This document shows positions 1 through 47,010 of a DNA stretch of 47,010 nucleotides, piece after piece. This stretch comes from Sinomicrobium pectinilyticum. Lineage in GTDB: Bacteria > Bacteroidota > Bacteroidia > Flavobacteriales > Flavobacteriaceae. The stretch lies in assembly GCF_003725735.1 (NCBI RefSeq), contig NZ_RJTM01000160.1:1-47010 (forward strand), read 5' to 3'. How positions within the stretch are numbered: the stretch's first letter is position 1; each line of letters begins with the position of its first letter. The position numbers were made by a program, and so were the translations under genes. The notes beneath the pieces were generated by a model that ran no database searches, had not been told where the DNA came from, and saw nothing but the letters and a program-made list of their open reading frames with translations.

Positions 1-190
1 GTGTATGCCGCTAAACAAATCCCTTTAACGGCTAACCCATTCCCTTTAAAAGTCAACGTAACTGTGTATGCCGCTAACCCATTCCCTTTAGCCGTTAACA
101 TAACCCGGTTAGCCGCTTAAGCAATTGCATATGCGGCGTAAGTAACCCGGTTAGCGGTAAAAGCAGTTTGGTTAGCCGCTAACCAAACCC
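1..190. repeat. Short-motif repeat cluster at the window edge
   Basis: Several exact repeats are packed here. GTGTATGCCGCTAA occurs at 1-14 and 64-77, an 18-bp block GCTAACCCATTCCCTTTA at 31-48 and 73-90, and TAACCCGGTTAGC at 101-113 and 143-155. A near-perfect palindrome at 167-187 has 10-bp arms (TTTGGTTAGC and its complement) around one central base. The recurring core is TTAGC/GCTAA in both orientations. The offsets between the long direct copies (63 and 42) are multiples of three, and frame 1 is open from base 1 to a TAA at 118-120, so the end of a repetitive coding sequence from outside the window is possible. An intergenic repeat family is more likely. Confidence 0.6.
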
Positions 191-371
191 CTTCCGGTGT
201 CAAAGGGATTGTGTTAATGGCCGTTTTACAGCTTTCAACGGGAATATACCTGGCCAGAATCAATGCGTCGTCGGTAGTGAAGCAAGACGGTCCGGTGGCA
301 GGTATGCACCTGTCATTGCGGATTACCCTCTTCTGAAGAGAGCGTGCCTTTTGTCTTCTACCTTATTCATG

Positions 372-1562
372 TTAATCACTCACTCGTTGAAAGTTTCCCT
401 CATAGTATTCCATTTTTTTTGCATATTCTTCTTTGTCCATTTTCTCTTTGTATTTTACGAGTTGGTCAATGGCATTCTGAAAGGAGTTCTTTGCCTTTTC
501 CAGTTCTCCGGCTTTTTCGTAGAACTCTCCCCTGCTGTCATAAAGATTGTGTGCATCAGGAAATTTCTCGATTGCCCAATTTATTACTGTAATCGCGTCC
601 GTGATTTTTTGGTTCCAAAAACATTCATAAGCCAGGGTATTTACAAATTCCGGAGTTAGTTTTACAAGATTTTGTTTTGCCAGGCGGTCGTAATATGCGG
701 TTGTATTTTCTCCGGTTCTGAATTGATAATCTATAAATGTTTTGAGTCCGTAAAATACTCCGATCGGAAAAGTAGTACCATGATCTTCGGTCTCTGAAAA
801 ATCCTTTGTTTCTAAATGGATTCTAGATTTGAATTTCGGATTTTTGATTATTTCAATAACCTTTTCGTTCGATTCTGACCAGCCCGCCCATCTTTCAGCA
901 GTTTCTATACTTTCGTTCGAGTTGCTTATAAAAACAAATTTTTCCCCTTTCAGGTTTTTAGGGACCAAGTCGGAAAATCGTTCTACCAATTGTCCTTTAT
1001 CGTAGGCATAATTTGGAGATATGGCAATATAAGCATCAAACAAATCAGGTTCTTTTAGAAAACTGTAGCTGATAAAAGTCCCTCCGTTGGAATATCCGAC
1101 AGCGACTCTCTCGGACAAGGTCCTATACCTTTTATCAATAAAAGGAACAACTTCGGTTTTGACGAAACTTAAAAATTTATCTGCACCACCTGAAAAATCA
1201 CCGTATTTTTCAATGGTTTCTTTGTCAGTCGCTTTCGGCAAAAAATCCGTGTTCCGGCTTTGATTTTTTTCCTCGATGAATGGCGATTCGATTCCGACCA
1301 CAATAAATGCAAACTCCTGTCCACCTAAAAATTGAACTGTGGAATGAACTATGTCAAAATATTCTCGCCCTTGAGCGTCGAAAACGTAAATTGTTTCTAA
1401 TCTTTTGTCCGGATATTCTTCATATTGCCATGGCGTATAAATCCACAGACTTCTTTCCTAGTTTAAAACTATCGAATTTATTTTTTCCTTCTCTATTTTT
1501 TGTCCAAATACTGAAGCGGAAAATATTAGTACTAAAATTACCGTTAGTCTTATATTTTTCAT
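372..1562 (-). pseudogene. PF00756-type esterase (alpha/beta hydrolase) with C-terminal TPR-like tail, interrupted by an in-frame amber codon
   Basis: The frame opens with an ATG at 1562 and a typical secretion signal (MKNIRLTVILVLIFSASVFG, then Q). It runs 34 codons to a TAG at 1458-1460 and continues in the same frame without a shift: ERSLWIYTPWQYEE..., then IYVFDAQGREYFD..., the opening of the esterase-D/PF00756 fold. The nucleophile elbow GYSNGG (G-x-S-x-G) follows. The C-terminal ~100 residues look like TPR helices (EKFPDAHNLYDSRGEFYEKAG). Reading past the TAG restores a protein of about 395 residues, which I take as the expected size for such secreted esterases. A GTG at 1301 would only give a truncated product lacking the signal peptide and first beta strands. 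One substitution (for example AAG or CAG to TAG) explains the lesion. A sequencing error cannot be excluded. Confidence 0.75.
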
Positions 1563-2293
1563 ATTTCATGTTATATATTTTCTTACAGATACTGTACTTT
1601 TATGTTGCTATTGCAGAAAGATAACAGGATGTTCATAATCACACACAGCACCTGAATATACACAACCCTTTTTAATACTAAGGTTGAAATCTCAATAAAT
1701 AATACAAAAACAACATCCATTTGTTTACGGAATGAATAAAAATGTCCGTTTCCTGTATCCAACGGGGTAAAATGGATACTAAAATTCCATTTTGTCCTTC
1801 ACCCGCCGGAAAAAAAACATACATACCGGGGTCTTGCAACCTGAGTAACACGCTGTCGTTCTTTTATATCTTATAATTATAAACCTTCAGACCAAACGGA
1901 GATAAAATCCTGAGCGGCAGCTGGAACGTAGAATACAATAAAAACAAAAACGGATGGCTTATATTTTAAAAACAGGTGTTATGGCTTTCTCCTTCAAAGT
2001 ACAAAAAGGATTATACAAGGATAAATGATGAGAATAATACTTAAATTTCTAAAATCCACTACCTCGGGGCAAGCCCACGAAGTATTCAAACGAGCCAAAC
2101 CTTAGCTCATTTCGATGCAGAGCATCGAGGAATTAGACCCATTTAATGGGATTAAAATAAAAAAGAAGCCATTAACATGAAAAAAAACAGAAGGAATCCA
2201 CATCTATTTTCAAATACTGCGTTTGCATATAAAAATCAGAAACTTAATTTAGTTCTCCATTAATACTCCGGTGAGGGCACCTATAACGGCCCT
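1563..2293. other. Intergenic region without a convincing gene
   Basis: AT-rich stretch between the esterase relic and the acyl-CoA dehydrogenase relic. I see no ORF with recognisable content. It contains the hairpin-rich element at 2061-2150, annotated separately. A short minus-strand ORF at 2294-2488 (64 codons) borders it and resembles nothing I know. Confidence 0.5.
2061..2150. repeat. Composite hairpin element (REP-like intergenic repeat)
   Basis: Three short palindromes follow one another. GGGC-AA-GCCC lies at 2067-2076, TCGATGC-AGA-GCATCGA (7-bp arms) at 2112-2128, and CCCATT-T-AATGGG (6-bp arms) at 2138-2150. The cluster is GC-richer than its AT-rich surroundings and codes for nothing recognisable. 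This is the architecture of interspersed palindromic intergenic repeats. Family membership needs a genome-wide copy count. Confidence 0.5.
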
Positions 2294-2537
2294 TTAGGCC
2301 TTCCGTATAACGAATTTACCCCTTTCGACATCCTTAATGTGATAGTCTTTACTTTTTCTCATATATCCAATGGTAACAAATCTATATAACAGCATCATGG
2401 TAATGGCGGAATAGGAATATCGAATTTTGTAAAAAGAAAAATGAATCAATATGTTCTGTTTTTTAATTTTTGGGCTGTCTCGACACATTATTTCTAATGC
2501 TCACAATACTTCATCCTCATTCGCCGGATGCAAAGAG

Positions 2538-4153
2538 TTATTTTTTGAAGTAGTCATCCATATCGTATTCTTCGTCAGGGGTAAGTATCTCCAGGTTGCC
2601 GATGTCATCGTTGATCTTCCTGACATATTTTGAAATAGTGTCAATATCATAATTCCCGGATGTCGGGTTGAAATTGTCCAGCTGTGCGGTGAAGATACGG
2701 ATCTGTTGTTTGGCATAGCTTATCACTTCGGGGTCAGGATTGGACATAGTACCGGCGTAAACAGCCAAAAGTAGCACCCATGTTAATATATTCCCATTGC
2801 GAAAGGCTATAAGGCTGGTGTCCTCTATATTCCTTTTCAACAGTTCTCTGCTTTTTTGATATACGTTTTCCAATTCTCCGGAAAGTTCAGGTTGCCGTAG
2901 CCGCACGCTGATAAGTTCATATAATTGATCTTTATCTACCGCACGTATATGTTTTGTGCCCATATAGGTAATAAGTACTTCGGAGGGACCTTCGAATATC
3001 CTGACCACCCGGGCATCGCGTATCAGTTGCGATATATAGTTGTTCTGCAGGTAGCCTCGTCCTCCCGCACACTGCATGTCGGCGTCTACGGCTTTCCATA
3101 GAAATTCCGAACCGCCCACTTTTGATACTACACAGAGTTCGGCAGGTATATTCCGTATATCTGTGTCTGCGGTAGAAGCTATATAATTGACGAGGGATTC
3201 CATCAGTGCAGCCTCCATCATACTGCTGCTCAACGATTGTCGTGTAACGGGGTTTTTCAGCAATGAGCCGGTGGCTACTTCCCTGCGCGAGGAGTAACGA
3301 TACATCAGTTGTATGCATTTTTCCATAGCGCCCAGCAGGGTTGCGCCGGCCGTTATTCTGGCCAGCATCATGGCATCATTGGCAATGTCCATTCCTTTTT
3401 CTTCTTCTCCTATCGGGTATCGTTTTTCAAGCTTTACAACATCGAAGTTGATCCTGTTCTGTACCATTCCCCTCATGCCCATGGTAAGTAACTCTTTGCC
3501 TATATGTACCCCTGGCTTGTTTCGTGGCACGGCAAAGCAAGTGATCCCTCTTTCTGATGAATTGCTGTCTGCCAGCTTTGCGAATGTAATAATCAGCGAT
3601 GACCATCCTGCAGATCCTATCCACATCTTTTCGGCATTGAGAAAATATCCGTCATCTGTTACAACGGCTTTTCCGGTGATGGCCATCGGGTTGGAGCCTG
3701 CACCGGGTTCAAACAGGGCAAAGCCGGCCAGTTGCCGGCCCTGAGCCAATGGTCGTAAATATTCCTCTTTTAGTGTTGTACTGCTATATTTCACTATGGA
3801 CTTAAGCTGAGAAAATTGTGGTTGGTTATCAGGGTAGCCAATGACAGATCAATGGAGCCCAGCTGCTGACAAATACGTACTGTAGAGCGCATATCCAGGT
3901 CCAGGCCTCCGTACTGTTCCGGTACATTCAGCCCCATCAGGCCATGCATCCCCGCTTCCAGGATTACGTCGGGAGAAAAGCACCTGCGCTGATCATATAA
4001 CAATGGCCTGTGCTGGTTCTCTGCATACCATTGAAGCCATTCCACAACTGCATTGCATTTTTGTTCACTTGTATTAACAGGGGAAGTAAAGGGAGGAGTT
4101 GGCCTTTCCATAGGAGTATTACGGGATTTGGTTTTAAATGTAGAAAAATGCAA
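2538..4153 (-). pseudogene. Acyl-CoA dehydrogenase family protein, frameshifted into two ORFs
   Basis: Two adjacent minus-strand frames make one acyl-CoA dehydrogenase. The N-terminal frame starts at 4153 (or, more likely, at the internal ATG at 4111, MERPTPP). It carries the N-terminal helical domain (AGMHGLMGLNVPEQYGGLDL) and stops at about 3794 just after the ACAD-like stretch GSIDLSLATLITNHNF. The other frame continues with KYSSTTLKEEYLRPLAQG, then the FAD/substrate strand GFALFEPGAGSNPMAITG and, near the C-terminus, RIFEGPSEVLITYMGTKH, where the Glu matches the usual catalytic-base position. The frame change falls between about 3794 and 3815 and is a net loss of one base (or gain of two). 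No slippery heptamer is evident, so this is a mutation or an assembly error rather than programmed frameshifting. Intact, the protein would be about 535 residues, oxidising an acyl thioester. It diverges from the PKS gene, so a role in making or trimming the PKS product is possible. Confidence 0.75.
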
Positions 4154-4265
4154 AATAAATATAAGGAAAATATTACAAATAAATAGAGATATTTATAATA
4201 CATTTATGGTTTAAATTCTTTTAGAAAAACCGTAATTGAATGAGATAACCCTACCCCTAATCCTT
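4154..4265. promoter_or_regulatory. Divergent promoter region between acyl-CoA dehydrogenase and PKS
   Basis: A short, very AT-rich spacer separates the two divergent genes. On the plus strand TACATTTA at 4199-4206 matches the Bacteroidota -7 consensus TAnnTTTG at 7 of 8 positions. On the minus strand CAAATAAA at 4176-4183 is a 7-of-8 match to the complement. Both are weak in such AT-rich DNA. No clear operator is visible. Confidence 0.3.
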
Positions 4266-7200
4266 ATGAAAACACTACTCCAAAAAAAGAAAGTTGCTAT
4301 TATCGGCATCGGCTGTCGCTTTGCCGGCGGCATTAAAGACCCGGAAAGTTTCTGGAAACAATTAAAAAATTGTTCAGATGGTGTGAAGGACATTCCGTCC
4401 GACCGCTGGAACACGGACCGTTTCTATGATCCGGATGAAAATGCACCCGGAAAGATGTATGTCAAACGCGGCGCATTCCTGGAAGAGAATATTTACGATT
4501 TTGACTACAGTTTTTTTAATTTCTCTCGCAGGGAAGCCCTTACGCTGGACCCACAACAACGTTTATTGCTGAAAACCGCTTACGAAGCACTGGAAGATGC
4601 GGGACAGGACATCCACCTGCTCCGAAAAAAGCCGGTAGGAGTATTCACCGGTACCTTTATGCTGGACAATTTTCTGCTGCGTACAGCGAAAGACGCATTA
4701 AAACATGTGAACTCACATACGGCTATGGCAGGATCAGCTACTCTACTCTCCAATCGCATCTCTCATGTTTTTGATTTCACAGGCCCTTCCGTCAGCCTGG
4801 ATACAGCCTGTTCCGCTTCGATGGTGGCTGTTCACCTGGCCTGCCAGTCTGTTCTCAGCGAAGAATCGGAACTGGCTCTCGCTGGCGGTGTAAACGTAAT
4901 GTTGAGCCCCTCCGGTACTATCCTCATGTGCAAAGGAAAATTCCTGGCCAGGGACGGCCGCTCCAAGGCCTTCTTCGAACATGCCGATGGCTACGGTCGT
5001 GGTGAAGGCGCTGGTATTGTAGTACTTAAGGAACTGGATAAGGCCATTGCGAACGGAGATCCCGTTTACGCCGTGATAGAAGGCAGTGCCATCAACCAGG
5101 ATGGCAGAACGGATGGAATATCACTCCCCAACCAGGACGCACAGGTAGCTGTTATCAGACGAGCCCTGAGTGTGGCCGGTATCCTCCCTTCGTCCATTGG
5201 GTATGTAGAAGCACACGGCACAGGCACCAAAGCAGGCGACCCTATCGAACTGGGTGCACTGGGGGCCGTGTATGGAGAACAACGCAAAAATTCATTACCC
5301 GTCGGCTCCGTGAAGCTCAACATCGGGCATACGGAAGCCGCAGCCGGTGTGGCCGGTATCATTAAAGCGGCCCTGATGCTCAAACACGGGCAGGTACTCC
5401 CTCATATGAACCTGGGAAAACTCTCTGCGGATATTCCTTTCAGGGAACTTAATATCCGTATTCCGCTGGCAGGAGAGAAATGGTACGAGACTACTTCCTT
5501 ACAATATGCCGGTGTCAACTCTTTCGGGTACGGCGGTACCAACGGGCACGTCATCCTATCGGCCTTTACGTCCAAAGACGTTCATAAAACAACGACAAAA
5601 AAACCGGGGAAATACAATTTCCTGCTTTCGGCGCGGTCTGCAGCCTCACTTTCCATGAATGCCGCAAAGATGCTGGAATTCCTGGACGAAAAGCCGGACG
5701 TCCCTTTACATGATCTTGCCTATACACTTGCAGCAAGAAGAAGCAGGCATGCCTGCAACTGGCTGCTGACAGCTTCCGATACGACAACGCTCATTGCTGC
5801 CATTCGCGAAAAGATGACGACAAAAGAACAGGCCCCCAGGCCTGCTACCACCAGCAATGGCAAACTGGTATGGGTATTCACAGGTATGGGACCGCAATGG
5901 TATGGCATGGGACAGGAACTGTACAGGTCGAACGAAGTGTTCAGGGCTGCCCTGGACAAATGTGATGCATTATACCAGCCACTGGCGGGGTATTCATTAT
6001 TGACGGAAATGCAACAGGATGAAGCCTCTTCCCGTATTACCCGTAATTATCTCGCGCAGGCAGCTAACTTCTTCGTACAAATAGGCCTGAGTGAAGTCCT
6101 CAACAGCTACGGTGTGCCAAAAGATGCAGTTATGGGCCATAGTGTAGGTGAAGTTGCAGCCGCAGTGGTGACAGGTGCTATAACATTGGAAGACGGGGTG
6201 AAAATCATCTATCACAGAGGCACTATACTGGAAGAAATAGCAGGACACGGCACACTGCTTGCCGTAGGTCTCGGTATAAACGATGCCACACATTATATCC
6301 GGCGTTTTCCCGGCCTGGAGATCGCTACTATTAACTCCCCAAAATCAGTAACAGTTGCCGGTAAAAAGGAAATATTGGAAAAGTTGGATCAACAGCTGCT
6401 TTCTGCAGACATTTTCTCTAAGTTCGTAAGGGTAGAAGTAGCTTACCATTCTTCCCAGACCAACGTGTTGAAAGAAAAAATGCTCATTGCTTTCAGCACG
6501 GTGAAGCCTTCCGTTCCGGCATCCCCTCTTTATTCAACTTTAAGAGCATCCCTTGTTGATAAAGCTGTGCATGCTGCCGATTACTGGTGGAAAAATGTAC
6601 GGGAACAGGTACATTTCCAGGCTACCATTGAAGAACTGCTGCGTAAGGAGTATGTGAATTTTATTGAAATCGGGCCACATCCTGTACTGGGCGGCTCCAT
6701 TAAGGAAATCGCCGATAAAGAAAGTATCGGAGTAAATACCTTTTTTACCTTAAAAAGACACAGTAATGAGCCTCTGATCATCAACAGAAATATGGAAGCG
6801 CTCATCAATGCCAGTGTACCACTTGCGCTAAATCCGGGTCTTAAAGGAACTGTAATCCACTTGCCATCTTATGCATGGGACCAGGAACACTGCTGGTCAC
6901 TGGGTGCAGAAATGGAAGCTTTCCGCCTGGGAAATGACCGGGAAAGTCCTTTCCTCGAGGAACAACTGTCTGGCTCCGTAACAGCCTGGAAAACACAACT
7001 CAACAAACCTTCACTGACCTATCTCAAAGACCATCAGATAGGAAAGACTATTGTATTCCCGGCGGCAGGTTATGTGGAAGCAATGTTGTCTGCCCTCTCT
7101 ACCTCCACCGACGATAATGTGCTGGTGCTGGAACAACTGGCTATTGAGCGGCCACTCTCTTTCCAACCGGATGAATACCCGGAGCTATACGTCCATCTTA

Positions 7201-10200
7201 CATCAAAGGGAAACTTAAGCATATCGTCACATGTGAATGATGTTACTACGGAACATGCATGGGCATCAGGATGGGCTACCAATAAATATAACCCCGTTAC
7301 ACTACCCCCGGTGAAAGAAATATTAGCAGATGCAGGCAAGCCACATGCAGACATTTACAACCGCTTTGCATCTCTGGGGCTGAACTATAAACAATATTTC
7401 CGGACCATTTCTGCACATCATATTGTCGGGAACCGCGTATATGCCCGGCTGGAGAGCCAGTTACAACAGGATGGTTCCGCCATTTTGCATCCTGCTTTGC
7501 TGGACGGTGCTTTCCAGACCCTGATACTACTTGCGGAAACCACACCCGGTTATGCATACCTGCCCGTCAGCATTGAATCCCTTAAGGTCTTCGCTCCGCT
7601 TCCGTTACAGGTCTATTGCGCCGGCGAAATAACCAGTCAATTCGGCAATATACTGCGGGGGAACCTGAAACTCACAGATGAAGCTGGTCATCTGCTCGTA
7701 GATATTAAAGGACTGAGTTGCAAAAAAACACAGATTCCCGATAGTGCCGATCCCTTACAGCAATGGGTATATAAATATACTTTTGCTCCTTTCAGCATTA
7801 CCCCGAATGGTGAACTCGCTAGCTCACAACTGATTGCAACCGGTGACAGGGAAAGGTTTAAACAACTTTCGCCCGAACTCGGAAATGCTCGCTTTATTTC
7901 CACAAAACAATTAGCTACACTGGAGGAAAAAGACTTTCAACTCCTGTATCTCCCTCCTGCCGAAACAACTATTAGTGTAGAAGATATTCTGGAAGACAAT
8001 TATCAGTTGGTACAATTGTTTCAGGGAATGCTGACAGAAACAAAACCAACCCGTTTTATACTGCTGCTGGAACACGCCCTGAAAGATGAAACAGCGCCGG
8101 AAACAGAAAAGATCAATGTACATCATATGTCCCTCACCGGCTTCGGCAGGACAGCCATGACAGAGATGCCGGACCTGCAACTCAAGCTCATTGATCTCCA
8201 GGAGCCGTTATCGCCCGGCATGCTGGATGAATTACTACGGGATTCATTCCCTGAAGAGGAATTGATACACACCAGTGACGGATGGAAACAAGGGATTATC
8301 ATAAAAGACGATATCACCTTTCCGCAGAAAACGCAGATACCCGTTACCCGGAAACATATAAGCCACAGCAAACTGGAGATTCTGCAAAAAGGCAAGATGG
8401 ACAGTTTACAGTTCCGCAATTTCCAGCCTTCCGATCCCGGTCCGCAGGAAGTACAGATAAACATTGTCTCCTCCTCCGTAAACTTCAAAGATGTGATGAA
8501 GGCCATGGGCCTGCTGAACGAGGCAGCCCTGGAGAACACTTATTTCGGTAGCGAATTCGGACTGGAAGGTGCGGGCATTGTCACAAAGGTACATGAAACG
8601 GTAAAGAATATTCGTAGTGGTGACAGGGTATACTTCCTGGGCTCCGGGTTAAGGACTGTCATCAATGTACAGGAATCATTTGTATTTAAACTGCCAGAGC
8701 ATATTTCTTTTCATGAAGCCTCCACTTTCCTCGTTTACTTTACTGCCTGGACAGGTCTTGTTGAACTTTCACAGCTCAGCAGAGGACAGCGGGTGCTCAT
8801 CCATTCTGCTGCCGGAGGTGTGGGGCTGGCAGCGTGCAGGATAGCCAGAGCGCATGGTGCGGAAATATTCGCCACTGCTGGCACTGACGATAAGAGAGAA
8901 TTACTTAAGAGGGAAGGCATCCGTTATATTTACGATTCCCGTTCACTTGATTTCTATGATGAAATAGTAAGAGATACCCGTGGGGAAGGCGTTGATGTGG
9001 TACTTAATTCACTGGCAGGCCCAGCGTTGATCAAAAGCCTGGAACTGTTACGTACATTGGGTACATTCATTGAACTGGGTAAACAGGATATTACCAATAA
9101 CCATAAACTACCCCTGATGCCTTTTAACAAAAGTATCCGTTTTATCTCACTGGATCTCGATAAAATAGCCCCGGTTGCGCCTGAACAGATACGCACATTC
9201 TTAGACAACTTCCTGAAAGCGTATACTTCCGGGGCCTTACCTCCACTGCTACACGAAATTTATGGTCTGCATCAGTTCAGGGAGGGCTTTAAAAAGCTGG
9301 CCACCGGTACACACGCCGGTAAAGTAGTGATAGACTTTACGGATAACGGCATTGCCACCCTTCCAGAAATACAGGGAATGCTTCATTTTACGGATAATGA
9401 CTGTGTGTTCATCAGTGGCGGATGCAGCGGATTTGGACTACGCACAGCCTTATGGTTGGCGGAACGCGGGGCAAAACACCTGGTGCTGGCCAGCCGCAAG
9501 GGCAAAATAGCCCCGGAAGATACCGCCAGTAAAAACAAACTCAACGCAATGGGTTGCCATATTTACGAAATAGCGCTGGACATAACGGATGCAGCGGCCG
9601 TAAAAAATGCGATCGCCTATCCGGCCACATTAGGTCTTCAACTCACAGGAGTGGTCCATGCTGCTGCAGTGGTGGAAGACAGTATCATAAAAAATATCAG
9701 TCCCAACTTCCTCAACAAGGTCTTTCTGCCAAAAGCTTTGGGTGCACTGCACCTGCACGAAGTAACAAAGGATATGCAGCTGGGTTTCTTTATCTGTTAC
9801 GCTTCAGGTATCGGCTATATTGGTAATCCCGGACAAGCGACCTATGCAGCGGCTAACACTTTTTTAGCCGGACTAATGCATGAAAGAAAAAGACTGGGAT
9901 TAAAAGCAACCTGTATCAATTGGGGAAGTATTGATGAAGTAGGAGTCCTCGCCAGGAATGAACAGGCCAGAACTCAGCTGGGAAATATCGGGTTAATGCC
10001 AATAGCACCGGACAAAGGACTGGAGCTGATGGAAAAAGCGCTGAACCATTATCAGAGCCACGTTTCCATTCTCTATGCCGACTGGGATAAATGGACCGGC
10101 AGCATTGCCGGTACGCATTCCAAAGTGGCAGGGCTGGTAAGCAGCAACGGTAAAAGCGGCCAGCCCGCACTCCTTAATTTGTTAACGAACCACTCGCCTG

Positions 10201-11360
10201 CCGAATGGGAACAGATCATTCTTAACGAAATCTCCCACGTGTTTGCCGGCATTACCGGTATTCCGGCCGATTCCATCCAACCGGATGCGAGGCTCACCGA
10301 CCTTGGCCTTGACTCACTTATGTCTGTTGAATTGTCTATCGCACTACAATCCAAACTGGGGCTGGACACATCCATGATGGAAATAATGGGTGCGGGTACC
10401 ATTAACAAATTGGTGCAGCTGATAAAGAAGAAAGTGTCGCGACTGCACCTTACAGCTGTACCCGCCGGTTCTGTGGAACAAACAAAGACCGCCACGGCAA
10501 AAAACCTGATAAACGATTACCTTATGCGGATATGTGTAGGCAAACCCTATTTTTCCCTTACAGAAATAAACCGATCGTCCGATGGCCTGACTGCCGTCGT
10601 AGAAGGTTTTTACTGGAATAGGAATATACCGCTTAATATGGCGGACAGCGCGCGCCATCTTGCTTTACTCGGTTCCTGTGCGGTGGCAGATGTCAATCCC
10701 GACAACAGCAGGCACTGTTACCCGGTACAACACGGTGATCTCAGTATTATCAGAATACCCAGGCCAGACGAGAAGCTGACGCTATATGCCAAGCCATTTG
10801 GCTTCGATTATGTAAAGTCGCACTGTAAAGCAATAGCTCTTATTCGCGACAATAAAGGAGAGACCTGTATGGAAATGGAAGTATCTTATCACATCATCCC
10901 GGAAAAAGTATTATATACGCTATTCGAACAGCATATCAATACGAATCCGGCATGGCAAGATATCAATTCTGAAGTGTATGAAGACGATAACCCGGCAATC
11001 CCGGAAATAAACGATGATGGTCGTATCTGCTTCAGGATAGATAAACTACAGCCAGAGCAATGTGTTGGTCATTTCAGTAACCTGCCTGCATTTCCCGTGT
11101 CCATAATGACACGCTATGCCGCACACCTGATTGAAGTTGGGCGTAAGCTCGCCTATAAGGACAAGGTATTTAAACCGGAAAGGGTCACTTGTGAGACAGA
11201 CAATTTCGCTTTTGCCGGTGAAAGTGTGTTGTTCACCGCCTACGAGAATGGTCGTAACGGCCGCTCTTTCCACTGGACCTGTGAAATTGAAACACCTGAT
11301 AGGAAAATAGCCCGACTGGACCTTTACGAAACGGCCTTACCCGATAACAGGAAAGTTTAG
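4266..11360 (+). CDS. Single-module fully reducing type I polyketide synthase (KS-AT-DH-ER-KR-ACP plus C-terminal domain)
   Basis: I chose the ATG at 4266 (MKTLLQKKKVAIIGIG) over 4236, because KS domains usually begin a few residues after the start. Residue numbers below count from 4236. KS: Cys192 in DTACSAS, His327 in EAHGTGT, His365 in NIGHTE. AT: FTGMGPQWYGMG, Ser636 in GHSVGE, and VAYHSSQ at the selectivity site, which resembles malonyl-type enzymes. DH: His933 in DHQIGKTIVFPAAG, where Lys replaces the usual Gly of HxxxGxxxxP, and Asp1090 in HPALLDGAFQ. Then a structural region, then ER with AAGGVGLAA near 1526. KR: GGCSGFG near 1728, Tyr1870 in GNPGQATYAAAN. ACP: Ser2027 in LGLDSLMS. 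About 290 further residues carry no motif I can name. They may be a hotdog-like releasing or processing domain. With one of each domain and a complete reductive loop the enzyme is probably iterative, making a saturated or partly reduced acyl chain. No phosphopantetheinyl transferase gene is in the window. Confidence 0.92.
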   Translation: MKTLLQKKKVAIIGIGCRFAGGIKDPESFWKQLKNCSDGVKDIPSDRWNTDRFYDPDENAPGKMYVKRGAFLEENIYDFDYSFFNFSRREALTLDPQQRLLLKTAYEALEDAGQDIHLLRKKPVGVFTGTFMLDNFLLRTAKDALKHVNSHTAMAGSATLLSNRISHVFDFTGPSVSLDTACSASMVAVHLACQSVLSEESELALAGGVNVMLSPSGTILMCKGKFLARDGRSKAFFEHADGYGRGEGAGIVVLKELDKAIANGDPVYAVIEGSAINQDGRTDGISLPNQDAQVAVIRRALSVAGILPSSIGYVEAHGTGTKAGDPIELGALGAVYGEQRKNSLPVGSVKLNIGHTEAAAGVAGIIKAALMLKHGQVLPHMNLGKLSADIPFRELNIRIPLAGEKWYETTSLQYAGVNSFGYGGTNGHVILSAFTSKDVHKTTTKKPGKYNFLLSARSAASLSMNAAKMLEFLDEKPDVPLHDLAYTLAARRSRHACNWLLTASDTTTLIAAIREKMTTKEQAPRPATTSNGKLVWVFTGMGPQWYGMGQELYRSNEVFRAALDKCDALYQPLAGYSLLTEMQQDEASSRITRNYLAQAANFFVQIGLSEVLNSYGVPKDAVMGHSVGEVAAAVVTGAITLEDGVKIIYHRGTILEEIAGHGTLLAVGLGINDATHYIRRFPGLEIATINSPKSVTVAGKKEILEKLDQQLLSADIFSKFVRVEVAYHSSQTNVLKEKMLIAFSTVKPSVPASPLYSTLRASLVDKAVHAADYWWKNVREQVHFQATIEELLRKEYVNFIEIGPHPVLGGSIKEIADKESIGVNTFFTLKRHSNEPLIINRNMEALINASVPLALNPGLKGTVIHLPSYAWDQEHCWSLGAEMEAFRLGNDRESPFLEEQLSGSVTAWKTQLNKPSLTYLKDHQIGKTIVFPAAGYVEAMLSALSTSTDDNVLVLEQLAIERPLSFQPDEYPELYVHLTSKGNLSISSHVNDVTTEHAWASGWATNKYNPVTLPPVKEILADAGKPHADIYNRFASLGLNYKQYFRTISAHHIVGNRVYARLESQLQQDGSAILHPALLDGAFQTLILLAETTPGYAYLPVSIESLKVFAPLPLQVYCAGEITSQFGNILRGNLKLTDEAGHLLVDIKGLSCKKTQIPDSADPLQQWVYKYTFAPFSITPNGELASSQLIATGDRERFKQLSPELGNARFISTKQLATLEEKDFQLLYLPPAETTISVEDILEDNYQLVQLFQGMLTETKPTRFILLLEHALKDETAPETEKINVHHMSLTGFGRTAMTEMPDLQLKLIDLQEPLSPGMLDELLRDSFPEEELIHTSDGWKQGIIIKDDITFPQKTQIPVTRKHISHSKLEILQKGKMDSLQFRNFQPSDPGPQEVQINIVSSSVNFKDVMKAMGLLNEAALENTYFGSEFGLEGAGIVTKVHETVKNIRSGDRVYFLGSGLRTVINVQESFVFKLPEHISFHEASTFLVYFTAWTGLVELSQLSRGQRVLIHSAAGGVGLAACRIARAHGAEIFATAGTDDKRELLKREGIRYIYDSRSLDFYDEIVRDTRGEGVDVVLNSLAGPALIKSLELLRTLGTFIELGKQDITNNHKLPLMPFNKSIRFISLDLDKIAPVAPEQIRTFLDNFLKAYTSGALPPLLHEIYGLHQFREGFKKLATGTHAGKVVIDFTDNGIATLPEIQGMLHFTDNDCVFISGGCSGFGLRTALWLAERGAKHLVLASRKGKIAPEDTASKNKLNAMGCHIYEIALDITDAAAVKNAIAYPATLGLQLTGVVHAAAVVEDSIIKNISPNFLNKVFLPKALGALHLHEVTKDMQLGFFICYASGIGYIGNPGQATYAAANTFLAGLMHERKRLGLKATCINWGSIDEVGVLARNEQARTQLGNIGLMPIAPDKGLELMEKALNHYQSHVSILYADWDKWTGSIAGTHSKVAGLVSSNGKSGQPALLNLLTNHSPAEWEQIILNEISHVFAGITGIPADSIQPDARLTDLGLDSLMSVELSIALQSKLGLDTSMMEIMGAGTINKLVQLIKKKVSRLHLTAVPAGSVEQTKTATAKNLINDYLMRICVGKPYFSLTEINRSSDGLTAVVEGFYWNRNIPLNMADSARHLALLGSCAVADVNPDNSRHCYPVQHGDLSIIRIPRPDEKLTLYAKPFGFDYVKSHCKAIALIRDNKGETCMEMEVSYHIIPEKVLYTLFEQHINTNPAWQDINSEVYEDDNPAIPEINDDGRICFRIDKLQPEQCVGHFSNLPAFPVSIMTRYAAHLIEVGRKLAYKDKVFKPERVTCETDNFAFAGESVLFTAYENGRNGRSFHWTCEIETPDRKIARLDLYETALPDNRKV

Positions 11361-11406
11361 CGTCATAACCCAAAGGCCACCGGTTCAAGTCCATCTCTCC
11401 CAACCA
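11361..11406 (+). pseudogene. 3' half of a tRNA-Met(CAT) gene, probable integration scar
   Basis: Directly after the PKS stop codon the sequence reads CGTCATAACCCAAAGG, which is the anticodon loop (CAT at 11364-11366) and 3' anticodon stem of a Met tRNA. A variable loop, the T-loop core GGTTCAAGTCC (11382-11392) and an acceptor end TCTCCCAACCA ending with CCA at 11406 follow. The 5' half (acceptor strand, D arm, 5' anticodon stem) is absent and replaced by the end of the PKS gene. The T stem pairs badly (ACCGG against CCATC), so the piece is decayed or chimeric. tRNA anticodon loops and 3' ends are standard attachment sites for tyrosine integrases. Identification is by eye, not by covariance model. 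Confidence 0.6.
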
Positions 11407-11411
11407 GATAG

Positions 11412-11439
11412 AGCCTCAGGAGATCCTGGGGCTTTTTTT
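11412..11439 (+). terminator. Rho-independent terminator after PKS and tRNA fragment
   Basis: AGCCTCAGGA (11412-11421), a two-base loop and TCCTGGGGCT (11424-11433) form a 10-bp stem with one G-U pair, followed by a run of T to 11439. It fits the terminator of the original tRNA gene and would now also end PKS transcription. Confidence 0.8.
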
Positions 11440-11440
11440 G

Positions 11441-11517
11441 AATCATTAGCTCCTTTGGTTTGGAATGTTGCCCTGACAGAGCGTGGAAAGCACCGGTTCG
11501 AATCCTGCATGCCCCAC
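11441..11517 (+). pseudogene. Decayed tRNA-Val(GAC)
   Basis: ATTAGCTCCTTTGGTTT matches a D arm, CTGACAG an anticodon loop with GAC at 11474-11476, and GGTTCGAATCC (11494-11504) the T loop. ATGCCCC followed by ACA closes a Val-type acceptor end. The matching 5' acceptor strand (expected GGGGCAT) is missing, since the preceding bases read GAATCAT. The 3' side of the anticodon stem and the T stem do not pair. It is therefore a non-functional remnant. Lying next to another truncated tRNA, it suggests a damaged tRNA cluster. Confidence 0.55.
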
Positions 11518-11576
11518 ATAAAGAAATACCGACTCGATATCTCTTTTTTGTTTTAACGCTATTTTAATCTCTCCTT

Positions 11577-13244
11577 TTACTCTTTCTTTCCTCTGGCTTG
11601 ATGTTCAAGGTATGTATTTAAGTATTCTTCCTGCAGTTCATCCGAATCCCCGTAGTGTTCGCGGAGTGCTTTCAACTTTTGATGCAGGTCCGCCCTTACC
11701 TCCGCATATTCGGGATCATCGTATATATTATTCATTTCCTGCGGGTCTTTTTTGAGGTCGTACATTTCCCATTCGTCAATGTCGTAGTAAAAATGTATCA
11801 GCTTATACCTCTTCGTAGCTACCCCGTAATGCCTCTTTACCATATGCACCGACGGATATTCGTAATACGTATAATAGACCGCATCGCGCCATTCCTTTGA
11901 TTTTCCGTTTACCAGATCCCGGAACGATTCTCCTTGCATTTCCGAAGGGACCTGTACATGGGCATAATCCAGAAGAGTCGGCGCGAAATCAAGGTTCTGG
12001 ACAAGTTCGTCGACAACGGTACCCGGTTTGATCTCCTTCGGATATCGCATCAATAAAGGTGTACGAAAAGATTGCTCATACATGAACCGTTTGTCGAACC
12101 AGCCGTGTTCCCCGAGGTAGAACCCCTGGTCTGAAGTATATATAACAATGGTATTGTCCGTAAGGTCGTTTTCTTCAAGGTAATTTAACAGCTCCCCTAC
12201 ACCATCGTCCACAGATTTAATGGTACGCAGATAATCTTTAATATAGCGATTATATTTCCACAAGGCTATTTCCTTTTCCCTGGTTTTATTGTCTATCAAA
12301 ATCTTTTTCCCGTCAACATTTTTTTCTATTTTTTTGGGATCGATCTTCTTTTCCGCAAAATATTTCTCTATAAAAGCCCTGTTTTTGGGCCCGTAAGCGG
12401 CTTCCCATTGGGCGCGTTGTTCTTCGTTGAACCGGTTTAATTCTTTATCAAAACCGGTTTCGTTGCCTTCGGGAGACACCAGGAATTTAAAATCGTGCCC
12501 CCACACCGCATGGCCGTCAACCTGCATTTCCTGGGTTTTAGCCGCAGTACCACGTCCTTCGTATCCTGTTTCCGGATCAAAGAAATTATCCGGAGGGGTA
12601 AAGTCCGCTTCATCGTATAAATGGAGATATTCAGGTGCAGGCTGCCAGTTGCGGTGGGGCGCCTTTTGATTGTAGATCAGGAGGAAAGGCTTTTCTTTAT
12701 CGCGCTGCTCCTTTAACCATCTCAGGGCATATTCGGTAGTGATGTCCGTTACATAACCCTGAATACGTTTTTTCTCTCCGTTGATAATAAAATCCGGATT
12801 GTAATAATGTCCCTGCCCGGGCAAAACCATGGAGAAATCAAATCCCTGAGGAAGACCATCAAGGTGTATTTTACCGATCATGGCCGTGGCATAACCTGCC
12901 TTTTGCAACTCTTTGGGAAAGTTGTCCTGGTCCCAGTTAAAAGGTTGAACATTGTCTACCTTACCATTTATAAAACTGTGTTTCCCGGTAAGGATAACGG
13001 CGCGACTGGGGGCACAGATGGAATTCGTAACCGTAGCCCTGGTAAATAGCGCTCCCTGCTCGGCCAGTTTATCGATGTTCGGGGTTTCGTTCAAGCCGTA
13101 GCCGTAAGCGCTAATAGCCTGATAAGCATGATCGTCGCTCACCATTAAAATGATGTTCGGTCTTTTGTTCTTTTCCTGTCCCCTGACCGGAGAAACTATG
13201 CACGCCGCAAAAAACAAAAGGTATAATAAGGTATTGGTTCTCAT
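11577..13244 (-). CDS. Secreted sulfatase (formylglycine-dependent, type I)
   Basis: The start is the ATG at 13244 (MRTNTLLYLLFFAACIVSPVRG), which gives a clean signal peptide. The longer frame to 13307 adds 21 residues ahead of it. The alkaline-phosphatase-like fold opens with RPNIILMVSDDHAYQA (metal-binding Asp pair). The sulfatase signature CAPSR follows in the context SICAPSRAVILTGKHSF, where the Cys becomes formylglycine. A second metal-site region is IVIYTSDQGFYLGEHGWFDKR. The C-terminal part (YYTYYEYPSVHMVKRHYGV..., DLKKDPQEMNN) is typical of N-acetylglucosamine-6-sulfatase/mucin-type sulfatases of Bacteroidota. The length, about 555 residues, is normal. It acts in the periplasm or outside on sulfated glycans. 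The substrate cannot be told from sequence, and no maturase gene or glycan-utilisation locus is adjacent. Confidence 0.9.
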   Translation of the reverse strand: MRTNTLLYLLFFAACIVSPVRGQEKNKRPNIILMVSDDHAYQAISAYGYGLNETPNIDKLAEQGALFTRATVTNSICAPSRAVILTGKHSFINGKVDNVQPFNWDQDNFPKELQKAGYATAMIGKIHLDGLPQGFDFSMVLPGQGHYYNPDFIINGEKKRIQGYVTDITTEYALRWLKEQRDKEKPFLLIYNQKAPHRNWQPAPEYLHLYDEADFTPPDNFFDPETGYEGRGTAAKTQEMQVDGHAVWGHDFKFLVSPEGNETGFDKELNRFNEEQRAQWEAAYGPKNRAFIEKYFAEKKIDPKKIEKNVDGKKILIDNKTREKEIALWKYNRYIKDYLRTIKSVDDGVGELLNYLEENDLTDNTIVIYTSDQGFYLGEHGWFDKRFMYEQSFRTPLLMRYPKEIKPGTVVDELVQNLDFAPTLLDYAHVQVPSEMQGESFRDLVNGKSKEWRDAVYYTYYEYPSVHMVKRHYGVATKRYKLIHFYYDIDEWEMYDLKKDPQEMNNIYDDPEYAEVRADLHQKLKALREHYGDSDELQEEYLNTYLEHQARGKKE

Positions 13245-13299
13245 TTTTTTTTGGTCTTTTATCACTCGTAATTTAGCAATGTTTATTTTAAATTCTGTA

Positions 13300-13352
13300 C
13301 TGCCCACATCTGGTTTTATACCTCTCCGTGCAGTACAGTACAGTATGGGCAG
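13300..13352. repeat. Inverted repeat with CAGTA triplication upstream of the sulfatase
   Basis: CTGCCCA (13300-13306) and its complement TGGGCAG (13346-13352) flank a loop containing three tandem CAGTA units near 13330-13345. It lies about 55-110 bp upstream of the sulfatase start, where an operator or leader hairpin could sit. Function unknown. Confidence 0.35.
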
Positions 13353-13596
13353 AATAAAAAATAGCAGTAAATCGAAAATAATTTTATACCTGATCCAGGT
13401 TCTGATTCGTACTAAGATACTTCTATTTTAATTTTTCTCTGTAAAATGGTTGTTAAAAAGAGTAAACTAACGCACATTGATACCTTTATTTTTTCTGTTA
13501 CCAGGTTTTCAAAAAAATTTAAGCCCGGGAAGAGGGTACCTTTAAAACACTGTATATCTCATATTTAACTATAGGCATTTATTATCCCGAATCCCT

Positions 13597-13807
13597 GAGC
13601 GAAAGAGAAAAGTCCCGGTGATGGTTTTCTTTTTCGGCGGAGGATAGATGCCAAGTCGGCCATTCGTTTTTACGGTCAAATGAAGAAAAATTCCATGTTG
13701 GTCCCGAAAAGATCATTGCTACCGGCAGCAAAGGCAATTTTGACCTGCACCAGTATGAGGGACAACCCCACGTTTTTTTCAATTTCAGCTTACGTATAAG
13801 AAAATAA
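13597..13807 (+). pseudogene. Relic of a BD-FAE-type carboxylesterase
   Basis: Two blocks in different frames belong to one alpha/beta-hydrolase family. Frame 1 (13597-13647) reads ERKRKVPVMVFFFGGG then a TAG; this is the oxyanion-hole strand usually followed by W. Frame 2 (13682-13807) reads EEKFHVGPEKIIATGS, the strand leading into the nucleophile elbow. It jumps at once to GNFDLHQYEGQPHVFFNF with the catalytic His region, then ends in TAA. The segment carrying the nucleophilic Ser and catalytic Asp, some 150 residues, is deleted. The gene is dead: stop codon, frameshift and large internal deletion in about 210 bp. The surrounding 13245-13838 holds no other gene that I can see. Confidence 0.65.
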
Positions 13808-13838
13808 CTAGCCTATTACAAAAAAATCAATAAAAAAA

Positions 13839-13885
13839 TTGCGCAGTTATTTGACTGCGCATATATTTGCAGTCAAATAACTGCG
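13839..13885 (+). promoter_or_regulatory. ArsR-type promoter/operator with nested inverted repeats
   Basis: Two 17-bp arms, CGCAGTTATTTGACTGC (13842-13858) and its exact reverse complement (13869-13885), flank 10 bp. Each arm is itself an imperfect dyad, GCAGT-N6-ACTGC. The spacer carries TATATTTG (13862-13869), a perfect TAnnTTTG -7 element, with a TTG at 13839-13841 placed 20 bp upstream as the -33. The second arm ends two bases before the ATG of the ArsR gene. A repressor bound here would cover promoter and start codon, so autoregulation of the five-gene operon is expected. Confidence 0.75.
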
Positions 13886-13887
13886 TA

Positions 13888-14211
13888 ATGAAATTAAGAA
13901 GAGACGTTTTCCAGGCCATAGCCGATCCAACTCGTAGAACGATAATTTCTTTGGTTGCTTTTCAAGCAATGACTCCGACTTCAATTGCTGATCATTTTGA
14001 CTATTCCAGACAAACTATTTCCAAGCATATACAAATACTTACGGAGTGTGAAATACTCAATCAAAAACAAAAAGGCCGGGAAATATACTATCAACTGAAC
14101 CCAAAAGGAATGAAAGAAATAGCCGATTTTATTGAACCATTCCGTAAAATGTGGGATGACAGGTTTAATAAATTAGAAACTATTATGAAAAACTATAAAT
14201 CGGAGAAATAG
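13888..14211 (+). CDS. ArsR-family winged-helix transcriptional regulator
   Basis: The protein starting at 13888 ([17 protein letters not shown]) is about 107 residues. It has the classic ArsR opening [19 protein letters not shown], a recognition-helix region [19 protein letters not shown] and the wing [12 protein letters not shown]. The longer start at 13867 would lie inside the operator and is rejected. No metal-binding CxC motif in the recognition helix is seen, which fits the subgroup that precedes SRPBCC genes rather than arsenic or cadmium sensors. It is the first gene of an operon with 6-8-base gaps and probably represses its own transcription. The inducer is unknown. Confidence 0.9.
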
Positions 14212-14217
14212 GACAAA

Positions 14218-14682
14218 ATGGAACAAAAGACAAAAATTGATGCTCGCGAAGGAAAGCAAGAATTAATAATAACAAGGGAATTTGACCTTTCAGTTGAGTT
14301 ACTTTTTAAAGCCTACAGTGAGCCTGAGCTTATAGAGCAATGGATGGGAACAAAAGTAATAAAACTTGAAAACAGGAATCACGGTAGTTATCAGTTTGAA
14401 ACTTCGTATAACGGAAATGTCGTATTTAAGGCAAACGGAACAATACATGAGGTTCTGCCCAACCAAAAAATCATCCGAACCTTTGAAATGGAAAATACTC
14501 CTATTGGTGTACAGCTTGAATTTCTCATATTTGAAAAGCTTACGGATAGCACAAGTAAGTTGACCATGCAAATAATTTATAAGTCAGAGGAACACAGAGC
14601 GGAACAGCTAAAACTACCATTTGCAAATGGTATCAATATGGCTCACGACAGATTACAAGAAACATTAACCAACCTAACATAG
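14218..14682 (+). CDS. SRPBCC/AHSA1-family protein
   Basis: The 154-residue protein shows the AHSA1-like START-fold pattern. It has an N-terminal REFDLSVELLFKAYSEPELIEQWMG (Bet v1-type first strand and helix) and GSYQFETSYNGNVVFKANGTIHEVLPNQKIIRTFEME. The C-terminal helix follows (MAHDRLQETLTNL). Such proteins bind hydrophobic ligands in a cavity. In bacteria they commonly follow an ArsR regulator, as here with a 6-base gap. The specific ligand is unknown. Confidence 0.85.
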   Translation: MEQKTKIDAREGKQELIITREFDLSVELLFKAYSEPELIEQWMGTKVIKLENRNHGSYQFETSYNGNVVFKANGTIHEVLPNQKIIRTFEMENTPIGVQLEFLIFEKLTDSTSKLTMQIIYKSEEHRAEQLKLPFANGINMAHDRLQETLTNLT

Positions 14683-14688
14683 TATAAA

Positions 14689-15072
14689 ATGACAAAGAGA
14701 AACAAAATCATATACTGGACAACAACGGTTTTACTCGCATTAGGAATGTTTTCGGGCGGATTGGCACAAATTTTCAGAGTAAAAGAAAATATAGAGGGGA
14801 TTGTTCACCTGGGCTATCCAATTTATTTGATGAGCATATTAGGCGTCTGGAAAATATTAGGGGTTATTGCTATATTACTCCCAAAAACCCCGCTACTAAA
14901 AGAATGGGCTTACGCCGGCTTCTTTTTTGCAATGACGGGAGCAGTAATTTCTCATATCGCAAGTGGAGACGGCTTCGCACATTATCTCGCCCCTTTACTT
15001 TTTGCAATTCTTACCGTTCTGTCCTGGTATTTTAGACCAGCAGACAGAAAAATCATTTTCAATAAAAAATAA
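14689..15072 (+). CDS. DoxX-like small membrane protein
   Basis: The 127-residue protein has four predicted membrane segments: YWTTTVLLALGMFSGGLAQ, LMSILGVWKILGVIAILL, AYAGFFFAMTGAVISHIA and LAPLLFAILTVLSWYF. The pattern matches the DoxX-like (PF13564-type) family. It follows the SRPBCC gene by 6 bases, and the ArsR-SRPBCC-DoxX order is a familiar arrangement. The biochemical role of these proteins is not established. Confidence 0.8.
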   Translation: MTKRNKIIYWTTTVLLALGMFSGGLAQIFRVKENIEGIVHLGYPIYLMSILGVWKILGVIAILLPKTPLLKEWAYAGFFFAMTGAVISHIASGDGFAHYLAPLLFAILTVLSWYFRPADRKIIFNKK

Positions 15073-15079
15073 TAATACT

Positions 15080-15544
15080 ATGGCTAATAAAGTAGATTTT
15101 AAAAACGTATCTGTAACAGGCCTGGAATCATCTCCGGTTGCAGAAGCACTTGCAGGTTTACGGGCACATGAGGCTCAATATTTTATGAATAAATATAAAC
15201 TTGATTTTATGGTTATCCCTGCAAGTGAAAGCCGGGAGACCCTTAATTGGGTAAACCGGATTTTAAAGGAAGAGCGGGATATTGAGATTACAGCTAAACC
15301 ATTAGAGACTGCAAGTTTGCAGGTGGAAAATATAAAATGGGTTTTTGTTTTTTATGAGAACGGACTTGCAATCAATATTCCTTATACAATAGATACTACT
15401 AAACAACGGGCTGTTGGATTCAAACTTTCTGATGGTATGGAAATACCGGAAGAATTGGAAAATAAATTTAAGTTTGCCCGGAAGAAGTCAAAATTGGCAG
15501 GAACAATTCGCGGTTCATTTTTTGTTATCAAAGGCGAATATTAA
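15080..15544 (+). CDS. Conserved-looking protein of unknown function
   Basis: The start is the ATG at 15080 (MANKVDFKNVSVTG), 7 bases after the DoxX stop. Upstream in-frame codons overlap the DoxX gene. The product is 154 residues, soluble, without signal peptide or membrane segment. It mixes predicted strands (NIKWVFVFYENGLAINIPYTID) with charged helices (ESRETLNWVNRILKEERDIE). I do not recognise the family. The tight spacing makes it a genuine operon member. Confidence 0.7.
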   Translation: MANKVDFKNVSVTGLESSPVAEALAGLRAHEAQYFMNKYKLDFMVIPASESRETLNWVNRILKEERDIEITAKPLETASLQVENIKWVFVFYENGLAINIPYTIDTTKQRAVGFKLSDGMEIPEELENKFKFARKKSKLAGTIRGSFFVIKGEY

Positions 15545-15552
15545 AAACAGAA

Positions 15553-16344
15553 ATGAACTTTAAGATCATACAGTCCCCACAACGTCTTGCTGATTATGTT
15601 CGGTTCTTTTGGTTTTCAGAATACAACGCTCCCAAAGAACCCTCATTTATTCATCACGCATTTGCTCATCATTGTCCTGAGGTTCTCTTCTGTTATAAAG
15701 GCCAATTCAAATACAAGTCAGCATTTGATACGGGAAAAAGCCTGATTACCGGAGTTTACGGGCAGACACAATCTATCAGCAGAGTTACATCAAACACGGA
15801 TTTTGGTATTTTGGGATTTTATTTATACCCTCATGCCCTTACACAATTGTTTCAAATGCAGGCAAATGAACTTACCAATCAGTCCGTTGATATTAAAACC
15901 CTTTACGGCAAAGAAGGAGAAATACTGGAAGAAAAAATAATGCTGGCCGTTAATAATAACCAAAGGGTTAAAATCATAACCGATTTTTTAGAAGCACGAT
16001 TGATAAATGTCAGGACAAAATTCTCAGGCACCTGTTCTTCTATAAAAACGATTTCAAACGCTTACCAGGCTGTTTCAGCCAGTTCCCTGACTAAAAATAA
16101 CTTTTTATCTCTGCGGCAGTTTGAAAGAAGATTCAAAGAATTTTCAGGTTTTAGCCCTAAACGATTCTTACGCATTGCCAGGTTCAATTCCCTTCTCAAC
16201 ACTCCATTTCAACATAAGAATTTTGCCGATATTGCTTTTGAATTTGGTTATTATGACGAGGTGCATTTCAGCCACGACTTTAAACAATTTTCAGGTATAC
16301 TTTTTCTCAAATTCCGGGGCCAGCGCCGGGCCTTTTATTTTTAA
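15553..16344 (+). CDS. AraC-family transcriptional regulator
   Basis: The 263-residue protein has an N-terminal sensing domain (FKIIQSPQRLADYVRFFWFSEY, FGILGFYLYPHALTQLFQM) and a C-terminal double helix-turn-helix. The latter is visible as LSLRQFERRFKEFSGFSPKRFLRI and FADIAFEFGYYDEVHFSHDFKQFSG. The usual continuation after FSG is a YTP-like turn. Here the frame ends in a basic, non-family tail, while the +1 frame reads YFFSNSGASAG, which looks more like an AraC C-terminus, so a small indel near 16290-16300 is possible. It closes the ArsR-started operon, giving the unit two regulators. Confidence 0.85.
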   Translation: MNFKIIQSPQRLADYVRFFWFSEYNAPKEPSFIHHAFAHHCPEVLFCYKGQFKYKSAFDTGKSLITGVYGQTQSISRVTSNTDFGILGFYLYPHALTQLFQMQANELTNQSVDIKTLYGKEGEILEEKIMLAVNNNQRVKIITDFLEARLINVRTKFSGTCSSIKTISNAYQAVSASSLTKNNFLSLRQFERRFKEFSGFSPKRFLRIARFNSLLNTPFQHKNFADIAFEFGYYDEVHFSHDFKQFSGILFLKFRGQRRAFYF

Positions 16345-16443
16345 CGATGGCTGAAAGAAATGAAACAGCAGGATCGATCAGGTTTCCGCCAAGCCGGATG
16401 CATGCCCCGGGAATATGAATGAGCAGTATAACTTTGATGTATA

Positions 16444-17172
16444 TCATTCCTTAAACATCTTTTCCTGAAACTCTATGGCCGCCGGAAAGAGAATGTTGTT
16501 TTCCAGGTGAATGTGCAGGTGCAAATCCTGTTCAAACTCATCCAGCATCTTAAACGCTACTCTGTAGGTATTGCATGCATCTTCCGGAGGGATATAATTC
16601 CCCGTTATCCCGGCGATCTCCCTGAAACGATCCCCTTCCTCATCGTGTTCGTGCCTCATCATGGTAATGGGATTTTCAATAGTCCCGAAATGTGGCCTTT
16701 CCAACGTATCTTCATTGAGCCGGACTTTCACCATTTTCCGGATAAACGGAAACAGCATGAGTTCTTCCTTTTTCATATGCTGGCTCAGGGCCCCTGCCGT
16801 CATGGTGAACAGCTCGTACACCCTGAACAGCTCCGGGTGACGCTCCCCATGTACCTTTCTCAGTTTATCCAGGAACTGCAGGAGAATGGGAATGGTTTCC
16901 TCCACATAACGATGGTGTTTTTTCTCGATATAATCCGTCAAAAGATCCAAAGGCCAGGACCTGTAATCGATAGCCTGATCAGCTCGGATATTCAGCACTG
17001 CACTCAGGCTGTCGAGTAAAATGGTTTTGTCGAGCCCCTTTTTAGTGCATACTTCATCTATGGTGCGATGGCCTTTGCAGCAAAAGTCTATTCCGTATTT
17101 TGAAAAAACGGCAGCTGTTCTGTAATCTTCAGCTACGAATTCCCCGATCTGTTTATTCATTAATGTTTCCAT
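16444..17172 (-). CDS. ric: Iron-sulfur cluster repair di-iron protein (RIC/YtfE/ScdA)
   Basis: The 242-residue protein begins with the ScdA N-terminal domain (IGEFVAEDYRTAAVFSKYGIDFCCKGHRTIDEVC, with the conserved CC pair). A hemerythrin-like di-iron domain follows, whose His/Glu ligands are seen in EKKHHRYVEETIPIL, HMKKEELMLFPFI, MMRHEHDEEGDRF and HLHIHLENNILFP. RIC proteins supply iron to repair clusters damaged by nitric oxide. It starts 4 bases after the norB stop, so the two are co-transcribed: NO removal and NO damage repair in one unit. Confidence 0.93.
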   Translation of the reverse strand: METLMNKQIGEFVAEDYRTAAVFSKYGIDFCCKGHRTIDEVCTKKGLDKTILLDSLSAVLNIRADQAIDYRSWPLDLLTDYIEKKHHRYVEETIPILLQFLDKLRKVHGERHPELFRVYELFTMTAGALSQHMKKEELMLFPFIRKMVKVRLNEDTLERPHFGTIENPITMMRHEHDEEGDRFREIAGITGNYIPPEDACNTYRVAFKMLDEFEQDLHLHIHLENNILFPAAIEFQEKMFKE

Positions 17173-17176
17173 TTTC

Positions 17177-19414
17177 TTATTGTTTTTTGTTTTTAAATGT
17201 CAATTGAAATACAAACCAGCAGGTGGTTACGATACCTATACCGAAAATGATATCGCCTATAGAACGAAGCCATTTCAGTACGATCATGGTGGGATGTTGC
17301 ATAAGCTCAGAGGAACGGGCATACCACATACCGTGCTCTATACTTTCCACCGCCTGCCATATCCCTATGGGCAACAGGCTCAGCAAGGCCATTCCGAGCA
17401 GCCCGATATTGAGGGACCAGAATGATATCTTTAAAAGTTTTTCGTTCCATTTAACATCCCTGTAAAGGCTTCTCAACACAAACAGCATCAAACCTATTCC
17501 GAGCATTCCGTATACTCCGAATAACGCCGTATGTCCATGCAGGGGAGTTGTGTTTAATCCCTGTACATAATACAGCGCGATGGGCGGATTAATAATAAAC
17601 CCGAAAATGCCGGCACCGAGGAAATTCCAGAATGCGACGGCTATCATAAAATAGATAGGCCATTTATAATCCTCAAGCCATTTAGCGGTTTTAGACAGTT
17701 TATAATTGTGCCAGGCCTCGTAGCCGATCAGGGTAAGCGGAACCACTTCCAGTGCGCTGAAGGTAGCCCCCAGGGCCATAACCATTGTTGGTGTACCGGT
17801 AAAGTACAGGTGATGAAAAGTTCCTATGATCCCTCCGGACATGAATATGATGGTAGCCAGCAATACACTAAGTGTGGCCGTTTTTGTCTTTAACAGGCCA
17901 AGGCGTACAAACAAAAATGCGATCACCACGGTGGCAAACACTTCAAAGAAGCCCTCCACCCAAAGGTGGACCACCCACCATCTCCAGTATTCGGCGATGG
18001 CGAGGTTGGTCTGCCGTCCCCACATTAGTCCCGCAGCATAGAAAGTGGCGATAGCCGTACACGACACCAAAAACATGACAATAAGGTTCTTTTCCGGGGT
18101 TTTCGCTTTTAGCACCGGTATTAAAGGACGCACCATCAGGGCCAGCCACACGAAAAGCCCTACCAGCAGAAATATTTGCCAGAACCTGCCCAGGTCTACA
18201 TATTCATACCCCTGATGCCCGAACCAGAAGTTGTCGATAAGATTCAGCTTTTGCATCACACCCAGCCATTGACCGGTCATAGAGCCCAATACAATGATTA
18301 ACAAGGCAATAAACAGGAAATTTACCCCGAACTTCTGGTACTTAGGGTCTTTTCCTGATACTGCGGGGGCGATATAAAGCCCGGTAGCCAGCCATGCGGT
18401 CGCAATCCAGAAAATGGCAAGCTGGGTATGCCACGTTCGTGAAACAGCATACGGAAGTATCCGGTCCAGGGGAATGCCATAGAGTCCGTCTCCCTCAACA
18501 CCGTAATGTGCCGTAACAATACCTAACAACATTTGAAGAACCATAAGCAGGCTTACAATCCAGAAATATTTTCTAACCAGTCGCATGGAAGGGGTTATTC
18601 CCTGTTTCAACAAAGGGTCTTCTGCGGGGGGCGGGACATTTTCGTCTGCTCCCGATTTTACATGGTAAAACACCATGATACCGATGCAAAGGATCAGCAG
18701 GATAATACTTACCCCGGACCAGGCGAGCAGGTCGCTGGTAGGCTTGTTTCCTACCAGTTCATCCGCTGGCCAGTTGTGTGTATAGGATATGGTACTTCCC
18801 GGTCTTTCCGTTACGGTAGCCCAGGTAGCCCAAAAGAAAAAGGCATTCATTTTATGCATCCGGGCTTCATCTCTAATACTGTTTTTCGGAATGGCATAAT
18901 CGCTGCGCAATTTGTCAAATCCGGGATCGTCGGTAAACAATCCTTTATAATACATGCTGAGATGTTCAACAGCCTGCACTCTTTCACCGGATATGGTAAT
19001 GGTCCCCGATACCGGGTCGTAGGTATTCGTTCGCAATTCTTTTTGAAGCCTTACCTTTAAAGCCGCCTGTTGTTCCGGGTTCAGGGCATCGTAAGTCGTA
19101 CTTTGATCATTTCCCGCATAAAGGTTCAGTATAAACAAAGCTTCCCTGTGCAGCCAATCCGCAGTCCAGTCGGGTGCTACATAAGCCCCATGGCCCCACA
19201 CGGACCCTACTTCCTGTCCTCCCATACTCTGCCAGATATTCTGACCGTCCTTTATCTCCTCCCCGGTGAATACGACCTCTCCACCGGTAGTAACAATTTT
19301 TACGGGAACGGGAGGTGATTCCTGGTATATTTCATAACCATAATAACCTAAAACTCCGAAAGACAACAGCATTACCAATGCAAAACCTATCCATAGTTTA
19401 TGTTCTCTGTTCAT
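17177..19414 (-). CDS. norB: Quinol-dependent nitric oxide reductase (qNOR, NorB/NorZ)
   Basis: The 745-residue product reduces 2 NO to N2O at the inner membrane using quinol. The N-terminal extension typical of single-subunit qNOR is present: one TM helix, then a periplasmic domain including GQNIWQSMGGQEVGSVWGHG. The 12-TM heme-copper core follows. Expected ligand histidines are seen in RTWHTQLAIFWIATAW, WWVVHLWVEGFFEV (with the Glu characteristic of NOR), GTFHHLYFTGTP and LHGHTALFGVYG. The length is normal. It is the first gene of a norB-ric unit, preceded by a Crp/Fnr-type site and a -7 element (19473-19516). Confidence 0.95.
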   Translation of the reverse strand: MNREHKLWIGFALVMLLSFGVLGYYGYEIYQESPPVPVKIVTTGGEVVFTGEEIKDGQNIWQSMGGQEVGSVWGHGAYVAPDWTADWLHREALFILNLYAGNDQSTTYDALNPEQQAALKVRLQKELRTNTYDPVSGTITISGERVQAVEHLSMYYKGLFTDDPGFDKLRSDYAIPKNSIRDEARMHKMNAFFFWATWATVTERPGSTISYTHNWPADELVGNKPTSDLLAWSGVSIILLILCIGIMVFYHVKSGADENVPPPAEDPLLKQGITPSMRLVRKYFWIVSLLMVLQMLLGIVTAHYGVEGDGLYGIPLDRILPYAVSRTWHTQLAIFWIATAWLATGLYIAPAVSGKDPKYQKFGVNFLFIALLIIVLGSMTGQWLGVMQKLNLIDNFWFGHQGYEYVDLGRFWQIFLLVGLFVWLALMVRPLIPVLKAKTPEKNLIVMFLVSCTAIATFYAAGLMWGRQTNLAIAEYWRWWVVHLWVEGFFEVFATVVIAFLFVRLGLLKTKTATLSVLLATIIFMSGGIIGTFHHLYFTGTPTMVMALGATFSALEVVPLTLIGYEAWHNYKLSKTAKWLEDYKWPIYFMIAVAFWNFLGAGIFGFIINPPIALYYVQGLNTTPLHGHTALFGVYGMLGIGLMLFVLRSLYRDVKWNEKLLKISFWSLNIGLLGMALLSLLPIGIWQAVESIEHGMWYARSSELMQHPTMIVLKWLRSIGDIIFGIGIVTTCWFVFQLTFKNKKQ

Positions 19415-19472
19415 AATGTATCTAATGTTTGGTCAGACAAACCTGTCCGGTTTTTTACAATATTTTACGGTA

Positions 19473-19516
19473 CAAATTTGTCGTTTACTGATATCTTATT
19501 TTATGACAGAGGTCAT
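19473..19516 (-). promoter_or_regulatory. norB promoter with ATGAC-N4-GTCAT activator site
   Basis: The dyad ATGAC-AGAG-GTCAT occupies 19503-19516. CAAATTTG at 19473-19480 reads as CAAATTTG on the minus strand too, a 7-of-8 match to TAnnTTTG. The start would be near 19467, so the dyad is centred about 42 bp upstream, the class II activator position for Crp/Fnr proteins. A short dyad GTTTG-N6-CAAAC lies in the leader near 19427-19442. Confidence 0.65.
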
Positions 19517-19548
19517 ATTTGCTAAAAACCGGTGGTGGGATGGTGAGG

Positions 19549-19596
19549 CGGGGAGACAATGAGATGGGGAGACAATGAGACGGGGAGATGCGGAGG
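19549..19596. repeat. Purine-rich tandem repeat, 16-bp period, about three copies
   Basis: CGGGGAGACAATGAGA (19549-19564) is followed by TGGGGAGACAATGAGA (19565-19580) and a diverged third unit CGGGGAGATGCGGAGG (19581-19596). Just upstream lie further G-runs (GGTGG, TGGG, ATGG). The plus strand is almost purely purine over this stretch, between the norB promoter and the end of the Rrf2 gene. Confidence 0.75.
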
Positions 19597-19666
19597 CAGT
19601 GAGGTAATTGGTTTAAAATATTCCGGGTGGGCCGGTCCTCGGGGTGGTTTCCGAAAGCGGGAAGGA

Positions 19667-20101
19667 TTATAATTTTAAGAAGGTTTTGCCCTCGCTCAAA
19701 TCACTCATCAGTTCTTCGAGATTGGTCTGTTCGAACAGGTTCTTCAGATTTTCCTTAACCGGTTTGTATTTAAAATGGAAAGGACAGGGATTTGTTTCGC
19801 TGCATTCGTGCAGTCCCAGGCTGCACCGGGTAAACAGTCCGTCCCCGTCTATTGCCGTAACCAGGTCTTTCATACTTATGGTACTGAGATTGGCCGTGGC
19901 CATTTCAAACCCGCCTCCGGATCCTTTTACAGAAGTTACGATATTATGCTTAACAAGCTTTTGCAGTATCTTGGCCGTAAAGGCTTCGGGGGATTTGATC
20001 TTCCGGGATATATCGCGCAGGCTTACCCGCTGTTTTTTCCGGGTCTCGGAAGCGATGTACAGGGTGGCCCTGATACCGTATTCACAGGATTTTGATAGCA
20101 T
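19667..20101 (-). CDS. Rrf2-family regulator with iron-sulfur cluster cysteines (NsrR-like)
   Basis: The start is the ATG at 20101 (MLSKSCEYGIRATLYIA), the standard Rrf2 opening; the longer frame to 20326 runs into nrdG. The product is 144 residues. It has a winged helix (VSLRDISRKIKSPEAFTAKILQKLVKHNIV, wing VKGSGGGFEMA) and Cys93, Cys100 and Cys106 spaced C-x6-C-x5-C, the spacing of NsrR/IscR-type cluster ligands. Between norB-ric and the anaerobic ribonucleotide reductase genes, an NO-sensing role is the most economical reading. IscR-like iron-sulfur homeostasis is the alternative. A palindrome over its own -7 element suggests autoregulation. Confidence 0.85.
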   Translation of the reverse strand: MLSKSCEYGIRATLYIASETRKKQRVSLRDISRKIKSPEAFTAKILQKLVKHNIVTSVKGSGGGFEMATANLSTISMKDLVTAIDGDGLFTRCSLGLHECSETNPCPFHFKYKPVKENLKNLFEQTNLEELMSDLSEGKTFLKL

Positions 20102-20118
20102 TTGGCGGGACTTTACCG

Positions 20119-20134
20119 CAAAAATACGTATTTT
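20119..20134 (-). promoter_or_regulatory. Rrf2 gene promoter and overlapping palindromic operator
   Basis: CAAAAATA at 20119-20126 is a perfect minus-strand TAnnTTTG (-7), predicting a short leader before the ATG at 20101. AAAATACGTATTTT at 20121-20134 is a perfect 14-bp palindrome overlapping it. The AT-rich dyad fits Rrf2-family operators in general form. The assignment to this regulator is inference from position. Confidence 0.55.
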
Positions 20135-20198
20135 ACTAAGACTCTTTTTATCGCAGTAAATACATCTGTAAAAAAAATCAGCAATTCCAGGAAAATAA

Positions 20199-20909
20199 TT
20201 AACCTCTGATCTGTATAGATAACGGTGATGCTTCGAGTGCTGCCAGATCAATTCCTTCCCTGTCGGGTCCCGGTTCACCCAGAGTGAGAACGTTCCGCTG
20301 AAACTTCTGCAAATAATATACACCACTATATCCTTTTTGAGCTAAAAAAAAACTCATTCTCAGAAGATCGTGCGATTGTAGTAAACCGCTGTGAACAGTA
20401 GTACGGACCTCAAAGGTTACGGATCCATCCAGCAACAGGTTCAGGCATTTACTGAAGTCTTCAAAATATTCACCTCCCGTAACCGCTATTTCCCGATCGG
20501 GCAGGGCCTTGAAATCCAGCGAGACATAATCGGCCAGGGACTCTTCTACAAGAGCTTTCAACACGTCGGGACGACTGCCATTGGTATCCACTTTGATCAA
20601 AAACCCCAGGTCCTTTACACGGGAAGCAAATTCAAGAACTGAAGTATGCAGAAGGCACTCTCCCCCGCTCAAAACAACGCCTTCCAGAAGCCCTCTCCGG
20701 CTTCGCAGGAAATCCAGAGCTCCGGCATAGGTCAGACGCCCTTTCCCCAGGACAATATCGGGATTATAGCAGTACGAACACCGCATATTGCATCCGGCAA
20801 ACCATATAATACAGGCCGGATAACCCGGATAGTCAAGCAGGGTAAACGGGGTGATGCTGTATATGTTCCTAATAGCCTTCCCTGAAGTGTGTACGCTGCT
20901 TGTGTTCAC
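20199..20909 (-). CDS. nrdG: Anaerobic ribonucleotide reductase activating enzyme (radical SAM)
   Basis: The 236-residue radical SAM protein has the cluster motif C-x3-C-x2-C in CNMRCSYC, followed by VVLSGGECLLH, the glycine-rich SAM-binding segment. It opens with the family-typical SITPFTLLDYPGYPACIIWFAGC. NrdG generates the glycyl radical on class III ribonucleotide reductase from SAM and reduced flavodoxin or ferredoxin. The only plausible start I see is GTG at 20909, which lies inside the upstream glycyl-radical gene in another frame (41-base overlap), implying translational coupling. Confidence 0.88.
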   Translation of the reverse strand: MNTSSVHTSGKAIRNIYSITPFTLLDYPGYPACIIWFAGCNMRCSYCYNPDIVLGKGRLTYAGALDFLRSRRGLLEGVVLSGGECLLHTSVLEFASRVKDLGFLIKVDTNGSRPDVLKALVEESLADYVSLDFKALPDREIAVTGGEYFEDFSKCLNLLLDGSVTFEVRTTVHSGLLQSHDLLRMSFFLAQKGYSGVYYLQKFQRNVLTLGEPGPDREGIDLAALEASPLSIQIRG

Positions 20910-21030
20910 CTTTTTTTCCTATGTTAAAGCTTTCTATCGGCCTGTGATACCCCATGACCCTGGTGTATATCAAACATCGGGTCCGCAATGCTGTCTGTGA
21001 ATTCAGTTCGTGTTGTTCTGCTGTTTTCAT
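20869..21030 (-). CDS. Stand-alone glycyl radical domain of class III ribonucleotide reductase (53 aa)
   Basis: A 53-residue frame starts with ATG at 21030 and ends with TAG at 20869. Its core is TRCLIYTRVMGYHRPIESFN followed by IGKKGEHKQR. This matches the C-terminal glycyl-radical segment of NrdD proteins, usually ...YSRVVGYxRPVxxWNxGK..., with Gly27 as the predicted radical site. The large NrdD gene just upstream ends after its zinc-site cysteines and lacks this segment, so the domain is supplied in trans, much as YfiD supplies one to pyruvate formate-lyase. The stop of nrdD and this ATG are 81 bases apart with in-frame stops between, so it is not a simple frameshift. It is too short for many gene finders. 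Confidence 0.8.
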   Translation of the reverse strand: MKTAEQHELNSQTALRTRCLIYTRVMGYHRPIESFNIGKKGEHKQRTHFREGY

Positions 21031-21111
21031 GGATGTGTTTTTTAATGCTCCGTTTGGGAGCGGTTATTCAATAAAAATTTAAATGTGTAGCATAACTTTC
21101 CGGTACAGGAT

Positions 21112-23226
21112 TTATGCTGTACTTTCCTGTTGATGGTTATGAATCCGGTCGAGCAAAATGTCGTCGCATTTCGGACAAAATTCATGTTCCCCGTTCAAAT
21201 AGCCGTGAACCGGGCAAATACTGAAGACCGGGGTTACCGTGATATAGGGAAGCTTAAACCGGGTCAGTACTGTTTTTACAAACTGCCTGCAAGCCTCCGG
21301 TGAACTGATCTTTTCGTTCATATACAGGTGTAACACCGTTCCCCCGGTATATTTGCATTGCAATTCGTCCTGCATCAATAAGGCTTCAAACGGGTCGTCG
21401 GTAAAATCAACCGGCAGTTGTGAACTATTGGTGTAATAGGGATTTTCCGGTGTCCCGGCCCGGATGATCTCCGGGTAGCGCTTCAGGTCTTCTTTGGCAA
21501 ACCTGTATGTCGTTCCTTCTGCCGGTGTGGCTTCCAGGTTATACAGGTTCCCTGTTCTCTCCTGGAATTCCTGTAACCTGCCCCGTATGTGATCCAGGAT
21601 TCCGGCCACCATTTCATGTCCGAAATTATCCGTCAGGTCATTCCGGTCACGGGTATAGTTCCGGACCATTTCGTTCATTCCGTTCACCCCTATGGTCGAA
21701 AAATGGTTCCTGAAGTGAGACAGGTAACGTTGGGTATACGGATAGAGCCCCCTGTCAAACATTTCCTGTATAAAAACCCTTTTTTTCTCCAAAGTGGACT
21801 GTCCCAATCCCAACAGCCGGTCCAGGGCCTGGTATAATTGTCTTTCTTTTCCCGCATATAAGTATCCCAATCGTGCCATATTAACAGTGACTACCCCGAT
21901 ACTTCCCGTCATTTCGGCGCTGCCGAACAGGCCGTTTCCTCTTTTCAACAACTCCCTCAGGTCCAGTTGTAACCGACAGCACATACTTCGTACGGCATTG
22001 GGCTGGTAGGCATTGGGATTGGGCACTTTGTCACCGTTTTCATCTGTCAGATACTGGCTGCCTATAAAGTTCTGGAAATAGGATGACCCTATTTTGGCAG
22101 TGTTCTCAAAAAGTATGTCCGTGTTTTCTCCGTACCAATCAAAATCTTCCGTGATATTCACGGTAGGAATGGGAAAGGTAAATGGCTGGCCCTGTGCATC
22201 ACCTTCGGTCATTACCTGGTAGTACGCCTTATTAATGACCTGCATTTCTTTCTGAAAATGCCGGTACTGCAGGTCGGTTACCCTATCCACTCCCCGCTCC
22301 CATGCCATTCGGGAAATTTCAGCATCGTCATTTCCCTCAAACAAATGCCGGTCCCGGCGGGTGGGGATCTGGGCCTTTAAATCTTCGGGTACTACCCAGT
22401 CCAGGGTAATATTGGTGAAGGGCGACTGTCCCCAGCGTGCCGGTACGTTCAGGTTATAGACAAAACTGCGTATGGCTTTCAGCACTTCTTCATAAGTAAG
22501 CCGGTCCTTAAATACATAGGGAGCCAGGTAAGTATCGAATGAACTGAAAGCCTGTGCTCCTGCCCATTCACTCTGTAATATACCCAGAAAGTTAGCCATT
22601 TGGCCCAGGGCCTCCCTGAAATGATTAGGCGGACGACTTTCCACCCGGCCGCGGACACCGTTGAACCCCTCATTGAGCAGAACCCTTAAACTCCAGCCCG
22701 CACAATAACCGGTGAGACAATCGAGGTCGTGTATATGAATATCCCCGTTCCTGTGAGCGTGCCCCTCCTCTTTCGAATAAACCTGGTCCAGCCAGTAATT
22801 GGCAATCAACTTTCCCGCTACATTATTTATCAATCCCGCATTGGAATATGACGTGTTGGCATTAGCATGAATCCGCCAGTCTGTTTGCTCTATATACTCC
22901 GCCACCGTCTGGGAACTGTCTACATATGTGGTATGCTCGCTGAACCCATGTGTATGATCCCTTTGCATCTTACGCGTATGCCTGTACAACATAAAGGAGC
23001 GCATCACCTCAAAATAACCCGCTTCATACAACTCTTTTTCAATGGCATCCTGTATTTCCTCCACCGATAAGATGCTTTCCGTATCCAACCGACTCATCAA
23101 TCTTTTATATATTTCAGGGTCAGGCGATCGCCGTACACTGGCAAAAGCTTTTTCTATGGCTATCTCAATTTTGTACCCTTCAAACGGTACATAAGTTCCT
23201 GTCCTTTTGATAACTGAATTTTTCAT
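21112..23226 (-). CDS. nrdD: Anaerobic (class III) ribonucleoside-triphosphate reductase, catalytic part without glycyl radical domain
   Basis: The 704-residue protein starts with an ATP-cone (VIKRTGTYVPFEGYKIEIAIEKAF, residues ~4-90), the allosteric domain. Then comes the ten-stranded barrel core (LDCLTGYCAGWSL, NVPARWGQSPFTNI, and RSMCCRLQLDLRELLKRGNG with Cys416/417 as thiyl candidates). Near the end is a zinc-site segment with Cys671, Cys684 and Cys687 (CPVHGYLNG...CPKC). The protein ends 17 residues later, with no RVxGY glycyl-radical motif, which is encoded by the next gene. Together with nrdG it makes deoxyribonucleotides without oxygen, as a denitrifier needs. Confidence 0.92.
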   Translation of the reverse strand: MKNSVIKRTGTYVPFEGYKIEIAIEKAFASVRRSPDPEIYKRLMSRLDTESILSVEEIQDAIEKELYEAGYFEVMRSFMLYRHTRKMQRDHTHGFSEHTTYVDSSQTVAEYIEQTDWRIHANANTSYSNAGLINNVAGKLIANYWLDQVYSKEEGHAHRNGDIHIHDLDCLTGYCAGWSLRVLLNEGFNGVRGRVESRPPNHFREALGQMANFLGILQSEWAGAQAFSSFDTYLAPYVFKDRLTYEEVLKAIRSFVYNLNVPARWGQSPFTNITLDWVVPEDLKAQIPTRRDRHLFEGNDDAEISRMAWERGVDRVTDLQYRHFQKEMQVINKAYYQVMTEGDAQGQPFTFPIPTVNITEDFDWYGENTDILFENTAKIGSSYFQNFIGSQYLTDENGDKVPNPNAYQPNAVRSMCCRLQLDLRELLKRGNGLFGSAEMTGSIGVVTVNMARLGYLYAGKERQLYQALDRLLGLGQSTLEKKRVFIQEMFDRGLYPYTQRYLSHFRNHFSTIGVNGMNEMVRNYTRDRNDLTDNFGHEMVAGILDHIRGRLQEFQERTGNLYNLEATPAEGTTYRFAKEDLKRYPEIIRAGTPENPYYTNSSQLPVDFTDDPFEALLMQDELQCKYTGGTVLHLYMNEKISSPEACRQFVKTVLTRFKLPYITVTPVFSICPVHGYLNGEHEFCPKCDDILLDRIHNHQQESTA

Positions 23227-23269
23227 CTTATTCTGTTTAATCCCGTGCTGTTTCGCTATGGGTTTAATA

Positions 23270-23307
23270 CAAATTTACCCAAAACAAGACTTAAATATCC
23301 GATTTAA
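23270..23307 (-). promoter_or_regulatory. Probable nrdD promoter
   Basis: CAAATTTA at 23270-23277 is a perfect minus-strand TAnnTTTG, predicting a start near 23264 and a leader of about 38 nt. TTAAAT-N5-ATTTAA at 23291-23307 is an inverted repeat upstream of it. I see no ATGAY-N4-RTCAT site here. Confidence 0.45.
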
Positions 23308-23496
23308 AAAAATAATAATCAACAATTTAAAATCAAAATTGTTCATAAAATGCTTATATTCTGTCTATCCGTTTTCAGGAGCTTAATTCTGGTGGGCATT
23401 TATGACATCGAGAGAAGTTTTCATACGGAAACTATTGAAATAACAGATTATATATTCATAAAAAGCCAACCTCCGGCAGATTATCCGATACATCAA

Positions 23497-24114
23497 TCAA
23501 CGCTTTTCGGCCAGAGGTGTTTCCTCCACTAGCTTTACCAAATCCTCAATGATCGCCATTCCGCCATCTCTGTTATACCATATTTGAAGAAATTCTTTAA
23601 AGGGATCGTCTATTTTTCCGTTCTGGCTTTTATAAGCGGCTACCATGTTCATTACTGTTCCCGATCTGGGTCCCCAGGTATGGACTACGTTAACATCACC
23701 ATCCAATACAATAAGTTTAGGTATGGAACGGGTCCCACTTGTCAAAAACAGGTCCATGAGCTCAGGGTTTTCATCACGCAGAACAATTCTGAGATCAAGA
23801 TTCGTGACTTCCTCACAGATTTTGTTTAAAACCGGGATTGTCTGTGCTCCGTCGGCACACCAGCTTTCCATTATTACAAGCCAGGTTTGTCTTTTATTTA
23901 TCCTTTTAAAACTCTTCACCGCTTTTTCCGGAATGGCCAGGGTTTTGTTGAGCCTGCGCATTCTGCTCATATTCAATTTTGTAAAATTTATGCGTACATC
24001 AGTTTGTTCCGGCCCGGAGGTCTTTCCTTCGGAAGCCAATTGTTTTACCAGTTCCATATACGCTTCATAGGAAAGTGCTTTCTGTAAACTGTTTTCTATG
24101 ATCTTGTTTTCCAT
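23497..24114 (-). CDS. Thioredoxin-fold protein with a single active-site cysteine
   Basis: The 205-residue protein has a cytoplasmic thioredoxin-like fold: WLVIMESWCADGAQTIPVLNKI for the strand and active-site helix, and TRSIPKLIVLDGD for the cis-Pro strand. The active site reads W-C-A-D-G-A rather than W-C-x-x-C, so only one redox cysteine is left there. I recall similar proteins (thioredoxin_9 type) with a C-x-D-x-A-Q pattern in Bacteroidota, so this looks like a family trait. No signal peptide is seen. The role is unknown. It is separated from the copper lipoprotein gene by about 230 bp, in which I see no gene. Confidence 0.75.
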   Translation of the reverse strand: MENKIIENSLQKALSYEAYMELVKQLASEGKTSGPEQTDVRINFTKLNMSRMRRLNKTLAIPEKAVKSFKRINKRQTWLVIMESWCADGAQTIPVLNKICEEVTNLDLRIVLRDENPELMDLFLTSGTRSIPKLIVLDGDVNVVHTWGPRSGTVMNMVAAYKSQNGKIDDPFKEFLQIWYNRDGGMAIIEDLVKLVEETPLAEKR

Positions 24115-24342
24115 ATCTTGTGGTTTCGATTAATTTTTTAAAATTGTTTCCGGAAGTAATGGTCACCGAAAAAATCAGTTTATCTCTGCCGGACGGGGGT
24201 GTACTTTCACACTACTACATGTTAAGCTCTACGGCACTAACATAAGGTGCAATCCGTGCCTGAAAAGCTATCAACTCCTCAACCCCGAACTGCTCTCCCT
24301 ACCTATCCCGGCCAGGCGCGCGATACAAGTCCCGGCATCCGG

Positions 24343-25191
24343 TTAAAATTCTACTTCAAAGTACAGGCTGCTTGCGGGCGTTTCTTCCGTCACATCCTCT
24401 CCTTTTATAACTTCTCCCTTATCATTTAACAGCCTGAGATTAATTTTCCAGTACCCTGTCATTGTGAATGAGAGTTTTCCTCTATATATGCCCGATGCCA
24501 CATCATAGGTCAGGTCTTCATTATTCGGGGAACCATGATTATCCATTCCTGGCATCCGGGGATCTACGGAGATCCTGTAGTTCTCAACTGCGGAAAAGTT
24601 CATCATATCTTCCATTTTATACAACCCGGCTACAAAACCATTTATTTTCACCTCCGGTTCCACCGGCCCGATCATAGCCAGAATATAACGGGTATCATCA
24701 CTTCCTTTAAAAACAGTGATCTTTTGCTTCCCGCCAGGTGACGGATTGACCTCCAGGTACCCTTCCGCTTCGTAAGTTGTTCCGCCAATCTTATAATTTA
24801 GTATCAGACTCCAATATTCTTCGGCATTACCGGTCATTTGAAATATCAAAAAACCTTTGGAAACCGTATTATTTTCTGTTAATGTTACGCCGGATTTCGG
24901 ACAGGAGTGTTCCCTGTCCGTCATATGCATGACGGGCGTCCAGGCAATCTCCGAATCGGAAAAATAACGGTCGGAGGCAATATCTTTTATCCGGATCGAT
25001 ACCTCGTTATATCCCGTAGTGAAACCGCTGTTTTCCGAGTAAAGTTCAACCGTATGTCCATTGGCCTCAAAAGATGTTACCAGGTTGAGCCCGGCTACAG
25101 GATCGTTTTCGGATACTTCGTCATTGTCCGAAGCGCATGAGACAAAACATATAAAAACCGCGACAAGAAATAAAGATTTTACTATTTTCAT
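24343..25191 (-). CDS. Lipoprotein with two YtkA/FixH-like domains, probable copper handling
   Basis: The 282-residue protein has a lipoprotein signal (MKIVKSLFLVAVFICFVSC, lipobox Cys19). Two similar beta-rich halves follow. The first contains WTPVMHMTDREHSCP, the second DPRMPGMDNHGSPNN then IYRGKLSFTMTGYWKINLRL, the pattern of YtkA-like domains (Met/His patch, then a G-x-W strand). Met/His patches of this kind often bind copper. The gene follows the OprC-like receptor by 19 bases, so it is probably the surface or periplasmic partner of copper import. Binding itself is inferred. Confidence 0.7.
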   Translation of the reverse strand: MKIVKSLFLVAVFICFVSCASDNDEVSENDPVAGLNLVTSFEANGHTVELYSENSGFTTGYNEVSIRIKDIASDRYFSDSEIAWTPVMHMTDREHSCPKSGVTLTENNTVSKGFLIFQMTGNAEEYWSLILNYKIGGTTYEAEGYLEVNPSPGGKQKITVFKGSDDTRYILAMIGPVEPEVKINGFVAGLYKMEDMMNFSAVENYRISVDPRMPGMDNHGSPNNEDLTYDVASGIYRGKLSFTMTGYWKINLRLLNDKGEVIKGEDVTEETPASSLYFEVEF

Positions 25192-25210
25192 TTTTTAATT
25201 TTTAATAGTG

Positions 25211-27286
25211 CTAATTGATCTTATAGGAAATATTGAAAAATAAGTTGCGCCCCATTCTCGGGATATTATTCCAATCCGAATATGTGGAATAATACCTGTC
25301 AAAGATGTTTTCTATACCCGCTTTGGTATATAATCGGTTGCCGGAGATATAAAATGTTTTTCCCAGCGCCATTGAAAATATCGTATAGGCGGGTGTCTGG
25401 TCTTCACCGAACCCCCGGTTAAAGTTGACCTGTTTTCCCGCACCACCGGCACTTACTTCCCCGTAAAAGCTCCTTGTATCGTATTTCAGGAAGGATTGAT
25501 AGGCCCACGGACTGATAAAGGGCAGATCCCGGTTTTGGTTGTCTGTTCCCCGGTGCCAGGATATGGCACCGGACCAGGTTAATCCGGGAGCAATTTTATA
25601 CTCGCTATTGAATGATAAATTAACGATATCTGCATATCTCAGGTTGGTATATATTCTCACACCGTCCGCACCTATGGTCATGGTACTCAGCGAAGAATCC
25701 GTTTTCCCGATAATATAATTATGTATTCGGAAGGCATTTCCTTCAAAGCTTAATTTAAACCCGGGCTGGGTCATGGATATCCCTGCATTTAATTCCATCG
25801 ACCGCTCATTTTCTAAGCCCGGATTACCTACATAATCATGGTTGTCAAAACTATTAAAGAGGTAGAACCCGTAACCTTCCGAAACCGATGGGGCCCTGGT
25901 AGCATAGGCCAGTCCGAAATTGAGCTGAAAAGATCGTAATTGTTTGCTGTACTGTGTTGCTATACTGGAAAGAAAACGCGTTTGTGACGCCGCTGCATCC
26001 GGGTAAAAAATGCGGAGGCTGTTTAATCCGAATTTATCCGCTACACGATTACCCTGTACTGTGACCCTTGCGGAGACTTTTAAGGAACTCTCTTTAAAAT
26101 TGATAATGTCCTCCAGATACAGACCGGTATTAAGAGTACGGACATCGGGCCAGGTGAGCATAAACATGGAAGCCTCCCCGCGATTGGCCGGGTACATCGT
26201 CATCTCTGCCAGGGATTTATTATAAAAACCATCCCATTTGAACAAAAGACGGTGTTTCCCGGTTTTTAAAGCAGTCCGGGAATAAAAACCGTAAGTATCG
26301 CTCCAGCCGGGCATATCCATTCGTACGGGGACATTCGGCCTTTGGGAATCATCCATCACATGTGTAATCGTGTTGTAATACAACTTTGATTCCCAATGAT
26401 GCAACACACCCAGAGTATCCTGCTCATAACTTAAAGAGGTGATCACCGCCCTGGCCAGGGATACATCCATAGGCAAAGCAGGATATCCGACATCATTAGC
26501 CTCATCATAGACCAGGGTTGCAGCTAATTTTTTTCCCGGTCCCAATTGATATCCGCCGTTTAAGGAAATATTGTACTTTTCATATTGTGAAAAATGAACT
26601 TCTTCACCTCCTCCGGCACTGTAGTTTCCTGCCTTACGGTATACAATATCCCCGTCTATATAGTATTGGTCTTTGGAAAAATTAATATCCGCTCCTATAA
26701 TTTTCTGTTCGTTGTTGGTTTCAAAACCGTTTTCCAGGCTTATGATAAAAATATCTTCTTTAAACCCCGCTTTATCAATCTTCAGATCAATGGCTCCACC
26801 TATACTTACACCATATTCCGCCCCTTGCTGCCCGGATGCAATGTGTGCTTCGGAAAGATTGGATACATCTACATAAGAAGTAATGGGATCCATTTTATCC
26901 GTACAGGCACCGAATACCCGCATTCCGTCTATCGTGACGGAAAGCCGCTCGGAAGACATACTGTTCAGTGTGGGTTCCCATGCATAGGCGCCCCGCTTTA
27001 CCATATTCACTTTCCGGGCGGAGGTCAGATATTCATCAAGAGAAGACAAGGGTTTGGCCTGCCCGGGATCGCCGGACTGCGTTCTGTCGGATATCACTAC
27101 AACCTCTTCCAGGTAAACCGGCAAGATCGTATCTCTTTCACCTCCCTCTTCCCTCTGTGCATGGACGGGAAAAGAAATAAACAGAACTCCTCCAGAAAAC
27201 CACAGCAGCCATTTCCTCGAGAACAATGGGCCTAGTAAAATATACGGGAATCTGCCTGCCGGTATAATAATTTTCATTAGAAGCAT
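25211..27286 (-). CDS. TonB-dependent outer-membrane receptor, OprC/NosA-like copper importer
   Basis: The 691-residue protein has a signal peptide ending near VHA, a plug domain and a 22-strand barrel ending in a terminal aromatic-type strand (MGRNLFFNISYKIN). The plug contains VTIDGMRVFGACTDKMDPITSY. C128 and M132 make the C-x3-M pair that, in Pseudomonas OprC, binds copper, and MDP-TSY is typical of OprC/NosA. NosA is an outer-membrane copper receptor needed for N2O reductase maturation. Divergent from the nos cluster and driven by the same type of activator site, it probably supplies copper to NosZ. It forms an operon with the downstream lipoprotein gene. Confidence 0.88.
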   Translation of the reverse strand: MLLMKIIIPAGRFPYILLGPLFSRKWLLWFSGGVLFISFPVHAQREEGGERDTILPVYLEEVVVISDRTQSGDPGQAKPLSSLDEYLTSARKVNMVKRGAYAWEPTLNSMSSERLSVTIDGMRVFGACTDKMDPITSYVDVSNLSEAHIASGQQGAEYGVSIGGAIDLKIDKAGFKEDIFIISLENGFETNNEQKIIGADINFSKDQYYIDGDIVYRKAGNYSAGGGEEVHFSQYEKYNISLNGGYQLGPGKKLAATLVYDEANDVGYPALPMDVSLARAVITSLSYEQDTLGVLHHWESKLYYNTITHVMDDSQRPNVPVRMDMPGWSDTYGFYSRTALKTGKHRLLFKWDGFYNKSLAEMTMYPANRGEASMFMLTWPDVRTLNTGLYLEDIINFKESSLKVSARVTVQGNRVADKFGLNSLRIFYPDAAASQTRFLSSIATQYSKQLRSFQLNFGLAYATRAPSVSEGYGFYLFNSFDNHDYVGNPGLENERSMELNAGISMTQPGFKLSFEGNAFRIHNYIIGKTDSSLSTMTIGADGVRIYTNLRYADIVNLSFNSEYKIAPGLTWSGAISWHRGTDNQNRDLPFISPWAYQSFLKYDTRSFYGEVSAGGAGKQVNFNRGFGEDQTPAYTIFSMALGKTFYISGNRLYTKAGIENIFDRYYSTYSDWNNIPRMGRNLFFNISYKIN

Positions 27287-27361
27287 TCGGGAGAATTAAA
27301 TACTATAAAAACAATCAAGTACAGAAACAGTAATAAACAAAGCTGATGTACTTATTCTCCG

Positions 27362-27405
27362 CAAATATAGAAGGTGCCCGAGATGAAAAATATGACTAAA
27401 GTCAC
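27362..27405 (-). promoter_or_regulatory. Promoter of the copper receptor operon with Crp/Fnr-type site
   Basis: ATGAC-TAAA-GTCAC at 27392-27405 differs from the local consensus only in the last base. CAAATATA at 27362-27369 is a perfect minus-strand TAnnTTTG. The predicted start near 27356 puts the dyad centre about 42 bp upstream, the class II activator position. The leader is about 70 nt. Confidence 0.65.
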
Positions 27406-27609
27406 CTTAAGGATAAAAACGGATTTTTCCCTCCGTTCCCGGTAAAGGATTTGAAAATTTCCATGTCGTATATTCTTTTAAACAGAAACTTTATCCTTTC
27501 CTCTTATAAATCATCTCTTTTGAGATAATAGGGTTTAAAAAATAGCACAGCACAGCTTATCCCACTCATTAATAAAAGAATACATAAATGTCCTTCCCTG
27601 CATCGGAAT

Positions 27610-27652
27610 ATGACAGAAATCATATTTTCCCCATATACCGTCCCATACCTTT
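27610..27652 (+). promoter_or_regulatory. Promoter of the nos gene cluster with Crp/Fnr-type site
   Basis: ATGAC-AGAA-ATCAT lies at 27610-27623, and TACCTTTA, a 7-of-8 -7 element, at 27645-27652. A start near 27658 gives a centre-to-start distance of about 41.5 bp. The ATG of the cytochrome gene follows at 27685. An upstream dyad ATCTC-TTTT-GAGAT near 27515 may be a hairpin. The rest of 27406-27609 holds no gene that I can see. Confidence 0.65.
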
Positions 27653-27684
27653 ACACCAAATTATACAAACAAAATACACTGCAT

Positions 27685-28188
27685 ATGAGTACGATTAAAA
27701 AAACAATGTTATTACTCTTCGGTATCCTGCTAACAGCATGCGGAGGGACTCCAGAAAAAAAGGAAAAGTTCACTTATGAAAGAACTCCTGCTCAAAAGGA
27801 GACCAAAACAGTGAATAAGGTTGCCGGAAATAAGGCCACCGGAGATTTAACAGACTTGGACAACAAAGGTATAGGTCCGGTCAAAAATATAGAATTAGGC
27901 ACCGATATCGATCAGGATATGGCCAAAGCAGGCCAGGCACTGTTTAAGGAAAAATGTATGTTGTGCCATAAACCGGATAAAAAATTCATCGGGCCTGCAC
28001 CGAAAGGAATTTTGGACCGCCGCTCGCCGGAATGGGTTATGAATATGATTTTAAATCCTGAAGTCATGGTAAAAGAAGATCCTATTGCAAAGCAATTGCT
28101 GATAGATCATAACGGCTCACCAATGGCCAACCAGGGGCTTACTGAAGAAGAAGCAAGAAAGGTACTGGAGTATTTCAGGACACTTTAA
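27685..28188 (+). CDS. Lipoprotein c-type cytochrome, probable electron donor in the nos cluster
   Basis: The start is the ATG at 27685 (MSTIKKTMLLLFGILLTACGG), giving a lipobox Cys. The longer frame to 27610 would begin inside the activator site. The mature protein has one heme site, CMLCH (C-x2-C-H), and a probable axial Met in NGSPMANQGL, the pattern of a class I cytochrome c domain of about 90 residues after a charged linker. As first gene of the unit, 44 bases before nosZ, it likely delivers electrons to NosZ. Clade II nos clusters commonly carry such cytochromes. Confidence 0.85.
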   Translation: MSTIKKTMLLLFGILLTACGGTPEKKEKFTYERTPAQKETKTVNKVAGNKATGDLTDLDNKGIGPVKNIELGTDIDQDMAKAGQALFKEKCMLCHKPDKKFIGPAPKGILDRRSPEWVMNMILNPEVMVKEDPIAKQLLIDHNGSPMANQGLTEEEARKVLEYFRTL

Positions 28189-28232
28189 GTATATGAGCCA
28201 TATATATTAAAAACAGCGTAAATTTAAACATT

Positions 28233-30194
28233 ATGAAACTAACAATCAAAAGTTTACCTTCCCTAGTTCTAATAGCCGTGATGTTTACCGCTTGCAACAG
28301 TAGCGGGACTTCCAATGGCAATCGCGGGGCCCTCGCCTCTACTGCGGCAGAAAAAGTGTATGTCGCTCCCGGGGAGCACGATGAATATTATGCCTTCTTT
28401 TCCGGCGGATATAGCGGAAACCTTACCGTATATGGATTGCCATCGGGAAGAATGTTTAAGGAAATTCCCGTTTTTTCGCAATTTCCCACCAACGGGTACG
28501 GGTATTCCGAAGAAACCAAACCCATGTTAAACACCTCTCATGGGTTTGTTCCCTGGGATGACCTTCATCACCCCGATATTTCACAAACGAACGGGAAACT
28601 TGACGGAAGGTGGATCTTTGTAAACGGTAACAATACCCCCCGTATTGCAAGAATAGACCTTAAGACCTTCGAAACCGAAGAGATCATCGAAGTCCCTAAC
28701 AGTGCAGGGAACCACAGTTCGTCCTTTATTACGGAAAACACAGAATACGTTGTGGCCGGTACCCGTTTTTCAGTACCTGTGCCCCAGCAGGATATTTCCA
28801 TAAAAGAATACAAGGGACATTTTAAAGGCGCACTGTCTTTTATTTCCGTAGAACCGGAAACCGGGAGGATGAACATGAAATTCCAGGTTATGATGCCCGG
28901 GTTTAATTACGACCTGTCACACCCCGGGCGCGGGAAATCGCATGGCTGGTTTTTCTTTACCACCTATAATACCGAAGAGGCCAGTACACTATTGGAGGTC
29001 AATGCTTCACAAAACGATAAGGATTTTATTGCGGCCATAAACTGGAAAAAGATCGAGGAGTATGTAAATAACGGAGGCGGTACAAAAATGCCTGCCAATT
29101 ATGCCCATAATGTATATGAGCATGCAACTCACGGTGCCAAATCCACCATGCTGAAAGAAGTCTTAACGGTAGATCCCACCGAAGTACCGGGTGCCGTTTT
29201 CTTTCTCCCCACACCGAAATCACCCCACGGGTGCGATGTAGACCCGACAGGTGAATACATTATAGGAAACGGAAAACTCTCCGCTGATCTGACCGTTCAC
29301 TCCTTTGATAAAATGATCGCCGCCATCGAAGCAAAGAAATTTGACGGGGAAGCATACGGAATTCCTGTATTGAAGTTCGAGGACGTCCTGGCAGGTCAGG
29401 TAAAAAGCGGCGGGTTAGGGCCCCTGCACACCGAATTTGACGGAAAAGGAAATGCTTATACTACATTTTTTATCTCTTCGGAACTGGTAAAATGGAATGT
29501 AGAAACCCGCGAAGTCATAGACCGACAGCCCAACTATTATTCCGTAGGTCATGTCATGATCCCCGGCGGAAACTCCGCCGCACCTTTCGGAAAATATGCT
29601 GTTGCCATGAATAAGATCACGAAAGACAGGTATCTTCCCACAGGCCCGGAACTGGAACATTCTGCTCAACTGTTTGATATCAGCGGGGATAAAATGGAAC
29701 TATTGCTGGACTTCCCAACACACGGAGAACCCCATTACGCTGCCGGGATACCCGCAGAGATACTGGCACCGAAATCACAAAAAATTTACCGGTTGGAAGA
29801 CAATAAACACCCATTTGCAGTACTCAACGGTGAAGATACCCGTATAGAACGCAACGGGAATGAAGTTCACGTATATATGTCTATGATACGCAGCCACTTT
29901 ACCCCGGATAATATAGAAGGAATAAAGGTGGGTGATAAAGTATATTTTCATATCACCAATCACGAGCAGGACTTTGATGTACCACATGGCTTTGCCATGA
30001 TCGGTGCCAACAATGCGGAGTTGCTCATTATGCCCGGACAGACCAAAACCCTGGTGTGGGAACCCAAACAGGTAGGTGTGTGGCCCTTCTATTGTACCGA
30101 TTTCTGTTCTGCCCTGCACCAGGAAATGCAGGGATATGTACGGGTTTCACCGGCAAATTCCAATATTGAACCAAGCTGGTCTCTCGGGGAATAA
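28233..30194 (+). CDS. nosZ: Nitrous oxide reductase, clade II (Sec/lipoprotein type)
   Basis: The 653-residue enzyme reduces N2O to N2 in the periplasm. The N-terminus is a Sec-type signal with a lipobox (LIAVMFTAC), not a twin-arginine signal, marking clade II. The beta-propeller has the CuZ histidine segments DDLHHPD, SHGWFFFTTYN, YAHNVYEHATHG, SPHGCDVDPTGEY, GPLHTEFDG and SVGHVM. The C-terminal cupredoxin domain binds CuA through WPFYCTDFCSALHQEM (C621, C625, H629, M632: C-x3-C-x3-H-x2-M). A strong terminator follows the gene. Confidence 0.97.
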   Translation: MKLTIKSLPSLVLIAVMFTACNSSGTSNGNRGALASTAAEKVYVAPGEHDEYYAFFSGGYSGNLTVYGLPSGRMFKEIPVFSQFPTNGYGYSEETKPMLNTSHGFVPWDDLHHPDISQTNGKLDGRWIFVNGNNTPRIARIDLKTFETEEIIEVPNSAGNHSSSFITENTEYVVAGTRFSVPVPQQDISIKEYKGHFKGALSFISVEPETGRMNMKFQVMMPGFNYDLSHPGRGKSHGWFFFTTYNTEEASTLLEVNASQNDKDFIAAINWKKIEEYVNNGGGTKMPANYAHNVYEHATHGAKSTMLKEVLTVDPTEVPGAVFFLPTPKSPHGCDVDPTGEYIIGNGKLSADLTVHSFDKMIAAIEAKKFDGEAYGIPVLKFEDVLAGQVKSGGLGPLHTEFDGKGNAYTTFFISSELVKWNVETREVIDRQPNYYSVGHVMIPGGNSAAPFGKYAVAMNKITKDRYLPTGPELEHSAQLFDISGDKMELLLDFPTHGEPHYAAGIPAEILAPKSQKIYRLEDNKHPFAVLNGEDTRIERNGNEVHVYMSMIRSHFTPDNIEGIKVGDKVYFHITNHEQDFDVPHGFAMIGANNAELLIMPGQTKTLVWEPKQVGVWPFYCTDFCSALHQEMQGYVRVSPANSNIEPSWSLGE

Positions 30195-30241
30195 TATTCC
30201 AGGGGGAATCAGAAACAGGTTATAGTTGATACTGCTATCTG

Positions 30242-30280
30242 AAAAAGGCAGGAGTTGACAGATTTTGCTCCTGCCTTTTT
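30242..30280 (+). terminator. Terminator or attenuating hairpin after nosZ
   Basis: AAAAAGGCAGGAG (30242-30254) pairs with CTCCTGCCTTTTT (30268-30280), a 13-bp stem whose A/U ends give the T tract on the plus strand. It lies inside the nos cluster, so it may reduce read-through from the abundant nosZ message into the accessory genes. TATATTTC at 30293-30300 (7 of 8 to TAnnTTTG) could restart transcription after it. Confidence 0.8.
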
Positions 30281-30331
30281 AAACCCTGTTAATATATTTC
30301 TCATCGATCAAAAGCTTTCAAAAAACAAGAA

Positions 30332-30946
30332 ATGAAAAAAGCCGGAATATTAATGATCATAGGCTCGCTCCTCCTTCTGGGGCTGTTCAGATTTCCCCTT
30401 TGGAATATTATGCTGGGCGCACCGCAATACCCCGATCCCCTTGGAATGGATATCTATATAACCGGTATTAAGGGAGTAAACGAATTTGACATTCAAAATA
30501 TTGACGGGCTCAACCACTATATAGGAATGCAAACCATACCTAAACCCGGGGAAATGTGGGAATTCAGAGTCTTTCCTCTGGTTGTTGCCATCATGGCAGT
30601 ATCGGGGGCTATCATAGGATTACTGGGATTCTTTGGAAAAATCAATCACTGGTGGTTTTTGGGATGGTTCGGTCTTATGGCCGTATTAGGCGTTTTGGGA
30701 ATGCATGACTTTAACTTATGGCTCAGCGATTACGGAACCGATCTGGACCCCCATGCCATCATGAAAATGATCCATCCCAACGGTACTCCTATGACCTACA
30801 AACCACCTCTTCTGGGCCACCAGAAAATGCTGAATTTCGATGTGGATTCGTGGCCTCATACAGGAGGTTACCTGATGTTCACAGGAATGGGATTGACCCT
30901 TATTGCCTTTTTCATCGGAAAAAGGAGTAAAAATATTGTACAGTAA
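30332..30946 (+). CDS. NosB-like membrane protein of the nos cluster
   Basis: The 204-residue protein has about four membrane segments: AGILMIIGSLLLLGLF, VFPLVVAIMAVSGAIIGLLGFF, WWFLGWFGLMAVLGVLGMHDF and YLMFTGMGLTLIAFFIG. A periplasmic loop contains GAPQYPDPLGMDIYI. A membrane protein is regularly found next to nosZ in clade II clusters and has been called NosB. Position and topology agree, but I cannot verify homology. Its function there is not known. It ends 4 bases before the nosL start. Confidence 0.65.
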   Translation: MKKAGILMIIGSLLLLGLFRFPLWNIMLGAPQYPDPLGMDIYITGIKGVNEFDIQNIDGLNHYIGMQTIPKPGEMWEFRVFPLVVAIMAVSGAIIGLLGFFGKINHWWFLGWFGLMAVLGVLGMHDFNLWLSDYGTDLDPHAIMKMIHPNGTPMTYKPPLLGHQKMLNFDVDSWPHTGGYLMFTGMGLTLIAFFIGKRSKNIVQ

Positions 30947-30950
30947 TAAA

Positions 30951-31430
30951 ATGGTTTTTTCAGCCTTATCAAAAATCAATATCGTGAAACCTGTAATCTC
31001 AATATTCATCTTTATATGGTTCTTTGCCTCCTGTGAGATAGAGCCCGTGTCCATTGATTATGGGAATGACAATTGCCATTATTGCAATATGACCATTGTG
31101 GACAGGCAGCACGCTGCACAACTAGTAACCGATAAGGGACGTGCGTATAAATTCGATGCCATCGAATGTATGCTTAACTACACCAGAGAAAATACTGCCA
31201 GGCCCGTGTCTGTGTACCTGGTTAACGATTTTAAAAACCCCGGCAAACTTATTGAGGCCACAAACGCCACCTATTTGATAAGCCCCGGGATCCGAAGTCC
31301 TATGGGGGCCAACCTTTCCGGGTTTAATTCAGAACAGGACGCCCGGGAAACACAAACAAACTATAACGGTACACTCTACAATTGGAAACAGTTGGTGAAA
31401 TATTTTAAAAGAAAAGAGCTACATCATTAA
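30951..31430 (+). CDS. nosL: NosL copper chaperone lipoprotein
   Basis: The start is the ATG at 30951, 4 bases after the previous stop. The ~159-residue lipoprotein (FIWFFASC lipobox) has the NosL domain with its Cu(I)-binding segment NDNCHYCNMTIVDRQHAAQL and KFDAIECMLNY. NosL delivers copper for assembly of the CuZ site of NosZ, working with NosDFY. The context (nosZ upstream, nosDFY downstream) agrees. Confidence 0.92.
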   Translation: MVFSALSKINIVKPVISIFIFIWFFASCEIEPVSIDYGNDNCHYCNMTIVDRQHAAQLVTDKGRAYKFDAIECMLNYTRENTARPVSVYLVNDFKNPGKLIEATNATYLISPGIRSPMGANLSGFNSEQDARETQTNYNGTLYNWKQLVKYFKRKELHH

Positions 31431-31443
31431 AAATCAACACGCC

Positions 31444-32685
31444 ATGGTCCTCCGTTATTTACATATTGCCTGTGTGTTTTTATGCTGTGTACCTGTATTG
31501 TTTGCGCAAAAGACAGAGATATGCAATACTTGTAAGGTCTCTACAATTACTCAAGCCGTTGAAATGGCGAAACCGTTTGATACTATTCAGGTAAAAGCAG
31601 GTACTTATAAAGAACATAATATCAGTATTACCAAACCTCTCTCCATTATAGGAGAAGGCATGCCCGTGATCGACGGGGAGAACAAAGGAGAAATTATTAC
31701 CATACGGAGTGATAGCGTAACCATTTCCGGCTTTACGATTGTTAATGTGGGTACGAGCTACACCACCGATTACGCTGCAATCCGGGTAGTGAAGAGTAGA
31801 AATTTCACGATCCGGGATAATATCCTGGAACGGCTTTTCTTCGGGATCTACCTGGAAAAAGCCCGGCAGGGGAAAGTCCTGAACAATACTATTAAAGGTA
31901 ATGCCGTGAATGAGTACAATTCGGGCAACGGCATCCAGTTATGGTACTCGGACCATGTGGAAGTAACCGGGAATACGGTACAAAACGTACGCGACGGTAT
32001 CTATCTCGAGTTTTCGGACCATATAGACATCAAGAACAACAAAAGCATTGACAACCTGCGTTACGGACTGCACTTTATGTTTTCAAACCACAACACCTAT
32101 ACCAGCAATCTTTTTGAAAACAACGGCGCAGGGGTTGCGGTCATGTTTTCGAAATTCATAATAATGCAGGATAATATCTTCAGGAAAAACTGGGGGCCTT
32201 CGTCCTACGGCCTGCTCCTTAAAGAGATCACGGATTCGAAACTGACCCGGAATACTTTTGAGAATAATACACAGGGAGTACACGCGGAAGGGATATCCCG
32301 GATGACATTTACCGAAAATGATTTCGCCAACAACGGTTACGCGATCAAAATTCAAGGAGCATGTTATAGCAATACTTTTTCCCGGAATAACTTCCTGTAC
32401 AATGCCTTTGATCTTTCGTACTCCGGCAGAATGAACGAAAACAACTTCGATTACAATTACTGGAGCGATTATTACGGCTATGATCTCAACAGGGATGGTA
32501 TAGGTGATGTCCCCTACCGCCCGGTAAAGCTCTTTTCGCATATGACCGATCAGATACCGGAGGCCATCGTATTGCTGCGTAGTACTTTCACGGGACTGAT
32601 GGACTTTTCGGAAAAGATAACGCCTGTATTTACACCACCGGGGCTTATGGATAATTCCCCGAAAATTAAAAAAAACAAATGGTAA
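31444..32685 (+). CDS. nosD: NosD periplasmic copper-maturation protein
   Basis: The 413-residue protein has a signal peptide (to about VLFAQ) and a right-handed parallel beta-helix of carbohydrate-binding/CASH type, visible as repeated N-rich turns (FTIRDNILERLFFGIYLE, VEVTGNTVQNVRDGIYLEFS, HNTYTSNLFENNGAGVAVM). NosD sits on the NosFY transporter and hands copper from NosL to NosZ. Its end overlaps the nosF start by 7 bases. Confidence 0.93.
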   Translation: MVLRYLHIACVFLCCVPVLFAQKTEICNTCKVSTITQAVEMAKPFDTIQVKAGTYKEHNISITKPLSIIGEGMPVIDGENKGEIITIRSDSVTISGFTIVNVGTSYTTDYAAIRVVKSRNFTIRDNILERLFFGIYLEKARQGKVLNNTIKGNAVNEYNSGNGIQLWYSDHVEVTGNTVQNVRDGIYLEFSDHIDIKNNKSIDNLRYGLHFMFSNHNTYTSNLFENNGAGVAVMFSKFIIMQDNIFRKNWGPSSYGLLLKEITDSKLTRNTFENNTQGVHAEGISRMTFTENDFANNGYAIKIQGACYSNTFSRNNFLYNAFDLSYSGRMNENNFDYNYWSDYYGYDLNRDGIGDVPYRPVKLFSHMTDQIPEAIVLLRSTFTGLMDFSEKITPVFTPPGLMDNSPKIKKNKW

Positions 32686-33410
32686 ACATCCAAAATCTGA
32701 ATAAGGCTTTCGGTCGCAACCAGGTACTCGACAACCTCTCCCTAGAAATAGATCAAAAGGGGGTTACCGCCATACTGGGGCCTAACGGTTCGGGGAAAAC
32801 GACCCTGATAAAAAGTATACTGGGCATGGTCATCCCCGACAAGGGGGCCATAACCATAAACGGCAAGGATATCAAAAAAGATGTGCTGTACCGGGAAAAC
32901 CTGGACTACCTGCCACAGATTGCCGATTTCCCCGACAACCTGAAAGTAAAAGAACTCATAAAAATGATAAAGGACCTGCGAAACAAACCTGCCAGGGACG
33001 AGACCCTGATCCGGTTTTTCGGACTGGGCCCCTTCCTGGACAAAAAGTTCAACACACTGTCCGGCGGTACTCGTCAAAAAGTTAACCTTGTATTGGCTTT
33101 CATGTTTGACAGCCCCCTGATAATCCTCGACGAACCCTCTTCCGGATTGGACCCCGTGTCCCTGATCCGGCTGAAGGAATGGATAAACAGAGAAAAAGCA
33201 CAGGGTAAGATCATACTTGTTACATCACATATTATGAGCTTCGTAGAGGAAATAGCCGAAAATATAGCGTTCCTGCTTGACGGGAAGATATATTTCAACG
33301 GCTCCCTCTCCGAGTTAAAAATAAAAACAGGCAGAGAAGATCTCGAACATGCCATAGCAGCCCTGCTGCTGGAAAACGACCATCCGGCTTTAGTATACCA
33401 TGAGTCATAA
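32679..33410 (+). CDS. nosF: NosF ABC transporter ATPase
   Basis: The 243-residue ATPase has Walker A GPNGSGKTT, Q-loop LPQIADFPD, signature LSGGTRQK, Walker B LIILDEPSSGLDP and switch His in TSHIM. It powers NosY and drives NosD conformational cycling in CuZ assembly. It overlaps nosD by 7 bases. Confidence 0.95.
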   Translation: MVNIQNLNKAFGRNQVLDNLSLEIDQKGVTAILGPNGSGKTTLIKSILGMVIPDKGAITINGKDIKKDVLYRENLDYLPQIADFPDNLKVKELIKMIKDLRNKPARDETLIRFFGLGPFLDKKFNTLSGGTRQKVNLVLAFMFDSPLIILDEPSSGLDPVSLIRLKEWINREKAQGKIILVTSHIMSFVEEIAENIAFLLDGKIYFNGSLSELKIKTGREDLEHAIAALLLENDHPALVYHES

Positions 33411-33449
33411 GTCAATCCTGCAATCTCAAACTTTAAACCCGGTAATATC

Positions 33450-34232
33450 ATGTTAAAAATCATCAGATACAGTTTTTTCGATCTGGCGCGCAGCAGGTGG
33501 AGTTATGCGTACTTCCTGTTCTATCTGCTCCTGGGCACGGTGTTGCTGTTCCTCAACAACAACCTTTCCGGGGCTATTATAACACTGATGAATGTCAATA
33601 TTATCCTGGTACCGCTTATCGCTACTGTTTTCGGAGTGATGTATCACTACAATTCCAGGGAATTCACCAATCTTCTTCTCGCCCAGCCTTTAAAGAGAAG
33701 CGCCATTTTTACCGGACAGTATTTCGGTATTGCCGGCTCGCTTTCCCTGAGCCTTGTTCTCGGGCTAGGTATTCCGTTTGCCGCATACGGTCTGTTCCGG
33801 TCCGCAATGATCTGGAATTTTGCCGTATTACTTATAACAGGAGTGGCCCTTACTTTTATTTTTACTTCGCTGGCATTTAATATCGCGCTGTCCAACGAAA
33901 ACAGGATTAAAGGTTTCGGCTATGCAATATTGTTATGGTTATTGCTGGCCGTAGTATACGATGGTATCTTTTTGCTGCTGCTGGCCGGGTTCCAGGAATA
34001 CCCGCTGGAAAAGTTTTCCCTGGTCGCTACAGTGTTCAATCCCGTAGACCTGTCACGTATACTAATCCTCCTGAAACTTGACATATCCGCATTAATGGGC
34101 TATACGGGGGCTGTTTTCAAACAATTTTTCGGCACCTCAGCCGGGGGAATATTTTCTTCCCTGATGCTATCGCTGTGGATATTACTTCCGCTCTGGCGGA
34201 TGAGGAGAATAGCAAAGAAAAAAGATTTTTAG
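33450..34232 (+). CDS. nosY: NosY ABC transporter permease
   Basis: The 260-residue protein has six predicted membrane helices (YAYFLFYLLLGTVLLFL, IITLMNVNIILVPLIATVFGV, FGIAGSLSLSLVLGLGIPFA, FAVLLITGVALTFIFTSLAF, YAILLWLLLAVVYDGIFLLLL, GGIFSSLMLSLWILLPLW). It carries the family-typical REFTNLLLAQPLKRSAIF coupling region. It partners NosF and NosD. It starts 40 bases after nosF. Confidence 0.93.
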   Translation: MLKIIRYSFFDLARSRWSYAYFLFYLLLGTVLLFLNNNLSGAIITLMNVNIILVPLIATVFGVMYHYNSREFTNLLLAQPLKRSAIFTGQYFGIAGSLSLSLVLGLGIPFAAYGLFRSAMIWNFAVLLITGVALTFIFTSLAFNIALSNENRIKGFGYAILLWLLLAVVYDGIFLLLLAGFQEYPLEKFSLVATVFNPVDLSRILILLKLDISALMGYTGAVFKQFFGTSAGGIFSSLMLSLWILLPLWRMRRIAKKKDF

Positions 34233-34295
34233 GTCGTGCTTATGACGAAGTAAAACCATTGAAAATTTCAGTACGTGACAACAAATAATGGAGTA

Positions 34296-35234
34296 ATGAC
34301 CGACAATAATTTTTACCACAAAGAGATAAAAAGGCTCCTGAAAGAAAAAAACGCACTTCTCCTGGCCCATTGCTACCAGGACAAGGCTATCCAGGACCTT
34401 GCCGACTTTGTGGGGGACAGCCTGGAGCTCGCCCGTAAAGCCGCCCGGACAGAAGCTTCTATTATTGTTTTTGCCGGGGTATATTTTATGGCGGAAACTG
34501 CGAAAATCCTGAACCCGGATAAAAAAGTACTCCTCCCGGACCTTTCCGCAGGCTGTTCTCTTGCAGATCATTGCCAGCCCGAAGAGTTTGCCGGTTTCCG
34601 CGCCAGGTATCCCGGGCACCAGGTGGTAAGCTATATAAACACCAGCGCCGGTATAAAGGCTATAAGCGACTATGTATGTACTTCCTCTAATGCCGAAGTG
34701 GTCATACGCTCCATACCCGAAGACCAGCCCCTCATTTTTGCACCTGATAAAAATCTCGGAAGTTATCTCAATAAAATAACAGGGCGAAATATGATATTAT
34801 GGGAAGGTTCCTGTATAGTACACGAAGCTTTTTCTCTGGAAAAGCTGATACAATTATATCAGAAATGTCCGGAAGCAAGGATCGTGGTGCATCCCGAATC
34901 CGAAGCATCCGTATTGCGGATTGCACACTTCATAGGTTCGACCTCGCAGATCCGGAAATACATCCGGGAAAGCAAGGCAACCTCTTTCATTATAGGAACG
35001 GAAGCAGGCATCATACACCAATTGGAAAGAGAAGCTTCCGGCAAGGAATTCATTCCGCTTCCGTCCCTCGAAGACAACAGTTGCGCCTGTAGCGAATGTG
35101 CCTTTATGAAACTGAATACCGTAGAAAAACTATACCGTTGCCTGCTGGACGAAACCCCTGAGGTGATCATAGATACAACACTACTGGAAAAAGCCCTCCT
35201 CCCTATCCGGAAAATGTTAAACCTGTCCAGATGA
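34296..35234 (+). CDS. nadA: Quinolinate synthase
   Basis: NadA condenses iminoaspartate with dihydroxyacetone phosphate to quinolinate, using an oxygen-sensitive [4Fe-4S] cluster with an open iron site. The protein has HCYQDKAIQDLADFVGDSLELAR, FAGVYFMAETAKILNPDKKVLLPD, AGCSLADHC, YVCTSSNA and CSECAFMKLNT, which hold the cluster cysteines. I prefer the ATG at 34296 (MTDNNFYHKEIKRLL); an in-frame GTG at 34275 is possible. It follows nosY by about 60 bases and its stop overlaps the nadB start by 4 bases. Confidence 0.94.
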   Translation: MTDNNFYHKEIKRLLKEKNALLLAHCYQDKAIQDLADFVGDSLELARKAARTEASIIVFAGVYFMAETAKILNPDKKVLLPDLSAGCSLADHCQPEEFAGFRARYPGHQVVSYINTSAGIKAISDYVCTSSNAEVVIRSIPEDQPLIFAPDKNLGSYLNKITGRNMILWEGSCIVHEAFSLEKLIQLYQKCPEARIVVHPESEASVLRIAHFIGSTSQIRKYIRESKATSFIIGTEAGIIHQLEREASGKEFIPLPSLEDNSCACSECAFMKLNTVEKLYRCLLDETPEVIIDTTLLEKALLPIRKMLNLSR

Positions 35235-36712
35235 TACCCACCGATGTACTCGTCCTCGGCTCCGGGATTGCCGGGCTGACTTTTGCCATACAACTGGCAG
35301 AACGCCGCTCCGATATCTCTATCCGGGTCTGTTCCAAGGCCAATACCGGGGAAACCAATACCCGCTATGCACAAGGCGGCATTGCCGCCGTAACGGATTT
35401 TACCACAGACTCCTTTGAGCAACATATCCGGGATACGCTTGAAGCAGGCCGGGGATATTGTGATAAAAATATGGTCAGGGCCATTGTAGAGGCCGCCCCG
35501 GAACGCATTGCCGAACTTGCACAATGGGGAGTACCTTTTGACCGTAACTCCAAAGGAAAATGGGATACCGGCCTGGAAGGCGGGCATTCCGAATCGCGTA
35601 TCCTCCATTGCAGGGACCGGACCGGCCTTGCCATAACACAGACTCTGTTGCGCCGGGCCGCCGGCTATAAAAACATAAGGTTTTGCCCCGGCCTTTTTAT
35701 CGTAGACCTGCTGGTCCGGGACAAACAATGCCACGGTATTCGGTATGTAGATCCCGACAGCGGAAAAATAAAAAACAGCCATGCTAAAATCACTTTTCTG
35801 GCCACGGGGGGAAGCGGGCAGGTGTTTAAGGTCACTACCAACCCCGAAATTGCCACGGGAGACGGGGTTGCCATGGCAGCCCGTGCCGGAGCTCAGATCA
35901 GAAATATGGTATTTTACCAGTTTCATCCCACAGCCTTCGCAGCCGGAAAAAGCAATCCTGCCTTTTTGATCTCGGAAGCCGTAAGAGGTTTCGGGGCATA
36001 TATTATCAATACGGAAGGCGAACGATTTTTGTTTCGCTACCACTCCCGCGGAGAACTGGCCACCCGCGACATTGTGAGCAATGCCATTTTCTCGGAATAT
36101 CAAAAAAACGAAGAGAATCGCATATACCTGGACTGCCGGCATCTGGACGAAAGAAAATTTTACAGGCACTTTCCGGAAATCGCAAATCAATGTCTGAAAG
36201 CAGGTTTTGACCTGTTTAAAACCCCTGTTCCCATTATGCCTGCAGCTCATTATCAATGTGGCGGGGTTACAATTAACCCGCAAGGGCAAACCTCCGTTCA
36301 AAACCTTTATGCCAACGGCGAATGTGCCTGCAGCGGCCTACACGGTGCTAACAGGCTGGCGTCTAATTCCCTCCTAGAAGCTGTGGTTATTTCACATGGG
36401 GCCGCCGTGGAAGTTGCTTCCGTTATCGATCATATTCCCATAGTAACCTTCCCGGAAAACCCCGGAAAACCGGGTCGTATTTCCCAACGAAAGCCCATGC
36501 CAAACGAAATCGGAAAGATTAAAACCCGGTTGCAGGAACTGATGTATATTTATCATACCGGAAAAATTACAGGAGACCGTACCAAAAAAGATATCACATC
36601 CCTGTGGGAATTAATTTCCGGAAAAACAGATATTCCGGGAAATACGGACAACTCCACCCGGGAATTCTATGAACTGAAAAACCTGATCACCGTTGCCCGG
36701 ATGCTATTATGA
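35231..36712 (+). CDS. nadB: L-aspartate oxidase
   Basis: NadB is a flavoprotein making iminoaspartate for NadA. It can use fumarate instead of oxygen as acceptor. It shows the FAD motif VLGSGIAGLTFAIQLAE, the succinate-dehydrogenase-like segments NTRYAQGGIAAV, FHPTAF, EAVRGFGAYI and HYQCGGV, and the FAD-binding HGANRLASNSLLEAVV. At 493 residues it lacks part of the C-terminal helical region of longer homologues. It overlaps nadA and the next gene by 4 bases each, implying translational coupling through the unit. Confidence 0.94.
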   Translation: MIPTDVLVLGSGIAGLTFAIQLAERRSDISIRVCSKANTGETNTRYAQGGIAAVTDFTTDSFEQHIRDTLEAGRGYCDKNMVRAIVEAAPERIAELAQWGVPFDRNSKGKWDTGLEGGHSESRILHCRDRTGLAITQTLLRRAAGYKNIRFCPGLFIVDLLVRDKQCHGIRYVDPDSGKIKNSHAKITFLATGGSGQVFKVTTNPEIATGDGVAMAARAGAQIRNMVFYQFHPTAFAAGKSNPAFLISEAVRGFGAYIINTEGERFLFRYHSRGELATRDIVSNAIFSEYQKNEENRIYLDCRHLDERKFYRHFPEIANQCLKAGFDLFKTPVPIMPAAHYQCGGVTINPQGQTSVQNLYANGECACSGLHGANRLASNSLLEAVVISHGAAVEVASVIDHIPIVTFPENPGKPGRISQRKPMPNEIGKIKTRLQELMYIYHTGKITGDRTKKDITSLWELISGKTDIPGNTDNSTREFYELKNLITVARMLL

Positions 36713-37935
36713 ACCTTGCTGTAAAACATACCCGTACCGCTCTTTTTTATTTTTTTCTGACTTCCCTGATGGGTATACTTTTACGGGCATATCCCATTGC
36801 GGATTTCTCTTTTAATTACCGTTTCCTGGTACATGCACATTCCCATATCGCACTTTTGGGATGGATCTACGTGGGACTTACCGCTGTTATTTATCATTTA
36901 TTCTTAGGGGATATAAAACAGTCCGGGGTATACCGGAATATTTTCCGTACAACACAGGTAGCCCTTATAGGAATGTTGGTAACTTTTCCTTTCTGGGGCT
37001 ACCATCCTTATTCCATTTTCTTTTCCACACTGTTCATCCTTGCAAGCTATGCATTTACATGGTTCTTTATTCGCCATGCCCCGGAACGGTACCGCAAAGG
37101 GTATTCTTTTAAATGTGTAAAAGCAGGCCTTTACTATATGGTTGTTTCCAGCCTCGGGCCCTGGGCCCTGGGCCTTATTATGAATACTTTGGGAAGCACT
37201 TCGGTATGGTATAAAATCGCTATTTATTTTTACCTGCACTTTCAGTATAACGGCTGGTTCCTGATGGCGCTGTGCGGATTTTTGTTTTTTATACTGGAAT
37301 TCGGGGATATACCTGTTGCCCCCCGACAGTCCCGTCTGTTTTACCGGATGCTGAACGCAGGGATCATCCTCACTTTTTTCCTGTCCGTTTTATGGACAGA
37401 ACCTCATTATATCTTTTATTTCCTGGGATTATCGGGAGCTGTCATCCAATTATGGGCATATATCCTGCTTTTCCGTATAGCCCGGTCGTCCCGGATCACT
37501 TCTACGGGAAAAACAGGAGGATTAAAAAGTACTTTTTCTCTTTTAAAAGTTAGCGGCATGCTCCTGCTTGTGAAATTACTACTACAATGTTTTTCCGCCG
37601 TTCCTGAAATAGCTACGATGGCCTACCACACCCCGGAATTCATCATAGGATACCTCCACTGGACATTTCTGGGCGTGATCTCCCTGGCCCTGTTTGCTTT
37701 CTTTTCGCATTTCAGACTGCTGGTGTTTTCCCGTTTTGCCATAGGAATATACCTGGCCGGTTTCTTTATTACCGAATTTCTGATTTTTTACAAAGGAATA
37801 GCGCTATGGTTGCAGTGGTCTCTGACGGAACATTATTACTTGTTATTGTTTTGTGGAAGCCTGCTTTTTTCTATTGCCATAGGAATACTTTTGTTTAGAA
37901 GCTTTCGGAAAATCCGTAGTAAAAATACGGATTGA
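36709..37935 (+). CDS. Polytopic heme-copper-oxidase-like membrane protein (possibly NnrS-like)
   Basis: The 408-residue protein has about 11-12 membrane helices. Helix 2 carries FLVHAHSHIALLGWIYVGL, a histidine cluster like the low-spin heme ligand region of oxidase/NO-reductase subunit I. Further candidate ligands are YLHFQYNGWF and YHTPEFIIGYLHWTFLGV. The full set of core histidines of a true oxidase is not evident. It could be a degenerate subunit-I homologue or a member of the NnrS-like 12-TM heme/copper proteins of NO metabolism. It overlaps nadB by 4 bases and closes the nos-nad unit, so it is probably made under denitrifying conditions. Function unknown. Confidence 0.6.
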   Translation: MNLAVKHTRTALFYFFLTSLMGILLRAYPIADFSFNYRFLVHAHSHIALLGWIYVGLTAVIYHLFLGDIKQSGVYRNIFRTTQVALIGMLVTFPFWGYHPYSIFFSTLFILASYAFTWFFIRHAPERYRKGYSFKCVKAGLYYMVVSSLGPWALGLIMNTLGSTSVWYKIAIYFYLHFQYNGWFLMALCGFLFFILEFGDIPVAPRQSRLFYRMLNAGIILTFFLSVLWTEPHYIFYFLGLSGAVIQLWAYILLFRIARSSRITSTGKTGGLKSTFSLLKVSGMLLLVKLLLQCFSAVPEIATMAYHTPEFIIGYLHWTFLGVISLALFAFFSHFRLLVFSRFAIGIYLAGFFITEFLIFYKGIALWLQWSLTEHYYLLLFCGSLLFSIAIGILLFRSFRKIRSKNTD

Positions 37936-37960
37936 AAAACTTGCCGAACGATCCGGCGGG

Positions 37961-38221
37961 TCACTTCCTTTTCCCTCGAGATTTTTTCAGGGGATCGGGC
38001 AGATAACGCAGCAACCAGAAAGAAGCCAGGGCCAGCAGAAAAGAGCCGATGAACGTGGTAAGTGCAAAATAAATGTTGTCCTGCAAGGCATTGTTGAGCG
38101 CGCCGAACAAAAACCATATCTGGATCCCCACAAAAAGGATAAGCAGCATTATAATGGCCAGCATCAGGGTATTGGTCTTGTTGGGATGCGCTTCATTCTG
38201 TGATCTTCTGAAATCGCTCAT
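37961..38221 (-). CDS. Small two-TM protein, last gene of the molybdoenzyme-Rieske operon
   Basis: The 86-residue protein has two hydrophobic helices (LMLAIIMLLILFVGIQIWFLFGAL and IYFALTTFIGSFLLALASFWLL) and a basic C-terminus (LKKSRGKRK). It starts 3 bases after the Rieske stop and converges on the previous gene. A subunit that anchors or links the Rieske protein is a reasonable guess. I do not recognise the family with certainty. Confidence 0.7.
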   Translation of the reverse strand: MSDFRRSQNEAHPNKTNTLMLAIIMLLILFVGIQIWFLFGALNNALQDNIYFALTTFIGSFLLALASFWLLRYLPDPLKKSRGKRK

Positions 38222-38224
38222 ATA

Positions 38225-38752
38225 CTAGACGGTTTTATCCTGTTTTTCTTCTCTTACATATACTTTTCCTTCCTTTATCACCACTTCCAGCCGTGGAAGA
38301 GATCTGGGCGGCGGGCCCTGTAATACCTCCCCGGTATCGGCACTAAAGAACCCGTGGTGGCAGGGGCATTCAATTTTTCCCAGGTCCTCCCGGTATCGGA
38401 CAGCACATGTCAGATGAGTACATTTTTGTTCAAAGGCCCGCCATTCACCTTCTTCCAGATGAATGAGAATATAGGGAATAATCTCATTCCCTCGGATCTC
38501 GAACTGGAACATCTCCCCTACGGCCACTTCATCCGCATTACAGACAAAATGTTCACCCTCCAATGGTTTTGAAGGAAAAGCCAGCGCCCTGATCACAATA
38601 ACACCGTTGCCCAGTGCCAGTGCCCCCGAAAGCAGTCCGAGAAATTTTGCAAATTCTCTGCGGTTCACATGGGTTGCCTGTTCTTCACTTATCGGAAAAT
38701 CACTTTTCCAGGCCGGAATTTCCGAACGGTCGTGAGATTCTTTTTTAGCCAT
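38225..38752 (-). CDS. Rieske [2Fe-2S] protein with Tat-type signal anchor
   Basis: I start at the ATG at 38752 (MAKKESHDRSE); the frame extends three codons to a TTG. The ~175-residue protein has NRREFAKFLGLLSGALALG, a twin-arginine-type anchor. The Rieske domain holds CTHLTC and CPCHHGFF (Cys/His pairs of the 2Fe-2S cluster), then PPPRSLPRLEV. Its organisation resembles QcrA-type proteins. Here it sits between a ferredoxin-like subunit and a small membrane protein in a molybdoenzyme operon, so it probably passes electrons between the quinol side and the molybdoenzyme, not within a bc1 complex. Confidence 0.9.
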   Translation of the reverse strand: MAKKESHDRSEIPAWKSDFPISEEQATHVNRREFAKFLGLLSGALALGNGVIVIRALAFPSKPLEGEHFVCNADEVAVGEMFQFEIRGNEIIPYILIHLEEGEWRAFEQKCTHLTCAVRYREDLGKIECPCHHGFFSADTGEVLQGPPPRSLPRLEVVIKEGKVYVREEKQDKTV

Positions 38753-38763
38753 GCTATACAAAT

Positions 38764-39336
38764 TTATCCTACTATTAACTGATGGGTACCTTTGGGCATC
38801 ATAATACTCACCTTGGTATTAACTTCCTCCTTCCCGAACTTAAAGGAGTTTACGGGAACGCTGTCCGGGCGCATCCTTTCGATCTCTTCCCTTGTTCCGT
38901 AAAACAGTGCCTGGCTCGGACACACCGTGGCGCACATAGGTTTCTTCCCGGCGCTGGTACGGTCATAGCACATATTGCATTTCATCATCAGTTCCGCTTC
39001 CTCCATTTTTTTAGGCACGCCGAAAGGACATGCCAGAACGCAATTGGAACATCCTATACAGCGGGAAGTATTGGCAGAATGAACCACTCCGAATTCGTCC
39101 TTGTGAATGGCATCGGCCGGGCATACGTTAGCGCAGGCAGGGTCTTCGCAATGCATACATACCTGTACGGTAGTCTGTACGCTTTCGGCCCGGTTTACAT
39201 AATTGACATGTATCATGCTTTCCTGTCCGTTGGTTTCACATTCCGCACAGGCCATTTCGCAGGCATGGCAACCTATACAGCGTTGCATATCTACAAAAAA
39301 GGCCATTTCCTGGTGGTAATCGGTTACTGGCATCAT
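38764..39336 (-). CDS. Four-cluster ferredoxin-like electron-transfer subunit
   Basis: The 190-residue protein has cysteine groups for four [4Fe-4S] clusters: [44 protein letters not shown] and [11 protein letters not shown]...CATVCP. This is the NrfC/PsrB/HybA subunit pattern. No signal peptide is seen. Between the molybdoenzyme and Rieske genes it is the expected wire from the molybdenum subunit. It lies 43 bases after the molybdoenzyme stop. Confidence 0.92.
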
Positions 39337-39379
39337 ATTTATCTTTTATGGTTGATATCTATATTATCTTCTTTACACT

Positions 39380-41599
39380 TCACAGTCCGCTCTGATAGGC
39401 AGTTTTCGTGATGACATCAAGCGCCTTATATCCCATAGGTATCAAACGGCATGCACATACCTTGAACTCGGGTATCTTGGACACGGGATCGAGGCTTCCG
39501 ATGGTCAGCTGATTAGCGGAATGCTTTCCTCCCCAATGATACGGGATAAACACCGTATCTTCACGGATAGTCTCCACTACCTGTGCGGGGAACTCTGCTT
39601 CTCCCCTCCTGGTTTCTACCCGCACCAGGTCCCTGTCCTTTATCCCGTACCGGAAAGCCAGTTTGGGGTGTATTTCCAACAAGGGTTCGGGATACTGGTC
39701 CACGAGTTTGCCTATTCTCCTGGTGGAAGTCCCGCTGAGGTATTGAGATACCACTCTTCCCGTGGTCAGTACTACAGGATATTCTTTGTCCGTAACTTCC
39801 GAGGCCGGTCGGTATGGCACAGGGTTGAAATGTGCTTTTCCGTCGGGCGTTTTAAATTTACGATCTTCCCACAACCTGGGAGTACCGGGATGATCGGGAG
39901 ACGGGCAGGGCCAGAAAACCCCCATATTGTCTACGATCTTCTTATAGGTAATCCCGTAATAATCGGCTGTCCCTCCCCGGGAAGCTATTCTCAGTTCATT
40001 AAATATATCTTCGCTGGAGGCATAACTGAACTTGTCCCCTGCCCCGAGTTTCTCGGCCAGCTCCATGAGTATCTCCCCGTCCCTTCTCGCCATACCGGGG
40101 GGAGTTACTGCTTCATTTATTTTCACTACCCTGCCTTCGGCCGTAGTTACCGTGCCCTCTTCTTCTTCGTGCAACGACCCGGCCATGACGATATCCGCAT
40201 GACGGGCAGTTTCGGAGAGGAAGCTGTCGATACATATATAGAATTCCAGCTTTTCCAGGGCCTCACGAACAAAATTATTGTTAGGCAGCGACACCAGCGG
40301 ATTAAAGCAGATCGATATCAGGCCTTTGATCTCTCCGCGGTGGATCGCTTCGATCTGCTCATAGGCGGTAAGGCCCTTTCCGGGCATATCCTTTTCATCG
40401 ATCCCCCATACCTCTGCTATATATTTCCGGTGTTCCGGATTGGTTATATCCCGGTTTCCCGGTAACTGGTCGCATTTATGACCGTGTTCCCTTCCGCCCT
40501 GGCCGTTGCCCTGCCCGGTGATGGTACCGTATCCGCAATAGGGTTTTCCGATACGTCCGGTGGCCAGAACCAGGTTAATACAACTCAACACATTGTCCAC
40601 TCCTTTGGTATGATGTTCTATACCGCGGGCATGAAGCAGAAAACTGGTTTTAGCTTTTCCCCAGAGCGTAGCTGCTTCCATAATCTTTTCCCCGGGAATA
40701 CCGGTCTGTTCCTCTGCCCAATCCAGGGTATAATCCTTTACGGCGGCTATGGTCTCTTCGAATCCGGAAGTATAATTGTTTATAAAATTGTGGTCCAGCC
40801 AGTCGTTGTCCGCGAGAATCTTCAGCATGGCCCCGAACAGGGCCGAATCGCCCCCGGGTCTTACCGGCAGGTGCAGGTCGGCCGTCCTCGCCAGGGGGAT
40901 CACCCGCGGGTCCACAACGATCAGCTTCGCCCCGTTATCCCGGGCCTGCCAGATATAATGCGTTAGTGTGGGAAAGGTTTCGCTGATATTGGCCCCTGCT
41001 ACAATAATAACTTCGGCATGGGCCAGGTCTGCCCAACTATTGGAACTCCTGTCCAGCCCAAAAGCCTTTTTGTTCCCTCCCCCTGCACTCACCATACAGA
41101 GTCTCCCGTTATAATCCAGATTTGCGGTTTTCAGGGCCACCCGGGCAAATTTCCCTATCATATAACTCTTTTCATTGGTAATGGAAACACCGCTCAGCAT
41201 GGCAAAGGCATCATTGCCGTATTTTTCCTGTATCCTCCTGATCTCGCTTACGGTTTTACTCATGGCATGCTCCCACGATACAGGCTCAAATCCCTTGCCT
41301 TCCACTCTTTGTATGGGCCCCAGAAGCCTGTCCGGATGATTGTTCTGCAAATAGCGCTGCACGCCTTTGGGACACAGCCTCCCTTCGTTGAACGGAAATT
41401 CCATCCAGGGTTCGAAACCCGTAACCTTGTTGTCCTTTACTTTCAGTTGTATGCCACATTGCATTCCGCAGTAACAACAATGGGTCTTGACCAGCCTGTC
41501 CGGCTCGTGTGCGCCGTAAAAACCGGATTGCGGGGTATAGGCTTTATGGGGTCCGAATTTTTTTATGAGTTGATCTGTAGCTACCGGAAGTTTTGCCAT
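39380..41599 (-). CDS. Molybdopterin oxidoreductase, nitrate-reductase (Nap/Nas)-like catalytic subunit
   Basis: The 739-residue protein binds a proximal [4Fe-4S] cluster through [12 protein letters not shown]...GRLCPKG. It carries a Mo ligand region [19 protein letters not shown], where R-x-C-M with Cys as Mo ligand is the Nap/NasA pattern rather than Sec/Cys of formate dehydrogenase. It also has [29 protein letters not shown] and a C-terminal molydopterin dinucleotide-binding domain ([17 protein letters not shown]). No Tat signal is present, so a cytoplasmic site is likely. The partners (ferredoxin, Rieske, cytochrome b) make it respiratory rather than assimilatory. Nitrate is the best substrate guess. 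Formate or another oxyanion cannot be excluded. Confidence 0.85.
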
Positions 41600-41620
41600 G
41601 AATATCTTTTTTATCTGTTC

Positions 41621-42676
41621 TTAACCAAAAAAATGTCCTGATTCTTTCCTCGCTTCAAAATGGGCCCTGGCCAGTGCCGACCGTTTTCCTTCCGGGCTCA
41701 GGTCCAGATGGCTGGTACCGTCCTCCTTTCCGAAATTGAAACCCAGTTTTTCTGTTACTTTTTTAAGGTCATCGACATGGATTTGTGCGGCAAATTCTTT
41801 TTTTGTGTGCGGGCATACGGCCATTCCCCTTCTGCTGCCTTCCTTTTTATACAGATTGGCCCCCAGCTGGGCCAGCCTCTGGAAAATGTGGAAAAATTTA
41901 CCGAAGGGCAGCCATACCAGAAAGAGGATAACCGTTATGGCATGGGTCACCGCCATAAACTGGTAGGTCTTTCCTCCCAGAAACGTATAATCATAGGAAA
42001 TACCCAATCCGGTAAGGGATATGGCGATAAGCAGAATAAGCGGTAACCAGTCGTTCCCGAAGGTCTGCGTAGCAATAAGCCCGCCGTTGGTGAACCTTCT
42101 TTTCATCATTATTACCGCCCCGACAGTGACCAGTACGGAACACCATACCAGCCCGTGGAAAGCGATAAAGGCAAGGGTTGACCCTAGTGCGAAAGAGCCG
42201 GCTTCAAATCCGAACAGATAGGCGTAATACGTGGTATCGTCCCCCGGTTTCAGTATAAAGTGTATCCAGCCAAAAGTAAGGGGGATAGTAATGGCAAAAG
42301 CCAGCATACACCCCGTAGCCAGAAGGAAATGTCCTATCCACCGTCTCCTTCCCCGGTAAACCAGGAATCTTTGGAACATAATATTCCGGAAAAATAACCG
42401 TAGGGAACGCAAAAAATACGGAATAAAATGCCGGCTGAAAAGAAACTGCATGCTGCGCCGCCAGTAAAGTCTCGTAGGCGGACGTTGAAGCCATATGGAA
42501 TAGCGATAGGCAATGCCGAAAACAGCAAATATGGTCCCGATGAGATAAGCGATCAGTGCCGGATCGAAATTCTGAAGATTACGGGAACCAACAAGTACCA
42601 GTGCAATCACCAGTACTGCCGCTATAATTGCCTTGATAAGCGCTTTTTTGTTTAATGTTCGGAAAAGTCTGTTCAT
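41621..42676 (-). CDS. Membrane cytochrome b-like subunit (NarI/DsrM-like) of the molybdoenzyme complex
   Basis: The 351-residue protein has about seven membrane helices. Histidines are paired in the membrane-spanning part (WIGHFLLATGCMLAF, LAFIAFHGLVWCSVL, FMAVTHAITVILFLVWLPFGKFFHI), the NarI/DsrM-like quinol-oxidising cytochrome b pattern. The cytoplasmic tail (GMAVCPHTKKEFAAQIHVDDLKKVTEKL) looks like a decayed or modified iron-sulfur extension. It is the first gene of the five-gene operon, 21 bases before the molybdoenzyme start. Confidence 0.78.
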   Translation of the reverse strand: MNRLFRTLNKKALIKAIIAAVLVIALVLVGSRNLQNFDPALIAYLIGTIFAVFGIAYRYSIWLQRPPTRLYWRRSMQFLFSRHFIPYFLRSLRLFFRNIMFQRFLVYRGRRRWIGHFLLATGCMLAFAITIPLTFGWIHFILKPGDDTTYYAYLFGFEAGSFALGSTLAFIAFHGLVWCSVLVTVGAVIMMKRRFTNGGLIATQTFGNDWLPLILLIAISLTGLGISYDYTFLGGKTYQFMAVTHAITVILFLVWLPFGKFFHIFQRLAQLGANLYKKEGSRRGMAVCPHTKKEFAAQIHVDDLKKVTEKLGFNFGKEDGTSHLDLSPEGKRSALARAHFEARKESGHFFG

Positions 42677-42794
42677 TACTATGGGGCTTTAGATGAAACA
42701 TCGACAGGAGACAGTTAAATTTAAGCATTTTAGGACAATATGGCTAACACCTACTCCGAAGAATTACAATTTAAAGCCATTCTAAAGTTTGTAT

Positions 42795-43847
42795 TCAATT
42801 TGTTTTATTCTTAAAAAGCAAAGCCAGATTTCTGACAAACCCGATCATTACGGCTGTCCAGGCCAACAGGGCCACATATATAAAATATTCGGGAATGGCC
42901 TTTAAAAAAGGGATTTCCAGGGCTTCGCTCAACCGGAAGGTACACACGGTATACATCCCGAGGGGGAAAACCATGGCCCAGTAAGTGGGATCATAACCCC
43001 CGGCCGAAACGGGTACCGGGACTTTCTTGATTACGTGCCGCCAGATCCCCAGGATGATAAGCAAGGGGATCCACCAGGTACCGGCTGTCCAGAAAAAGAG
43101 TGTAAACCCCTTGAGAAAAGGCAGTATCTCTGCTATGAAATTAAAACCCCCGGTGTGCAGGATCAGCATGGAACCTGCCAGCGTAGAAATGGCTGTAGCC
43201 CCCATGTTTATCCAATAGGGCGCTCCCAGTTCTTTAGCATTCAAAGAGAAAAAGGAAATGCGGTAAATAATGAGCGACATGATATAGAGGTAAAAAATAC
43301 ACCCTAGTAAAAACAGGCACAAGGCCACGAACAGGTATAGGTAGGCATGTTTTCCAAAATCCCCGGAAACAAATGATATCAGTACAGACAATGCCTGTAT
43401 GGCCACGATAATAACCAGCCAGGTACCATTAATCCCGTCTTTCAGGGATTTTTTGTCTTCGGTAACTGTAATGCTGTAAAAAAAGCTATACACAATTACC
43501 AGCCATGCGGTGGCGGCCACGAGGAGGATCACTTCGGCCAAGGCTACTGATTTCCGGAACAAAATAACCTGGTTTCCCACGATACAGAGAGCGGCCACTA
43601 TAGTAAAAAATCCCGGTCCCTTCTGGTAACTTTTCAGGTCTTCCAGTACCTGTGCGCGGAAAAAAACAAGCCTGTACACAAACAAAAGGCCAAGTACCGA
43701 AAGAAATACGAGATTCAGGTAAAAAAGCACACAGGCAAAAACTGTTAATCCTTCCAGCAATGAAGCTATGGAAATAATACCGGTGGCCATGACCAGGGCA
43801 AAATATGCAGGGAGAAGCGTTTTGATCCGGGAGCGTAGCAGGTTCAT
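42795..43847 (-). CDS. TDT-family (TehA/SLAC1-like) membrane transporter
   Basis: I start at the ATG at 43847 ([31 protein letters not shown]); the longer frame to 43874 lies at the predicted promoter. About ten membrane helices, with [30 protein letters not shown] and [19 protein letters not shown], match the TDT family (tellurite/C4-dicarboxylate transporters and SLAC1 anion channels). SLAC1 relatives conduct nitrate and chloride. Next to a nitrate-reductase-like operon, transport of nitrate or nitrite is plausible but not shown. Confidence 0.78.
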
Positions 43848-43871
43848 TATCAAAAGTTGTTGGTAGCCTAA

Positions 43872-43879
43872 CAAATGTA
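43872..43879 (-). promoter_or_regulatory. -7 element upstream of the TDT transporter gene
   Basis: CAAATGTA reads TACATTTG on the minus strand, a perfect TAnnTTTG. The start would be near 43866 and the leader about 19 nt. I see no ATGAY-N4-RTCAT site at the corresponding distance. Confidence 0.4.
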
Positions 43880-44019
43880 CGATTTTTCTTTGGATGTGTT
43901 AAAGCCCTCTACCTATATACCCGGAAATCCGTCACATCATCAGTTCACTGCTTATTGCGTATGGTATTCCACAAAATCCGGCCATCTTCCTATTTCACTT
44001 CCACTCCGCCGTCGGCATT

Positions 44020-44304
44020 TTAAAATAATACATAGCCGGCAATAACCACTATACTGGCAGACAAGCTTATCAGCAACGTATTAAAAACGAATCTCGGTCT
44101 CAATTGCGCAAGTACGGTGGTATTATAAGTCATCGCTACGGCCACGATGAGAAACAACTGGAGCATATGCCACATACCATAACCGTTCATCAGGATTAGC
44201 ATGGCTGCCACGGAACCCGCGCAACTGGAAGCTATAATACCAATGGTTACGGAAGCATAATACATCTCTTTAAATCTCGAAAAAAGTGTTTGATAGAGTT
44301 GCAT
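44020..44304 (-). CDS. Small membrane protein of unknown function
   Basis: The start is the ATG at 44304 (MQLYQTLFSRFKEMYYAS); the longer frame to 44355 reaches into the activator palindrome. The 94-residue product has three predicted helices (VTIGIIASSCAGSVAAMLILM, MLQLFLIVAVAMTYNTTVL, VFNTLLISLSASIVVIAGYVLF). I do not recognise the family. It has the clearest Crp/Fnr-type promoter in the window, so it is expected to be induced with the denitrification genes. Confidence 0.7.
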   Translation of the reverse strand: MQLYQTLFSRFKEMYYASVTIGIIASSCAGSVAAMLILMNGYGMWHMLQLFLIVAVAMTYNTTVLAQLRPRFVFNTLLISLSASIVVIAGYVLF

Positions 44305-44327
44305 AACCTTTACTTTAATATTTGCTG

Positions 44328-44374
44328 TAAAGGTATCACGGCAGTGTAACGCCACATATGATTTAAATCATATG
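44328..44374 (-). promoter_or_regulatory. Promoter of the small membrane protein with perfect Crp/Fnr-type palindrome
   Basis: CATATGATTTAAATCATATG at 44355-44374 is a perfect 20-bp palindrome containing ATGAT-TTAA-ATCAT (44358-44371). TAAAGGTA at 44328-44335 reads TACCTTTA on the minus strand (7 of 8), the same -7 as at the nos promoter. The dyad centre lies about 42 bp from the predicted start near 44322. Confidence 0.7.
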
Positions 44375-44380
44375 GCCAGA

Positions 44381-44977
44381 TCACCTGTAAAGCTTCCGCT
44401 TAACAATTTTAACTGCCCCCTTCTGTTCCAGGCACTTGCCGGCACGGATCACGGTTTCCACGCGCAGGCCCGTAAGGTCTGCTATCTGCTGGCGGGTGAG
44501 ATTTACTTTAAAGGAAAAGGGGGCCTCCAATCCATATACCTCTTTCTTGAGGTAATCCAGAATACGTAATATACGGTGTTCCGGTTCCTGACCGGACAAT
44601 TCGTTTGCCATAATGGCTTTGTAATATAACCTTTGGGCCAAAGCCCGGCTTATTTTCAGATGTTCTTCGGGATAAGCCACAAGTAACCTAAAAAGACCGG
44701 CCCCCGAAAGCCGGTAAATTCGGGTTCCGGTTAAAGCTTCGGCATTGGCAGGATAGGTTACATCGGCAAATAAGGGAGGTTCTCCGAAACTTTCACCGTC
44801 AGAAAATATTCCCTGAATAAACTCCTTTCCTTCCGAAGTAAAATTGTTCATTTTCACTTTCCCTGAAAGTATTTGATAATAGTTCTGTGCCCTTTGATTT
44901 TCCCTGAAAATCACCTCTCCCTTATCATAAGAAATGAGTTCCGCCCCATTATCCAGAAGTAGATCCGTAGTTATCAT
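44381..44977 (-). CDS. Crp/Fnr-family transcriptional regulator, candidate denitrification activator
   Basis: The 198-residue protein has a cyclic-nucleotide-binding-like beta-barrel (GEVIFRENQRAQNYYQILSG, SDGESFGEPPLFADVTYPANAEAL), a dimer helix and a winged HTH (LTRQQIADLTGLRVETVIRAGKCLEQKG). The recognition helix V-E-T-V-I-R keeps the Glu and Arg that in FNR and CRP contact G and its partner in TGA half-sites, but has Ile where FNR has Ser. No N-terminal cysteine cluster is present, so it is not an FNR-type oxygen sensor. A heme- or NO-responsive DNR-like mode is an option. A matching ATGAT-N4-GTCAT site upstream suggests autoregulation. Confidence 0.88.
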   Translation of the reverse strand: MITTDLLLDNGAELISYDKGEVIFRENQRAQNYYQILSGKVKMNNFTSEGKEFIQGIFSDGESFGEPPLFADVTYPANAEALTGTRIYRLSGAGLFRLLVAYPEEHLKISRALAQRLYYKAIMANELSGQEPEHRILRILDYLKKEVYGLEAPFSFKVNLTRQQIADLTGLRVETVIRAGKCLEQKGAVKIVKRKLYR

Positions 44978-45058
44978 TAATACCAGTTTGTAATTCTTAC
45001 AGGGTCCGCTTCAAGCAGACCGGAAATACAAAGAACACTAACAACCGGGAGCAATACT

Positions 45059-45072
45059 ATGATATTTGTCAT
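45059..45072. promoter_or_regulatory. Crp/Fnr-type site upstream of the crp/fnr gene
   Basis: ATGAT-ATTT-GTCAT fits ATGAY-N4-RTCAT exactly. It is centred about 88 bp upstream of the regulator ATG. The -7 candidate at the class II distance (CAAAGAAC, 45029-45036) matches at only 6 of 8 positions, so whether it activates or represses is open. Confidence 0.6.
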
Positions 45073-45483
45073 TTGCGGATAGCGCTAAACCACTATTGGT
45101 ATCAGTAAATTCTGATAAGCGGTGAAATTGCTCTTTGGTTACGGGTTAGTTGTGTAGCTATTCAGACAATATACATAAACCCGATAACTCATTAGCCTCA
45201 TAACCTTATAATTAAAACTTCACACATACCAAAGCGATCCCTGGGACTATCGGGAGCATTCAGAGATATACTTTTTTTATAAAAGATCCCTCAGTATTGT
45301 GATAAAGATCGGAATTTTGCTTTTTCCAGTCCGTTATATGCCGGTTTTTCCCGCATTTAATCCTCTAAAAGCGACAGAAACCCCGTGTTTTTGCAGGAAA
45401 AAGAAAAACATGGAAATAAAATTATGGGACCCGCAGAAGAATTGGTATCGAAGGACAATATCCACAGAGTCCCCCTTCGCATT
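45073..45483. other. Intergenic region without a convincing gene
   Basis: About 410 bp between the crp/fnr upstream region and the end of the glycosidase gene. The plus-strand frame at 45299-45508 overlaps the glycosidase end and has no recognisable content. I see no RNA gene or strong hairpin. Confidence 0.5.
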
Positions 45484-46797
45484 TTATTCATTCTCCCGAA
45501 GCAACTGAATAACATCAAATAAAACCCCCGCCGATCCTTTAAAGGTCGCGGAGCCCCTGGGTTCATTATCGACGGAATACCACTCATAGAAACCTTTGTT
45601 TTCTATCACCCTGGCAATCATCGGGCGGAGTTGCTCACGGGCTTCTTTTTCATAACCGTTTTCTATCAATACCTTAATCATTCTTCCGCCAAACCAGGTC
45701 CAGTCTCCCCCGTTTTGATAGCCATAAGGATGCATTCCACGGTTTTTAAAATAGCCTTCCGGGTAAGGCGGGTACAACGTTAGTCCTATACTCGCCGCAC
45801 CGGATTTTTTGACATTATCTGTCATCTTTTGCAGAGAGATTTTTATCTCTTCTTTGGAGAGTAACCCCGCCTCTATGGCCACGGCGGTACCCCCGTGATA
45901 ATAAATCTCATTTTCATCAAAATCCGGGGGAAAAGGAGAATCATCGGTATACAGGTGTGGTATGAATTTATGGCGGGAATCATCCCATAAATATTTCATG
46001 GTATTTTCAGCTATCCTATTTCTTACCGGCCTCCACTTTTGCTGCAACGAAGGAGCCATGTCCATCAAATTATCCAGGGCAATAAGAAACATGGCATTAT
46101 CATAAATATCCATAGCATAATGAGTGTCTTCCGTTATATACACCCCCCATTCGTGTTCCGGCTGAACATCACCCCAATCTGCGGTAGTGGCCCCGTATAC
46201 CAGTCCGTATTTTTCGTTGAACCGCTTTTCCAGCAAAAACTGCATAGCCATTTCCATACGCGATTCTATGCTCTTCCCTCCTGTCTTTTCCTGTAAAAAA
46301 TGAGTGTCGCCGGTAGATTTTATATACTTGTACACGGCCTGTACCAGCGAAGTCTCCTGGTCGGTCTCTACCGTATTTTTATGCCCCGCGTAATTTTCCT
46401 CCAGGTCCGTATACACATACTCGTAACCTCCCTCCGAAGCTTTGGCTTTTTGTTTAGGGATAAACCCGTCTACGATATTACCGTCGTTTCCCTGCAACCG
46501 GAAAAACACTCTCAGATTTTCTTTAAGCAATTCCTTCGTATGGACATGTGCCGCAAGGTTGATAAAAGTATTATAATCCCGTATCCAGACCTCCTGATAT
46601 CCTGCACCGGCATTAAAGCCATCTTTTATCACCTCAAGAGCCATCTGTTTTACGGTATCCAGGGAAGAATCCCGTATTATAACGGTGGTCGCAGATAATC
46701 CGGTTTCATTTTTAGTATGCTCCTTTCCGGAACGGCCACAGGCAAAACATAAAATGACAAGAAATGCCACACCGGCAGTTTTAGGTTTAATACCCAT
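45484..46797 (-). CDS. Lipoprotein six-hairpin (alpha/alpha)6 glycosidase
   Basis: The 437-residue protein has a lipoprotein signal (GVAFLVILCFACGRSG) and an alpha/alpha-toroid fold. Acidic and aromatic motifs typical of GH63/GH37-like and amylo-1,6-glucosidase-like enzymes are visible: GYQEVWIRDYNTFINLA near the N-terminus, YGATTADWGDVQ, YHGGTAVAIEAGLL, and NGGDWTWFGGRMIKVL followed by FYEWYSVDNEP near the C-terminus. It probably hydrolyses a gluco- or mannoside at the cell surface. The exact family and substrate are not determined. It has no glycan-utilisation partners in the window. Confidence 0.72.
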   Translation of the reverse strand: MGIKPKTAGVAFLVILCFACGRSGKEHTKNETGLSATTVIIRDSSLDTVKQMALEVIKDGFNAGAGYQEVWIRDYNTFINLAAHVHTKELLKENLRVFFRLQGNDGNIVDGFIPKQKAKASEGGYEYVYTDLEENYAGHKNTVETDQETSLVQAVYKYIKSTGDTHFLQEKTGGKSIESRMEMAMQFLLEKRFNEKYGLVYGATTADWGDVQPEHEWGVYITEDTHYAMDIYDNAMFLIALDNLMDMAPSLQQKWRPVRNRIAENTMKYLWDDSRHKFIPHLYTDDSPFPPDFDENEIYYHGGTAVAIEAGLLSKEEIKISLQKMTDNVKKSGAASIGLTLYPPYPEGYFKNRGMHPYGYQNGGDWTWFGGRMIKVLIENGYEKEAREQLRPMIARVIENKGFYEWYSVDNEPRGSATFKGSAGVLFDVIQLLRENE

Positions 46798-46807
46798 AAT
46801 TAAAAGT

Positions 46808-46827
46808 TCATATGTTTAAACATATGA
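46808..46827. promoter_or_regulatory. Perfect 20-bp palindrome upstream of the glycosidase gene
   Basis: TCATATGTTTAAACATATGA is self-complementary over 20 bp and ends 11 bp before the ATG. It shares the CATATG ends and TTTAAA centre with the site at 44355-44374 but lacks the TGAY/RTCA cores at the same spacing. It is likely an operator for a different regulator or a variant site. CAAATTTA at 46937-46944 is a perfect minus-strand -7 element further upstream. Confidence 0.55.
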
Positions 46828-46931
46828 CAAGATATAAAAAAATAATGATTAATTCTTCTGAGAAAAACAATGGCACTGAGAAGAGCGACTAACATTAGTC
46901 CGTACTTTACAGTCCCTTTACCCGTGTTTTC

Positions 46932-47010
46932 CTCCCCAAATTTATAGGGAGTAAAAATCACACCTTCTAAGAAGGTGGCTTTGGCTAGCCCCCATAGGGG
47001 ACCTCTATGG
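46932..47010. repeat. Hairpin-rich sequence at the right window edge
   Basis: CACCTTCT-A-AGAAGGTG (46961-46977, 8-bp arms), GGCTAGCC (46983-46990) and CCATAG-N7-CTATGG (46992-47010, with CCCC-ATA-GGGG inside its left part) follow one another. The cluster recalls the element at 2061-2150 in style but not in sequence. It is cut by the window end. Confidence 0.45.

Follow-up and report, generated by a model that had tools for sequence, protein, structure and literature searches.

A probable Crp/Fnr-type operator, ATGAY-N4-RTCAT, at a fixed distance from the −7 box of low-oxygen and stress genes in a Flavobacteriaceae-like family

The dyad ATGAY-N4-RTCAT is very probably the operator of a group of Crp/Fnr-type activators that serves a general low-oxygen and stress regulon in a Flavobacteriaceae-like family. 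The dyads were detected in a window of 47,010 nucleotides from Sinomicrobium pectinilyticum (the whole stretch of DNA that was analysed; Table 1). They look like real sites for oxygen- or nitric-oxide-responsive regulators and form part of a wider set of low-oxygen and stress genes across relatives, not of a set confined locally to denitrification.

A scan of the whole window located exact matches at 19503, 27610, 44358 and 45059 and no others, and gene interiors in the window are, therefore, without an exact dyad; all four matches were intergenic according to our own codon-based gene caller. With the near copy at 27392, which has one mismatch, the scan recovered all five positions reported in a preliminary description of this DNA. 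When up to one mismatch was allowed, 16 dyads were found in the window versus a mean of 6.07 in shuffled sequences, and none of 100 shuffles reached 16. The density of exact dyads exceeded that of the genome as a whole (4 in 47 kb versus 0.36 expected; Poisson P = 5e-4). The frequency of one exact match per 262,000 bp quoted in the preliminary description is right for DNA of equal base composition, while the actual frequency in this genome is about one per 131 kb. Of the dyad-fronted genes, norB, nos and that of the copper-type receptor agree with the functional linkage proposed there.

At all five window dyads, a box resembling TAnnTTTG, the −7 box of Bacteroidota, begins on the gene-facing side 36 bp from the dyad start, i.e., 22 bp past the dyad end. 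In the F. johnsoniae promoter numbering used in a passage of PMC6847099, the T of the −7 box is at −12. The box and this numbering together place the predicted dyad centre at −41.5 and, hence, the earlier claim that the centre lies about 42 bp from the start at four of the sites holds as a prediction. The mechanical frame of the cytochrome gene after the nos promoter (27610..28188) would begin inside the nos dyad, and the start was set at 27685, a position not chosen under cruder gene-caller settings.

Table 1. Genes, dyads and −7 boxes in the window (mismatches are to TAnnTTTG)
Feature	Position	Strand	Remarks
RIC-type iron-sulfur cluster repair di-iron protein, adjoins norB	16444..17172	-	TIGR03652 over cut-off
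norB, nitric oxide reductase with fused cytochrome c-like domain	17177..19414	-	Pfam PF22085, PF00115
Second dyad, RGAYA-N4-TRTCY, 3′ of predicted norB start site	19435..19448	.	Likely repressor operator
Dyad 5′ of norB	19503..19516	-	Box CAAATTTG at 19473-19480, 1 mismatch
Rrf2-family regulator	19667..20101	-	PF02082, E 1.5e-24; TIGR00738 over cut-off
TonB-dependent receptor, copper-receptor-like	25211..27286	-	Best NCBIfam model TIGR01778, under its cut-off
Near-copy dyad (1 mismatch), faces TonB receptor gene	27392..27405	-	Box TATATTTG at 27362-27369, exact
nos promoter dyad	27610..27623	+	Box TACCTTTA at 27646-27653, 1 mismatch
Cytochrome c-type protein, first gene after nos promoter	27685..28188	+	PF00034 (on longer frame 27610-28188)
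nosZ, Sec-dependent nitrous oxide reductase	28233..30194	+	TIGR04246 over cut-off
94-aa hydrophobic protein	44020..44304	-	No Pfam match (longer frame)
Dyad between regulator gene and 94-aa gene	44358..44371	-	Box TACCTTTA at 44328-44335, 1 mismatch
Crp/Fnr-family regulator, recognition helix RVETVIR	44381..44977	-	Without N-terminal cysteines; closest solved structure DNR
Dyad 5′ of regulator gene	45059..45072	-	Weak box GTTCTTTG at 45029-45036, 2 mismatches

The S. pectinilyticum genome (5.65 Mb) contained 43 exact sites versus 24 for a control with the pattern reversed. Twenty-six of the 43 fell within predicted genes, 25 of them apparently by chance. A weak point of the operator reading is the intergenic share of the dyads (17/43, assigned with the same gene caller), which exceeded that of the reversed-control sites (4/24) only at P = 0.06; the comparison gave P = 0.03 versus TTGAY-N4-RTCAA sites (3/23) and P = 6e-4 versus the fetched DNA (17.6%). 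With up to two mismatches accepted and the better of two orientations taken, a box was present at 15 of 17 intergenic versus 1 of 26 genic exact dyads, the expectation by chance being ∼7% in DNA of equal composition; the sole genic dyad with a box faces ccoN. TTGAY-N4-RTCAA, with only three of its 23 sites intergenic, was rejected as an operator in this genome, in agreement with the earlier statement that the motif is not the proteobacterial FNR/DNR consensus TTGAT-N4-ATCAA. Elsewhere in the genome, a dyad with a −7 box fronts hemN, ccoN and several universal stress protein genes, and also genes for a hibernation factor, a ClpB-like ATPase, a peroxiredoxin and others, which argues against the local denitrification regulon originally proposed.

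Conservation was assessed upstream of 70 nosZ loci (the best 30, ranks 31 to 50 and 20 hand-picked lower ones) from the 159 genomes of the same family with nosZ. An exact dyad was present in 65 of these regions, the exceptions being L135, L259, L261, L264 and L272. All 65 had the box at the same spacing (56 exact, 9 with one mismatch), as expected if the nos promoter dyad occupies the position of a class II activator. The ATGA-N6-TCAT core occurred in 65 of the 70 regions, while the next most frequent palindrome of this layout (AAAA) was found in 38, and ATGA/TCAT at spacings of 2 to 5 and 7 to 11 was found in 0 to 5. A TTGA core was detected in 11 of the 70. The site is two-fold symmetric, with two 5-bp half-sites and a 4-bp centre.

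Composite sites, consisting of a dyad and a box, were counted in 349 genomes of the family. There were 4,478 such sites versus 319 control matches, a 14-fold excess, with more sites than controls in 316 genomes, equal numbers in 18 and fewer in 15. Composite sites also lie in front of ccoN, hemN, universal stress protein genes and a hibernation factor gene; hemN and ccoN are typical genes of FNR regulons. Outside the S. pectinilyticum genome, downstream genes were read from 20 exact composite sites in five genomes: every listed exact site in G059, G143 and G335, two of the three in G154, whose omitted site is that of nosZ, and two of the four in G072. A strong match to an FNR homologue was present in 214 genomes, which had a median of 14 composite sites; the 96 of these without a nosZ match still had a median of 9, further evidence against a set confined to denitrification.

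These observations suggest a mechanism in which a Crp/Fnr dimer would bind the dyad centred at −41.5 and recruit RNA polymerase to the TAnnTTTG promoter (class II activation) under low oxygen or in the presence of nitrogen oxides. The regulon would comprise the high-affinity cbb3 oxidase, HemN, universal stress proteins and a ribosome hibernation factor; reducers of N2O would add nos, and the S. pectinilyticum genome would add norB and the copper-type receptor. The dyad, its spacing to the −7 box, its conservation at nosZ, the downstream genes and an E-x-x-I-R helix shared by several Crp/Fnr proteins are read directly from sequence, and we infer from there the proteins acting as readers, the activation and the signals sensed.

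The E-x-x-I-R helix is common to three kinds of protein: the window regulator (44381-44977), a cysteine-rich FNR homologue and fusions of a receiver to a Crp domain. The FNR homologue (gene C172:55748-56446 in the S. pectinilyticum genome) has a match to the cNMP domain and, from residue 3 on, matches the sequences of FNR structures, 5cvr among them, but it scores 75 bits on the NCBIfam Fnr model, the cut-off of which is 228. It was matched in 223 of the 349 genomes, or 214 after dropping nine weak matches (E 9.3e-31 to 3.0e-37) judged to be probable paralogues. Cysteines 4, 7, 29, 53, 59 and 106 and an E-S-x-I-R helix were present in all 30 of the loci read from the 223 genomes with a match. 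The sub-threshold model score and a cysteine spacing that differs from that of E. coli FNR count against the main reading. A strong homologue was lacking in 41 of the 159 nosZ genomes; 17 of these 41 have a relative of the window regulator and 24 have neither. The 24 nevertheless had a median of 13 composite sites, and a receiver-Crp fusion with E-x-x-I-R was found in each of the ten scanned (all at least 99% complete; receiver domain judged by sequence). Genome G218 additionally has a receiver-Crp fusion with ETAVR. One fusion is adjoined by a PAS histidine kinase, whose PAS domain appears by its sequence match to resemble the FixL heme PAS chains (1d06, E 3e-14), and is followed by a universal stress protein gene. 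Eighty-two genomes without a strong FNR homologue, a window-type regulator or nosZ had a mean of 3.9 composite sites versus 0.54 controls, indicating either other readers or missed detection.

One reading of these distributions, slightly less likely than not, is that a single operator is read by several sensors. ATGAY-N4-RTCAT would be shared by three or more kinds of Crp/Fnr protein with the E-x-x-I-R helix, oxygen, nitrogen-oxide and phosphorelay signals would meet at the same group of promoters, and the sensor would be exchanged between lineages while the sites persist. The window regulator is one candidate reader of several.

A dedicated role for the window regulator, with the dyads of the window forming its denitrification regulon, appears rather unlikely. 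Two dyads flank its gene, it lacks N-terminal Fe-S cysteines, and DNR is the nearest to it in sequence among solved structures (E 8.9e-15). Its relatives (E <= 1e-30; 55 matches) tend to occur together with norB (in 15 of the 37 genomes that have it; odds ratio, 4.9) and with nosZ (34 of 159; odds ratio, 2.4), and their presence in 17 of the 41 nosZ genomes lacking a strong FNR homologue is also in favor of such a role. However, these relatives were detected in 53 of the 349 genomes while nosZ was present in 159, and an identical site fronts stress and oxidase genes. Moreover, no relative was detected in the genomes that contribute 19 of the best 30 nosZ loci, and the exact dyad is kept at 18 of these 19. 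These counts do not support the regulator as sole reader, as had been suggested, and the reading of the dyads as its private sites was rejected as the only one.

Among 30 regulator loci drawn from the 55 matches, an exact dyad followed the regulator stop codon within 60 bp in 11, our own included, a further point for a dedicated regulator; six of the 11 have a box at +36 with up to one mismatch. Similar small frames to that of the 94-aa protein lie 3′ of part of the regulator's relatives. The 45059 dyad may serve autoregulation; in a sister genome (L174), an exact dyad with the box CACCTTTG is present at −88 of the regulator. Exact dyads within 200 bp upstream were found in only six of the 30 loci (L173, L174, L186, L200, L201 and L202). 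The dyad is at −20 in L200, L201 and L202, and the sole near box points away from the regulator; in a named Sinomicrobium locus (L039), an exact dyad lies 164 bp upstream and the near box again points away. Autoregulation as a family-wide feature was not supported, the upstream dyads being few and several boxes misoriented.

It is distinctly unlikely that the cysteine-rich FNR homologue is the sole reader and that the remaining E-x-x-I-R proteins recognize other sequences. Its wide distribution and the many composite sites in genomes that encode it fit this idea, but the idea leaves unaccounted for the 41 nosZ genomes in which a strong homologue is lacking and, among them, the 24 that lack the window-type regulator too and yet retain the sites, with a receiver-Crp fusion in ten of ten scanned. 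The dyads are almost certainly not a chance or structural feature without a regulator, for although most exact sites in this genome are genic and chance-like, the spacing is strict in all 65 nos upstream regions that bear the dyad and the excess over the control is 14-fold.

The norB dyad has a narrower distribution. Relatives of norB (E <= 1e-50) gave 39 matches in 37 of the 349 genomes, and an exact dyad was present upstream of only one of 30 loci drawn from them, our own; the dyad was, therefore, rejected as a family-wide norB feature. A sister genome (L149) has a one-mismatch dyad at −110 of norB with the box CATCTTTG at the same spacing, and on these sequences the norB dyad is not conserved beyond the genus. 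The second dyad, RGAYA-N4-TRTCY, occurred within 1.5 kb upstream in 23 of 30 norB, 18 of 30 nosZ and 1 of 30 regulator loci, and was absent from all 60 internal segments of 1.9 kb taken from norB and nosZ loci; the window has a further exact match (34379), which is inside a predicted gene. The second dyad is likely to be a repressor operator, for which the Rrf2-family protein is a candidate reader. Identity of this protein with NsrR was not supported (31.8 bits on the equivalog model versus a cut-off of 182).

The system resembles that of E. coli-type FNR in the 5-4-5 dyad layout, the class II position of −41.5, targets such as hemN and the cbb3 oxidase and a homologue with conserved cysteines encoded in the same genome. 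It differs in that the first base of the half-site is A rather than T, in the TAnnTTTG type of promoter and in the scarcity and mostly genic location of the TTGAY form in this genome. The helix position occupied by S in E. coli FNR is I in the E-x-x-I-R proteins. DNR, in the alignment, likewise has S where the window regulator has I; the regulator is nevertheless closest in sequence, among solved structures, to DNR and, as with DNR and NnrR of Pseudomonas and others, its gene clusters with nor and nos, but the dyad-fronted genes extend past denitrification. HcpR2 of Bacteroides is also a nitrogen-oxide regulator of the Crp/Fnr family predicted in Bacteroidota, but differs in its consensus, GTAACnnnnGTTAC, and in a predicted regulon of hcp only in most Bacteroides, as given in a passage of PMC1274295. 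The putative FixL-like PAS kinase beside a receiver-Crp fusion recalls FixL-FixJ-FixK, except that the receiver and Crp domains are in one protein and the next gene encodes a universal stress protein. The literature searched described no operator for the Sec-dependent nitrous oxide reductase in Bacteroidota; one passage (PMC8510549) treats a Flavobacteriales Crp/Fnr homologue as MalR-like, and TTGA-N6-TCAA is the pattern used in another (PMC11539149) for an organism that carries a clade II nosZ.

The combination of an A-for-T half-site and an I-for-S helix would extend the helix-to-base code of Crp/Fnr proteins. The fixed rule for site and promoter leads to a testable regulon in other genomes of the family, with a short list of sensors. 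The Sec-dependent nitrous oxide reductase of these bacteria is a biological sink for a greenhouse gas.

The dyad ATGAY-N4-RTCAT was confirmed at all five positions of the preliminary description, and no further exact dyad occurred in all 47,010 bases of the window. All four exact copies were intergenic according to the codon-based gene caller of this analysis. This number exceeded the 0.36 expected at own-genome density (P = 5e-4), the own genome containing 43 exact dyads versus 24 matches to a reversed-pattern control. In all five cases, a TAnnTTTG-like element, the −7 box of Bacteroidota promoters, faced the gene and began exactly 36 bp from the start of the dyad. The T of this box lies at −12 in F. 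johnsoniae according to PMC6847099, and this numbering places the dyad centre at a predicted −41.5, the position of a class II activator.

Dyads and associated features, with mismatches to the dyad and to the −7 box, or with the E-x-x-I-R segment given, where applicable
Feature	Position	Detail
Dyad, norB	19503	exact; box 1 mismatch
Dyad, TonB copper-type receptor	27392	1 mismatch; box 0 mismatches
Dyad, nos	27610	exact; box 1 mismatch
Dyad, 94-aa gene	44358	exact; box 1 mismatch
Dyad, regulator gene	45059	exact; box 2 mismatches
Second dyad, RGAYA-N4-TRTCY	19435-19448	downstream of predicted norB start
Second dyad, another exact match	34379	within predicted gene
Perfect 5-bp-arm dyad, ATCTC-TTTT-GAGAT	27513-27526	amid divergent copper-type receptor and nos promoters
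Rrf2 protein	19667-20101	near norB
nrdD and radical SAM activase-like gene	20199-23226	amid norB and nos
Molybdoenzyme cluster	38225-42676	near regulator
Window regulator	44381-44977 (-)	RVETVIR
Cysteine-rich FNR homologue		ATESLIR
Two receiver-Crp fusions	L018:9317-11582; L048 (own genome)	APESFIR; receiver domain Pfam-confirmed in one
Hydrophobic protein after regulator, exact dyad in front	window 44020-44304; L176, L178, L181, L184, L185, L192, L195, L199	

Across the own genome, the box (up to two mismatches in the better of two orientations, a chance expectation of ∼7%) was present at 15 of 17 intergenic dyads versus 1 of 26 dyads within predicted genes, indicating that it probably separates working dyads from chance ones. 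The sole genic dyad with a box was within a short frame and faced ccoN, whose start was 209 bp past the box. Neither the anaerobic ribonucleotide reductase gene nrdD nor the radical SAM gene was preceded by a dyad with up to one mismatch. In the window scan, the molybdoenzyme cluster also lacked an exact upstream dyad; it encodes a nitrate-reductase-like enzyme (best model NasC, with a score below its cut-off) and has 4Fe-4S, Rieske and possible membrane subunits.

Among 349 Flavobacteriaceae-like genomes, 159 carried nosZ, 37 carried norB and 53 encoded a relative of the window regulator. An exact dyad was found in 65 of 70 nosZ upstream regions (29/30 and 36/40), and all 65 had the −7 box at the identical offset (56 exact, 9 with one mismatch). 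The other five were L135, with a one-mismatch dyad, L259, L261, L264 and L272. When 4-N6-4 palindromes were counted in these 70 regions, ATGA ranked first with 65 and AAAA second with 38; ATGA palindromes at spacings of 2 to 5 or 7 to 11 occurred in 0 to 5 regions.

The dyads had been described as a local denitrification regulon, a reading that was not borne out, as composite sites (dyad plus box at fixed spacing) also front hemN, ccoN and stress genes. Genes behind sites in the own genome included hemN (TIGR00538) and ccoN (TIGR00780), both above cut-off, four universal stress protein (Usp) genes and another (C227). Intergenic or composite sites also preceded genes for an S30AE hibernation factor, an OmpW protein and an MlaE permease, and the divergent pairs BrxC/ClpB-like and peroxiredoxin/tandem Usp. 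Twenty exact composite sites sampled from five other family genomes preceded ccoN (three), Usp, ferredoxin-dependent 2-oxoacid oxidoreductase and alginate-export-type porin genes (two each) and, once each, genes for hemN, S30AE, MlaE, YceI, phosphate acetyltransferase, 3-hydroxyacyl-CoA dehydrogenase, a TonB-C protein, a FadL-type porin and a weak LysR-type helix-turn-helix; genes behind two sites (L341, L348) had no Pfam match. Allowing up to one mismatch, the 349 genomes contained 4,478 composite matches versus 319 for the reversed control, with more sites than control in 316 genomes, equal numbers in 18 and fewer in 15. The median was 17 in nosZ genomes and 9 where a strong FNR homologue was present and nosZ absent. 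Genomes without FNR homologue, window-type regulator or nosZ had a median of 1 (mean, 3.9 versus 0.54 for the control).

The window norB dyad had the right promoter geometry and was the only exact one upstream of norB among 30 norB loci; in the sister genome, a one-mismatch dyad was located at −110, with CATCTTTG at equal spacing. A second dyad was detected up to 1.5 kb upstream of norB in 23 of these 30 loci (the 30 being L143 to L172), about ten copies being within 75 bp of the start and the others more distant. It also occurred upstream of nosZ in 33 of 70 regions (18/30 and 15/40). A single regulator region of the 30 contained it, and 60 stretches of 1.9 kb taken from within the nosZ and norB loci contained no copy. 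The Rrf2 protein is a likely reader of this putative operator. For norB, a scheme in which a Crp/Fnr protein activates and NO lifts a repressor would be consistent with this arrangement.

An exact dyad was present up to 60 bp past the regulator stop in 11 of 30 regulator loci, with a box at +36 (up to one mismatch) in 6 of these. In nine of the 11, the next frame encoded a small hydrophobic protein like the 94-aa protein of the window (93 to 97 aa; 107 aa from an upstream start in L199). Upstream of the regulator gene, both the window and the sister genome carried an exact dyad accompanied by a weak box (two mismatches and one, respectively). A second group of regulator relatives (L187, L189, L191, L193, L194, L196 to L198 and L200 to L202) carried ATGAGGCAAATCAT or a comparable dyad near −20; several of these relatives adjoined a Rossmann-type gene. 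A near −7 box pointed away from the regulator in L191, L196 and L200 to L202, where it perhaps serves a divergent gene.

Rodionov et al. (2005; PMC1274295) report GTAAC-N4-GTTAC as the HcpR2 operator of Bacteroides, together with NsrR sites in other phyla. No published ATGAY-N4-RTCAT operator for Bacteroidota was found in the literature searched, which was judged by titles, opening lines of abstracts and selected passages and covered few subscription journals, and the motif was classed as a variant of the established class II operator of Crp/Fnr proteins.

The own genome had 21 cNMP-domain matches, and four of its proteins shared the recognition pattern E-x-x-I-R. Where the window regulator has I, DNR has S at the aligned helix position. 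The nearest named relative of the window regulator was from a Sinomicrobium MAG (75% identity), and the named relatives as a whole pointed to Flavobacteriaceae. E-x-x-I-R was retained in 30/30 regulator loci and 30/30 FNR-homologue loci, the latter all retaining cysteines 4, 7, 29, 53, 59 and 106. One own-genome fusion gene was preceded by a PAS histidine kinase gene, whose PAS region matched FixL chains (1d06, E 3e-14); the gene after the fusion encoded a Usp and had a one-mismatch composite site of its own. A strong FNR homologue was present in 118 of the 159 nosZ genomes and a window-type regulator in 17 more; 24 had neither. Ten of these 24 were scanned, and all ten encoded one or more receiver-Crp fusions with E-x-x-I-R. 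Sequence cannot assign individual sites to individual readers. Because E-x-x-I-R is common to several candidate readers, and fusions were found in the scanned nosZ genomes without the other two, we favour an operator that would be shared by several Crp/Fnr readers of this type.
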